64,000 bases of DNA from Fasciola hepatica. Its lineage: Eukaryota > Platyhelminthes > Trematoda > Plagiorchiida > Fasciolidae. The DNA lies in assembly GCA_948099385.1 (NCBI GenBank), contig CANUEZ040000191.1, forward strand, positions 9,238,001 through 9,302,000. The letters run 5' to 3'. A program made the translations under genes and the position numbers. This document shows positions 1 to 64,000 of this stretch, piece by piece. Position 1 is the first letter of the stretch; each line of letters begins with the position of its first letter. The notes below the pieces were generated by a model. That model was not told the DNA's origin and ran no database searches. It saw nothing but the letters and a program-made list of their open reading frames with translations.

Positions 1-69
1 GTTGTTAAGGTGTTCCATTCACAATGGTTCAGCGGTTGTTGGAGTCCCCGTGGTTGCTCGGTCGATGTG

Positions 70-117
70 CACTGCTGATGAGTCGAGTCCGAACAAGGAT
101 GAAACAGCTGTACAGTG
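70..117 (+). ncRNA. Type I hammerhead ribozyme, first copy, canonical for the array
   Basis: Self-cleaving RNA. Stem I 5' strand CACTG (70-74); core CTGATGA (75-81, C3 to A9); stem II arm 82-100; GAAA (101-104; G12, A13, A14, then A15.1); stem III ACA (104-106) with TGT (109-111) across a GC loop; cleavage base A17 at 112 (triplet GUA); stem I 3' strand CAGTG (113-117). Stem I is the open helix, so this is type I topology, the form usual in animal satellites and retrozymes. Stem II can form GTC (82-84) with GAT (98-100) and a 13-nt loop, or GTCC (87-90) with GGAT (97-100) if a 5-nt insert is tolerated. Cleavage is predicted between 112 and 113, leaving a 2',3'-cyclic phosphate and a 5'-OH as in the family. 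Activity is inferred, not shown. Confidence 0.88.
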
Positions 118-552
118 AGTGCTTCCATGGATTTCAATGCTCAGTTGAGCGTTCAAGCTGCATGATCAATCATATTATACAAATCTATTCTAATCTAATC
201 TAATATAATCTCTTACTACTAATCAATTGCATGCATAGTAAGGAAGCTGTTTAGGTTTATCATTTGGGAATGCGTTGGTTGTACTTAGGCCCCTACAGAG
301 AAGTCATCCATCATAGGAGTCGATCGATGTGCGCGAAGCTGGTTGTACCCATTCAAATTTGAAGCTAGTTTGGGAAGGGTGCTATATCATGTAGTGTAGA
401 TGTTGTACAAAGCGTTGATAGCCATCCCGGATAGACTTGTGTTGTTAAGTTGTTCCATTCACAATGGTTCAGCGGTTGTTGGAGTCCCCGTGGTTGCTCG
501 GTCGATGTGCACTGCTGATGAGTCGAGTCCGAACAAGGATGAAACAGCTGTA
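113..552 (+). other. Predicted self-cleaved RNA monomer, 440 nt (cleavage site to cleavage site)
   Basis: If the + strand is transcribed through two units, the hammerheads at 70-117 and 510-557 would release the segment from 113 to 552. The product would start with CAGTGAGTGC and end with ACAGCTGTA. Such monomers are the substrate for circularisation in retrozyme and viroid-like cycles. The boundaries follow directly from the hammerhead cleavage rule; existence of the RNA is inferred. Confidence 0.6.
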
Positions 553-1394
553 CAGTGAGTGCTTCCATGGATTTCAATGCTCAGTTGAGCGTTCAAGCTG
601 CATGATCAATCATATTATACAAATCTATTCTAATCTAATCTAATCTATTCTCCTACTACTAATCAATTGCATGCATAGTAAGGAAGCTGTGTAGGTTTAT
701 CATTTGGGAATGCGTTGGTTGTACTTAGGCCCATACAGAGAAGTCATCCATCATAAGAGTCGATCGGTGTGCGCGAAGCTGGTTGTTACCATTGAAATTT
801 GAAGCCAGTTTGGGAAGGGTGATATATCATGTAGTGTAGATGTTGAACAAAGCGTTGATAGCCATCCCGGATAGCCTTGTGTTGTTAAGTTGTTCCATTC
901 ACAATGGTTCACCGGTTGTTGGAGTCCTCGTGGTTGCTCGGTCGATGTGCACTGCTGATGAGTCGAGTCCGAACAAGGATGAAACAGCTGTACGGTGAGT
1001 GCTTCCATGGATTTCAATGCTCAGTTGAGCGTTCAAGCTGCATGATCAATCATATTATACAAATCTATTCTAATCTCTTCTAATCTAATCTAATCTCCTA
1101 CTACTAATCAATTGCATGCATAGTAAGGAAGCTGTGTAGGTTTATCATTTGGGAATGACTTGAGTGTACTTAGGCCCCTACAGGGAAGTCATCCATCATA
1201 GGAGCCGATCGATGTGAGCGAAGCTGGTTGTACCCATTCAAATTTGAAGCTAGTTTGGGAAGGGTGCTATATCATGTAGTGTAGATGTTGTACAAAGCGT
1301 TGATAGCCATCCTCGATAGCCTTGTGTTGTTAAGGTGTTCCATTCACAATGGTTCACCGGTTGTTGGAGTCCCCGTGGTTGCTCGGTCGATGTG

Positions 1395-1442
1395 CACTGC
1401 TGATGAGTCGAGTCCGAACAAGGATGTAACAGCTGTACGGTG
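1395..1442 (+). ncRNA. Hammerhead copy with broken core (GAAA to GTAA), probably inactive
   Basis: The second core strand reads GTAA, changing invariant A13 to U. Stem I 3' strand is CGGTG. The same double variant recurs at 4484, 6254 and 8904, so it is an amplified lineage and not an isolated error. Confidence 0.8.
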
Positions 1443-2274
1443 AGTGCTTCCATGGATTTCAATGCTCAGTTGAGCGTTCAAGCTGCATGATCAATCATAT
1501 TATACAAATCTATTCTAATCTAATCTAATATAATCTCTTACTACTAATCAATTGCATGCATAGTAAGGAAGCTGTTTAGGTTTATCATTTGGGAATGCGT
1601 TGGTTGTACTTCGGCCCCTACAGAGAAGTCATCCATCATAGGAGTCGATCGATGTGCGCGAAGCTGGTTGTTACCATTCAAATTTGAAGCTAGTTTGGGA
1701 AGGGTGCTATATCATGTAGTGTAGATGTTGTACAAAGCGTTGATAGCCATCCCGGATATACTTGTGTTGTTAAGTTGTTCCATTCACAATGGTTCAGCGG
1801 TTGTTGGAATCCCCGTGGTTGCTCGGTCGATGTGCACTGCTGATGAGTCGAGTCCGAACAAGGATGAAACAGCTGTACAGTGAGTGCTTCCATGGATTTC
1901 AATGCTCAGTTGAGCGTTCAAGCTGCATGATCAATCATATTATACAAATCTATTCTAATCTAATCTAATCTATTCTCCTACTACTAATCAATTGCATGCA
2001 TAGTAAGGAAGCTGTGTAGGTTTATCATTTGGGAATGCGTTGGTTGTACTTAGGCCCATACAGAGAAGTCATCCATCATAAGAGTCGATCGGTGTGCGCG
2101 AAGCTGGTTGTTACCATTGAAATTTGAAGCCAGTTTGGGAAGGGTGATATATCATGTAGTGTAAATGTTGAACAAAGCGTTGATAGCCATCCCGGATAGC
2201 CTTGTGTTGTTAAGTTGTTCGATTGACAATGGTTCACCGGTTGTTGGAGTCCCCGTGGTTGCTCGGTCGATGTG

Positions 2275-2322
2275 CACTGCTGATGAGTCGAGTCCGAACA
2301 AGGATGAAACAGCTGCACAGTT
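2275..2322 (+). ncRNA. Hammerhead copy with GCA cleavage triplet, probably inactive
   Basis: The cleavage region reads AGCTGCACAGTT. U16.1 is changed to C, which removes the A15.1-U16.1 pair and the NUH requirement, and the last stem I base is also changed (CAGTT). Confidence 0.75.
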
Positions 2323-3000
2323 AGTGCTTCCATGGATTTCAATGCTCAGTTGAGCGTTCAAGCTGCATGATCAATCATATTATACAAATCTATTCTAATC
2401 TAATCTAATATAATCTCTTACTACTAACCAATTGCATGCATAGTAAGGAAGCTGTTTAGGTTTATCATTTGGGAATGCGTTGGTTGTACTTCGGCCCCTA
2501 CAGAGAAGTCATCCATCATAGGAGTCGATCGGTGTGCGCGAAGCTGGTTGTTACCATTGAAATTTGAAGCCAGTTTGGGAAGGGTGATATATCATGTAGT
2601 GTAAATGTTGAACAAAGCGTTGATAGCCATCCCGGATAGACTTGTGTTGTTCAGTTGTTCGATTCACAATGGTTCAGCGGTTAATGGAGTCCTCGTGGTT
2701 GCTCGGTCGATGTGCACTGCTGATGAGTCGAGTCCGAACAAGGATGAAACAGCTGTACGGTGAGTGCTTCCATGGATTTCAATGCTCAGTTGAGCGTTCA
2801 AGCTGCATGATCAATCATATTATACAAATCTATTCTAATCTCTTCTAATCTAATCTAATCTCCTACTACTAATCAATTGCATGCATAGTAAGGAAGCTGT
2901 GTAGGTTTATCATTTGGGAATGACTTGAGTGTACTTAGGCCCCTACAGGGAAGTCATCCATCATAGGAGCCGATCGATGTGAGCGAAGCTGGTTGTACCC

Positions 3001-3014
3001 ATTCAAATTTGAAG
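3001..3014. repeat. Perfect 12-bp palindrome TTCAAATTTGAA (exemplar)
   Basis: ATTCAAATTTGAAG contains a perfect palindrome. About half of the units carry TTGAAATTTGAA instead, breaking it by one C-to-G change. The two states alternate along the array and serve as a useful unit marker. Confidence 0.8.
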
Positions 3015-4478
3015 CTAGTTTGGGAAGGGTGCTATATCATGTAGTGTAGATGTTGTACAAAGCGTTGATAGCCATCCCGGATAGCCTTGTGTTGTTAAGG
3101 TGTTCCATTCAAAATGGTTCAGCGGTTGTTGGAGTCCCCGTGGTTGCTCGGTCGATGTGCACTGCTGATGAGTCGAGTCCGAACAAGGATGAAACAGCTG
3201 TACAGTGAGTGCTTCCATGGATTTCAATGCTCAGTTGAGCGTTCAAGCTGCATGATCAATCATATTATACAAATCTATTCTAATCTAATATAATATAATC
3301 TCTTACTACTAATCAATTGCATGCATAGTAAGGAAGCTGTTTAGGTTTATCATTTGGGAATGCGTTGGTTGTACTTAGGCCCCTACAGGGAAGTCATCCA
3401 TCATAGGAGTCGATCGGTGTGCGCGAAGCTGGTTGTTACCATTGAAATTTGAAGCCAGTTTGGGAACGGTGCTATATCATGTAGTGTAAATGTTGAACAA
3501 AGCGTTGATAGCCATCCCGGATAGCCTTGTGTTGTTAAGTTGTTCGATTCACAATGGTTCAGCGGTTGTTGGAATCCCCGTGGTTGCTCGGTCGATGTGC
3601 ACTGCTGATGAGTCGAGTCCGAACAAGGATGAAACAGCTGTACGGTGAGTGCTTCCATGGATTTCAATGCTCAGTTGAGCGTTCAAGCTGCATGATCAAT
3701 CATATTATACAAATCTATTCTAATCTAATCTAATCTAATCTCTTACTACTAATCAATTGCATGCATAGTAAGGAAGCTGTTTAGGTTTATCATTTGGGAA
3801 TGCGTTGGTTGTACTTCGGCCCCTACAGAGAAGTCATCCATCATAGGAGTCGATCGATGTGCGCGAAGCTGGTTGTACCCATTCAAATTTGAAGCTAGTT
3901 TGGGAAGGGTGCTATATCATGTAGTGTAGATGTTGTACAAAGCGTTGATAGCCACCCGGATATACTTGTGTTGTTAAGTTGTTCGATTCACAATGGTTCA
4001 GCGGTTGTTGGAATCCCCGTGGTTGCTCGGTCGATGTGCACTGCTGATGAGTCGAGTCCGAACAAGGATGAAACAGCTGTACAGTGAGTGCTTCCATGGA
4101 TTTCAATGCTCAGTTGAGCGTTCAAGCTGCATGATCAATCATATTATACAAATCTATTCTAATCTAATCTAATCTATTCTCCTACTACTAATCAATTGCA
4201 TGCATAGTAAGGAAGCTGTGTAGGTTTATCATTTGGGAATGCGTTGGTTGTACTTAGGCCCATACAGAGAAGTCATCCATCATAAGAGTCGATCGGTGTG
4301 CGCGAAGCTGGTTGTTACCATTGAAATTTGAAGCCAGTTTGGGAAGGGTGATATATCATGTAGTGTAGATGTTGAACAAAGCGTTGATAGCCATCCCGGA
4401 TAGCCTTGTGTTGTTAAGTTGTTCCATTCACAATGGTTCAGCGGTTGTTGGAGTCCCCGTGGTTGCTCGGTCGATGTG

Positions 4479-4526
4479 CACTGCTGATGAGTCGAGTCCG
4501 AACAAGGATGTAACAGCTGTACGGTG
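4479..4526 (+). ncRNA. Hammerhead copy with GTAA core, probably inactive
   Basis: A13-to-U variant with CGGTG stem I, second member of the lineage first seen at 1400. Confidence 0.8.
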
Positions 4527-6248
4527 AGTGCTTCCATGGATTTCAATGCTCAGTTGAGCGTTCAAGCTGCATGATCAATCATATTATACAAATCTATTCT
4601 AATCTAATCTAATATAATCTCTTACTACTAACCAATTGCATGCATAGTAAGGAAGCTGTTTAGGTTTATCATTTGGGAATGCGTTGGTTGTACTTCGGCC
4701 CCTACAGAGAAGTCATCCATCATAGGAGTCGATCGGTGTGCGCGAAGCTGGTTGTTACCATTGAAATTTGAAGCCAGTTTTGGAACGGTATTATATCATG
4801 TAGTGTAAATGTTGAACAAAGCGTTGATAGCCATCCCGGATAGACTTGTGTTGTTCAGTTGTTCGATTCACAATGGTTCAGCGGTTGTTGGAGTCCTCGT
4901 GGTTGCTCGGTCGATGTGCACTGCTGATGAGTCGAGTCCGAACAAGGATGAAACAGCTGTACGGTGAGTGCTTCCATGGATTTCAATGCTCAGTTGAGCG
5001 TTCAAGCTGCATGATCAATCATATTATACAAATCTATTCTAATCTCTTCTAATCTAATCTAATCTCCTACTACTAATCAATTGCATGCATAGTAAGGAAG
5101 CTGTGTAGGTTTATCATTTGGGAATGACTTGAGTGTACTTAGGCCCCTACAGGGAAGTCATCCATCATAGGAGCCGATCGATGTGAGCGAAGCTGGTTGT
5201 ACCCATTCAAATTTGAAGCTAGTTTGGGAAGGGTGCTATATCATGTAGTGTAGATGTTGTACAAAGCGTTGATAGCCATCCCGGATAGCCTTGTGTTGTT
5301 AAGGTGTTCCATTCAAAATGGTTCAGCGGTTGTTGGAGTCCCCGTGGTTGCTCGGTCGATGTGCACTGCTGATGAGTCGAGTCCGAACAAGGATGAAACA
5401 GCTGTACAGTGAGTGCTTCCATGGATTTCAATGCTCAGTTGAGCGTTCAAGCTGCATGATCAATCATATTATACAAATCTATTCTATTCTAATCTAATCT
5501 AATATAATCTCTTACTACTAATCAATTGCATGCATAGTAAGGAAGCTGTTTAGGTTTATCATTTGGGAATGCGTTGGTTGTACTTAGGCCCCTACAGAGA
5601 AGTCATCCATCATAGGAGTCGATCGGTGTGCGCGAAGCTGGTTGTTACCATTGAAATTTGAAGCCAGTTTGGGAAGGGTGCTATATCATGTAGTGTAAAT
5701 GTTGAACAAAGCGTTGATAGCCATCCCGGATAGCCTTGTGTTGTTAAGTTGATCGATTCACAATGGTTCAGCGGTTGTTGGAATCCCCGTGGTTGCTCGG
5801 TCGATGTGCACTGCTGATGAGTCGAGTCCGAACAAGGATGAAACAGCTGTACAGTGAGTGCTTCCATGGATTTCAATGCTCAGTTGAGCGTTCAAGCTGC
5901 ATGATCAATCATATTATACAAATCTATTCTAATCTAATCTAATCTAATCTCCTACTACTAATCAATTGCATGCATAGTAAGTAAGCTGTGTAGGTTTATC
6001 ATTTGGGAATGCGTTGGTTGTACTTAGGCCCCTACAGAGAAGTCATCCATCATAAGAGTCGAACGGTGTGCGCGAAGCTGGTTGTTACCATTGAAATTTG
6101 AAGCCAGTTTGGGAAGGGTGCTATATGATGTAGTGTAGATGTTGAACAAAGCGTTGATAGCCATCCCGGATAGCCTTGTGTTGTTAAGTTGTTCGATTCA
6201 CAATGGTTCACCGGTTGTTGGAGTCCCCGTGGTTGCTCGGTCGATGTG

Positions 6249-6296
6249 CACTGCTGATGAGTCGAGTCCGAACAAGGATGTAACAGCTGTACGGTG
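6249..6296 (+). ncRNA. Hammerhead copy with GTAA core, probably inactive
   Basis: A13-to-U variant with CGGTG stem I, 1770 bp after the 4484 copy, which matches the local 4-unit block period. Confidence 0.8.
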
Positions 6297-8898
6297 AGTG
6301 CTTCCATGGATTTCAATGCTCAGTTGAGCGTTCAAGCTGCATGATCAATCATATTATACAAATCTATTCTAATCTAATCTAATATAATCTCTTACTACTA
6401 ACCAATTGCATGCATAGTAAGGAAGCTGTTTAGGTTTATCATTTGGGAATGCGTTGGTTGTACTTCGGCCCCTACAGAGAAGTCATCCATCATAGGAGTC
6501 GATCGGTGTGCGCGAAGCTGGTTGTTACCATTGAAATTTGAAGCCAGTTTGGGAAGGGTGCTATATCATGTAGTGTAAATGTTGAACAAAGCGTTGATAG
6601 CCATCCCGGATAGACTTGTGTTGTTCAGTTGTTCGATTCACAATGGTTCAGCGGTTGTTGGAGTCCTCGTGGTTGCTCGGTCGATGTGCACTGCTGATGA
6701 GTCGAGTCCGAACAAGGATGAAACAGCTGTACGGTGAGTGCTTCCATGGATTTCAATGCTCAGTTGAGCGTTCAAGCTGCATGATCAATCATATTATACA
6801 AATCTATTCTAATCTCTTCTAATCTAATCTAATCTCCTACTACTAATCAATTGCATGCATAGTAAGGAAGCTGTGTAGGTTTATCATTTGGGAATGACTT
6901 GAGTGTACTTAGGCCCCTACAGGGAAGTCATCCATCATAGGAGCCGATCGATGTGAGCGAAGCTGGTTGTACCCATTCAAATTTGAAGCTAGTTTGGGAA
7001 GGGTGCTATATCATGTAGTGTAGATGTTGAACAAAGCGTTGATAGCCATCCCCGATAGCCTTGTGTTGTTAAGGTGTTCCATTCACAATGGTTCAGCGGT
7101 TGTTGGAGTCCTCGTGGTTGCTCGGTCGATGTGCACTGCTGATGAGTCGAGTCCGAACAAGGATGAAACAGCTGTACGGTGAGTGCTTCCATGGATTTCA
7201 ATGCTCAGTTGAGCGTTCAAGCTGCATGATCAATCATATTATACAAATCTATTCTAATCTAATCTAATATAATCTCTTACTACTAATCAATTGCTTGCAT
7301 AGTAAGGAAGCTGTTTAGGTTTATCATTTGGGAATGCGTTGGTTGTACTTAGGCCCCTACAGGGAAGTCATCCATCATAGGAGTCGATCGGTGTGCGCGA
7401 AGCTGGTTGTTACCATTGAAATTTGAAGCCAGTTTGGGAAGGGTGCTATATCATGTAGTGTAGATGTTGAACAAAGCGTTGATAGCCATCCCGGATAGCC
7501 TTGTGTTGTAAAGTTGTTAGATTCACAATGGATCAGCGGTTGTTGGAGTCCCCGTGGTTGCTCGGTCGATGTGCACTGCTGATGAGTCGAGTCCGAACAA
7601 GGATGAAACAGCTGTACGGTGAGTGCTTCCATGGATTTCAATGCTCAGTTGAGCGTTCAAGCTGCATGATCAATCATATTATACAAATCTATTCTAATCT
7701 AATCTAATCTAATCTCTTACTACTAATCAATTGCATGCATAGTAGGGGAGCTGTGTAGGTTTATCATTTGGGAATGACTTGAGTGTACTTAGGCCCCTAC
7801 AGGGAAGTCATCCATCATAGGAGTCGATCGGTGTGCGCGAAGCTGGTTGTACCCATTCAAATTTGAAGCTAGTTTGGGAAGGGTGCTATATCATGTTGTG
7901 TAGATGTTGTACAAAGCGTTGATAGCCATCCCGGATAGCCTTGTGTTGTTAAGGTGTTCCATTCACAATGGTTCAGCGGTTGTTGGAGTCCTCGTGGTTG
8001 CTCGGTCGATGTGCACTGCTGATGAGTCGAGTCCGAACAAGGATGAAACAGCTGTACGGTGAGTGCTTCCATGGATTTCAATGCTCAGTTGAGCGTTCAA
8101 GCTGCATGATCAATCATATTATACAAATCTATTCTAATCTAATCTAATCTAATCTAATTTCCTACTACTAATCAATTGCATGCATAGTAAGGAAGCTGTG
8201 TAGGTTTATCATTTGAGAATGCGTTGGTTGTACTTAGGCCCCTACAGAGAAGTCATCCATCATAGGAGTCGATCGGTGTGCGCGAAGCTTGTTGTTACCA
8301 TTGAAATTTGAAGCCAGTTTGGAAACGGTGCTATATCATGTAGTGTAGATGTTGAACAAAGCGTTGATAGCCATCCCGGATAGCCTTGTGTTGTTAAGTT
8401 GTTCGATTCACAATGGTTCAGCGGTTGTTGGAATCCCCGTGGTTGCTCGGTCGATGTGCACTGCTGATGAGTCGAGTCCGAACAAGGATGAAACAGCTGT
8501 ACAGTGAGTGCTTCCATGGATTTCAATGCTCAGTTGAGCGTTCAAGCTGCATGATCAATCATATTATACAAATCTATTCTAATCTTATCAAATCTAATCT
8601 CCTACTACTAATCAATTGCATGCATAGTAAGGAAGCTGTGTAGGTTTATCATTTGGGAATGCGTTGGTTGTACTTAGGCAACTACAGGGAAGTCATTCAT
8701 CATATGAGTCGATCGATGTGCGCGAAGCTGGTTGTTACCATTCAAATTTGAAGCCAGTTTGGGAAGGGTGCTATATCATGTAGTGTAAATGTTGAACAAA
8801 GCGTTGATAGCCATCCCGGATAGACTTGTGTTGTTCAGTTGTTCCATTCACAATGGTTCACCGGTTGTTGGAGTCCCCGTGGTTGCTCGGTCGATGTG

Positions 8899-8946
8899 CA
8901 CTGCTGATGAGTCGAGTCCGAACAAGGATGTAACAGCTGTACGGTG
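8899..8946 (+). ncRNA. Hammerhead copy with GTAA core, probably inactive
   Basis: Last member of the A13-to-U lineage. Its unit also shares the GTTGTTCAGTTG segment (near 8832) with the block copies near 2647, 4851 and 6621. Confidence 0.8.
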
Positions 8947-10658
8947 AGTGCTTCCATGGATTTCAATGCTCAGTTGAGCGTTCAAGCTGCATGATCAATC
9001 ATATTATACAAATCTATTCTAATCTAATCTAATATAATCTCTTACTACTAATCAATTGCTTGCATAGTAAGGAAGCTGTTTAGGTTTATCATTTGGGAAT
9101 GCGTTGGTTGTACTTCGGCCCCTACAGAGAAGTCATCCATCATAGGAGTCGATCGGTGTGCGCGAAGCTGGTTGTTACCATTGAAATTTGAAGCCAGTTT
9201 GGGAAGGGTGCTATATCATGTAGTGTAAATGTTGAACAAAGCGTTGATAGCCATCCCGGATAGCCTTGTGTTGTTAAGTTGTTCGATTCACAATGGTTCA
9301 GCGGTTGTTGGAGTCCTCGTGGTTGCTCGGTCGATGTGCACTGCTGATGAGTCGAGTCCGAACAAGGATGAAACAGCTGTACGGTGAGTGCTTCCATGGA
9401 TTTCAATGCTCAGTTGAGCGTTCAAGTTGCATGATCAATCATATTATACAAATCTTTTCTAATCTCTTCTAATCTAATCTCCTACTACTAATCAATTGCA
9501 TGCATAGTAAGGAAGCTTTGTAGGTTTATCATTTGGGAATGACTTGAGTGTACTTAGGCCCCTACAGGGAAGTCATCCATCATAGGAGTCGATCGGTGTG
9601 CGCGAAGCTGGTTGTTACCATTGAAATTTGAAGCCAGTTTGGGAAGGGTGCTATATCATGTAGTGTAGATGTTGAACAAAGCGTTGATAGCCATCCCGGA
9701 TAGCCTTGTGTTGTTAAGTTGTTCGATTCACAATGGTTCAGCGGTTGTTGGAGTCCCCGTGGTTGCTCGGTCGATGTGCACTGCTGATGAGTCGAGTCCG
9801 AACAAGGATGAAACAGCTGTACGGTGAGTGCTTCCATGGATTTCAATGCTCAGTTGAGCGTTCAAGCTGCATGATCAATCATATTATACAAATCTATTCT
9901 AAACTAATCTAATATAATCTCTTACTACTAATCAATTGCATGCATAGTAAGGAAGCTGTGTAGGTTTATCATTTGGGAATGACTTGAGTGTACTTTGGCC
10001 CGTACAGATAAGTCATCCATCATAGGATTTGATCGGTTTTCGCGAAGCTGGTTGTTACCATTCAAATTTGAAGCCAGTTTGGGAAGGGTGCTATATCATG
10101 TAGTGTAGATGTTGAACAAAGCGTTGATAGCCATCCCGGATAGCCTTGTGTTGTTAGGTTGTTAGATTCACAATGGTTCAGCGGTTGTTGGAGTCCCCGT
10201 GGTTGCTCGGTCGATGTGCACTGCTGATGAGTCGAGTCCGAACAAGGATGAAACAGCTGTACAGTGAGTGCTTCCATGGATTTCAATGCTCAGTTGAGCG
10301 TTCAAGCTACATGATTAATCATATTATACAAATCTATTCTAATCTAATCAAATATAATCTCCTACTACTCATCAATTGCATGCATAGTAAGGAAGCTGTG
10401 TAGGTTAATCATTTGGGAATGCGTTGGTTGTACTTAGGCCCCTACAGAGAAGTCATCCATCATAGGAGTCGATCGGTGTGCGCGAAGCTGGTTGTTACTA
10501 TTCAAATTTGAAGCCAATATGGGAAAGGTGCTATATCATGTAGTGTAAATATTAAACAAAGCGTTGATAGCCATCCCGGATAGCCTTGTGTTGTAAAGTT
10601 GTTAGATTCACAATGGTTCAGCAGTTGTTGGAGTCCCCGTGGTTGCTCGGTCGATGTG

Positions 10659-10706
10659 CACTGCTGATGAGTTGAGTCCGTACAAGGATGAAACAGCTGT
10701 ACAGTG
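10659..10706 (+). ncRNA. Hammerhead copy with weakened stem II
   Basis: Stem II begins GTTGAGTCC and the loop has GTACAAGG, so the first-register stem would be GUU/GAU with two G-U wobbles. Core residues and the GUA triplet are intact. Confidence 0.7.
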
Positions 10707-12970
10707 AGTGCTTCCATGGATTTCAATGCTCAGTTGAGCGTTCAAGCTGCATGATCAGTCATATTATACAAATCTATTCTAATCTAATCTAATCTAATCT
10801 CCTACTACTAATCAATTGCATGCATAGTTTTGAAGCTGTGTAGGTTTATCATTTGGGAATGCGTTGGTTGTACTTAGGCCCCTACAGAGAAGTCATCCAT
10901 CATAAGAGTCGATCGGTGTGCGCGAAGCTGGTTGTTACCATTGAAATTTGAAGCCAGTTTGGGACGGGTGCTATATCATGTAGTGTAGATGTTGAACAAA
11001 GCGTTGATAGCCATCCCGGATAGCCTTGTGTTGTTAAGTTGTTCGATTCACAATGGTTCAGCGGTTGTTGGAGTCCCCGTGGTTGCTCGGTCGATGTGCA
11101 CTGCTGATGAGTCGAGTCCGAACAAGGATGAAACAGCTGTACGGTGAGTGCTTCCATGGATTTCAATGCTCAGTTGAGCGTTCAAGCTGCATGATCAATC
11201 ATATTATACAAATCTATTCTAATCTAATCTAATCTTATCTCCTACTATTGATCAATTGCCTGCATAGTTTTGAAGCTGTGTAGGTTTATCATTTGGGAAT
11301 GCGTTGGTTGTACTTAGGCCCGTACAGATAAGTCATCCATCATAGGAGTCGATCGGTGTGCGCGAAGCTGGTTGTTACCATTGAAATTTGAAGCCAGTTT
11401 GAGAAGGGTGCTGTATCATGTAGTGTAGATGTTGAACAAAGTGTTGATAGCGATCCCGGATAGCCTTGTGTTGTTAAGTTGTTCGATTCACAATGGTTCA
11501 GCGGTTGTTGGAGTCCCCGTGGTTGCTCGGTCGATGTGCACTGCTGATGAGTCGAGTCCGAACAAGGATGAAACAGCTGTACGGTGAGTGCTTCCATGGA
11601 TTTCAATGCTCAGTTGAGCGTTCAAGCTGCATGATCAATCATATTATACAAATCTATTCTAATCTAATCTAATCTTATCTCCTACTATTGATCAATTACA
11701 TGCATAGTTTTGAAGCTGTGTAGGTTTATCATTTGGGAATGCGTTGGTTGTACTTAGGCCCCTACAGAGATGTCATCCATCATAGGAGTCGATCGGTGTG
11801 CGCGAAGCTGGTTGTTACCATTGAAATTTGAAGCCAGTTTGAGAAGGGTGCTGTATCATGTAGTGTAGATGTTGAACAAATTGTTGATAGCGATCCCGGA
11901 TAGCCTTGTGTTGTTAAGTTGTTCGATTCACAATGGTTCAGCGGTTGTTGGAGTCCCCGTGGTTGCTCGGTCGATGTGCACTGCTGATGAGTCGAGTCCG
12001 AACAAGGATGAAACAGCTGTACAGTGAGTGCTTCCATGGATTTCAATGCTCAGTTGAGCGTTCAAGCTGCATGATCAATCATATTATACAATTCTATTCT
12101 AATCTAATCTAAACTAATCTCCTACTACTAATCAATTGCATGCATAGTAAGGAATCTGTGTAGGTTTATCATTTGGGAATGCGTTGGTTGTACTTAGGCC
12201 CCTACAGAAAAGTCATCCATCATATGAATTGATCGGTGTGCGCGAAGCTGGTTGTTACCATTGAAATTTGAAGCCAGTTTGGGATCGGTGCTATATCATG
12301 TAGTGTAGATGTTGAACAAAGCGTTGATAGCCATCCCGGATAGCCTTGTGTTGTAAAGTTGTTAGATTCACAATGGTTCAGCGGTTGTTGGAATCCCCGT
12401 GGTTGCGCGGTCGATGTGCACTGCTGATGAGTCGAGTCCGAACAAGGATGAAACAGCTGTACAGTGAGTGCTTCCATGGATTTCAATGCTCAGTTGAGCG
12501 TTCAAGCTGCATGATCACTCATATTATACAAATCTATTATAATCTAATCTAATCTAATCTCCTACTACTAATCACTTGCATGCATAGTAGGGAAGCTGTG
12601 TAGGTTTATCATTTGGGAATGCGTTGGTTGTGCTTAGGCCCTTACAGATAATTCATCCATCATAGGATTTGATCGGTGTGCGCGAAGCTGGTTGTTACCA
12701 TTGAAATTTGAAGCCAGTTTGGGACGGGTGCTATATCATGTAGTGTAGATGTTGAACAAAGCGTTGATAGCCATCCCGGATAGCCTTGTGTTGTTAAGTT
12801 GTTCCATTCACAATGGTTCACCGGTTGTTGGAGTCCCCGTGGTTGCGCGGTCGATGTGCACTGCTGATGAGTCGAGTCCGAACAAGGATGAAACAGCTGT
12901 ACAGTGAAAGCTTCCATGGATTTCAATGCTCAGTTGAGCGTTCAAGCTGCATGATCAATCATATTATACA

Positions 12971-13010
12971 AATCTAATCTAATCTAATCTAATCTAATCT
13001 AATCTAATCT
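12971..13010 (+). repeat. (TCTAA)n pentanucleotide tract, longest type
   Basis: Eight pure AATCT repeats. Each unit holds a related tract of roughly 3-8 repeats just after the ATTATACAAATCTATTC segment; changes in its copy number explain most 435/440/445/450-bp unit lengths. Some tracts are interrupted (TAAACT, TATAATC, CTCTTC). A nearby extra ACT at about 13014 adds another small step. Confidence 0.9.
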
Positions 13011-13234
13011 CCTACTACTACTAATCAAATGCATGCATAGTAGGGAAACTGTATAGGTTTATCATTTGGGAATGCGTTGGTTGTATTTGGGGCCCTACAG
13101 AGAAGTCATCCATCATAAGAGTCGATCGGTGTGCGCGAAGCTGGTTGTTACCATTCAAATTTGAAGCCAGTTTGGGAAGGGTGCTATATCATGTTGTGTA
13201 GATGTTGAACAAAGTGTTGATAGCCATCCCGGAT

Positions 13235-16200
13235 AGCCTTGTGTTGTTAAGTTGTTCCCTTCACAATGGTTCAGCGGTTGTTGGAGTCCCCGTGGTCGCT
13301 CGGTCGATGTGCACTGCTGATGAGTCGAGTCCGAACAAGGATGAAACAGCTGTACAGTGAGTGCTTCCATGGATTTCAATGCTCAGTTGAGCGTTCAAGC
13401 TGCATGATCACTCATATTATACAAATCTAATCTAATCTAATCTAATCTAATCGCCTACTACTAATCACTTGCATGCATATTAGGGAAGCTGTGTAGGTTT
13501 ATCATTTGGGAATGCGTTGGTTGTGCTTAGGCCCCTACAGAGAAGTCATCCATCATAGGATTTGATCGGTGTGCGCGAAGCTGGTTGTTACCATTGAAAT
13601 TTGAAGCCAGTTTGGGACGGGTGCTATATCATGTAGTGTAGATGTTGAACAAAGCGTTGATAGCCATCCCGGATAGCCTTGTGTTGTTAAGTTGTTCCAT
13701 TCACAATGGTTCACCGGTTGTTGGAGTCCCCGTGGTTGCGCGGTCGATGTGCACTGCTGATGAGTCGAGTCCGAACAAGGATGAAACAGCTGTACAGTGA
13801 AAGCTTCCATGGATTTCAATGCTCAGTTGAGCGTTCAAGCTGCATGATCAATCATATTATACAAATCTAATCTAATCTAATCTAATCTAATCTAATCTAA
13901 TCTCCTACTACTACTAATCAAATGCATGCATAGTAGGGAAACTGTGTAGGTTTATCATTTGGGAATGCGTTGGTTGTGCTTTGGCCCGTACAGATAATTC
14001 ATCCATCATAGGATTCGATCGGTGTGCGCAAAGCTGGTTGTTACCATTGAAATTTGAAGCCAGTTTGGGAAGGGTGCTATATCATGTAGTGTAGATGTTG
14101 AACAAAGTGTTGATAGCCATCCCGGATAGCCTTGTGTTGTTAAGTTGTTCCATTCACAATGGTTCAGCGGTTGTTGGAGTCCCCGTGGTCGCTCGGTCGA
14201 TGTGCACTGCTGATGAGTCGAGTCCGAACAAGGATGAAACAGCTGTACAGTGAGTGCTTCCATGGATTTCAATGCTCAGTTGATTGTTCAAGCTGCATGA
14301 TCAATCATATTATACAAATCTATTCTAATCTTATCTAATCTAAACTAATCTCCTAATACTACTAATCAATTGCATGCAAAGTAGGGAAGCTGTGTAGGTT
14401 TATCATTTGGGAATGCGTTGGTTGTACTTAGGCCCCTACAGAGATGTCATCCATCATAGGAGTCGATCGGTGTGCGCGAAGCTGGTTGTTACCATTGAAA
14501 TTTGAAGCCAGTTTGGGAAGGGTGCTATATCATGTAGTGTAGATGTTGAACAAAGCGTTGATAGCCATCCCGGATAGCCTTGTGTTGTTAAGTTGTTCGA
14601 TTCACAATGGTTCAGCGGTTGTTGGAGTCCCCGTGGTTGCTCGGTCGATGTGCACTGCTGATGAGTCGAGTCCGAACAAGGATGAAACAGCTGTACAGTG
14701 AGTGCTTCCAGTGATTTCAATGCTCAGTTGAGCATTCAAGCTGCATGATCAATCATATTATACAAATCTATTCTAATCTAATCTAATCTAAACTAATCTC
14801 CTACTACTAATCAATTGCATGCATAGTAAGGAAGCTGTGTAGGTTTATCATTTGGGAATGCGTAATTTGTACTTAGGCCCCTACAGAGAAATCATCCATC
14901 ATAGGAGTCGATCGGTGTGCGCGAAGCTGGTTGTTACCATTGAAATTTGAAGCCAGTTTGGGAAGGGTGCTATATCATGTAATGTAGATGTTGGACAAAG
15001 CGTTGATAGCCATCCCGGATAGCCTTGTGTTGTTAAGTTGTTCCCTTCACAATGGTTCAGCGGTTGTTGGAGTCCCCGTGGTCGCTCGGTCGATGTGCAC
15101 TGCTGATGAGTCGAGTCCGAACAAGGATGAAACAGCTGTACAGTGAGTGCTTCCATGGATTTCAATGCTCAGTTGAGCGTTCAAGCTGCATGATCACTCA
15201 TATTATACAAATCTAATCTAATCTAATCTAATCTAATCGCCTACTACTAATCACTTGCATGCATAGTAGGGAAGCTGTGTAGGTTTATCATTTGGGAATG
15301 CGTTGGTTGTGCTTAGGCCCCTACAGAGAAGTCATCCATCATAGGATTTGATCGGTGTGCGCGAAGCTGGTTGTTACCATTGAAATTTGAAGCCAGTTTG
15401 GGACGGGTGCTATATCATGTAGTGTAGATGTTGAACAAAGCGTTGATAGCCATCCCGGATAGCCTTGTGTTGTTAAGTTGTTCCATTCACAATGGTTCAC
15501 CGGTTGTTGGAGTCCCCGTGGTTGCGCGGTCGATGTGCACTGCTGATGAGTCGAGTCCGAACAAGGATGAAACAGCTGTACAGTGAAAGCTTCCATGGAT
15601 TTCAATGCTCAGTTGAGCGTTCAAGCTGCATGATCAATCATATTATACAAATCTAATCTAATCTAATCTAATCTAATCTAATCTAATCTCCTACTACTAC
15701 TAATCAAATGCATGCATAGTAGGGAAACTGTGTAGGTTTATCATTTGGGAATGCGTTGGTTGTGCTTTGGCCCGTACAGATAATTCATCCATCATAGGAT
15801 TCGATCGGTGTGCGCAAAGCTGTTTGTTACCATTCACATTTGAAGCCAGTTTGGGAAGGGTGCTATATCATGTAGTGTAGATGTTGAACAAAGTGTTGAT
15901 AGCCATCCCGGATAGCCTTGTGTTGTTAAGTTGTTCCATTCACAATGGTTCAGCGGTTGTTGGAGTCCCCGTGGTCGCTCGGTCGATGTGCACTGCTGAT
16001 GAGTCGAGTCCGAACAAGGATGAAACAGCTGTACAGTGAGTGCTTCCATGGATTTCAATGCTCAGTTGATTGTTCAAGCTGCATGATCAATCATATTATA
16101 CAAATCTATTCTAATCTTATCTAATCTAAACTAATCTCCTAATACTACTAATCAATTGCATGCAAAGTAGGGAAGCTGTGTAGGTTTATCATTTGGGAAT

Positions 16201-16825
16201 GCGTTGGTTGTACTTAGGCCCCTACAGAGATGTCATCCATCATAGGAGTCGATCGGTGTGCGCGAAGCTGGTTGTTACCATTGAAATTTGAAGCCAGTTT
16301 GGGAAGGGTGCTATATCATGTAGTGTAGATGTTGAACAAAGCGTTGATAGCCATCCCGGATAGCCTTGTGTTGTTAAGTTGTTCGATTCACAATGGTTCA
16401 GCGGTTGTTGGAGTCCCCGTGGTTGCTCGGTCGATGTGCACTGCTGATGAGTCGAGTCCGAACAAGGATGAAACAGCTGTACAGTGAGTGCTTCCAGTGA
16501 TTTCAATGCTCAGTTGAGCATTCAAGCTGCATGATCAATCATATTATACAAATCTATTCTAATCTAATCTAATCTAAACTAATCTCCTACTACTAATCAA
16601 TTGCATGCATAGTAAGGAAGCTGTGTAGGTTTATCATTTGGGAATGCGTAATTTGTACTTAGGCCCCTACAGAGAAATCATCCATCATAGGAGTCGATCG
16701 GTGTGCGCGAAGCTGGTTGTTACCATTGAAATTTGAAGCCAGTTTGGGAAGGGTGCTATATCATGTAATGTAGATGTTGGACAAAGCGTTGATAGCCATC
16801 CCGGATAGCCTTGTGTTGTTAAGTT
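13235..16825 (+). repeat. Tandem duplication of a 4-unit block, period 1786 bp
   Basis: Ribozymes at 13317, 13757, 14210 and 14658 correspond to 15103, 15543, 15996 and 16444, each exactly 1786 bp on except the last (1786 also by landmark). Shared private markers are GTTGTTCCCTTCAC, GTGAAAGCTTCC, GATTGTTCAAG and CTTCCAGTGATTTC. Differences are few, for example near 13480/15266 and 14034/15820. Confidence 0.85.
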
Positions 16826-17790
16826 GTTCGATTCACAATGGTTCAGCGGTTGTTGGAGTCCCCGTGGTTGCTCGGTCGATGTGCACTGCTGATGAGTCGA
16901 GTCCGAACAAGGATGAAACAGCTGTACAGTGAGTGCTTCCATGGATTTCAATGCTCAGTTGAGCGTTCAAGCTGCATGATCAATCATATTATACAAATCT
17001 ATTCTAATCTAATCTAATCTACTCTCCTACTACTAATCAATTGCATGCAAAGTAGGGAAGCTGTGTAGGTTTATCATTTGGGAATGCGTTGGTTGTACTT
17101 AGGCCCCTACAGAGAAGTCATCCATCATAGGAGTCGATCGGTGTGCGCGAAGCTGGTTGTTACCATTGAAATTTGAAGCCAGTTTGGGAAGGGTGCTATA
17201 TCATGTAGTGTAGATGTTGAACAAAGCGTTGATAGCCATCCCGGATAGCCTTGTGTTGTTAAGTTGTTCGATTCACAATGGTTCAGCGGTTGTTGGAGTC
17301 CCCGTGGTTGCTCGGTCGATGTGCACTGCTGATGAGTCGAGTCCGAACAAGGATGAAACAGCTGTACAGTGAGTGCTTCCAGTGATTTCAATGCTCAGTT
17401 GAGCATTCAAGCTGCATGATCAATCATATTATACAAATCTATTCTAATCTAATCTAATCTAAACTAATCTCCTACTACTAATCAATTGCATGCATAGTAA
17501 GGAAGCTGTGTAGGTTTATCATTTGGGAATGCGTAATTTGTACTTAGGCCCCTACAGAGAAATCATCCATCATAGGAGTCGATCGGTGTGCGCGAAGCTG
17601 GTTGTTACCATTGAAATTTGAAGCCAGTTTGGGAAGGGTGCTATATCATGTAATGTAGATGTTGGACAAAGCGTTGATAGCCATCCCGGATAGCCTTGTG
17701 TTGTTAAGTTGTTCGATTCACAAAGGTTCAGCGGTTGTTGGAGTCCCCGTGGTTGCTCTGTCGATGTGCACCGCTGATGAGTCGAGTCCG
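16240..17790 (+). repeat. Two-unit duplication, period 885 bp
   Basis: Ribozyme units 16444 and 16889 reappear at 17329 and 17774, with the CTTCCAGTGATTTC marker at 16493 and 17378 and the CGTAATTTGTAC middle block. It partly overlaps the 1786-bp block, so duplications are nested. Confidence 0.8.
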
Positions 17791-17816
17791 AACAAGGATG
17801 AAACAGCTGTACAGTG
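17769..17816 (+). ncRNA. Hammerhead copy with a stem I mismatch
   Basis: The stem I 5' strand is CACCG, leaving a C-A mismatch next to the core-closing pair. Core and cleavage triplet are intact. Confidence 0.7.
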
Positions 17817-18648
17817 AGTGCTTCCATGGATTTCATTGCTCAGTTGAGCGTTCAAGCTGCATGATCAATCATATTATACAAATCTATTCTAATCTAATCT
17901 AATCTAATCTCCTACTACTAATCAATTGCATGCATAGTGAGGAAACTGTGTAGTTTTATCATTTGGGAATGTATTGGTTGTACTTAGGCCCCTACGGAGA
18001 AGTCATCCATCATAGGAGTCGATCGGTGTGCGCGAAGCTGGTTGTTACCATTCAAATTTGAAGCCACTTTGGGAAGGGTGCTATGTCATGTATTGAATAT
18101 GTTGAACAAAGCGTTGATAGCCATCCCGGATCGCCTTGTGTTGTTAAGTTGTTCGATTCACAATGGTTCAGCGGTTGTTGGAGTCCCCGTGGTCGCTCGG
18201 TCGATGTGCACTGCTGATGAGTCGAGTCCGAACAAGGATGAAACAGCTGTACAGTGAGTGCTTCCATGGATTTCAATGCTCAGTTGAGCGTTCAAGCTGC
18301 ACGATCAAACATTATATCCAAATCTATTCTATTCTAATCTAAAATAAAATCCCACTACTAAACAATTGCATGCATTGTAAGAAAGCTGTGTAGGTTTTCC
18401 ATTTGGGAATGCGTTGGTTGTACTTAGGCCCCTACAGAGAAGTCATCCATCATAGGATTTGATCGGTGTGCGCGAAGCTGGTTGTTACCATTCAAATTTG
18501 AAGCCAGTTTGAGAAGGGTGCTATATCATGTAGTGTAGATGTTGAACAAAGTGTTGATAGAGATCCCGGATAGCCATGTGTTGTTAAGTTGTTCGATTCA
18601 CAATGGTTCAGCGGTTGTTGGAGTCCCCGTGGTTGCTCGGTCGATGTG

Positions 18649-18696
18649 GACTGCTGATGAGTCGAGTCCGAACAAGGATGAAACAGCTGTACAGTG
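18649..18696 (+). ncRNA. Hammerhead copy with GACTG stem I variant
   Basis: The outermost base of the stem I 5' strand is G in place of C, shortening stem I to 4 bp. The same change occurs at 20422, 34512 and 36731. Confidence 0.75.
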
Positions 18697-20416
18697 AGTG
18701 CTTCCATGGATTTCAATGCTGAGTTGAGCGTTCAAGCTGCATGATCAATCATATTATACAAATCCATTCTAATCTAATCTAATCTAATCTAATTTCCTAC
18801 TACTAATCAATTGCATGCATAGTAAGGAAGCTGTGTAGGTTTACTATTTGGGAATGCGTTGGTTGTACTTAAGCCCCTACAGAGAATTCATCCATCATAG
18901 GAGTCGATCGGTGTGCGCGAAGCTGGTTGTTAACATTGAAATTTGAAGCCAGTTTGGGAAGGGTGCTATATCATGTAGTGTAGATGTTGAACAAAGCGTT
19001 GATAGCCATCCCGGATAGCCTTGTGTTGTTAAGTTGTTCCATTCACAATGGTTCACCGGTTGTTGGAGTCCCCGTGGTTGCTCGGTCGATATGCACTGCT
19101 GATGAGTCGAGTCCGAACAAGGATGAAACAGCTGTACAGTGAGTGCTTCCATGGATTTCAATGCTCAGTTGAGCGTTCAAGCTGCATGATCAATCATATT
19201 ATTCAAATCTATTCTAATCTAATCTAATCTAATCTAATCTCCTACTACTAATCAATTGCATGCATAGTTTTGAAGCTGTGTAGGTTTATCATTTGTGAAT
19301 GCGTTGGTTGTACTTAGGCCCCTACAGAGAAGTGATCCATCATAGGAGTCGATCGGTGTGCGCGAAGCTGGTTGGTACCATTCAAATTTGAAGCCACTTT
19401 GGGAACGGTGCTATATCATGTAGTGTAGATGTTGAACAAAGCGTTGATATCCATCCCGGATAGCCTTGTGTTGTTAAGTTGTTCGATTCACAATGGTTCA
19501 GCGGTTGTTGGAGTCCCCGTGGTTGCTCGGTCGATGTGCACTGCTGATGAGTCGAGTCCGAACAAGGATGAAACAGCTGTACAGTGAGTGCTTCCATGGA
19601 TTTCAATGCTCAGTTGAGCGTTCAAGCTGCATGATCAATCATAATATACAAATCTAATCTAATCTAATCTAATCTAATCTAAACTCCTACTACTACTAAT
19701 CAATTGCATGCATAGTAAGGAAGCTGTGTAGGTTTATCATTTGGGAATGCGTTGGTTGTACTTAGGCCCATACAGAGAAGTCATCCATCATAAGAGTCGA
19801 TCGGTGTGCGCGAAGCTGGTTGTTACCATTGAAATTTGAAGCCAGTTTGGGAAGGGTGCTATATCATGTAGTGTAGATGTTGAACAATGCGTTGATAGCC
19901 ATCCCGGATAGCCTTGTGTTGTTAAGTTGTTCGATTCACAATGGTTCAGCGGTTGTTGGAGTCCCCGTGGTTGCTCGGTCGATGTGCACTGCTGATGAGT
20001 CGAGTCCGAACAAGGATGAAACAGCTGTACAGTGAGTGCTTCCAGTGATTTCAATGCTCAGTTGAGCATTCAAGCTGCATGATCAATCAAATTATAAAAA
20101 TCTAATCTAAACTATTCTCCTACTATTAATCAATTGCATGCATAGTTTTGAAGCTGTGTAGGTTTATCATTTGGGAATGCGTTGGTTGTACTTAGGCCCC
20201 TACAGAGAAGTCATCCATCATAAGAGTCGATCGGTGTGCGCGAAGCTGGTTGTTACCATTCAAATTTGAAGCCAGTTTGAGAAGGGTGCTATATCATGTA
20301 GTGTAGATGTTGAACAAAGTGTTGATAGAGATCCCGGATAGCCATGTGTTGTTAAGTTGTTCGATTCACAATGGTTCAGCGGTTGTTGGAGTCCCCGTGG
20401 TTGCTCGGTCGATGTG

Positions 20417-20464
20417 GACTGCTGATGAGTCGTGTCCGAACAAGGATGAAACAGCTTTACAGTG
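20417..20464 (+). ncRNA. Hammerhead copy with stem I and stem III variants
   Basis: GACTG in stem I, GTCGTGTCC in the stem II arm, and ACAGCTTT in stem III, where one C-G pair becomes C-U. Likely impaired although the core is intact. Confidence 0.7.
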
Positions 20465-21249
20465 AGTGCTTCCATGGATTTCAATGCTCAGTTGAGCGTT
20501 CAAGCTGCATGATCAATCATATTATACAAATCTATTCTAATCTAATCTAATCTAATCTAATTTCCTACTACTAATCAATTGCATGCATAGTAAGGAAGCT
20601 GTGTAGGTTTATCATTTGAGAATGCGTTGGTTGTACTTAAGCCCCTACAGAGAAGTCATCCATCATAGGAGTCGATCGGTGTGCGCGAAGCTGGTTGTTA
20701 ACATTGAAATTTGAAGCCAGTTTGGGAATGGTGCTATATCATGTAGTGTAGATGTTGAACAAAGCGTTGATAGCCATCCCGGATAGCCTTGTGTTGTCAA
20801 GTTGTTTGATTCACAATGGTGCAGCGGTTGTTGGAGTCCCCGTGGTTGCTCGGTCGATGTGCACTGCTGATGAGTCGAGTCCGAACAAGGATGAAACAGC
20901 TGTACAGTGAGTGCTTCCATGGATTTCAATGCTCAGTTGAGCGTTCAAGCTGCATGATCAATCATAATATACAAATCTAATCTAATCTAATCTAATCTAA
21001 TCTCCTACTACTAATCAATTGCATGCATAGTAAGGAAGCTGTGTAGGTTTATCATTTGGGAATGCGTTGGTTGTATTTGGGCCCCTACAGAGAAGTCATC
21101 CATCATAGGAGTCGATCGGTGTGCGCGAAGCTGGTTGTTACCATTGAAATTTGAAGCCAGTTTGGGAAGGGTGCTATATCATGTAGTGTAAATAGTGAAC
21201 AAAGCGTTGATAGCCATCCCGGATAGCCTTGTGTTGTTAAGTTGTTCGA

Positions 21250-24018
21250 TTCACAATGGTTCAGCGGTTGTTGGAGTCCCCGTGGTTGCTCGGTCGATGT
21301 GCACTGCTGATGAGTCGAGTCCGAACAAGGATGAAACAGCTGTACAGTGAGTGCTTCCATGGATTTCAATGCTCAGTTGATTGTTCAGGCTGCATGGTCA
21401 ATCAAATTATAAAAATCTAATATAAACTATTCTCCTACTATTAATCAATCGCATGCATAGTTTTGAAGCTGTGTAGGTTTATCATTTGGGAATGCGTTGG
21501 TTGTACTTAGGCCCCTACAGAGAAGTCATCCATCATAAGAGTCGATCGGTGTGCGCGAAGCTGGTTGTTACCATTGAAATTTGAAGCCAGTTTGGGAAGG
21601 GTGCTATATCATGTAGTGTGGTTGTTGAACAATGCGTTGATAGCCATCCCGGATAGCCTTGTGTTGTTAAGTTGTTCGATTCACAATGGTCCAGCGGTTG
21701 TTGGAGTCCCCGTGGTTGCTCGGTCGATGTGCACTGCTGATGAGTCGAGTCCGAACAAGGATGAAACAGCTGTACAGTGAGACCTTCCATGGATTTCAAT
21801 GCTCAGTTGAGCGTTCAAGCTGCATGATCAATCATATTATACAAATCTAATCTAATCTAATCTAATCTAATCTAATTTCCTACTACTAATCAATTGCATG
21901 AATAGTAAGGAAGCTGTGTAGGTTTATCATTTGGGAATGTGTTGGTTGTACTTAGGCCCCTACAGAGAAGTCATCCATCATAGGAGTCGATCGGTGTGCG
22001 CAAAGCTGGTTGTTACCATTGAAATTTGAAGCCAGTTTGGGAAGGGTGCTATATCATGTAGTGTATATGTTGAACAAAGCGTTGATAGCCATCCCGGATA
22101 GCCTTGTGTTGTTAAGTTGTTTGATTCACAATGGTTCAGCGGTTGTTGGAGTCCCCGTGGTTGCTCGGTCGATGTGCACTGCTGATGAGTCGAGTCCGGA
22201 TAAGGATGAAACAGCTGTACAGTGAGTGCTTTCATGGATTTCAATGCTCAGTTGATTGTTCAAGCTGCATAATCAATCATATTATACAAATCTATGTTAA
22301 TCTAATCTAATCTAATCTAATCTCCTACTACTAATCAATTGCATGCATAGTAAGGAAGCTGTGTAGTTTTATCATTTGGGAATTCGTTGGTTGTACTTAG
22401 GCCCCTACAGAGAAGTCATCCATCATAGGAGTCGATCGGTGTGCGCGAAGCTGGTTGTTACCATTGAAATTTGAAGCCAGTTTGGGAAGGGTGCTATATC
22501 ATGTAGTGTAGATGTTGATCAAAGCGTTGATAGCCATCCCGGATAGACTTGTGTTGTTAAGTTGTTTGATTCACAATGGTTCAGCGGTTGTTGGAGTCCC
22601 CGTGGTTGCTCGGTCGATGTGCACTGCTGATGAGTCGAGTCCGAACAAGGATGAAACAGCTGTACAGTGAGTGCTTCCATGGATTTCAATGCTCAGTTGA
22701 TTGTTCAGGCTGCATGGTCAATCAAATTATAAAAATCTAATATAAACTATTCTCCTACTATTAATCAATCGCATGCATAGTTTTGAAGCTGTGTAGGTTT
22801 ATCATTTGGGAATGCGTTGGTTGTACTTAGGCCCCTACAGAGAAGTCATCCATCATAAGAGTCGATCGGTGTGCGCGAAGCTGGTTGTTACCATTGAAAT
22901 TTGAAGCCAGTTTGGGAAGGGTGCTATATCATGTAGTGTGGTTGTTGAACAATGCGTTGATAGCCATCCCGGATAGCCTTGTGTTGTTAAGTTGTTCGAT
23001 TCACAATGGTCCAGCGGTTGTTGGAGTCCCCGTGGTTGCTCGGTCGATGTGCACTGCTGATGAGTCGAGTCCGAACAAGGATGAAACAGCTGTACAGTGA
23101 GACCTTCCATGGATTTCAATGCTCAGTTGAGCGTTCAAGCTGCATGATCAATCATATTATACAAATCTAATCTAATCTAATCTAATCTAATCTAATTTCC
23201 TACTACTAATCAATTGCATGAATAGTAAGGAAGCTGTGTAGGTTTATCATTTGGGAATGTGTTGGTTGTACTTAGGCCCCTACAGAGAAGTCATCCATCA
23301 TAGGAGTCGATCGGTGTGCGCAAAGCTGGTTGTTACCATTGAAATTTGAAGCCAGTTTGGGAAGGGTGCTATATCATGTAGTGTATATGTTGAACAAAGC
23401 GTTGATAGCCATCCCGGATAGCCTTGTGTTGTTAAGTTGTTTGATTCACAATGGTTCAGCGGTTGTTGGAGTCCCCGTGGTTGCTCGGTCGATGTGCACT
23501 GCTGATGAGTCGAGTCCGGACAAGGATGAAACAGCTGTACAGTGAGTGCTTTCATGGATTTCAATGCTCAGTTGATTGTTCAAGCTGCATAATCAATCAT
23601 ATTATACAAATCTATGTTAATCTAATCTAATCTAATCTAATCTCCTACTACTAATCAATTGCATGCATAGTAAGGAAGCTGTGTAGTTTTATCATTTGGG
23701 AATTCGTTGGTTGTACTTAGGCCCCTACAGAGAAGTCATCCATCATAGGAGTCGATCGGTGTGCGCGAAGCTGGTTGTTACCATTGAAATTTGAAGCCAG
23801 TTTGGGAAGGGTGCTATATCATGTAGTGTAGATGTTGATCAAAGCGTTGATAGTCATCCCGGATAGACTTGTGTTGTTAAGTTGTTTGATTCACAATGGT
23901 TCAGCGGTTGTTGGAGTCCCCGTGGTTGCTCGGTCGATGTGCACTGCTGATGAGTCGAGTCCGAACAAGGATGAAACAGCTGTACAGTGAGTGCTTCCAT
24001 GGATTTCAATGCTCAGTT
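21250..24018 (+). repeat. Near-identical 3-unit tandem duplication, period 1320 bp
   Basis: Units 21307, 21737, 22182 and 22627 match 22627, 23057, 23502 and 23947 at exactly 1320 bp. Private markers include GTTCAGGCTGCATGGTC, TATAAACTATTC and GTGTGGTTGTTGAAC. I saw only a few substitutions, including TAAGG/CAAGG at 22201/23521 and TAGCC/TAGTC near 22533/23853. This is among the most recent events in the window. Confidence 0.88.
22177..22224 (+). ncRNA. Hammerhead copy with altered stem II loop
   Basis: The loop reads CCGGATAAGGAT; the 1320-bp duplicate of this unit at 23502 reads CCGGACAAGGAT. This is one of the few differences between the two copies of that block. Confidence 0.75.
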
Positions 24019-24639
24019 GAGCGTTCAAGCTGCATGATCAATCATATTATACAAATCTATTCTATTCTAAACTCATCTAATCTCCTACTACTAATCACTT
24101 GCATGCATAGTAAGGAAGCTGTGTAGGTTTATCATTTGGGAATGCGTTGGTTGTACTTCGGCCCCTACAGAGAGGTCATCCATCATAGGAGTCGATCGGT
24201 GTGCGCGAAGCTGGTTGTTACCATTGAAATTTGAAGCCAGTTTGGAAAGGGTGCTATATCATGTAGTGTAGATGTTGAACAAAGCGTTGATAGCCATCCC
24301 GGATAGCCTTGTGTTGTTAAGTTGTTCCATTCACAATGGTTCAGCGGTTGTTGGAGTCCCCGTGGTTGCTCGGTCGATGTGCACTGCTGATGAGTCGAGT
24401 CCGAACAAGGATGAAACAGCTGTACAGTGAGTGCTTCCATGGATTTCAATGCTCAGTTAAACGTTCAAGCTGCATGATCAATCAAAAATATAAAAATCTA
24501 ATCTAAACTTATCTCCTACTATTAATCAATTGCATGAATAGTAAGGTAGCTGTGTAGGTTTATCATTTGGGAATGCGTTGGTTGTACTTAGGCCCTTTCA
24601 GAGAAGTCATCCCTCATAGGAGTCGATCGGTGTGCGCGA

Positions 24640-27280
24640 AGCTGGTTGTTACCATTCAAATTGGAAGCCAGTTTGGGAAGGGTGCTATATCATGTAGTGT
24701 AGATGTTGAACAAAGCGTTGATAGCCCTCCCGGATAGCCTTGTGTTGTTGTGTTGTTCGATTCACAATGGTTCACCGGTTGTTGGAGTCCCCGTGGTTGC
24801 TCGGTCGATGTGCACTGCTGATGAGTCGAGTCCGAACAAGGATGAAACAGCTGTACAGTGAGTGCTTCCATGGATTTCAATGATCAGTTGAGCGTTCAAG
24901 CTGCATGATCAATCATATTATACAAATATATTCTAATCTAATCTAATCTAATCTAATCTAATCTCCTACTACTAATCAATTGCATGCATAGTTTTGAAGC
25001 TGTGTAGGTTTATCATTTGGGAATGCGTTGGTTGTACTTAGGCCCCTACAGATAGGTCATCCATCATAGGAGTCGATCGGTGTGCGCGAAGCTGGTTGTT
25101 ACCATTGAAATTTGAAGCCAGTTTGGAAAGGGTGCTATATCATGTAGTGTAGATGTTGAACAAAGCGTTGATAGCCATCCCGGATAGACTTGTGTTGTTA
25201 AGTTGTTTGATTCACAATGGTTCAGCGGTTGTTGGATTCCCCGTGGTTGCTCGGTCGATGTGCACTGCTGATGAGTCGAGTCCGAACAAGGATGAAACAG
25301 CTGTACAGTGAGTGCTTCCATGGATTTCAATGCTCAGTTGAGCGTTCAAGCTGCATGATCAATCATATTATACAAATCTATTCTAATCTAAACTCATCTA
25401 ATCTCCTACTACTAATCAATTGCATGCATAGTAAGGAAGCTGTGTAGGTTTATCATTTGGGAATGCGTTGGTTGTACTTAGGCCCCTACAGAGAGGTCAT
25501 CCATCATAGGAGTCGATCGGTGTGCGCGAAGCTGGTTGTTACCATTCAAATTGGAAGCCAGTTTGGGAAGGGTGCTATATCATGTAGTGTAGATGTTGAA
25601 CAAAGCGTTGATAGCCATCCCGGATAGCCTTGTGTTGTTAAGTTGTTCCATTCACAATGGTTCAGCGGTTGTTGGAGTCCCCGTGGTTGCTCGGTCGATG
25701 TGCACTGCTGATGAGTCGAGTCCGAACAAGGATGAAACAGCTGTACAGTGAGTGCTTCCATGGATTTCAATGCTCAGTTGAGCGTTCAAGCTGCATGATC
25801 AATCAAAAATATAAAAATCTAATCTAAACTAATCTCCTGCTATTAATCAATTGCATGCATAGTAAGGAAGCTGTGTAGATTTATCATTTTGGAATGCGTT
25901 GGTTGTACTTAGACCCGTACAGAGTAGTCATCCATCATAGGAGTCGATCGGTGTGCGCGAAGCTGGTTGTTACCATTGAAATTTGAAGCCAGTTTGGGAA
26001 GGGTGCTATATCATGTAGTGTAGATGTTGAACAAAGCGTTGATAGCCCTCCCGGATAGCCTTGTGTTGTTGTGTTGTTCGATTCACAATGGTTCACCGGT
26101 TGTTGGAGTCCCCGTGGTTGCTCGGTCGATGTGCACTGCTGATGAGTCGAGTCCGAACAAGGATGAAACAGCTGTACAGTGAGTGCTTCCATGGATTTCA
26201 ATGATCAGTTGAGCGTTCAAGCTGCATGATCAATCATATTATACGAATCTATTCTAATCTAATCTAATCTAATCTAATCTAATCTCCTACTACTAATCAA
26301 TTGCATGCATAGTTTTGAAGCTGTGTAGGTTTATCATTTGGGAATGCGTTGGTTGTACTTAGGCCCCTACAGATAGGTCATCCATCATAGGAGTCGATCG
26401 GTGTGCGCGAAGCTGGTTGTTACCATTGAAATTTGAAGCCAGTTTGGAAAGGGTGCTATATCATGTAGTGTAGATGTTGAACAAAGCGTTGATAGCCATC
26501 CCGGATAGACTTGTGTTGTTAAGTTGTTTGATTCACAATGGTTCAGCGGTTGTTGGATTCCCCGTGGTTGCTCGGTCGATGTGCACTGCTGATGAGTCGA
26601 GTCCGAACAAGGGTGAAACAGCTGTACAGTGAGTGCTTCCATGGATTTCAATGCTCAGTTGAGCGTTCAAGCTGCATGATCAATCATATTATACAAATCT
26701 ATTCTAATCTAAACTCATCTAATCTCCTACTACTAATCAATTGCATGCATAGTAAGGAAGCTGTGTAGGTTTATCATTTGGGAATGCGTTGGTTGTACTT
26801 AGGCCCCTACAGAGAGGTCATCCATCATAGGAGTCGATCGGTGTGCGCGAAGCTGGTTGTTACCATTCAAATTGGAAGCCAGTTTGGGAAGGGTGCTATA
26901 TCATGTAGTGTAGATGTTGAACAAAGCGTTGATAGCCATCCCGGATAGCCTTGTGTTGTTAAGTTGTTCCATTCACAATGGTTCAGCGGTTGTTGGAGTC
27001 CCCGTGGTTGCTCGGTCGATGTGCACTGCTGATGAGTCGAGTCCGAACAAGGATGAAACAGCTGTACAGTGAGTGCTTCCATGGATTTCAATGCTCAGTT
27101 GAGCGTTCAAGCTGCATGATCAATCAAAAATATAAAAATCTAATCTAAACTAATCTCCTGCTATTAATCAATTGCATGCATAGTAAGGAAGCTGTGTAGG
27201 TTTATCATTTTGGAATGCGTTGGTTGTACTTAGACCCGTACAGAGTAGTCATCCATCATAGGAGTCGATCGGTGTGCGCG
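24640..27280 (+). repeat. 3-unit tandem duplication, period 1321 bp
   Basis: Units 24818, 25268 and 25708 match 26139, 26589 and 27029. Shared markers are GCCCTCCCGG with GTTGTTGTGTTG, the unusual AATCAAAAATATAAAAATC tract and AGACCCGTACAGAGTAG. Confidence 0.85.
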
Positions 27281-29499
27281 AAGCTGGTTGTTACCATTGA
27301 AATTTGAAGCCAGTTTGGGAAGGGTGCTATATCATGTAGTGTAGATGTTGAACAAAGCGTTGATAGCCATCCCGGATAGCCTTGTGTTGTTAAGTTGTTC
27401 GATTCACAATGGTTCAACGATTGATGGTGTCCCCGTGGTTGCGCGGTCGATGTGCACTGCTGATGAGTCGAGTCCGAACAAGGATGAAACAGCTGTACAG
27501 TGAGTGCTTCCATGGATTTCAATGTTCAGTTGAGCGTTCAAGCTGCATGATCAATCATATTATACAAATCTATTCTAATCTAATCTAATCTAATCTAATC
27601 TCCTACTACTAATCAATTGCATGCATAGTAAGGAAGCTGTGTAGGTTTATCATTTGAGAATGCGTTGGTTGTACTTAGGCCCCTACAGGGAAGTCATCCA
27701 TCATAGGAGTCGATCGGTGTGCGCGAAGCTGGTTGTTACCATTCAAATTTGAAGCCAGTTTGGGAAGGGTGCTATATCAGGTAGTGTGGATGTTGAACAA
27801 AGTGTTGATAACGATCCCGGATAGCCTTGTGTTGTTAAGTTGTTCGATTCACAATGGTTCAGCGGTTGTTGGAGTCCCCGTGGTTGCTCGGTCGATGTGC
27901 ACTGCTGATGAGTCGAGTCCGAACAAGGATGAAACAGCTGTACAGTGAGTGCTTCCATGGATTTCAATGCTCAGTTGAGCGTTCAAGCTGCATGATCGAT
28001 CATATTTTACAAATCTATTTTAATCTAATCTAATCTAATCTAATCTCCTACTACTAATCAATTGCATGCATAGTAAGGAAGCTGTGTAGGTTTATCATTT
28101 GGGAATGCGTCGGTTGTACTTAGGCCCCTACAGAGAGGTCATCCATCATATGAGTCGATCGGTGTGCGCGAAGCTGGTTGTTACCATTGAAATTTGAATC
28201 CAGTTTGGGAAGGGTGCTATATCATGTAGTGTATATGTTGAACAAAGCGTTGATAGCCATCCCGGATAGCCTTGTGTTGTCAAGTTGTTCGGATCACCAT
28301 GGTTCAGCGGTTGTTGGAGTCCCCAGGATTTCTCGGTCGATGTGCACTGCTGATGAGTCGAGTCCGAACAAGGATGAAACAGCTGTACAGTGAGTGCTTC
28401 CATGGATTTCAATGCTCAGTTGAGCGTTCAAGCTGCATGATCAATCTTATTATAAAAATCTAATTTAAACTAATCTCCTACTATCAATCAATTGCATGCA
28501 TAGTAAGGAAGCTGTGTAGGTTTATCATTTGGGAATGCGTTGGTTGTACTTAGTCCCGTACAGATAAGTCATCCATCATAGGAGTCGATCGGTGTGCGCG
28601 AAGCTGGTGGTTACCATTGAAATTTGAAGCCAGTTTTGGAACGGTATTATATCATGTAGTGTAGAAGTTGAACAACGCGTTGATAGCCATCCCGGATAGA
28701 CTTGTGTTGTTAAGTTGTTCGATTCACAATGGTTCAGCGGTTGTTGGAGTCCCCGTGGTTGCTCGGTCGATGTGCACTGCTGATGAGTCGAGTCCGAACA
28801 AGGATGAAACAGCTGTACAGTGAGTGCTTCCATGGATTTCAATGTTCAGTTGAGCGTTCAAGCTGCATGATCAATCATATTATACAAATCTATTCTAATC
28901 TAATCTAATCTAATCTAATCTCCTACTACTAATCAATTGCATGCATAATAGGGAAGCTGTGTAGGTTTATCATTTGGGAATGCGTTGGTTGTACTTAGGC
29001 CCGTACAGATAAGTCATCCATCATAGGAGTCGATCGGTGTGCGCGAAGCTGGTTGTTACCATTGAAATTTGAAGCCAGTTTGGGAAGGGTGCTATATGAT
29101 GTAGTGTAGATGTTGAACAAAGCGTTGATAGCCATCCCGGATAGCCTTGTGTTGTTAAGTTGTTCGATTCACAATGGTTCAGCGGTTGTTGGAGTCCCCG
29201 TGGTTGCTCGGTCGATGTGCACTGCTGATGAGTCGAGTCCGAACAAGGATGAAACAGCTGTACAGTGAGTGCTTCCATGGATTTCCATGCTCAGTTGAGC
29301 GTTCAAGCTGCATGATCAATCATATTATACAAATCTATTCTAATCTAATCTGCTACTATTAATCAATTGCATGCATAGTAAGGGAGCTGTGTAGGTTTAT
29401 CATTTTGTAATGTGTTGGTTGTACTTAGGCCCGTACAGAGAAGTCATCCATCATAGAAGTCGATCGGTGTGCGCGAAGCTGGTTGTTACCATTGAAATT

Positions 29500-32150
29500 T
29501 GAAGCCAGTTTGGGAAGGGTGCTATATCATGTAGTGTAAATAGTGAACAAAGCGTTGATAGCCATCCCGGATAGCCTTGTGTTGTTACGTTGAACGAATC
29601 ACCATGGTTCAGCGGTTGTTGGATTCCCCGTGGTTGCGCGGTCGATGTGCACTGCTGATGAGTCGAGTCCGAACAAGGATGAAACAGCTGTACAGTGAGT
29701 GCTTCCATGGATTTCAATGTTCCGTTGAGCGGTCAAGCTGCATGATCAATCATATTATACAAATCTATTCTAATCTAATCTAATCTAATCTAATCTCTTA
29801 CTACTAATCCATTGCATGCATAGTAAGGAAGCTGTGTAGGTTTATCATTTTGGAATGTGTTGGTTGTACTTAGGCCCCTACAGATAAGTCATCCATCATA
29901 GGAGTCGATCGGTGTGCGCGAAGCTGGTTGTTACCATTCAAATTTGAAGCCAGTTTGGGAAGGTTGCTATATCATGTATTGTCGATGTTGAACAAAGCGT
30001 TGATAGCCATCCCGGATAGCCTTGTGTTGTTAAGTTGTTCAACTCACAATGGTTCACCGGTTGTTGGAGTCCCCGTGGTTGCTCGGTCGATGTGCACTGC
30101 TGATGAGTCGAGTCCGAACAAGGATGAAACAGCTGTACAGTGAGTGCTTCCATGGATTTCAATGCTGAGTTGAGCGTTCAAGCTGCATGATCAATCATAT
30201 TATACAAATCTATTCTAATCTAATCTAATCTATTCTCCTACTACTAATCAATTGCATGCATAGTAAGGAAGCTGTGTAGGTTTATCATTTGGGAATGCGT
30301 TGGTTGTACTTAGGCCCCTACAGAGAAGTCATCCATCATAGGAGTCGATCGGTGTGCGCGAAGCTTGTTGTTACCATTGAAATTTGAAGCCAGTTTGGGA
30401 AGGGTGCTATATCATGTAGTGTAGATGTTGTACAAAGCGTTGATAGCCATCCCGGATAGCCTTGTGTTGTTAAGTTGTTCGATTCACAATGGTTCACCGG
30501 TTGTTGGAGTCCCCGTGGTTGCTCGGTCGATGTGCACTGCTGATGAGTCGAGTCCGAACAAGGATGAAACAGCTGTACAGTGAGTGCTTCCATGGATTTC
30601 AATGCTCAGTTGAGCGTTCAAGCTGCATGATCAATCATATTATACAAATCTATTCTAATCTTATCAAATCTAATCTCCTACTTCTAATCAATTGCATGCA
30701 TAGTAAGGAAGCTGTGTAGGTTTATCATTTGGGAATGCGTTGGTTGTACTTAGGCCCCTACAGAGAAGTCATCCATCATAGGAGTCGATCGGTGTGCGCG
30801 AAGCTGGTTGTTACCATTGAAATTTGAAGCTAGTTTGGGAAGGGTGCTATATCATGTAGTGTAAATAGTGAACAAAGCGTTGATAGCCATCCCGGATAGC
30901 CTTGTGTTGTTACGTTGTACGAATCACCATGGTTCAGCGGTTGTTGGATTCCCCGTGGTTGCGCGGTCGATGTGCACTGCTGATGAGTCGAGTCCGAACA
31001 AGGATGAAACAGCTGTACAGTGAGTGCTTCCATGGATTTCAATGTTCCGTTGAGCGGTCAAGCTGCATGATCAATCATATTATACAAATCTATTCTAATC
31101 TAATCTAATCTAATCTAATCTCTTACTACTAATCCATTGCATGCATAGTAAGGAAGCTGTGTAGGTTTATCATTTTGGAATGTGTTGGTTGTACTTAGGC
31201 CCCTACAGATAAGTCATCCATCATAGGAGTCGATCGGTGTGCGCGAAGCTGGTTGTTACCATTCAAATTTGAAGCCAGTTTGGGAAGGTTGCTATATCAT
31301 GTATTGTCGATGTTGAACAAAGCGTTGATAGCCATCCCGGATAGCCTTGTGTTGTTAAGTTGTTCAACTCACAATGGTTCACCGGTTGTTGGAGTCCCCG
31401 TGGTTGCTCGGTCGATGTGCACTGCTGATGAGTCGAGTCCGAACAAGGATGAAACAGCTGTACAGTGAGTGCTTCCATGGATTTCAATGCTGAGTTGAGC
31501 GTTCAAGCTGCATGATCAATCATATTATACAAATCTATTCTAATCTAATCTAATCTAATCTAATCTCCTACTACTAATCAATTGCATGCATAGTAAGGAA
31601 GCTGTGTAGGTTTATCATTTGGGAATGCGTTGGTTGTACTTAGGCCCCTACAGAGAAGTCATCCATCATAGGAGTCGATCGGTGTGCGCGAAGCTTGTTG
31701 TTACCATTGAAATTTGAAGCCAGTTTGGGAAGGGTGCTATATCATGTAGTGTAGATGTTGTACAAAGCGTTGATAGCCATCCCGGATAGCCTTGTGTTGT
31801 TAAGTTGTTCGATTCACAATGGTTCACCGGTTGTTGGAGTCCCCGTGGTTGCTCGGTCGATGTGCACTGCTGATGAGTCGAGTCCGAACAAGGATGAAAC
31901 AGCTGTACAGTGAGTGCTTCCATGGATTTCAATGCTCAGTTGAGCGTTCAAGCTGCATGATCAATCATATTATACAAATCTATTCTAATCTTATCAAATC
32001 TAATCTCCTACTTCTAATCAATTGCATGCATAGTAAGGAAGCTGTGTAGGTTTATCATTTGGGAATGCGTTGGTTGTACTTAGGCCCCTACAGAGAAGTC
32101 ATCCATCATAGGAGTCGATCGGTGTGCGCGAAGCTGGTTGTTACCATTGA
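29500..32150 (+). repeat. 3-unit tandem duplication, period about 1325-1330 bp
   Basis: Units 29655, 30100 and 30540 match 30980, 31425 and 31870. The shift from 1325 to 1330 bp comes from one extra TCTAA in the tract near 31550. Shared markers include GTTGCTATATCATGTATTGTC and GTTCCGTTGAGCGG. Confidence 0.85.
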
Positions 32151-32639
32151 AATTTGAAGCCAGTTTTGGAACGGTATTATATCATGTAGTGTAGATGTTG
32201 AACAAAGCGTTGATAGCCATCCCGGATAGCCTTGTGTTGTTAAGTTGTTCGATTCACAATGGTTCAGCGGTTGTTGGATTCCCCGAGGTTGCGCGGTCGA
32301 TGTGCACTGCTGATGAGTCGAGTCCGAACAAGGATGAAACAGCTGTACAGTGAGTGCTTCCATGGATTTCAATGCTCAGTTGAGCGTTCAAGCTGCATGA
32401 TCAATCATATTATACAAATCTATGTTAATCTAATCTAATCTAATCTCTTAATACTAATCAATTGCATGGATAGTAAGGAAGCCGTGCAGGTTTTTCATAT
32501 GGGAATGCATTGGTCATTTTCAGGCCCCTACAGAGAAGTCATCCATCATAGGAGTAGATCGGTGTGCGCGAAGCTGGTTGTTACCATTGAAATTTGAAGC
32601 CAGTTTGGGAAGGGTGCTATATCATGTAGTGTAGATGTT

Positions 32640-34440
32640 GAACAAAGCGTTGATAGCCATCCCGGATAGACTTGTGTTGTTAAGTTGTTTGATTCACAAT
32701 GGTTCAGCGGTTGTTGGATTCCCCGTGGTTGCGCGGTCGATGTGCACTGCTGATGAGTCGAGTCCGAACAAGGATGAAACAGCTGTACAGTGAGTGCTTC
32801 CATGGATTTCAACGCTCAGTTGAGCGTTCAAGCTGCATGATCAATCATATTATAGGAATCTATTCTATTCTAAAATCATCTAATCTCCTACTACTAATCA
32901 ATTGCTTGCATAGTAAGGAAGCTGTGTAGGTTTATCATTTGGGAATGCGTTGGTTGTACTTAGGCCCCCAAAAGATAATTCATCCATCATAGGAGTCGAT
33001 CGGTGTGCGCGAAGCTGGTTGTTACCATTCAAATTTGAAACCAGTTTGGGAAGGGTGCTATATGATGTAGTGTAGATGTTGAACAAAGCGTTGATAGCCA
33101 TCCCGGATAGCCTTGTGTTGTTAAGTTGTTCGATTCACAATGGTTCAGCGGTTGTTGGATTCCCCGTGGTTGCTAGGTCGATGTGCACTGCTGATGAGTC
33201 GAGTCCGAACAAGGATGAAACAGCTGTACAGTGAGTGCTTCCATGGATTTCAATGCTCAGTTGAGCGTTCAAGCTGCATGATCAATCATATTATACAAAT
33301 CTATGTTAATCTAATCTAATCTCATCTTCTTATACTAATCAATTGCATGCATAGTAAGGAAGCTTTGTAGGTTTATCATTTGGGAATGCGTTGGTTGTAC
33401 TTAGGCCCGTACAGATAAATCATCCTACATGGGAGTCGATCGGTGTGCGCAAAGCTGGTTGTTACCATTCACATTTGAAGCCAGTTTGGGGAGTGTTCTA
33501 TATCATGTAGTGTAGATGTTGAAAAAAGTGTTGATAGCCATCCCGGATAGACTTGTGTTGTTAAGTTGTTTGATTCACAATGGTTCAGCGGTTGTTGGAT
33601 TCCCCGTGGTTGCTCGGTCGATGTGCACTGCTGAGGAGTCGAGTCCGAACAAGGATGAAACAGCTGTACAGTGAGTGCTTCCATGGATTTCAACGCTCAG
33701 TTGAGCGTTCAAGCTGCATGATCAATCATATTATAGGAATCTATTCTATTCTAAAATCATCTAATCTCCTACTACTAATCAATTGCTTGCATAGTAAGGA
33801 AGCTGTGTAGGTTTATCATTTGGGAATGCGTTGGTTGTACTTAGGCCCCCAAAAGATAATTCATCCATCATAGGAGTCGATCGGTGTGCGCGAAGCTGGT
33901 TGTTACCATTGAAATTTGAAGCCAGTTTGGGAAGGGTGCTATATGATGTAGTGTAGATGTTGAACAAAGCGTTGATAGCCATCCCGGATAGCCTTGTGTT
34001 GTTAAGTTGTTCGATTCACAATGGTTCAGCGGTTGTTGGATTCCCCGTGGTTGCTAGGTCGATGTGCACTGCTGATGAGTCGAGTCCGAACAAGGATGAA
34101 ACAGCTGTACAGTGAGTGCTTACATGGATTTCAATGCTGAGTTGAGCGTTCAAGCTGCATGATCAATCATATTATACAAATCTATGTTAATCTAATCTAA
34201 TCTAATCTCCTAATACTAATCAATTGCATGCATAGTAAGGAAGCTTTGTAGGTTTATCATTTGGGAATGCGTTGGTTGTACTTAGGCCCGTACAGATAAA
34301 TCATCCATCATGGGAGTCGATCGGTGTGCGCAAAGCTGGTTGTTACCATTCACATTTGAAGCCAGTTTGGGGAGTGTTCTATATCATGTAGTGTAGATGT
34401 TGAAAAAAGTGTTGATAGCCATCCCGGATAGACTTGTGTT
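32640..34440 (+). repeat. 2-unit tandem duplication, period 881 bp
   Basis: Units 32750 and 33191 match 33631 and 34072. Shared private markers are TATAGGAATC, CCCCCAAAAGATAATTC, GTTGCTAGGTCG and GGGGAGTGTTCTATATC. Confidence 0.85.
33626..33673 (+). ncRNA. Hammerhead copy with CTGAGGA core (position 7 variant)
   Basis: U7 is replaced by G. Position 7 is the tolerant base of the hammerhead core, so cleavage is expected to survive. Confidence 0.75.
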
Positions 34441-34506
34441 GTTAAGTTGTTCGATTCACAATGGTTCAGCGGTTGTTGGAGTCCCCGTGGTTGCTCGGTC
34501 GATGTG

Positions 34507-34554
34507 GACTGCTGATGAGTCGAGTCCGAACAAGGATGAAACAGCTGTACAGTG
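34507..34554 (+). ncRNA. Hammerhead copy with GACTG stem I variant
   Basis: Stem I is reduced to 4 bp (GACTG/CAGTG). Core and GUA triplet are intact. Confidence 0.75.
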
Positions 34555-35844
34555 AGTGCTTCCATGGTTTTCAATGCTCAGTTGAGCGTTCAAGCTGCAT
34601 GATCAATCATATTATACAAATTTATTCTAATCTAATCTCATCTAATCTCCTACTCCTAATCAATTGCATGCATAGTAAGGAAGCTGTGTAGGTTTATCAT
34701 TTGGGAATGCGTTGGTTGTACTTAGGCCCCTACAGAGAAGTCATCCATCATAGGAGTCGATCGGTGTGCGCAAAGCTGGTTGTTACCATTCAAATTTGAA
34801 GCCAGTTTGGGAAGGGTGCTATATCATGTAGTGTAGATGTTGAACAATGTGTTGATAGCGATCCCGGATAGCCTTGTGTTGTTAAGTTGTTCGATTCACA
34901 ATGGTTCAGCGGTTGTTGGAGTCCCCGTGGTTGCTCGGTCGATGTGCACTGCTGATGAGTCGAGTCCGAACAAGGATGAAACAGCTGTACAGTGAGTGCT
35001 TCCATGGATTTCAATGCTCAGTTGAGCGTTCAAGCTGCATGATCAATCATATTATACAAATCTAATCTAATCTAATCTAATCTAATCTAATCTCCTACTA
35101 CTAATCAATTGCATGCTTAGTAAGGAAGCTGTGTAGGTTTATCATTTGGGAATGCGTTGGTTGTAATTAGGCCACTACAGAGAAGTCATCCATCATAGGA
35201 GTCGATCGGTGTGCCCGAAGCTGGTTGTTACCATTGAAATTTGAAGCCAGTTTGGGAAGGGTGCTATATATGATGTAGTGTAGATGTTGAACAAAGCGTT
35301 GATAGCCATCCCGGATAGCCTTGTGTTGTTAAGTTGTTCAATTCACAATGGTTCAGCGGTTGTTGGAGTCCCCGTGGTTGCTCGGTCGATGTGCACTGCT
35401 GATGAGTCGTGTCCGAACAAGGATGAAACAGCTGTACAGTGAGTGCTTCCATGGATTTCAATGCTCAGTTGAGCGTTCAAGCTGCATGATCAATCATATT
35501 ATACAAATCTATTCTAATCTAATCTAATCTAATCTAATCTAATCTCCTACTACTAATCAATTGCATGCATAGTAAGGAAGCTGTGTAGGTTTATCATTTG
35601 GGAATGCGTTGGTTGTACTTAGGCCCCTACAGAGAAGTCATCCATCATAGGAGTCGATCGGTGTGCGCGAAGCTGGTTGTTACCATTCAAATTTGAAGCC
35701 AGTTTGGGAAGGTTGCTATATCATGAATTGTCGATGTTGAACAAAGTGTTGATAGCCATCCCGGATAGCCTTGTGTTGTTAAGTTGTTCGATTTTACCAT
35801 GGTTCAGCGGTTGTTGGAGTCCCCGTGGTTGCTCGGTCGATGTG

Positions 35845-35892
35845 CACTGCTGATGAGTCGAGTCCGAACAAGGATGAAACATGTGTACAGTG
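35845..35892 (+). ncRNA. Hammerhead copy with stem III loop variant
   Basis: Stem III reads ACATGTGT. The ACA/TGT pairs are kept and only the two-base loop changes, so the minimal hairpin survives while the 8-nt palindrome is lost. Confidence 0.75.
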
Positions 35893-36725
35893 AGTGCTTC
35901 CATGGATTTCAATGCTCAGTTGATTGTTCAAGCTGCATGATCAATCATATTATACAAATCTATTCTAATCTAAACTCATCTAATCTCCTACTACTAATCA
36001 CTTGCATGCATAGTAAGGAAGCTGTGTAGGTTTATCATTTGGGAATGCGTTGGTTGTATTTGGGCCCCTACATAGAAGTCATCCATCATAGGAGTCGATC
36101 GGTGTGCGCGAAGCTGGTTGTTACCATTCAAATTTGAAGCCAGTTTGGGAAGGGTGTTATATCATGTAGTGTAGATGTTGAACAAAGCGTTGATAGCCAT
36201 CCCGGATAGCCTTGTGTTGTTAAGTTGTTTGATTCACAATGGTTCAGCGGTTGTTGGAGTCCCCGTGGTTGCTCGGTCGATGTGCACTGCTGATGAGTCG
36301 AGTCCGAACAAGGATGAAACAGCTGTACAGTGAGTGCTTCCATGGATTTCAATGCTCAGTTGAGCGTTCAAGCTGCATGATCAATCATATTATACAAATC
36401 TATTCTAATCTAAACTCATCTAATCTCCTACTACTAATCAATTGCATGGATAGTAAGGAAGCTTTTTTAGGTTTTTCATTTGGGAATGCAATGGTCATTT
36501 TCAGGCACCTACAGAGAAGTCATCCATCATAGGAGTCGATCGGTGTGCGCGAAGCTGGTTGTTACCATTCAAATTTGAAGCCAGTTTGGGAAGGGTGCTA
36601 TATCATGTAGGGTAAATGTTGAACAAAGCGTTGATAGCCATCCCAGATAGCCTTGTGTTGTTGAGTTGTTCGATTCACAATGGTTCACCGGTTGTTGGAG
36701 TCCCCGTGGTTGCTCGCTCAATGTG

Positions 36726-36773
36726 GACTGCTGATGAGTCGTGTCCGAACAAGGATGAAACAGCTGTACAGTG
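36726..36773 (+). ncRNA. Hammerhead copy with GACTG stem I variant
   Basis: Stem I GACTG and stem II arm GTCGTGTCC. Core, stem III and the GUA triplet match consensus. Confidence 0.75.
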
Positions 36774-37487
36774 AGTGCTTCCATGGATTTCAATGCTCAG
36801 TTGATTGTTCAAGCTGCATGATCAATCATATTATACGAATCTATTCTAATCTAATCTAATCTAATCTCCTACTACTAATCAATTGCATGCATAGTAAGGA
36901 AGCTGTGTGAGTTTTTCATTTGGGAATGCGTTGGTTGTACTTAGGCCCCTACAGAGAATTCATCCATCATAGGATTTGAACGGTGTGCGCGAAGCTGGTT
37001 GTTACCATTCAAATTTGAAGCCAGTTTGGGAAGGTTGCTATATCATGAATTGTCGATGTTGAACAAAGTGTTGATAGCCATCCCGGATAGCCTTGTGTTG
37101 TTAAGTTGTTCGATTCACAATGGTTCAGCGGTTGTTGGAGTCCCCGTGGTTGCTCGGTCGATGTGCACTGCTGATGAGTCGAGTCCGAACAAGGATGAAA
37201 CAGCTGTACAGTGAGTGCTTCCATGGATTTCAATGCTCAGTTGAGCGTTCAAGCTGCATGATCAATCATATTATACAAATCTATTCTAATCTAATCTAAT
37301 CTACTCTCCTACTACTAATCAATTGCATGCATAGTAAGGAAGCTGTGTGAGTTTTTCATTTGGGAATGCGTTGGTTGTACTTAGGCCCCTACAGAGAAGT
37401 CATCCATCATAGGAGTCGATCGGTGTGCGCGAAGCTGGTTGTTACCATTGAAATTTGAAGCCAGTTTGGGGAGGGTGCTATATCATG

Positions 37488-37556
37488 TAGTGTAGATGTT
37501 GAACAAAGCGTTGATAGCCATCCTGGATAGCCTTGTGTTGTTAAGTTGTTCGATTC
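37488..37556 (+). promoter_or_regulatory. Candidate internal Pol III promoter (A box and B box), exemplar unit
   Basis: TAGTGTAGATG at 37488-37498 fits a relaxed A-box pattern (TRGYNNANNNG). GTTCGATTC at 37548-37556 fits the B-box core (GWTCRANNC). Their starts are 60 bp apart, within the range seen in tRNA-type promoters, and the pair repeats in most units (for example 9661/9721 and 30417/30477). B-box variants GTTCCATTC, GTTTGATTC and GTTAGATTC occur. The region does not fold as a tRNA by eye, and relaxed A-box patterns arise often by chance. Tentative. Confidence 0.25.
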
Positions 37557-37605
37557 ACAATGGTTCAGCGGTTGTTGGAGTCCCCGTGGTTGCTCGGTCG
37601 ATGTG

Positions 37606-37653
37606 CACTGCTGATGAGTCGAGTCCGAACAAGGATGAAACAGCTGTACAGTG
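37606..37653 (+). ncRNA. Hammerhead ribozyme, mid-array canonical exemplar
   Basis: All core residues and both stem I strands match the array consensus: CACTG 37606-37610, CTGATGA 37611-37617, GAAA 37637-37640, stem III ACAGCTGT 37640-37647, cleavage after A 37648, CAGTG 37649-37653. A candidate A box (37488-37498) and B box (37548-37556) lie upstream in the same unit. This unit is a good representative for structural modelling because it carries no variant in the ribozyme. Confidence 0.88.
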
Positions 37654-39804
37654 AGTGCTTCCATGGATTTCAATGCTCAGTTGAGCGTTCAAGCTGCATG
37701 ATCAATCATATTATACAAATCTATTCTAAATAAACTAATCTAATATAATCTCCTACTACTAATCAATTGCTTGGATAGTAAGGAAGCTCTTTAGGTTTTT
37801 CATTTGGGAATGCAATGGTCATTTTCAGGCACCTACAGAGAAGTCATCCATCATAGGAGTCGATCGGTGTGCGCGAAGCTGGTTGTTGCCATTGAAATTT
37901 GAAGCCAGTTTGGGAAGGGTGCTATATCATGTAGTGTAAATGTTGAACAAAGCGTTGATAGCCATCCCGGATAGCCTTGTGTTGTTGAGTTGTTTGATTC
38001 ACAATGGTTCAGCGGTTGTTGGAATCCCCGTGGTTGCTCGGTCGATGTGCACTGCTGATGAGTCGAGTCCGAACAAGGATGAAACAGCTGTACAGTGAGT
38101 GCTTCCATGGATTTCAATGCTCAGTTGAGCGTTCAAGCTGCATGATCAATTATATTAAAAAAACCTTATCGACTATAATCTCCTACTACTAATCAATTGC
38201 ATGCATAGTAAGCAAGCTGTGTAGGTTTATCATTTGGGAATGCGTTGGTTGTACTTAGGCCAATAAAGAGAAGTCATCCATCATAGGAGTCGATCGGTGT
38301 GCGCGAAGCTGGTTGTTACCATTCAAATTTGAAGCCAGTTTGGGAATGGTGCTATATCATGTAGTGTAGATGTTGAACAAAGCGTTGATAGCGATCCCGG
38401 ATAGCCTTGTGTTGTTAAGTTGTTCGATTCACAATGGTTCAGCGGTTGTTGGAGTCCCCGTGGTCGCTCGGTCGATGTGCACTGCTGATGAGTCGAGTCC
38501 GAACAAGGATGAAACAGCTGTACAGTGAGTGCTTCCATGGATTTCAATCCTCAGTTGAGCGTTCAAGCTGCATGATCAATCATATTATACAAATATATTC
38601 TAATCTAATCTAATCTAATCTAATCTCCTACTACTAATCAATTGCATGGATAGGAGGGAAGCTCTTTGGGTTATTCATTTCGGAATGCAATGGTCATTTT
38701 CAGGCCCCTACAGAAAAGTCATACATCATAGGAGTCGATCGGTGTGCGCGAAGCTGGTTGTTACCATTCAAATTTGAAGCCAGTTTGGGAAGGGTGCTAT
38801 ATGATGTAGTGTAGATGTTGAACAAAGCGTTGATAGCCCTCCCGGATAGCCTTGTGTTGTTAAGTTGTTCGATTCACAATGGTTCAGCGGTTGTTGGAGT
38901 CCCCGTGGTTGCTCGGTCGATGTGCACTGCTGATGAGTCGAGTCCGAACAAGGATGAAACAGCTGTACAGTGAGTGCTTCCATGGATTTCAATGCTCAGT
39001 TGATTGTTCAAGCTGCATCATCAATCATATTAAACGAATCTATTCTAATGTAATCTAATCTAATCTCCTACTACTAATCAATTGCATGTATAGTAAGGAA
39101 GCTGTGTAGGTTTATCATTTGAGAATGCGTTGGTTGTACTTAGGCCCCTACAGGGAAGTCATCCATCATAGGAGTCGATCGGTGTGCGCGAAGCTGGTTG
39201 TTACCATTCAAATTTGAAGCCAGTTTGGGAAGGGTGCTATATCATGTGGTGTAGATGTTGAACAAAGTGTTGATAGCCATCCCGGATAGACTTGTGTTGT
39301 TAAGTTGTTCGATTCACAATGGTTCAGCGGTTGTTGGAGTCCCCGTGGTTGCTCGGTCGATGTGCACTGCTGATGAGTCGAGTCCGAACAAGGATGAAAC
39401 AGCTGTACAGTGAGTGCTTCCATGGATTTCAATGCTCAGTTGAGCGTTCAAGCTGCATGATCATTCATATTATAAAAATCTCTTCCAATATAAACTCATC
39501 TAATCTCGTACTACTAATCAATTGCATGCATAGTAAGGAAGCTGTGTAGGTTTATCATTTGGGAATGCGTTGGTTGTACTTAGGCCCCTACAGAGAAGTC
39601 ATCCATCATAGGAGTCGATCGGTGTGCGCGAAGCTGGTTGTAACCATTCAAATTTGAAGCCAGTTTGGGAAGGGTGCTATATCATGTAGTGTAGATGTTG
39701 ATCAAAGCGTTGATAGCCATCCCGGATAGCCTTGTGTTGTTAAGTTGTTCGATTCACAATGGTTCAGCGGTTGTTGGAGTCCCCGTGGTTGCTCGGTCGA
39801 TGTG

Positions 39805-39852
39805 CACTGCTGATGAGTCGAGTGAGTTCAATGATGAAACAGCTGTGCAATG
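39805..39852 (+). ncRNA. Degenerate hammerhead copy with patch-like changes
   Basis: After CTGATGAGTCGAGT the usual CCGAACAAGGAT is replaced by GAGTTCAATGAT, then GAAAC resumes at the normal distance. The first-register stem II (GTC/GAT) is kept but the second register (GTCC/GGAT) is lost. The cleavage triplet is GUG, not allowed by the NUH rule, and stem I is CAATG. Probably inactive. Confidence 0.75.
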
Positions 39853-40539
39853 AGTGCTTCCATGGATTTCAATGCTCAGTTGAGCGTTCAAGATGCATGA
39901 TCAATCATATCATACAAATATACTCCAATCTAATATAATCTGATCTCCTACTACTAATCAAGTGCATGCATAGTAAGGAAGCTGTGTGAGTTTTTCATTT
40001 GGGAATGCAACGGTCATTTTCAGGACCCTACAGTGAAGTCATCCATCATAGGAGTCGATCGGTGTGCGCGAAGCTGGTTGTTACCATTCAAATTTGAAGC
40101 CAGTTTGGGAAGGGTGTTATATCATGTAGTGTAGATGTTGAACAAAGCCTTGATAGCGATCCCGGATAGCCTTGTGTTGTTAAGTTGTTCCATTCACAAT
40201 GGTTCAGCGGTTGTTGGAGTCCCCGTGGTTGCTCGGTCGATGTGCACTGCTGATGAGTCGAGTCCGAACAAGGATGAAACAGCTGTACAGTGAGTGCTTC
40301 CATGGATTTCAATGCTCAGTTGAGCGTTCAAGCTGCATGCTCAATCATATTATACAAATCTATTCTAATCTAATCTAATCTAATCTCCTACTACTAATCA
40401 ATTGCATGCATAGTAAGGAAGCTGTGTGAGTTTTTCATTTGGGAATGCAACGGTCATTTTCAGGACAATACAGTGAAGTCACCCATCATAGGAGTCGATC
40501 GGTGTGCGCGAAGCTGGTTGTTACCATTCAAATTTGAAG

Positions 40540-42297
40540 CTAGTTTGGGAATGGTGCTATATCATGTAGTGTAGATGTTGAAAAAAGCGTTGATAGCCAT
40601 CCCGGTTAGCCTTGTGTTGTTAAGTTGTTCGATTCACAATGGTTCAGCGGTTGTTGGAGTCCCCGTGGTTGCTCGGTCGATGTGCACTGCTGATGAGTCG
40701 AGTCCGAACAAGGATGAAACAGCTGTACAGTGAGTGCTTCCATGGATTTCAATGCTCAGTTGAGCGTTCAAGCTGCATGATCAATCATATCATACAAATA
40801 TACTCCAATCTAATCTAATCTAATCTCCTACTACTAATCAATTGCATGCATAGTAAGGAAGCCGTGTAGGTTTATCATTTGGGAATGCATTCGTCATTTT
40901 CAGGCACCTACAGAAAAGTCATCCATCATAGGAGTCGATCGGTGTGCGCGAAGCTGGTTGTTACCATTGAAATTTGAAGCCAGTTTGGGAAGGGTGCTAC
41001 ATCATGTAGTGTAGATGTTGAACAAAGCGTTGATAGCTATCTCGGATAGCCTTGTGTTGTTAAGTTGTTCGATTCACAATGGTTCACCGGTTGTTGGAGT
41101 CCCCGTGGTTGCTCGGTCGATGTGCACTGCTGATGAGTCGAGTCCGAACAAGGATGAAACAGCTGTACAGTGAGTGCTTCCATGGATTTGAATGCTCAGT
41201 TGAGCGTTCAAGCTGCATGATCAATCTTATTATACAAATATACTCCAATCTAATATAATCTAATCTCCACTACTAATCAATTGCATGCATAGTAAGGAAG
41301 CCGTGCAGGTTTTTCATATGGGAATGCATTGGTCATTTTCAGGCCCCTACAGAGAAGTCATCCATCATAGGAGTAGATCGGTGTGCGCGAAGCTGGTTGT
41401 TACCATTCAAATTTGAAGCTAGTTTGGGAATGGTGCTATATCATGTAGTGTAGATGTTGAAAAAAGCGTTGATAGCCATCCCGGTTAGCCTTGTGTTGTT
41501 AAGTTGTTCGATTCACAATGGTTCAGCGGTTGTTGGAGTCCCCGTGGTTGCTCGGTCGATGTGCACTGCTGATGAGTCGAGTCCGAACAAGGAGGAAACA
41601 GCTGTACAGTGAGTGCTTCCATGGATTTCAATGCTCAGTTGAGCGTTCAAGCTGCATGATCAATCATATCATACAAATATACTCCAATCTAATCTAATCT
41701 AATCTCCTACTACTAATCAATTGCATGCATAGTAAGGAAGCCGTGTAGGTTTATCATTTGGGAATGCATTCGTCATTTTCAGGCACCTACAGAAAAGTCA
41801 TCCATCATAGGAGTCGATCGGTGTGCGCGAAGCTGGTTGTTACCATTGAAATTTGAAGCCAGTTTGGGAAGGGTGCTACATCATGTAGTGTAGATGTTGA
41901 ACAAAGCGTTGATAGCTATCTCGGATAGCCTTGTGTTGTTAAGTTGTTCGATTCACAATGGTTCACCGGTTGTTGGAGTCCCCGTGGTTGCTCGGTCGAT
42001 GTGCACTGCTGATGAGTCGAGTCCGAACAAGGATGAAACAGCTGTACAGTGAGTGCTTCCATGGATTTGAATGCTCAGTTGAGCGTTCAAGCTGCATGAT
42101 CAATCTTATTATACAAATATACTCCAATCTAATATAATCTAATCTCCACTACTAATCAATTGCATGCATAGTAAGGAAGCCGTGCAGGTTTTTCATATGG
42201 GAATGCATTGGTCATTTTCAGGCCCCTACAGAGAAGTCATCCATCATAGGAGTAGATCGGTGTGCGCGAAGCTGGTTGTTACCATTGAAATTTGAAG
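40540..42297 (+). repeat. 2-unit tandem duplication, period 879 bp
   Basis: Units 40690 and 41130 match 41569 and 42009. Shared markers are CCGGTTAGCC, CATACAAATATACTCC, GGTGCTACATC and the middle block GTCATTTTCAGG. Confidence 0.85.
41564..41611 (+). ncRNA. Hammerhead copy with GGAG in place of GGAT in stem II
   Basis: The base closing stem II next to GAAA is G, abolishing the 10.1-11.1 pair in either register. Its 879-bp duplicate at 40690 has the normal GGAT, so the change is recent. Confidence 0.7.
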
Positions 42298-42882
42298 CCA
42301 GTTTGGGAAGGGTGCTATATCATGTAGTGTAAATGTTGAACAAAGCGTTGATAGCCATCCCGGTTAGCCTTGTGTTGTTAAGTTGTTCGATTCACAATGG
42401 TTCAGCGGTTGTTGGAGTCCCCGTGGTTGCTCGGTCGATGTGCACTGCTGATGAGTCGAGTCCGAACAAGGATGAAACAGCTGTACAGTGAGTGCTCCCA
42501 TGGATTTCAATGCTCAGTTGAGCGTTCAAGCTGCATCATCAATCAAGTTATACGAATCTATTCTAATGTAATCTAATCTAATCTCCTACTACTAATCAAT
42601 TGCATGCATAGTAAGGAAGCTGTGTAGGTTTATCATTTGAGAATGCGTAATTTGTACTTAGGCCCCTACAGGGAAGTCATCCATCATAGGAGTCGATCGG
42701 TGTGCGCGAAGCTGGTTGTTACCATTCAAATTTGAAGCCAGTTTGGGAAGGGTGCTATATCATGTAGTGTAGATGTTGAACAAAGCGTTGATATCCATCC
42801 CGGATAGCCCTGTGTTGTTAAGTTGTTTGAATCACAATGTTTCAGCGGTTGTTGGATTCCCCGTGGTTGCTCGGTCGATGTG

Positions 42883-42930
42883 CACTGCTGATGAGTCTAG
42901 TCCGAACAAGGATGAAACAGCTGTACAGTG
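42883..42930 (+). ncRNA. Hammerhead copy with GTCTAGTCC stem II arm
   Basis: The 5-nt duplication is altered (G to T at its start), seen again at 47302 and 47742. Both stem II registers remain possible. Core and cleavage triplet are intact. Confidence 0.75.
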
Positions 42931-44646
42931 AGTGCTTCCATGGATTTCAATGCTCAGTTGAGCGTTCAAGCTGCATGATCAATCATATTATAAAAATCTA
43001 TTCTAATATAATCTCATCTAATCTCGTACTACTAAACAATTGCATGCATAGTAAGGAAGCTGTGTGATTTTTTCATTTGGGAATGCGTTGGTTGTACTTA
43101 GGCCCCTACAGAGAAGTCATCCATCATAGGAGTCGATCGGTGTGCGCGAAGCTGGTTGCTACCCATGAAATTTGAAGCCAGTTTGGGAAGGGTGCTATAT
43201 CATGTAGTGTAGATGTTGATCAAAGCGTTGATAGCCATCCCGGATAGCCTTGTGTTGTTAAGTTGTTCGATTCACAATGGTTCAGCGGTTGTTGGAGTCC
43301 CCGTGGTTGCTAGCTCGATGTGCACTGCTGATGAGTCGAGTCCGAACAAGGATGAAACAGCTGTACAGTGAGTGCTTCCATGGATTTCAATGCTCAGTTG
43401 AGCGTTCAAGCTGCATGATCAATCATATTATACAAATCTATTCTAAACTTATCTAATCTAATCTCCTACAACTAACCAATTGCATGCATAGTAAGGAAGC
43501 TGTGTGAGTTTTACATTCGGAAATGCGTTGGTTGTATTAAGGCCCCTACAGAGAATTCATCCATCATAGGAGTCGATCGGTGTGCGCGAAGCTGGTTGTT
43601 ACCCATGAAATTTGAAGCCAGTTTGGGAAGGGTGCTATATCATGTAGTGTAGATGTTGAACAATGCGTTGATAGCGATCCCGGATAGCCTTGTATTGTTA
43701 AGTTGTTCGAGTCACAATGGTTCAGCGGTTGTTGGATTCCCCGTGGTTGCTCGGTCGATGTGCACTGCTGATGAGTCGAGTCCGAACAAGGATGAAACAG
43801 CTGTACAGTGAGTGCTTCCATGGATTTCATTGCTCAGTTGAGCGTTCAAGCTGCATGATCAATCATATCATACAAATATACTCCAATCTAATATAATCTA
43901 ATCTCCTACTACTAATCAATTGCATGCATAGTAAGGAAGCTGTGTAGGTTTTTCATTTGGGAATGCATTGGTCATTTTCAGGCACCTACAGAGAAGTCAT
44001 CCATCATAGGAGTCGATCGGTGTGCGCGAAGCTGGTTGTTACCATTGAAATTTGAAGCCAGTTTGGGAAGGGTGCTATATGATGTAGTGTAGATGTTGAA
44101 CAAAGCGTTGATAGCGATCCCGGATAGCCTTGTGTTGTTAAGTTGTTCGATTCACAATGGTTCAGCGGTTGTTGGAGTCCCCGTGGTTGCTCGGTCGATG
44201 TGCACTGCTGATGAGTCGAGTCCGAACAAGGATGAAACAGCTGTACAGTGAGTGCTTCCATGGATTTCATTGCTCAGTTGAGCGTTCAAGCTGCATGATC
44301 AATCATATTATACAAATCTATTATAATCTAATCTAATCTAATCTAATCTCCTACTTCTAAACAATTGCATGGATAGTAAGGAAGCTGTGTGAGTTTTTCA
44401 TTTGGGAATGCAACGGTCATTTTCAGGACCCTACAGTGAAGTCATCCATCATAGGAGTCGATCGGTGTGCGCAAAGCTGGTTGTTACCATTCAAATTTGA
44501 AGCCAGTTTGGGAAGGGTGCTATATCATGTAGTGTAGATGTTGAACAAAGCGTTCATAGCCATCCGGGATAGCGTTGTGTTGTTAAGTTGTTCGATTCAC
44601 AATGGTTCACCGTTGTTGGAGTCCCCGTGGTTGCTCGGTCGATGTG

Positions 44647-44694
44647 CACTGCTGATAAGTCGAGTCGGAACAAGGATGAAACAGCTGTACAGTG
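44647..44694 (+). ncRNA. Hammerhead copy with CTGATAA core, probably inactive
   Basis: The invariant G8 of the core is A, and the stem II arm reads GTCGAGTCGG. The upstream TTCACCGTTG also lacks one base of the usual TTCACCGGTTG. Confidence 0.75.
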
Positions 44695-45086
44695 AGTGCT
44701 TCCATGGATTTCATTGCTCAGTTGAGCGTTCAAGCTGCATGATCAATCATATTATACAAATCTATTCTAATCTAATCTAATCTAATCTCCTACTCCTAAT
44801 CAATTGCATGGATAGTAAGGAAGCTGTGTGAGTTTTTCATTTGGGAATGCATTCGTAATTTTGAGACACCTACAGATAAGTCATCCATCATAGGAGTCGA
44901 TCGGTGTGCGCAAAGCTGGTTGTTACCATTCAAATTTGAAGCCAGTTTGGGAAGGGTGTTATATCATGTAGTGTAGATGTTGATCAAAGCGTTGATAGCC
45001 ATCCCTGATAGCCTTGTGTTGTTAAGTTGTTCGATTCACAATGGTTCAGCGGTTGTTGGAGTCCCCGTGGTTGCTCGGTCGATGTG

Positions 45087-45134
45087 CACTGCTGATGAGT
45101 CGAGTCCGAACAAGGATGAAACATCTGTACAGTG
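45087..45134 (+). ncRNA. Hammerhead copy with ACATCTGT stem III
   Basis: The stem III loop changes from GC to TC. ACA/TGT pairing is preserved but the palindrome is not. The same variant occurs at 52717, 53602, 54489, 58487 and 58932. Confidence 0.78.
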
Positions 45135-48100
45135 AGTGCTTCCATGGATTTCAATGCTCAGTTGAGAGTTCAAGTTGAATCATCAATCATATTATACAAA
45201 TCTAATCTAAACTTATCTAATCTAATCTCCTACAACTAACCAATTGCATGCATAGTAAGGAAGCTGTGTGTTTTTTTCATTTGGGAATGCGTTGGTTGTA
45301 CTTAGGCCCCTACAGAGAAGTCATCCATCATAGGAGTCGATCGGTGTGCGCAAAGCTGGTTGTTACCATTGAAATTTGAAGCCAGTTTGGGAAGGGTGAT
45401 ATATCATGTAGTGTAGATGTTGAACAAAGCGTTGATAGCCATCCCGGATAGCCTTGTGTTGTTAAGTTGTTCGATTCACAATGGTTCAGCGGTTGTTGGA
45501 GTCCCCGTGGTTGCTCGGTCGATGTGCACTGCTGATGAGTCGAGTCCGAACAAGGATGAAACAGCTGTACAGTGAGTGCTTCCATGGATTTGAATGCTCA
45601 GTTGAACGTTCAAGCTGCATGAACAATCTTATTATACAAATCTATTCTAATCAAATCTAATCTTATCCAATCTCCTTCTACTAATCAATTGCATGCATAG
45701 TAAGGAAGCTGTGTAGGTTTATCATTTGGGAATGCGTTGGTTGTACTTAGGCCCCTACAGAGAAGTCATCCATCATAGGAGTCGATCGGTGTGCGCGAAG
45801 CTGGTTGTTATCATTCAAATTTGAAGCCAGTTTGGGAACGGTGCTATATGATGTAGTGTAGATGTTGAACAAAGCGTTGATAGCCATCCCGGATAGCCTT
45901 GTGTTGTTAAGTTGTTCGATTCACAATGGTTCAGCGGTTGTTGGAGTCCCCGTGGTTGCTCGGTCGATGTGCACTGCTGATGAGTCGAGTCCGAACAAGG
46001 ATGAAACAGCTGTACAGTGAGTGCTTCCATGGATTTCAATGCTCAGTTGAGCGTTCAAGCTGCATGATCAATCATATTATACAAATCTATTCTAATCTAA
46101 TCTAATCTAATCTAATCTCCTACTCCTAATCAATTGCATGCATAGTAAGGAAGCTGTGTGAGTTTTTCATTTGGGAATGCAACGGTCATTTTCAGGACCC
46201 TACAGTGAAGTCATCCATCATAGCAGTCGATCGGTGTGCGCGAAGCTTGTTGTTACCATTCAAATTTGAAGCCAGTTTGGGAAGGGTGCTATATCATGTA
46301 CTGTAGATGTTGAACAAAGCGTTGATAGCCGTTCCGGTTAGCCTTGTGTTGTCAAGTTGTTCGATTCACAATGGTTCAGCGGTTGTTGGAGTCCCCGTGG
46401 TTGCTCGGTCGATGTGCACTGCTGATGAGTCGAATCCGAACAAGGATGAAACAGCTGTACAGTGAGTGCTTCCATGGAGTTCAATGCTCAGTTGAGCGTT
46501 CAAGCTGCATGATCAATCATATCATACAAATATATTCCAATCTAATATAATCTAATCTCCTACTACTAATCAATTGCATGCATAGTAAGGAAGCCGTGTA
46601 GGTTTTCCATTTGGGAATGCATTGGTCATTTTCAGGCCACTACAGAGAAGTCATCCATCATAGGAGTAGATCGGTGTGCGCGAAGCTGGTTGTTATCATT
46701 CAAATTTGAAGCCAGTTTGGGAAGGGTGCTATATCATGTAGTGTAAATGTTGAACAAAGCGTTGATAGCCATTCCGGTTAGCCTTGTATTGTTAAGTTGT
46801 TCGATTCACAATGGTTCAGCGGTTGTTGGAGTCCCCGTGGTTGCTCGGTCGATGTGCACTGCTGATGAGTCGAGTCCGAACAAGGATGAAACAGCTGTAC
46901 AGTGAGTGCTTCCATGGATTTCAATGCTCAGTTGAGCGTTCAAGCTGCATGATCAATCATATCATACAAATATATTCCAATCTAATATAATCTAATCTCC
47001 TACTACTAAACAATTGCATGCATAGTAAGGAAGCCGTGTAGGTTTTTAATTTGGGAATGCATTGGTCATTTTCTGGCCCCTACAGAGAAGTCATCCATCA
47101 TAGGAGTCGATCGGTGTGCGCGAAGCTGGTTGTTACCATTGAAATTTGAAGCCAGTTTGGGAAGGTTGCTATATCATGTAGTGTAGATGTTGAACAAAGC
47201 GTTGATAGCCATCCCGGATAGGCTTGTGTTGTTAAGTTGTTCTATTCACATTGGTTCAGCGGTTGTTGGATTGCCCGTGGTTGCTCGGTCGATGTGCACT
47301 GCTGATGAGTCTAGTCCGAACAAGGATGAAACAGCTGTACAGTGAGTGCTTCCATGGATTTCAATGCTCAGTTGAGCGTTCAAGCTGCATGATCAATCAT
47401 GTCATACAAATATACTCCAATCTAATATAATCTAATCTCCTACTACTAATCAATTGCATGCATAGTAAGGAAGCTCTGTAGGTTTACCTTTTGGGAATGC
47501 ATTGGTTGTACTTAGGCCCCTACAGAGAAGTCATCCATCATAGGAGTCGATCGGTGTGCGCGAAGCTGGTTGTTACCATTGAAATTTGAAGCCAGTTTGG
47601 GAAGGGTGCTATATCATGTAGTGTAGATGTTGAACAAAGCGTTGATAGCGATCCCGGATAGCCTTGTGTTGTTAAGTTGTTCGATTCACAATGGTTCAGC
47701 GGTTGTTGGATTCCCCGTGGTTGCTCGGTCGATGTGCACTGCTGATGAGTCTAGTCCGAACAAAGATGAAACAGCTGTACAGTGAGTGCTTCCATGGATT
47801 TCAATGCTCAGTTGATTGTTCAAGCTGCACGATCAATCATATTATACAAATATATTCCAATCTAATATAATCTAATCTCCTACTACTAAACAATTGCATG
47901 CATATTAAGGAAGCTGTGTAGGTTTTCCATTTGGGAATGCATTGGTCATTTTCAGGCCCCTACAGAGAAGTCATCCATCATAGGAGTCGATCGGTGTGCG
48001 CGAAGCTGGTTGTTACCATTGAAATTTGAAGCCAGTTTGGGAAGGGTGCTATATCATGTAGTGTAGATGTTGAACAAAGCGTTGATAGCCATCCCGGATA

Positions 48101-51100
48101 GCCTTGTGTTGTTAAGTTGTTCTATTCACAATGGTCCAGCGGTTGTTGGATTCCCCGTGGTTGCTCGGTCGATGTGCACTGCTGATGAGTCGAGTCCGAA
48201 CAAGGATGAAACAGCTGTACAGTGAGTGCTTCCATGGATTTCAATGCTCAGTTGAGCGTTCAAGCTGCATGATCACTCATGTCATACAAATATACTCCAA
48301 TCTAATATAATCTAATCTCCTACTACTAATCAATTGCATGCATAGTAAGGAAGCCGTGTAGGTTTTTCATTTGGGAATGCATTGGTCATTTTCAGGAACC
48401 TACAGTGAAGTCATCCATCATAGGAGTCTACCGGTGTGCGCGAAGCTGGTTGTTACCATTCAAATTTGAATCCAGTTTGGGAAGGGTGCTATATCATGTA
48501 GTGTAGAAGTTGAACAAAGCGTTGATAGCCATCCCGGATAGGCTTGTGTTGTTAAGTTGTTCGATTCACAATGGTTCAGCGGTTGTTGGAGTCCCCGTGG
48601 TTGCTCGGTCGATGTGCACTGCTGATGAGTCGAGTCCGAACAAGGATGAAACAGCTGTACAGTGAGTGCTTCCATGGATTTCATTGCTCAGTTGAGCGTT
48701 CAAGTTGCATGATCAATCATATTATACAAATCTATTCTAATCTAATCTAATCTAATCTAATCTAATCTCCTACTACTAATCAATTGCATGGATAGTAGGG
48801 AAGCTGTGTGAGTTTTTCATTTGGGAATGCAACGGTCAATTTCAGGACCTCACAGTGAAGTCATCCATCATAGGAGTCGATCGGTGTGCGCAAAGCTGGT
48901 TGTTACCATTCAAATTTGAAGCCAGTTTGGGAAGGGTGCTATATCATGTAGTGTAAATGTTGAACAAAGCGTTGATAGCGATCCCGGATAGCCTTGTGTT
49001 GTTAAGTTGTTCGATTCACAATGGTTCAGCGGTTGTTGGAGTCCCCGTGGTTGCTCGGTCGATGTGCACTGCTGATGAGTCGAGTCCGAACAAGGATGAA
49101 ACAGCTGTACAGTGAGTGCTTCCATGGATTTCATTGCTCAGTTGAGCGTTCAAGCTGCATGATCAATCATATAATACAAATCTAATCTAATGTAATCTAA
49201 TCTAATCTAATCTCCTACTACTAATCAATTGCATGCATAGTAAGGAAGCTGTGTGAGTTTTTCATTTGGGAATGCGTTGGTTGTACTTAGGCCCCTACAG
49301 AGAATTCATCCATCATAGGTGTCGATCGGTGTGCGCAACGCTGGTTGTTACCATTGAAATTTGAAGCCAGTTTGGGAAGGGTGCTATATCATGTAGTGTA
49401 GATGTTGAACAAAGCGTTGATAGCCATCCCGGATAGCCTTGTATTGTTAAGTTGTTCGATTCACAATGGTTCACCGGTTGTTGGAGTCCCCGTGGTCGCT
49501 CGGTCGATGTGCACTGCTGATGAGTCGAGTCCGAACAAGGATGAAACAGCTGTACAGTGAGTGCTTCCATGGATTTCAATGCTCAGTTGAGCGTTCAAGC
49601 TGCATGATCAATCATATAATACAAATCTATTCTTATCTAATCTAATCTAATCTAATCTCCTACTACTAATCAATTGCATGCATAGTAAGGAAGCTGTGTT
49701 GGTTTATCATTTGGGAATGCATTGGTCATTTTCAGGCCCCTATAGAGAAGTCATCCATCATAGGAGTCCATCGGTGTGCGCGAAGCTGTTTGTTACCATT
49801 CAAATTTGAAGCCAGTTTGGGAACGGTGCTATATCATGTAGTTTAGATGTTGAACCAAGCGTTGATAGCCATCCCGGATAGCCTTGTGTTGTTAAGTTGT
49901 TCGATTCACAATGGTTCAGCGGTTGTTGGAGTCCCCGTGGTTGCTCGGTCGATGTGCACTGCTGATGAGTCGAGTCCGAACAAGGATGAAACAGCTGTAC
50001 AGTGAGTGCTTCCATGGATTTCATTGCTCAGTTGAGCGTTCAAGCTGCATGATCAATCATATTATACAAATCTATTATAATCTAATCTAATCTAATCTAA
50101 TCTCCTACTTCTAATCAATTGCATGGATAGTAAGGAAGCTGTGTGAGTTTTTCATTTGGGAATGCAACGGTCATTTTCAGGACCCTACAGTGAAGTCATC
50201 CATCATAGGAGTCGATCGGTGTGCGCGAAGCTGGTTGTTACCATTGAAATGTGAAGCCAGTTTGGGAAGGGTGCTATATCATGTAGTGTAGATGTTGAAC
50301 AAAGCGTTGATAGCCATCCCGGATAGCCTTGTGTTGTTAAGTTGTTCGATTCACAATGGTTGACCGGTTGTTGGAGTCCCCGTGGTTGCTCGGTCGATGT
50401 GCACTGCTGATGAGTCGAGTCCGAACAAGGATGAAACAGCTGTACAGTGAGTGCTTCCATGGATTTCATTGCTCAGTTGAGCGTTCAAGCTGCATGATCA
50501 ATCATATTATACAAATCTATTCTAATCTAATCTAATCTAATCTAATCTCCTACTCCTAATCAATTGCATGCATAGTAAGGAAGCTGTGTGAGTTTTTCAT
50601 TTGGGAATGCAACGGTCATTTTCAGGACCCTACAGTGAAGTCATCCATCATAGGAGTCGATCGGTGTGCGCAGAGCTGGTTGTTACCATTCAAATTTGAA
50701 TCCAGTTTGGGAAGGGTGCTATATCATGTAGTGTAAATTTTGAACAAAGCGTTGATAGCCATTCCGGTTAGCCTTGTGTTGTTAAGTTGTTCGATTCACA
50801 ATGGTTCAGCGGTTGTTGGAGTCCCCGTGGTTGCTCGGTCGATGTGCACTGCTGATGAGTCGAGTCCGAACAAGGATGAAACAGCTGTACAGTGAGTGCT
50901 TCCATGGATTTCATTGCTCAGTTGATTGTTCAAGCTGCATGATCAATCATATTATACAAATCTATTCTAATCTAATCTAATCTAATCTCCTACTACTAAT
51001 CAATTGCATGGATAGTAACGAAGCTGTGTGAGTTTCTCATTTGGGAATGCGTTGGTTGTACTTAGGCCCCTACAGAGAATTCATCCATCATAGGTGTCGA

Positions 51101-51114
51101 TCGGTGTGCGCAAG

Positions 51115-51420
51115 GCTGGTTGTTACCATTCAAATTTGAAGCCAGTTTGGGAACGGTGCTATATCATGTAGTGTAGATGTTGAACAAAGCGTTGATAGCC
51201 ATCCCGGATAGCCTTGTGTTGTTGAGTTGTTCGATTGACAATGGTTCAGCGGTTGTTGGAGTCCCCGTGGTCGCTCGGTGTGCGCGTATCTGTTTGTTAC
51301 CATTCAAATTTGAAGCCAAGTTGGTAAGTGTGCTATATGAATTAGTGTAGATGTTGAACAAAGCGTTGATAGCCATCCCGGATAGCCTTGTGTTGTTGTT
51401 TTGTTCGATTCACGATGGTT
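51115..51420 (+). repeat. Truncated unit lacking its ribozyme (266-bp deletion)
   Basis: At about 51275-51290 GTCGCTCGGT runs directly into GTGTGCGCG, fusing the segment just before a ribozyme to the segment 266 bp later in a normal unit. The junction lies in a shared TCGGT. The spacing 50852 to 51466 (614 bp) equals one normal unit plus 174 bp, which fits. It is the only unit body in the window without a hammerhead. Confidence 0.85.
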
Positions 51421-51539
51421 CAGCGGTTGTTGGAGTCCCCTTATTTGCCCGGTCGATGTGCACTGCTGATGAGTCAAGTCCGAACAAGGATGAAACAGCT
51501 GTACAGTGAGTGCTTCCATGGATTTCAATGCTCAGTTGA

Positions 51540-51640
51540 GCGTTCAAGCTGCATGATCATTCATATTATACAAACGTTTTCTAAGCTAATTTCGGAATTT
51601 TAAAAATTGCATACATATTAGGAAGCTGTGTAGGTTTATC
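51540..51640 (+). repeat. Diverged tract region in a degenerate unit
   Basis: After CATATTATACAAA the (TCTAA)n tract is replaced by CGTTTTCTAAGCTAATTTCGG and an A/T-rich stretch, then GCATACATATTAGGAAGCTG resumes the satellite. This is the most diverged 60 bp I found, next to the ribozyme-less unit. Confidence 0.7.
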
Positions 51641-52084
51641 ATTTGGGAATGCGTTGGTTGTACTTAGGCCCCTACAGAGAAGTCATCCATCATAGGAGTC
51701 GATCGGTGTGCGCGAAGCTGGTTGTTACCATTCAAATTTGAAGCCAGTTTGGGAAATGTGCTATGCATAATCTACTGTAGATGTTGAACAAAGCGTTGAT
51801 AGCCATCCCGGATAGCCTTGTGTTGTTAAGTTGTTCGATTCACAATGGTTCAGCGGTTGTTGGAGTCCCCGTGGTTGCTCGGTCGATGTGCACTGCTGAT
51901 GAGTCGAGTCCGAACAAGGATGAAACAGCTGTACAGTGAGTGCTTCCATGGATTTCAATGCTCAGTTGAGCGTTCAAGCTGCATGATCAATCATATTATA
52001 CAAATCTATTCTAATCTAATCTAATCTAATCTCCTACTACTAATCAATTGCATGCATAGTAAGGAAGCTGTGTAGGTTTATCAT

Positions 52085-52115
52085 TTGGGAATGCGTTGGT
52101 TGTTACCATTCAAAT
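52085..52115 (+). repeat. 64-bp deletion junction
   Basis: GCGTTGGTTGTTACC fuses the middle block to the later GGTTGTTACC. In the preceding unit the two TGGTTGT copies (51655 and 51719) are exactly 64 bp apart, and the unit spacing here is 376 bp, 64 less than 440. Confidence 0.88.
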
Positions 52116-52479
52116 TTGAAGCCAGTTTTGGAAGTGTGCTACATGATGTAGTGTAGATGTTGAACAAAGCGTTGATAGCCATCCCGGATAGCCTTGTGTT
52201 GTTAAGTTGTTCGATTCACAATGGTTCAGCGGTTGTTGGAATCCCCGTGGTTGCTCGGTCAATGCGCACTGCTGATGAGTCGAGTCCGAACAAGGATGAA
52301 ACAGCTGTACAGTGAGTGCTTCCATGGATTTCAATGCTCAGTTGAGCGTTCAAGCTGCATGATCAATCATAATATACAAATCTATTCTAATCTAATCTAA
52401 TCTAAACTTATCTCCTACTACTAATCAATTGCATGCATAGTAAGGAGGCTGTGTAGATTTTTCATTTAGGAATGCGTTG

Positions 52480-54270
52480 GTTGTACTTAGGCCCCTACAG
52501 AGAAGTGATCCATCATAAGAGTCGATCAGTGTGCGCAAAGCTGGTTGTCACCATTCAAATTTGAAGCCAATTTAGGAAGGGTGCTATGTTATGTAGTGTA
52601 CATTTCGAACAAAGCGTTGATAGCGATCCCGAATAGCCTTGTGTTGTTTAGTTGTTCGATTCACAATGGTTCAGCGGTTGTTGGAATCCCCGTGGTTGCT
52701 CGGTCGATGTGCACTGCTGATGAGTCGAGTCCGAACAAGGATGAAACATCTGTACAATGAGTGCTTCCATGAATTTCAATGCTCAGTTGATTGTTCAAGC
52801 TGCATGATCAATCATATTATACAAATCTATTCTAATCTAATCTAATCTAATCTAATCTCCTACTACTAATCAATTGCATTCATAGTAAGGAAGGTGTGTA
52901 GGTTTATCTTTTGGGAATGCGTTGGTTGTACTTAGGCCCAAACAGAGAAGTCATCCATCATAGGAGTCGATCGGTGTGCGCGGAGCTGGTTGTTACCATT
53001 CAAATTTGAAGCCACTTTTGGAAGTGTGCTACATCATTTAGTGTATATGTTGAACAAAGCGTTGATAGCCATCCCGGATAGCCTTGTGTTGTTAAGTTGT
53101 TCGATTCACAATGGTTCAGCGGTTGTTGGAATCCCCGTGGTTGCTCGGTCGATGTGCACTGCTGATGAGTCGAGTCCGAACAAGGATGAAACAGCTGTAC
53201 AGTGAGTGCTTCCATGGATTTCAATGCCCAGTTGAGCGTTCAAGCTGCATGATCAACCATAATATACGAATCTATTCTAATCTAATCTAGTCTTATCTCC
53301 TACTACTAATCAATTGCATGCATAGTAAGGAAGCTGTGTAGGTTAATCATTTGGGAATGCGTTGGTTGTACTTAGGCCCCTACAGAGAAGTGATCCATCA
53401 TAAGAGTCGATCAGTGTGCGCAAAGCTGGTTGTCACCATTCAAATTTGAAGCCAATTTAGGAAGGGTGCTATGTTATGTAGTGTACATTTCGAACAAAGC
53501 GTTGATAGCGATCCCGGATAGCCTTGTGTTGTTTAGTTGTTCGATTCACAATGGTTCAGCGGTTGTTGGAATCCCCGTGGTTGCTCGGTCGATGTGCACT
53601 GCTGATGAGTCGAGTCCGAACAAGGATGAAACATCTGTACAATGAGTGCTTCCATGAATTTCAATGCTCAGTTGATTGTTCAAGCTGCATGATCAATCAT
53701 ATTATACAAATCTATTCTAATCTAATCTAATCTAATCTAATCTCCTACTACTAATCAATTGCATGCATAGTAAGGAAGGTGTGTAGGTTTATCTTTTGGG
53801 AATGCGTTGGTTGTACTTAGGCCCAAACAGAGAAGTCATCCATCATAGGAGTCGATCGGTGTGCGCGGAGCTGGTTGTTACCATTCAAATTTGAAGCCAC
53901 TTTTGGAAGTGTGCTACATCATTTAGTGTATATGTTGAACAAAGCGTTGATAGCCATCCCGGATAGCCTTGTGTTGTTAAGTTGTTCGATTCACAATGGT
54001 TCAGCGGTTGTTGGAATCCCCGTGGTTGCTCGGTCGATGTGCACTGCTGATGAGTCGAGTCCGAACAAGGATGAAACAGCTGTACAGTGAGTGCTTCCAT
54101 GGATTTCAATGCCCAGTTGAGCGTTCAAGCTGCATGATCAACCATAATATACGAATCTATTCTAATCTAATCTAGTCTTATCTCCTACTACTAATCAATT
54201 GCATGCATAGTAAGGAAGCTGTGTAGGTTAATCATTTGGGAATGCGTTGGTTGTACTTAGGCCCCTACAG
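52480..54270 (+). repeat. 2-unit tandem duplication, period 885 bp
   Basis: Units 52717 and 53162 match 53602 and 54047. Shared markers are GTACATTTCGAAC, TGTACAATGAGTG, GCCCAAACAGAG and GCGCGGAGCTGG. One visible difference is GAATAGCC/GGATAGCC at about 52632/53517. Confidence 0.85.
52712..52759 (+). ncRNA. Hammerhead copy with ACATCTGT stem III and CAATG stem I
   Basis: A C-A mismatch is predicted at the third stem I pair. An 885-bp duplicate at 53602 has the same two changes. Confidence 0.72.
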
Positions 54271-56001
54271 AGAAGTCATCCATCATAAAAGTCGATCGGT
54301 GTGCGCGAAGCTGGTTGTTACCATTCAAATTTGAAGCCAGTTTGGGAAGGGTGCTCTAAATGATGTAGTGTAGATGTTGAACAAAGCGTTGATAGCGATC
54401 CCGGATAGACTTGTGTTGTTAAGTTGTTCGATTCACAATGGTTCACCGGTTGTTGGAATCCCCGTGGTTGCTCGGTCGATGTGCACTGCTGATGAGTCGA
54501 GTCCGAACAAGGATGAAACATCTGTACAGTGAGTGCTTCCATGGATTTCAATGCTCAGTTGAGCGTTCAAGCTGCATGATCAATCGTATTATACCATTCC
54601 ATTCTAATCTAATCTAAACTAATCTCCTACTACTAATCAATTGCATGCATAGTAAGGAAGCTGTGTAGGTTTATCATTTGAGAATGAGTTGGTTGTACTT
54701 AGGCTCCTACAGAGAAGTCATCCATCATAGGAGTCGATCGGTGTGCGCGAAGCTGGTTGTTACCATTGAAATTTGAAGCCAGTTTGGGAAGTGTGCTATA
54801 CATGATGTAGTGTAGATGTTGAACAAAGCGTTGATAGCGATCCCGGGAAGCCTTGTGTTGTTAAGTTGTTCGATTCACAATGGTTCACCGGTGGTTGGAA
54901 TCCCCGTGGTTGCTCGGTCGATGTGCACTGCTGATGAGTCGAGTCCGAACAGGGATGAAACAGCTGTACAGTGAGTGCTTCCATGGATTTCAATGCTCAG
55001 TTGAGCGTTCAAGCTGCATGATCAATCGTATTATACCATTCCATTCTAATCTAATCTAAACTAATCTCCTACTACTAATCAATTGCATGCATAGTAAGGA
55101 AGCTGTGTGAGTTTTACATTTGGGAATGCGTTGGTTGTACTTAGGCCCCTACAGAGAAGTGATCCATCATAGGAGTCGATCGGTGTGCGCGAAGCTGGTT
55201 GTTACCATTGAAATTTGAAGCCAGTTTGGGAAGTGTGCTATATATGATGTAGTGTAGATGTTGAACAAAGCGTTGATAGCCATCTCGGATTGCCTTGTGT
55301 TGTTAAGTTGTTCGATTCACAATGGTTCAGCGGTTGTTGGATTCCCCGTGGTTGCTCGGTCGATGTGCACTGCTGATGAGTCGAGTCCGAACAAGGATGA
55401 AACAGCTGTACAGTGAGTGCTTCCATGGATTTCAATGCTCAGTTGATTGTTCAAGCTGCATGATCAATCATATAATACAAATCTATTCTAATCTAATCAA
55501 ATCTAATCTAATCTCCTACTACTAATCAATTGCATGCATAGTAAGGAAGCTGTGTGAGTTTTACATTTGGGAATGCGTTGGTTGTACTTAGGCCCCTACA
55601 GAGAAGTCATCCATCATAGGAGTCGATCGGTGTGCGCGAAGCTGGTTGTTACCATTCAAATTTGAAGCCAGTTTGGGAAGTGTGCTATTTGATGTAGTGT
55701 AGATGTTGAACAAAGCGTTGATAGCCATCTCGGATTGCCTTGTGTTGTTAAGTTGTTCGATTCACAATGGTTCAGCGGTTGTTGGATTCCCCGTGGTTGC
55801 TCGGTCGATGTGCACTGCTGATGAGTCGAGTCCGAACAAGGATGAAACAGCTGTACAGTGAGTGCTTCCATGGATTTCAATGCTCAGTTGATTGTTCAAG
55901 CTGCATGATCAATCATATAATACAAATCTATTCTAATCTAATCTAATCTAATCTAATCTCCTACTACTAATCAATTGCATGCATAGTAAGGAAGCTGTGT
56001 G

Positions 56002-56008
56002 TTTTTTT
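56002..56008 (+). terminator. T7 run, possible Pol III terminator (exemplar)
   Basis: GTGTGTTTTTTTCATTT replaces the usual GTGTAGGTTTATCATTT about 170 bp after a ribozyme cleavage site. T7 runs also occur at 45271, 57339, 58226, 58671 and 63128, and T5-T6 forms elsewhere. It would matter only if the units are Pol III transcribed, which is unproven. Confidence 0.2.
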
Positions 56009-56257
56009 CATTTGGGAATGCGTTGGTTGTACTTAGGCCCCTACAGAGAAGTGATCCATCATAGGAGTCGATCGGTGTGCGCGAAGCTGGTTGTTACCAT
56101 TCAAATTTGAAGCCAGTTTGGGAAGTGTGCTATATGATGTAGTGTAGATGTTGAACAAAGCGATGATAGCCATCCCGGATAGCCTTGTGTTGTTAAGTTG
56201 TTCGATTCACAATGGTTCAGCGGTTGTTGGATTCCCCGTGGTTGCTCGGTCGATGTG

Positions 56258-56305
56258 CACTGCTGATGAGTCGAGTCCGAACAAGAATGAAACAGCCGTT
56301 CAGTG
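56258..56305 (+). ncRNA. Hammerhead copy with GUU cleavage triplet and stem II/III changes
   Basis: The 3' arm reads AAGAAT, weakening both stem II registers. Stem III is ACAGCCGT and the cleavage triplet is GUU. The triplet satisfies NUH but the combination is likely weak. Confidence 0.7.
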
Positions 56306-56704
56306 AGTGCTTCCATGGATTTCAATGCTCAGTTGATTGTTCAAGCTGCATGATCAATCATATAATACAAATCTATTCTAATCTAATATAATCTAATCTA
56401 ATCTCCTACTACTAATCAATTGCATGCATAGTAAGGAATCTGTGTGAGTTTTTCATTTGGGAATGCGTTGGTTGTACTTAGGCCCCTACAGAGAAGTGGT
56501 CCATCATAGGAGTCGATCGGAGTGCGCGAAGCTGGTTGTTACCATTCAAATTTGAAGCCATTTTAGGAAGAGAGGTCGATATGATGTAGTGTAGATGTTG
56601 AACAAAGCGTTGATAGCGATCCCGAATAGCCTTGTGTTGTTAAGTTGTTCGATTCACAATGGTTCACCGGTTGTTGGAATCCCCGTGGTTGCTCGGTCGA
56701 TGTG

Positions 56705-56752
56705 CACTGCTGATGAGTCGAGTCCGAACAAGGATGAAACAGCTGTTCAGTG
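56705..56752 (+). ncRNA. Hammerhead copy with GUU cleavage triplet
   Basis: The cleavage base A17 is U (CTGTTCAG). This fits NUH and is otherwise canonical. Shared with 56263, 58042, 59819 and 62057, all in the last 8 kb of the window. Confidence 0.78.
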
Positions 56753-58036
56753 AGTGCTTCCATGGATTTCTATGCTCAGTTGAGCGTTTAAGCTGCATGA
56801 TCAATCATATTATACAAATCTATTATAATCTAATCTAATCTAATCTAATCTCCTACTACTAATCAATTCCATGCATAGTAAGGAAGCTGTGTGAGTTTTA
56901 CATTTGGGAATGCGTTGGTTGTACTTAGGCCCCTACAGAGAAGTGATCCATCATAGGAGTCGATCGGTGTGCGCGAAGCTGGTTGTTACCATTGAAATTT
57001 GAAGCCAGTTTGGGAAGGGTGCTATATGATGTAGTGTAGATGTTGAACAAAGCGTTGATAGCCATCTCGGATTGCCTTGTGTTGTTAAGTTGTTCGATTC
57101 ACAATGGTTCAGCGGTTGTTGGATTCCCCGTGGTTGCTCGGTCGATGTGCACTGCTGATGAGTCGAGTCCGAACAAGGATGAAACAGCTGTACAGTGAGT
57201 GCTTCCATGGATTTCAATGCTCAGTTGATTGTTCAAGCTGCATGATCAATCATATAATACAAATCTATTCTAATCTAATCTAATCTAATCTAATCTCCTA
57301 CTACTAATCAATTGCATGCATGATAAGGAAGCTGTGTGTTTTTTTCATTTGGGAATGCGTTGGTTGTACTTAGGCCCCTACAGATAATTCATCCATCATA
57401 GGAGTCGATCGGAGTGCGCGAAGCTGGTTGTTACCATTGAAATTTGAAGCCATTTTAGGAAGAGAGGTCGATATGATGTAGTGTAGATGTTGAACAAAGC
57501 GTTGATAGCGATCCCGAATAGCCTTGTGTTGTTAAGTTGTTCGATTCACAATGGTTCAGCGGTTGTTGGAATCCCCGTGGTTGCTCGGTCAATGCGCACT
57601 GCTGATGAGTCGAGTCCGAACAAGGATGAAACAGCTGTACAGTGAGTGCTTCCATGGATTTCAATGCTCAGTTGAGCGTTCAAGCTGCATGATCAATCAT
57701 ATTATACAAATCTATTCTAATCTAATCTAATCTAATCTCCTACTACTAATCAATTGCATGCATAGTAAGGAAGCTGTGTGAGTTTTACATTAGGGAATGC
57801 GTTGGTTGTACTTAGGCCCCAAAAGAGAAGTGATCCATCATAGGAGTCGATCGGTGTGCGCGAAGCTGGATGTTACCATTCAAATTTGAAGCCAGTTTGG
57901 GAAGTGTGCTATATGATGTAGTGTAGATGTTGAACAAAGCGTTGATAGCGATCCCGGATAGCCTTGTGTTGTTAAGTTGTTCGATTCACAATGGTTCACC
58001 GGTTGTTGGATTCCCCGTGGTTGCTCGGTCGATGTG

Positions 58037-58084
58037 CACTGCTGATGAGTCGAGTCCGAACAAGGATGAAACAGCTGTTCAGTG
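58037..58084 (+). ncRNA. Hammerhead copy with GUU cleavage triplet
   Basis: CTGTTCAG in place of CTGTACAG; core intact. Confidence 0.78.
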
Positions 58085-58175
58085 AGTGCTTCCATGGATT
58101 TCAATGCTCAGTTGATTGTTCAAGCTGCATGATCAATCATATAATACAAATCTATTCTAATCTAATCAAATCTAA

Positions 58176-59065
58176 TCTAATCTCCTACTACTAATCAATT
58201 GCATGCATAGTAAGGAAGCTGTGTGTTTTTTTCATTTGGGAATGCGTTGGTTGTACTTAGGCCCCTACAGAGAAGTGATCCATCATAGGAGTCGATCGGA
58301 GTGCGCGAAGCTGGTTGTTACCATTCAAATTTGAAGCCAGTTTGGGAAGTGTGCTATATGATGTAGTGTAGATGTTGAACAAAGCGTTGATAGCGATCCC
58401 GGATAGCCTTGTGTTGTTAAGTTGTTCGATTCACAATGGTTCAGCGGTTGTTGGATTCCCCGTGGTTGCTCGGTTGATGTGCACTGCTGATGAGTCGAGT
58501 CCGAACAAGGATGAAACATCTGTACAGTGAGTGCTTCCATGGATTTCAATGCTCAGTTGAGCGTTCAAGCTGCATGATCAATCATATAATACAAATCTTT
58601 TCTAATCTAATCTAATCTAATCTAATCTCCTACTACTAATCAATTGCATGCATAGTAAGGAAGCTGTGTGTTTTTTTCATTTGGGAATGCGTTGGTTGTA
58701 CTTAGGCCCCTACAGAGAAGTGATCCATCATAGGAGTCGATCGGAGTGCGCGAAGCTGGTTGTTACCATTCAAATTTGAAGCCAGTTTGGGAAGTGTGCT
58801 ATATGATGTAGTGTAGATGTTGAACAAAGCGTTGATAGCGATCCCGGATAGCCTTGTGTTGTTAAGTTGTTCGATTCACAATGGTTCAGCGGTTGTTGGA
58901 TTCCCCGTGGTTGCTCGGTTGATGTGCACTGCTGATGAGTCGAGTCCGAACAAGGATGAAACATCTGTACAGTGAGTGCTTCCATGGATTTCAATGCTCA
59001 GTTGAGCGTTCAAGCTGCATGATCAATCATATAATACAAATCTTTTCTAATCTAATCTAATCTAA
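58176..59065 (+). repeat. Single-unit duplication, period 445 bp, apparently identical
   Basis: Units with ribozymes at 58487 and 58932 share CGGTTGATG, ACATCTG, the T7 run and AATCTTTTC. I saw no difference across the repeat unit, making this the youngest-looking event, or an assembly duplication. Confidence 0.8.
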
Positions 59066-59813
59066 TCTAATCTCCTATTAATAATCAATTGCATGCATAG
59101 TAGGGAAGCTGTGTAGGTTTATCATTTGGGAATGCGTTGGTTGTACTTAGGCCCCTACAGAGAAGTCATCCATCATAGGAGTCGATCGGAGTGCGCGAAG
59201 CTGGTTGTTACCATTCAAATTTGAAGCCATTTTAGGAAGAGAGGTCGATATGATGTAGTGTAGATGTTGAACAAAGCGTTGATAGCGATCCCGAATAGCC
59301 TTGTGTTGTTAAGTTGTTCGATTCACAATGGTTCAGCGGTTGTTGGAATCCCCGTGGTTGCTCGGTCAATGCGCACTGCTGATGAGTCGAGTCCGAACAA
59401 GGATGAAACAGCTGTACAGTGAGTGCTTCCATGGATTTCAATGCTCAGTTGAGCGTTCAAGCTGCATGATCAATCATATAATACAAATCTATTCTAATCT
59501 AATCTAATCTAATCTCCTACTACTAATCAATTGCATGCATAGTAAGGAAGCTGTGTGAGTTTTACATTAGGGAATGCGTTGGTTGTACTTAGGCCCCTAC
59601 AGAGAAGTGATCCATCATAGGAGTCGATCGGTGTGCGCGAAGCTGGTTGTTACCATTCAAATTTGAAGCCAGTTTGGGAAGTGTGCTATATGATGTAGTG
59701 TAGATGTTGAACAAAGCGTTGATAGCGATCCCGGATAGCCTTGTGTTGTTAAGTTGTTCGATTCACAATGGTTCAGCGGTTGTTGGATTCCCCGTGGTTG
59801 CTCGGTCGATGTG

Positions 59814-59861
59814 CACTGCTGATGAGTCGAGTCCGAACAAGGATGAAACAGCTGTTCAGTG
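59814..59861 (+). ncRNA. Hammerhead copy with GUU cleavage triplet
   Basis: Same A17-to-U change, 1777 bp after the 58042 copy, which suggests a 4-unit duplication. Confidence 0.78.
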
Positions 59862-61599
59862 AGTGCTTCCATGGATTTCAATGCTCAGTTGATTGTTCAA
59901 GCTGCATGATCAATCATATAATACAAATCTATTCTAATCTAATCAAATCTAATCTAATCTCCTACTACTAATCAATTCCATGCATAGTAAGGAAGCTGTG
60001 TAGGTTTATCATTTGGGAATGCGTTGGTTGTACTTAGGCCCCTACAGAGAAGTGATCCATCATAGGAGTCGTTCGGAGTGCGCGAAGCTGGTTGTTACCA
60101 TTCAAATTTGAAGCCAGTTTGGGAAGTGTGCTATATGATGTAGTGTAGATGTTGAACAAAGCGTTGATAGCGATCCCGGATAGCCTTGTGTTGTTAAGTT
60201 GTTCGATTCACAATGGTTCAGCGGTTGTTGGATTCCCCGTGGTTGCTCGGTCGATGTGCACTGCTGATGAGTCGAGTCCGAACAAGGATGAAACAGCTGT
60301 ACAGTGAGTGCTTCCATGGATTTCAGTGCTCAGTTGAGCGTTCAAGCTGCATGATCAATCATATAATACAAATCTTTTCTAATCTAATCTAATCTAATCT
60401 AATCTCCTATTACTAATCAATTGCATGCATAGTAAGGAAGCTGTGTAGGTTTATCATTTGGGAATGCGTTGGTTGTACTTAGGCCCCTACAGAGAAGTCA
60501 TCCATCATAGGAGTCGATCGGAGTGCGCGAAGCTGGTTGTTACCATTCAAATTTGAAGCCATTTTAGGAAGAGAGGTCGATATGATGTAGTGTAGATGTT
60601 GAACAAAGCGTTGATAGCGATCCCGAATAGCCTTGTGTTGTTAAGTTGTTCGATTCACAATGGTTCAGCGGTTGTTGGAATCCCCGTGGTTGCTCGGTCG
60701 ATGTGCACTGCTGATGAGTCGAGTCCGAACAAGGATGAAACAGCTGTACAGTGAGTGCTTCCATGGATTTCAATGCTCAGTTGAGCGTTCAAGCTGCATG
60801 ATCAATCATATTATACAAATCTATTCTAATCTAATCTAATCTAATCTAATCTCCTACTACTAATCAATTGCATGCATAGTAAGGAAGCTGTGTGAGATTT
60901 ACATTAGGGAATGCGTTGGTTGTACTTAGGCCCCTACAGAGAAGTGATCCATCATAGGAGTCGATCGGTGTGCGCGAAGCTGGTTGTTACCATTCAAATT
61001 TGAAGCCATTTTAGGAAGAGAGGTCGATATGATGTAGTGTAGATGTTGAACAAAGCGTTGATAGCGATCCCGGATAGCCTTGTGTTGTTAAGTTGTTCGA
61101 TTCACAATGGTTCAGCGGTTGTTGGATTCCCCGTGGTTGCTCGGTAGATGTGCACTGCTGATGAGTCGAGTCCGAACAAGGATGAAACAGCTGTACAGTG
61201 AGTGCTTCCATGGATTTCAATGATCAGTTGAGCGTTCAAGCTGCATGATCAATCATATAATACAAATCTATTCTAATCTAATCTAATCTAATCTAATCTC
61301 CTACTACTAATCAATTGCATGCATAGTAAGGAAGCTGTGTAGGTTTATCATTTGGGAATGCGTTGGTTGTACTTAGGCCCCTACAGAGAAGTGATCCATC
61401 ATAGGAGTCGATCGGAGTGCGCGAAGCTGGTTGTTACCATTGAAATATGAAGCCATTTTAGGAAGAGAGGTCGATATGATGTAATGTAGATGTTGAACAA
61501 AGCGTTGATAGCGATCCCGAATAGCCTTGTGTTGTTAAGTTGTTCGATTCACAATGGTTCAGCGGTTGTTGGAATCCCCGTGGTTGCTCGGTCGATGTG

Positions 61600-61647
61600 C
61601 ACTGCTGATGAGTCGAGTCCGAACAAGGATGAAACAGCAGTACAGTG
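61600..61647 (+). ncRNA. Hammerhead copy with stem III mismatch
   Basis: Stem III reads ACAGCAGT, replacing one A-U pair by A-A, so only two stem III pairs remain. Core and GUA are intact. Confidence 0.72.
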
Positions 61648-62051
61648 AGTGCTTCCATGGATTTCAATGCTCAGTTGAGCGTTCAAGCTGCATGATCAAT
61701 CATATTATACAAATCTAATCTAATCTAATCTAATCTAATCTAATCTAATCTCCTACTACTAATCAATTGCATGCATAGTAAGGAAGCTGTGTGAGTTTTA
61801 CATTAGGGAATGCGTTGGTTGTACTTAGGCCCCAAAAGAGAAGTGATCCATCATAGGAGTCGATCGGTGTGCGCGAAGCTGGTTGTTACCATTCAAATTT
61901 GAAGCCAGTTTGGGGAGTGTGCTATACATGATGTAGTGTAGATGTTGAACAAAGCGTTGATAGCCATCCCGGATAGCCTTGTGTTGTTAAGTTGTTCGAT
62001 TCACAATGGTTCAGCGGTTGTTGGATTCCCCGTGGTTGCTCGGTCGATGTG

Positions 62052-62099
62052 CACTGCTGATGAGTCGAGTCCGAACAAGGATGAAACAGCTGTTCAGTG
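62052..62099 (+). ncRNA. Hammerhead copy with GUU cleavage triplet
   Basis: Last of the five GUU copies in the window; core and stems otherwise consensus. Confidence 0.78.
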
Positions 62100-63827
62100 A
62101 GTGCTTCCATGGATTTCAATGCTCAGTTGATTGTTCAAGCTGCATGATCAATCATATAATACAAATCTATTCTAATCTAATCTAATCTAATCTAATCTCC
62201 TACTACTAATCAATTGCATGCATAGTAAGGAAGCTGTGTAGGTTTATCATTTGGGAATGCGTTGGTTGTACTTAGGCCCCTACAGAGAAGTCATCCATCA
62301 TAGGAGTCGATCGGAGTGCGCGAAGCTGGTTGTTACCATTGAAATTTGAAGCCATTTTAGGAAGAGAGGTCGATATGATGTAGTGTAGATATTGAACAAA
62401 GCGTTGATAGCGATCCCGAATAGCCTTGTGTTGTTAAGTTGTTCGATTCACAATGGTTCAGCGGTTGTTGGAATCCCCGTGGTTGCTCGGTCAATGCGCA
62501 CTGCTGATGAGTCGAGTCCGAACAAGGATGAAACAGCTGTACAGTGAGTGCTTCCATGGATTTCAATGCTCAGTTGAGCGTTCAAGCTGCTTGATCAATC
62601 ATATTATACAAATCCATTCTAATCTATTCTAATATAATCTCCTTCTACTAATCAATTGCATGCATAGTAAGGAAGCTGTGTGAGTTTTACATTTGGGAAT
62701 GCGTTGGTTGTACTTAGGCCCCTACAGAGAAGTGATCCATCATAGGAGTCGATCGGTGTGCGCGAAGCTGGTTGTTACCATTCAAATTTGAAGCCAGTTT
62801 GGGAAGTGTGCTATATGAGGTAGTGTAGATGTTGAACAAAGCGTTGATAGCGATCCCGGATAGCCTTGTGTTGTTAAGTTGTTCGATTCACAATGGTTCA
62901 GCGGTTGTTGGATTCCCCGTGGTTGCTCGGTCGATGTGCACTGCTGATGAGTCGAGTCCGAACAAGGATGAAACAGCTGTACAGTGAGTGCTTCCATGGA
63001 TTTCAATGCTCAGTTGAGCGTTCAAGCTGCATGATCAATCATATAATACAAATCTATTCTTATCTAATCTAATCTAATCTAATCTCCTACTACTAATCAA
63101 TTGCATGCATAGTAAGGAAGCTGTGTGTTTTTTTCATTTGGGAATGCGTTGGTTGTACTTAGGCCTCTACAGAGAAGTGATCCATCATAGGAGTCGATCG
63201 GAGTGCGCGAAGCTGTTTGTTACCATTGAAATTTGAAGCCATTTTAGGAAGAGAGGTCGATATGATGTAGTGTAGATGTTGAACAAAGCGTTGATAGCGA
63301 TCCCGAATAGCCTTGTGTTGTTGAGTTGTTCGATTCACAATGGTTCAGCGGTTGTTGGAAACCCCGTGGTTGCTCGGTCAATGCGCACTGCTGATGAGTC
63401 GAGTCCGAACAAGGATGAAACAGCTGTACAGTGAGTGCCTCCATGGATTTCAATGCTCAGTTGAGCGTTCAAGCTGCATGATCAATCATATTATACAAAT
63501 CTATTCTAATCTAATCTAATCTAATCTCCTACTACTAATCAATTGCATGCATAGTAAGGAAGCTGTGTGAGTTTTACATTTGGGAATGCGTTGGTTGTAC
63601 TTAGGCCCCTACAGAGAAGTGATCCATCATAGGTGTCGATCGGTGTGCGCGAAGCTGGTTGTTACCATTCAAATTTGAAGCCATTTTAGGAAGAGAGGTC
63701 GATATGATGTAGTGTAGATGTTGAACAAAGCGTTGATAGCGATCCCGAATAGCCTTGTGTTGTTAAGTTGTTCGATTCACAATGGTTCAGCGGTTGTTGG
63801 ATTCCCCGTGGTTGCTCGGTCGATGTG

Positions 63828-63875
63828 CACTGCTGATGAGTCGAGTCCGAACAAGGATGAAACAGCTGTACTGTG
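63828..63875 (+). ncRNA. Last hammerhead copy, with a CTGTG stem I strand
   Basis: The 3' stem I strand is CTGTG, a U-U mismatch at the second pair. The other elements are consensus. Confidence 0.72.
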
Positions 63876-64000
63876 AGTGCTTCCATGGATTTCAATGCTC
63901 AGTTGAGCGTTCAAGCTGCTTGATCAATCACATTATACAAATCCATTCTAATCTATTCTAATATAATCTCCTTCTACTAATCAATTGCATGCATAGTAAG

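Follow-up and report, generated by a model that had tools for sequence, protein, structure and literature searches.

The 64-kb stretch of trematode DNA analysed here (hereafter, the window) is a tandem satellite array whose repeat unit, with a probability of roughly 0.8, descends from a tRNA-headed hammerhead retroelement through two short duplications, its ribozyme having been compromised in the array. The unit is kin to elements scattered through the same genome, from which it differs by the two duplications and by an altered tRNA-like head. Two copies outside the arrays are intermediate, and a sister satellite carries a dead version of the motif.

The array and its unit

TRF described a single array from positions 1 to 64000 (period 440, 144.6 copies, 92% matches), and a scan of both strands by edit distance to a 66-nt reference recovered 145 segments on the plus strand, 143 of them at three edits or fewer and 79 identical, with no minus-strand segment closer than 25 edits. 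The motifs CACTGCTGATGA (138 occurrences), CTGATGA (143), GAAACAGCTGTA (125) and GAAACAGCTGTACAGTG (112) were all found on the plus strand of the window and never on its minus strand. The TRF and edit-distance results bear out the original prediction of a one-strand array of 145 head-to-tail copies with hammerhead elements. A higher-order repeat was also sought in the array, where the best offsets, of two to three units, were weak. Without two of the 144 intervals, which measure 614 and 376 bp, the window provides 142 full-length units. In 135 of these, all the core letters are kept together with an allowed base at the cleavage site, and in 126 none of the pairs assumed for stems I, II (3 bp) and III is broken either. 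The pairing pieces and the catalytic residues are indeed kept in most copies, as had been claimed.

The exact 31-nt core of the array type, duplication included, has 123 occurrences in the window and 3,773 across the genome (1,563 forward and 2,210 reverse), where a reversed control pattern had no match; it was absent from collections of genome contigs and of viral contigs, in which near records were possibly left out. Supposing that the arrays contain nearly all of these matches and that the share of exact cores in the window holds genome-wide, they would total about 4,400 units (1.9-2.0 Mb).

The features of the unit are collected in Table 1. Of the two pairings possible for stem II, GUC/GAU has 3 bp and a 13-nt loop and leaves the core uninterrupted, whereas GUCC/GGAU has 4 bp and a 6-nt loop with 5 surplus nucleotides within the core; a bare folding model favours the shifted 4-bp pairing by 4.6 kcal/mol. 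The string lacking the GAGTC duplication was not found anywhere in the window. As for the tRNA-like head of the array, its A- and B-box-like stretches are unlike those of the scattered elements in the alignment, and a tRNA gene scan of positions 1-3000 of the window found no gene.

Table 1. Features of the satellite array and of its first units, in window positions
Feature	Position	Strand	Basis
Satellite array, ~440-bp unit, 145 hammerhead-like segments	1..64000	+	Window = contig C191, 9238001-9302000
Hammerhead-derived segment, first unit; other units alike	61..126	+	Sequence, RF00163 alignment, edit-distance scan
Stem I 5' arm CACTG	70..74	+	Sequence; pairs counted
Core CUGAUGA (C3-A9)	75..81	+	Sequence; model alignment
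GAGTC-GAGTC 5-nt tandem duplication, stem II region	80..89	+	Single copy in scattered canonical relatives
Stem II region	82..100	+	Two pairings possible, GUC/GAU or GUCC/GGAU
Core GAA (G12-A14) and A15.1	101..104	+	RF00163 alignment
Stem III ACAGCUGU, self-complementary	104..111	+	Sequence
Predicted cleavage site, UA followed by C, between 112 and 113	112..113	+	Position in hammerhead model
Stem I 3' arm CAGTG	113..117	+	Pairs counted
AGTG-AGTG 4-nt tandem duplication beside stem I	114..121	+	Missing in aligned scattered relatives, L051 and L052
(AATCT)n-like tract downstream of the ribozyme, close to the ancestral element's 3' end	181..212	+	TRF, alignment
Degenerate tRNA-like head directly 5' of the ribozyme segment of the second unit	429..500	+	Alignment; tRNA model match in relative L041

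Hammerhead ancestry and scattered relatives

An Rfam search of the 64-kb window gave no match at the curated cut-off. The hammerhead model RF00163, whose gathering threshold is 34 bits, reached at best 19.1 bits in positions 1-4000, where seven of the nine segments were aligned in the correct register, all of them below the cut-off. The significant covariance-model match by which the original prediction was to be checked is absent from the window, whereas the type I hammerhead identity stands as ancestry, which is well supported by the register of those seven segments together with scattered elements, related to the unit, that exceed the cut-off at the homologous place. The lack of a window match at the gathering cut-off would also suit a chance likeness to the hammerhead spread through copying, but these relatives make that explanation extremely improbable. 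In addition, in two stem I pairs both bases differ between one scattered locus (L040) and the other copies, a number that 8 of 500 shuffles reach, in rows found with the structure model, which is a bias toward such pairs.

The genome has 1.5 Gb and a COX1 sharing 94% identity with that of Fasciola gigantica. In the search of it, where 74 of 288,504 candidates were scored, RF00163 gave at least 61 matches, 37 of them above the cut-off, with contigs C191 and C205 having none among the matches listed. Ten 1-kb loci, each centred on an above-cut-off match, were fetched; nine are similar to the satellite unit, have neither duplication and score 35-40 bits, and the tenth, L040, belongs to a separate family. 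Twelve scanned loci, picked for their RF00163 matches and including two overlapping pairs (L045/L050 and L046/L049), contained 16 matches of 35-40 bits at 13 distinct places. The canonical core, without duplication, has 40 exact occurrences scattered in the genome.

Directly 5' of the hammerhead, L041 shows a tRNA-like head of 31.2 bits (tRNA cut-off, 29); among the nine other loci, five had matches below the cut-off (20.6-26.8 bits, E 0.03-1.7), and the remaining four had none up to E 5. Pol III boxes are discernible in the alignment of the scattered relatives, in tRNA-like stretches that we take to be the A and B boxes. With a tRNA-like head 5' of the hammerhead (above the cut-off in one locus of ten), these relatives would be placed among SMalpha-like SINEs, or non-LTR retrozymes. 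An automatic scan for flanking repeats in 11 loci found plausible ones at L042 (10 bp) and L048 (9 bp) only. L051 and L052 carry the GAGTC duplication and lack the AGTG one, and, since both copies sit outside the arrays, the GAGTC variant may still have been mobile. Core invariance among the scattered copies was set aside as evidence, since they were picked by the core pattern and decayed copies exist (for example, a plus-strand arm in L049 and a 17.5-bit arm in L048). Matches to miRNA precursors in L041, L042, L044 and L046 fell below their cut-offs and were taken as long inverted repeats.

In a tree of 36 rows, both satellite families form a single clade (92/94, below the level that earns the program's star), which lies inside the scattered elements if L040 is taken as outermost (midpoint root); a second tree, of 38 rows with L051 and L052 and a different set of satellite units, did not resolve the clade joining both satellites.

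Penelope-like elements are known hammerhead carriers, and the unit could in principle derive from the terminal repeat of one of them. At L049, the sole locus examined for this origin, two satellite-like pairs of 648 bp, 99.5% identical and with starts 7.08 kb apart, enclose weak plus-strand matches to a reverse transcriptase (14 bits) and a GIY-YIG domain (18.8 bits), both below the Pfam cut-off. However, each pair is flanked by a direct repeat of its own, of 12 or 13 bp as read by eye (ACTAACTGAATT; CGAATTCACATGC), so the pairs look like two separate insertions, and on this ground the terminal repeat was rejected at that locus. Moreover, L050 (5 kb) shows a pair and no frame of more than 135 residues, and the tRNA-like head indicates a SINE-like element, which together leave a Penelope origin improbable.

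Conservation of the segment and expected activity

The hammerhead segment shows less variation than the unit mean in all 24 loci compared, with 4.5 distinct variants per position versus 9.6 and just one of 440 windows lower. Core and stems vary less than loops (3.8 versus 5.6; p about 0.05 by permutation, and 0.14 for the core alone). The array consensus has no core substitution, and the core (CUGANGA ... GAAA, A15.1-U16.1, H17) is intact in 486 of the 544 units from 25 loci, or in 483 of 540 once four L007 units, present again in L022, are removed; all these units belong to a single satellite family and are thus not independent. Substitution divergence between the array and 12 scattered copies, which were chosen for their intact core, is 6% in the hammerhead segment and 19.5% in the tRNA head.

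All these data would be consistent with an array ribozyme that is a working variant, whose 13-nt loop 2 and AGTG insertion would give the loop-loop contact of an extended hammerhead, the satellite RNA being cut into units under purifying selection. The continuity of CUGAUGA, stem II and GAAA when stem II is GUC/GAU points the same way, as does the fact that in natural hammerheads stem II is commonly short, down to two pairs (PMC3088659). Against it stand the RF00163 score, 19.1 bits for a cut-off of 34, the alteration of A13 in 18 of the 544 units, and the pair C2.3-G1.3, broken in 9% of them. Nor is any standard pair altered on both sides among the 544 units, a test of small power because of the low divergence inside one family.

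The sister satellite, with a unit of 423-425 bp, weighs on the same side. Two catalytic G residues are lost in its 47 segments (G5>C in all of them, G12>C in 45) and its stem I is mismatched, so that its hammerhead core, judged from the sequence, is dead. Yet its segment is similarly quiet (variability of 0.014 versus 0.039; 17 of 377 windows are lower). When the two satellites are compared with each other, 68% of the hammerhead segment is kept, versus 70% over the whole alignment. Given this dead 424-bp sister and the lack of compensatory change, letter conservation alone is not evidence of ribozyme function, and the kept letters were rejected as its proof. A working variant is a possible but doubtful explanation. 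A bolder form of it is unlikely, namely that the array hammerhead was remodelled and is still selected, with a pair of insertions, one in loop 2 and one next to stem I, present in thousands of tandem copies and keeping the satellite RNA self-processing, and a retroelement ribozyme taken over by a chromosomal, possibly centromeric, array.

The minimum-energy fold of the array unit is an apparent misfolding as a hammerhead, and 34 of 60 shuffles are as stable as its circular fold or more so. Minimum-energy folding was discarded as an activity test because it does not discriminate: all ten intact scattered hammerheads tested also prefer another fold. The ribozyme activity predicted for the array is probably reduced, and the chance that cleavage of the 440-bp unit would be easily measurable is put at about one in three.

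Proposed origin and known systems

In the descent from a retroelement that we favour, the ancestor would be an SMalpha-like SINE, that is, a non-LTR retrozyme, short and tRNA-headed and equipped with a type I hammerhead. The hammerhead of the scattered element, to judge from its class, would cut multimeric transcripts to unit-length RNAs. One lineage would have gained the GAGTC duplication, common to two non-array copies, and then the AGTG duplication; the twice-duplicated lineage would have subsequently amplified into arrays, presumably via unequal exchange. The array ribozyme, where the core letters persist, would be compromised by a stem II that is either reduced to 3 bp or displaced, leaving 5 additional nucleotides in the core. 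Weak or no cleavage would be expected from single units, with dimers as the likeliest active form.

A single genome appears to have kept the successive stages, beginning with a mobile hammerhead SINE (40 exact canonical cores), passing through one-insertion copies and ending in a two-insertion array (3,773 exact cores), together with a sister array with a dead ribozyme. This makes it testable whether hammerhead satellites require ribozyme activity for their formation or upkeep, or simply inherit it, and cautions that conserved hammerhead letters in a satellite are no proof of function.

A literature search of titles and abstract openings, with subscription journals mostly beyond reach, did not find this satellite described among the matches listed. 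SMalpha of Schistosoma mansoni, a first system for comparison, reportedly has a counterpart in S. japonicum, Sjalpha. SMalpha (W36.2_W001, 335 bp) is a SINE-like retroelement with a type I hammerhead reported as active, and occurs also as satellite-like repeats (PMC8490949). By description, it resembles the present elements in its trematode host, SINE-like nature, similar length, type I hammerhead and additional satellite-like copies; its host family is a different one, and the ribozyme of the present array bears two duplications. Metazoan non-LTR retrozymes are described as repeats of 150-450 bp with less than 50% GC and type I hammerheads, both tandem and scattered, with target-site duplications of more than 4 bp (PMC7229834). 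The present elements share their length range, GC content below 50%, ribozyme type and tandem and scattered copies, whereas the array hammerhead is disrupted and the arrays would reach megabase size.

In the case of the pDo500 satellite of Dolichopoda cave crickets, the embedded hammerhead is less variable than the remainder of the unit and compensatory changes were found (PMC2837043). The first trait is shared by the array, which differs in host and unit length and shows no such changes. Finally, the satellite hammerheads of newt and axolotl have a short stem III with a palindromic loop, and are weak as monomers and better as dimers, with a U-U mismatch in helix II of Amex2 (PMC7229834). The array has a similar short stem III with a palindromic loop, in a host that is not an amphibian, and bears a duplication instead of the helix II mismatch of Amex2.

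The 440-bp array

The 145-copy tandem satellite of the original prediction was borne out: the window is satellite throughout, with a single array of period 440 and 144.6 copies (TRF) and 145 hammerhead-like segments, all on the + strand, of which 143 lie within three edits of the 66-nt reference used in the scan, with 100 of 144 spacings at 440 or 445 bp. The same family was found in sampled stretches of the contig holding the window (C191) and of a second contig (C205), some of which also contain retroelement insertions. Along C191, the samples are + up to 8.65 Mb, − from 8.67 to about 9.08 Mb and + afterwards, a pattern suggestive of large-scale inversions or of joins made in assembly. Exact copies of the array-type core number 3,773 in the genome; among the first 100 places, the ones listed, one maps to contig C112, one to C179 and the remainder to C191. 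Scaled by the share of window segments with exact cores (123 of 145), this corresponds to some 4,400 units in the whole genome, together 1.9-2.0 Mb. Translated with the flatworm code, the mitochondrial COX1 shares 94% identity with Fasciola gigantica across 94% of its length, and 84% with Fasciolopsis buskii, which makes a fasciolid fluke the most probable host. In several contigs (C429, C468, C471 and others), COX1 recurs every 14.2-14.9 kb, as if the assembly had left mitochondrial genomes as tandem copies.

Coordinates of the satellites and associated elements (L numbers are fetched loci)
Feature	Location	Strand	Remarks
440-bp satellite, window	G000:C191:9238001-9302000	+	1.5-Gb assembly
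440-bp satellite, wider range	C191 8.60-9.81 Mb	changing	sampled stretches
440-bp satellite, second contig	C205 1.91-2.88 Mb		sampled stretches
Tandem duplication of a 174-bp segment	window 51096-51440		near 614-bp unit
Sister satellite, 423-425 bp	L009, L010 (C191 8.40 and 8.50 Mb)		about 70% identical
Second hammerhead family	L040:465-509		39.5 bits; different sequence
Retroelement pieces	L049:2446-5239	+	flanked by two copies of the hammerhead element; weak matches to RT and GIY-YIG, both on +
Retrotransposon inserted in array	L024:2163-6557; L012:2774-7476	− (L024)	Ty3-like; in L024 the protease, RT, RNase H and integrase domains are encoded in a single open frame of 1,465 residues
Retroelement adjoining satellite DNA	L018:6652-10000; L007:1-1415		DUF1759 in L018; aspartic protease match slightly under cut-off; possibly Pao/BEL-like

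The prediction of a type I hammerhead in the units stood as to origin, the segment being hammerhead-derived, whereas a covariance search (cmscan) gave no Rfam match at the curated cut-off across the window. In an E-value threshold run, the type I model RF00163 matched, below cut-off and in the right register, seven of the nine segments of window positions 1-4000, four with 19.1 bits (E 0.58) and three with 16.5 bits (E 4.1), values that refer to 4,227 families and correspond to about 1e-4 and 1e-3 for one family. The snoRNA model sR28 overlaps three of the matched segments at 14.8 bits, far under its own cut-off. The loss of score is located in the stem II region (CTGAT-GAGTC-GAGTCC-GAACAA-GGAT-GAAAC) and, judged by model score, a working hammerhead in every unit seems rather doubtful. 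Folding is uninformative on array activity, since the bare segment prefers non-hammerhead folds and the ten intact scattered hammerheads tested misfold likewise. The self-complementary stem III ACAGCUGU would allow dimers. One study describes a stem II of two pairs only as frequent in natural hammerheads, and reduced activity for certain core insertions when tested (PMC3088659); another describes amphibian satellite hammerheads as weak as monomers and better as dimers (PMC7229834).

Scattered relatives

A genome-wide RF00163 search, with 74 of 288,504 candidates scored, yielded at least 61 places, 37 of them above cut-off among those listed, and no listed place on C191 or C205. Because the same search gave matches in 11 of 14 control genomes, none above cut-off, only above-cut-off places were used. 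Ten 1-kb loci were fetched there (five of the six top-scoring and five more), nine of which resemble the satellite unit, with 75-87% identity among the longer matches listed (L041, L044, L045, L046, L048); L040 carries a separate hammerhead family, preceded by a B-box-like stretch. Across 12 loci the model scored above cut-off 16 times, at 13 distinct places (L046 lies inside the longer stretch L049, and L045 inside L050). The above-cut-off hammerheads of the nine related loci are without both array insertions, the short duplications GAGTC at stem II and AGTG beside stem I.

A tRNA-like stretch immediately adjoins the hammerhead on its 5′ side. It exceeds the tRNA cut-off in L041 (31.2 bits) and stays below it in L043, L045, L046, L047 and L048 (20.6-26.8 bits, E 0.03-1.7), with no match reported in L039, L040, L042 and L044 (E up to 5). 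Its array counterpart is altered in both box-like parts of the alignment, and window 1-4000 gave no tRNA match up to E 10. Three of the nine related loci are single and six (L039, L041, L044, L045, L046, L048) are head-to-head inverted pairs, whose transcripts would form long hairpins; two element pairs in L049 are each flanked by their own 12-13-bp direct repeats. By sequence anatomy, the scattered elements are putative tRNA-headed SINEs with a hammerhead. Among the retroelement pieces of L049, a 336-residue frame on the − strand is GIY-YIG-like by eye, yet matches no Pfam family.

Constraint on the hammerhead segment

The evidence for constraint on the 440-family segment is real but undecided. 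The alignment comprises 544 units of 25 loci, leaving out units outside 400-480 bp, the loci in or adjoining the window (L001-L006, L008), L009, L010 and L029; four L007 units recur in L022. Non-consensus letters make up 1.4% of the 56-nt hammerhead window vs 4.5% elsewhere, a contrast unchanged without L007, and two of 385 windows are lower (nine of 384 for units of the 64-kb stretch alone). The segment falls under the unit mean in all 24 loci having at least seven units; when loci are taken singly, as many as 184 of 440 windows fall lower still, with a median of 25. Per position, the segment counts 4.5 distinct variants vs 9.6, with 3.8 in core and stems vs 5.6 in loops (permutation p about 0.05; core alone vs remainder of the segment, p 0.14).

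Several observations count against selection on catalysis. No compensatory change was found in any assumed pair of the 544 units, and a comparison of one satellite with the other shows the segment 68% kept, no better than the entire alignment (70%). The sister satellite (45 units, two stretches) is also quiet here (1.4% vs 3.9%; 17 of 377 windows lower) with a changed core: CUCAUGA replaces CUGAUGA, all 47 of 47 segments differ at G5 and 45 of 47 at G12, stem I is mismatched, and a search of 10 kb of this satellite against Rfam gave no match up to E 10. What counts for constraint is that the 440 family differs from the scattered copies by 6% substitutions in the hammerhead (insertions not counted), a figure that rises to 12% downstream, 19.5% for the tRNA head and 26% upstream, and the 424 family by 21% in the hammerhead. 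This comparison leans to a quiet hammerhead, since an intact core was the criterion for choosing its 12 scattered copies, and since it excludes L040, the divergent + arm of L039 and duplicate entries for one and the same place.

Descent and known systems

In a 36-row tree rooted at its midpoint, the 440- and 424-bp satellites group together with support of 92/94, which does not reach the program's star, and are nested among the scattered elements provided that L040 is outermost; in a 38-row tree with L051, L052 and a different sample of satellite units, the clade joining the two satellites was not resolved and the bootstrap of that tree had not converged. L051 and L052, outside the known arrays, carry GAGTC and lack AGTG, and 540 distinct array units have zero gaps at either duplication, a pattern under which GAGTC most likely arose first. 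The interest lies in a preserved series from intact through one and two insertions to dead. Array and relatives add a new fluke representative to the hammerhead SINE/satellite systems, and the scattered elements share their SINE-like character and type I hammerhead with SMalpha of Schistosoma mansoni, described in PMC8490949 as a SINE-like retrotransposon carrying such a ribozyme.
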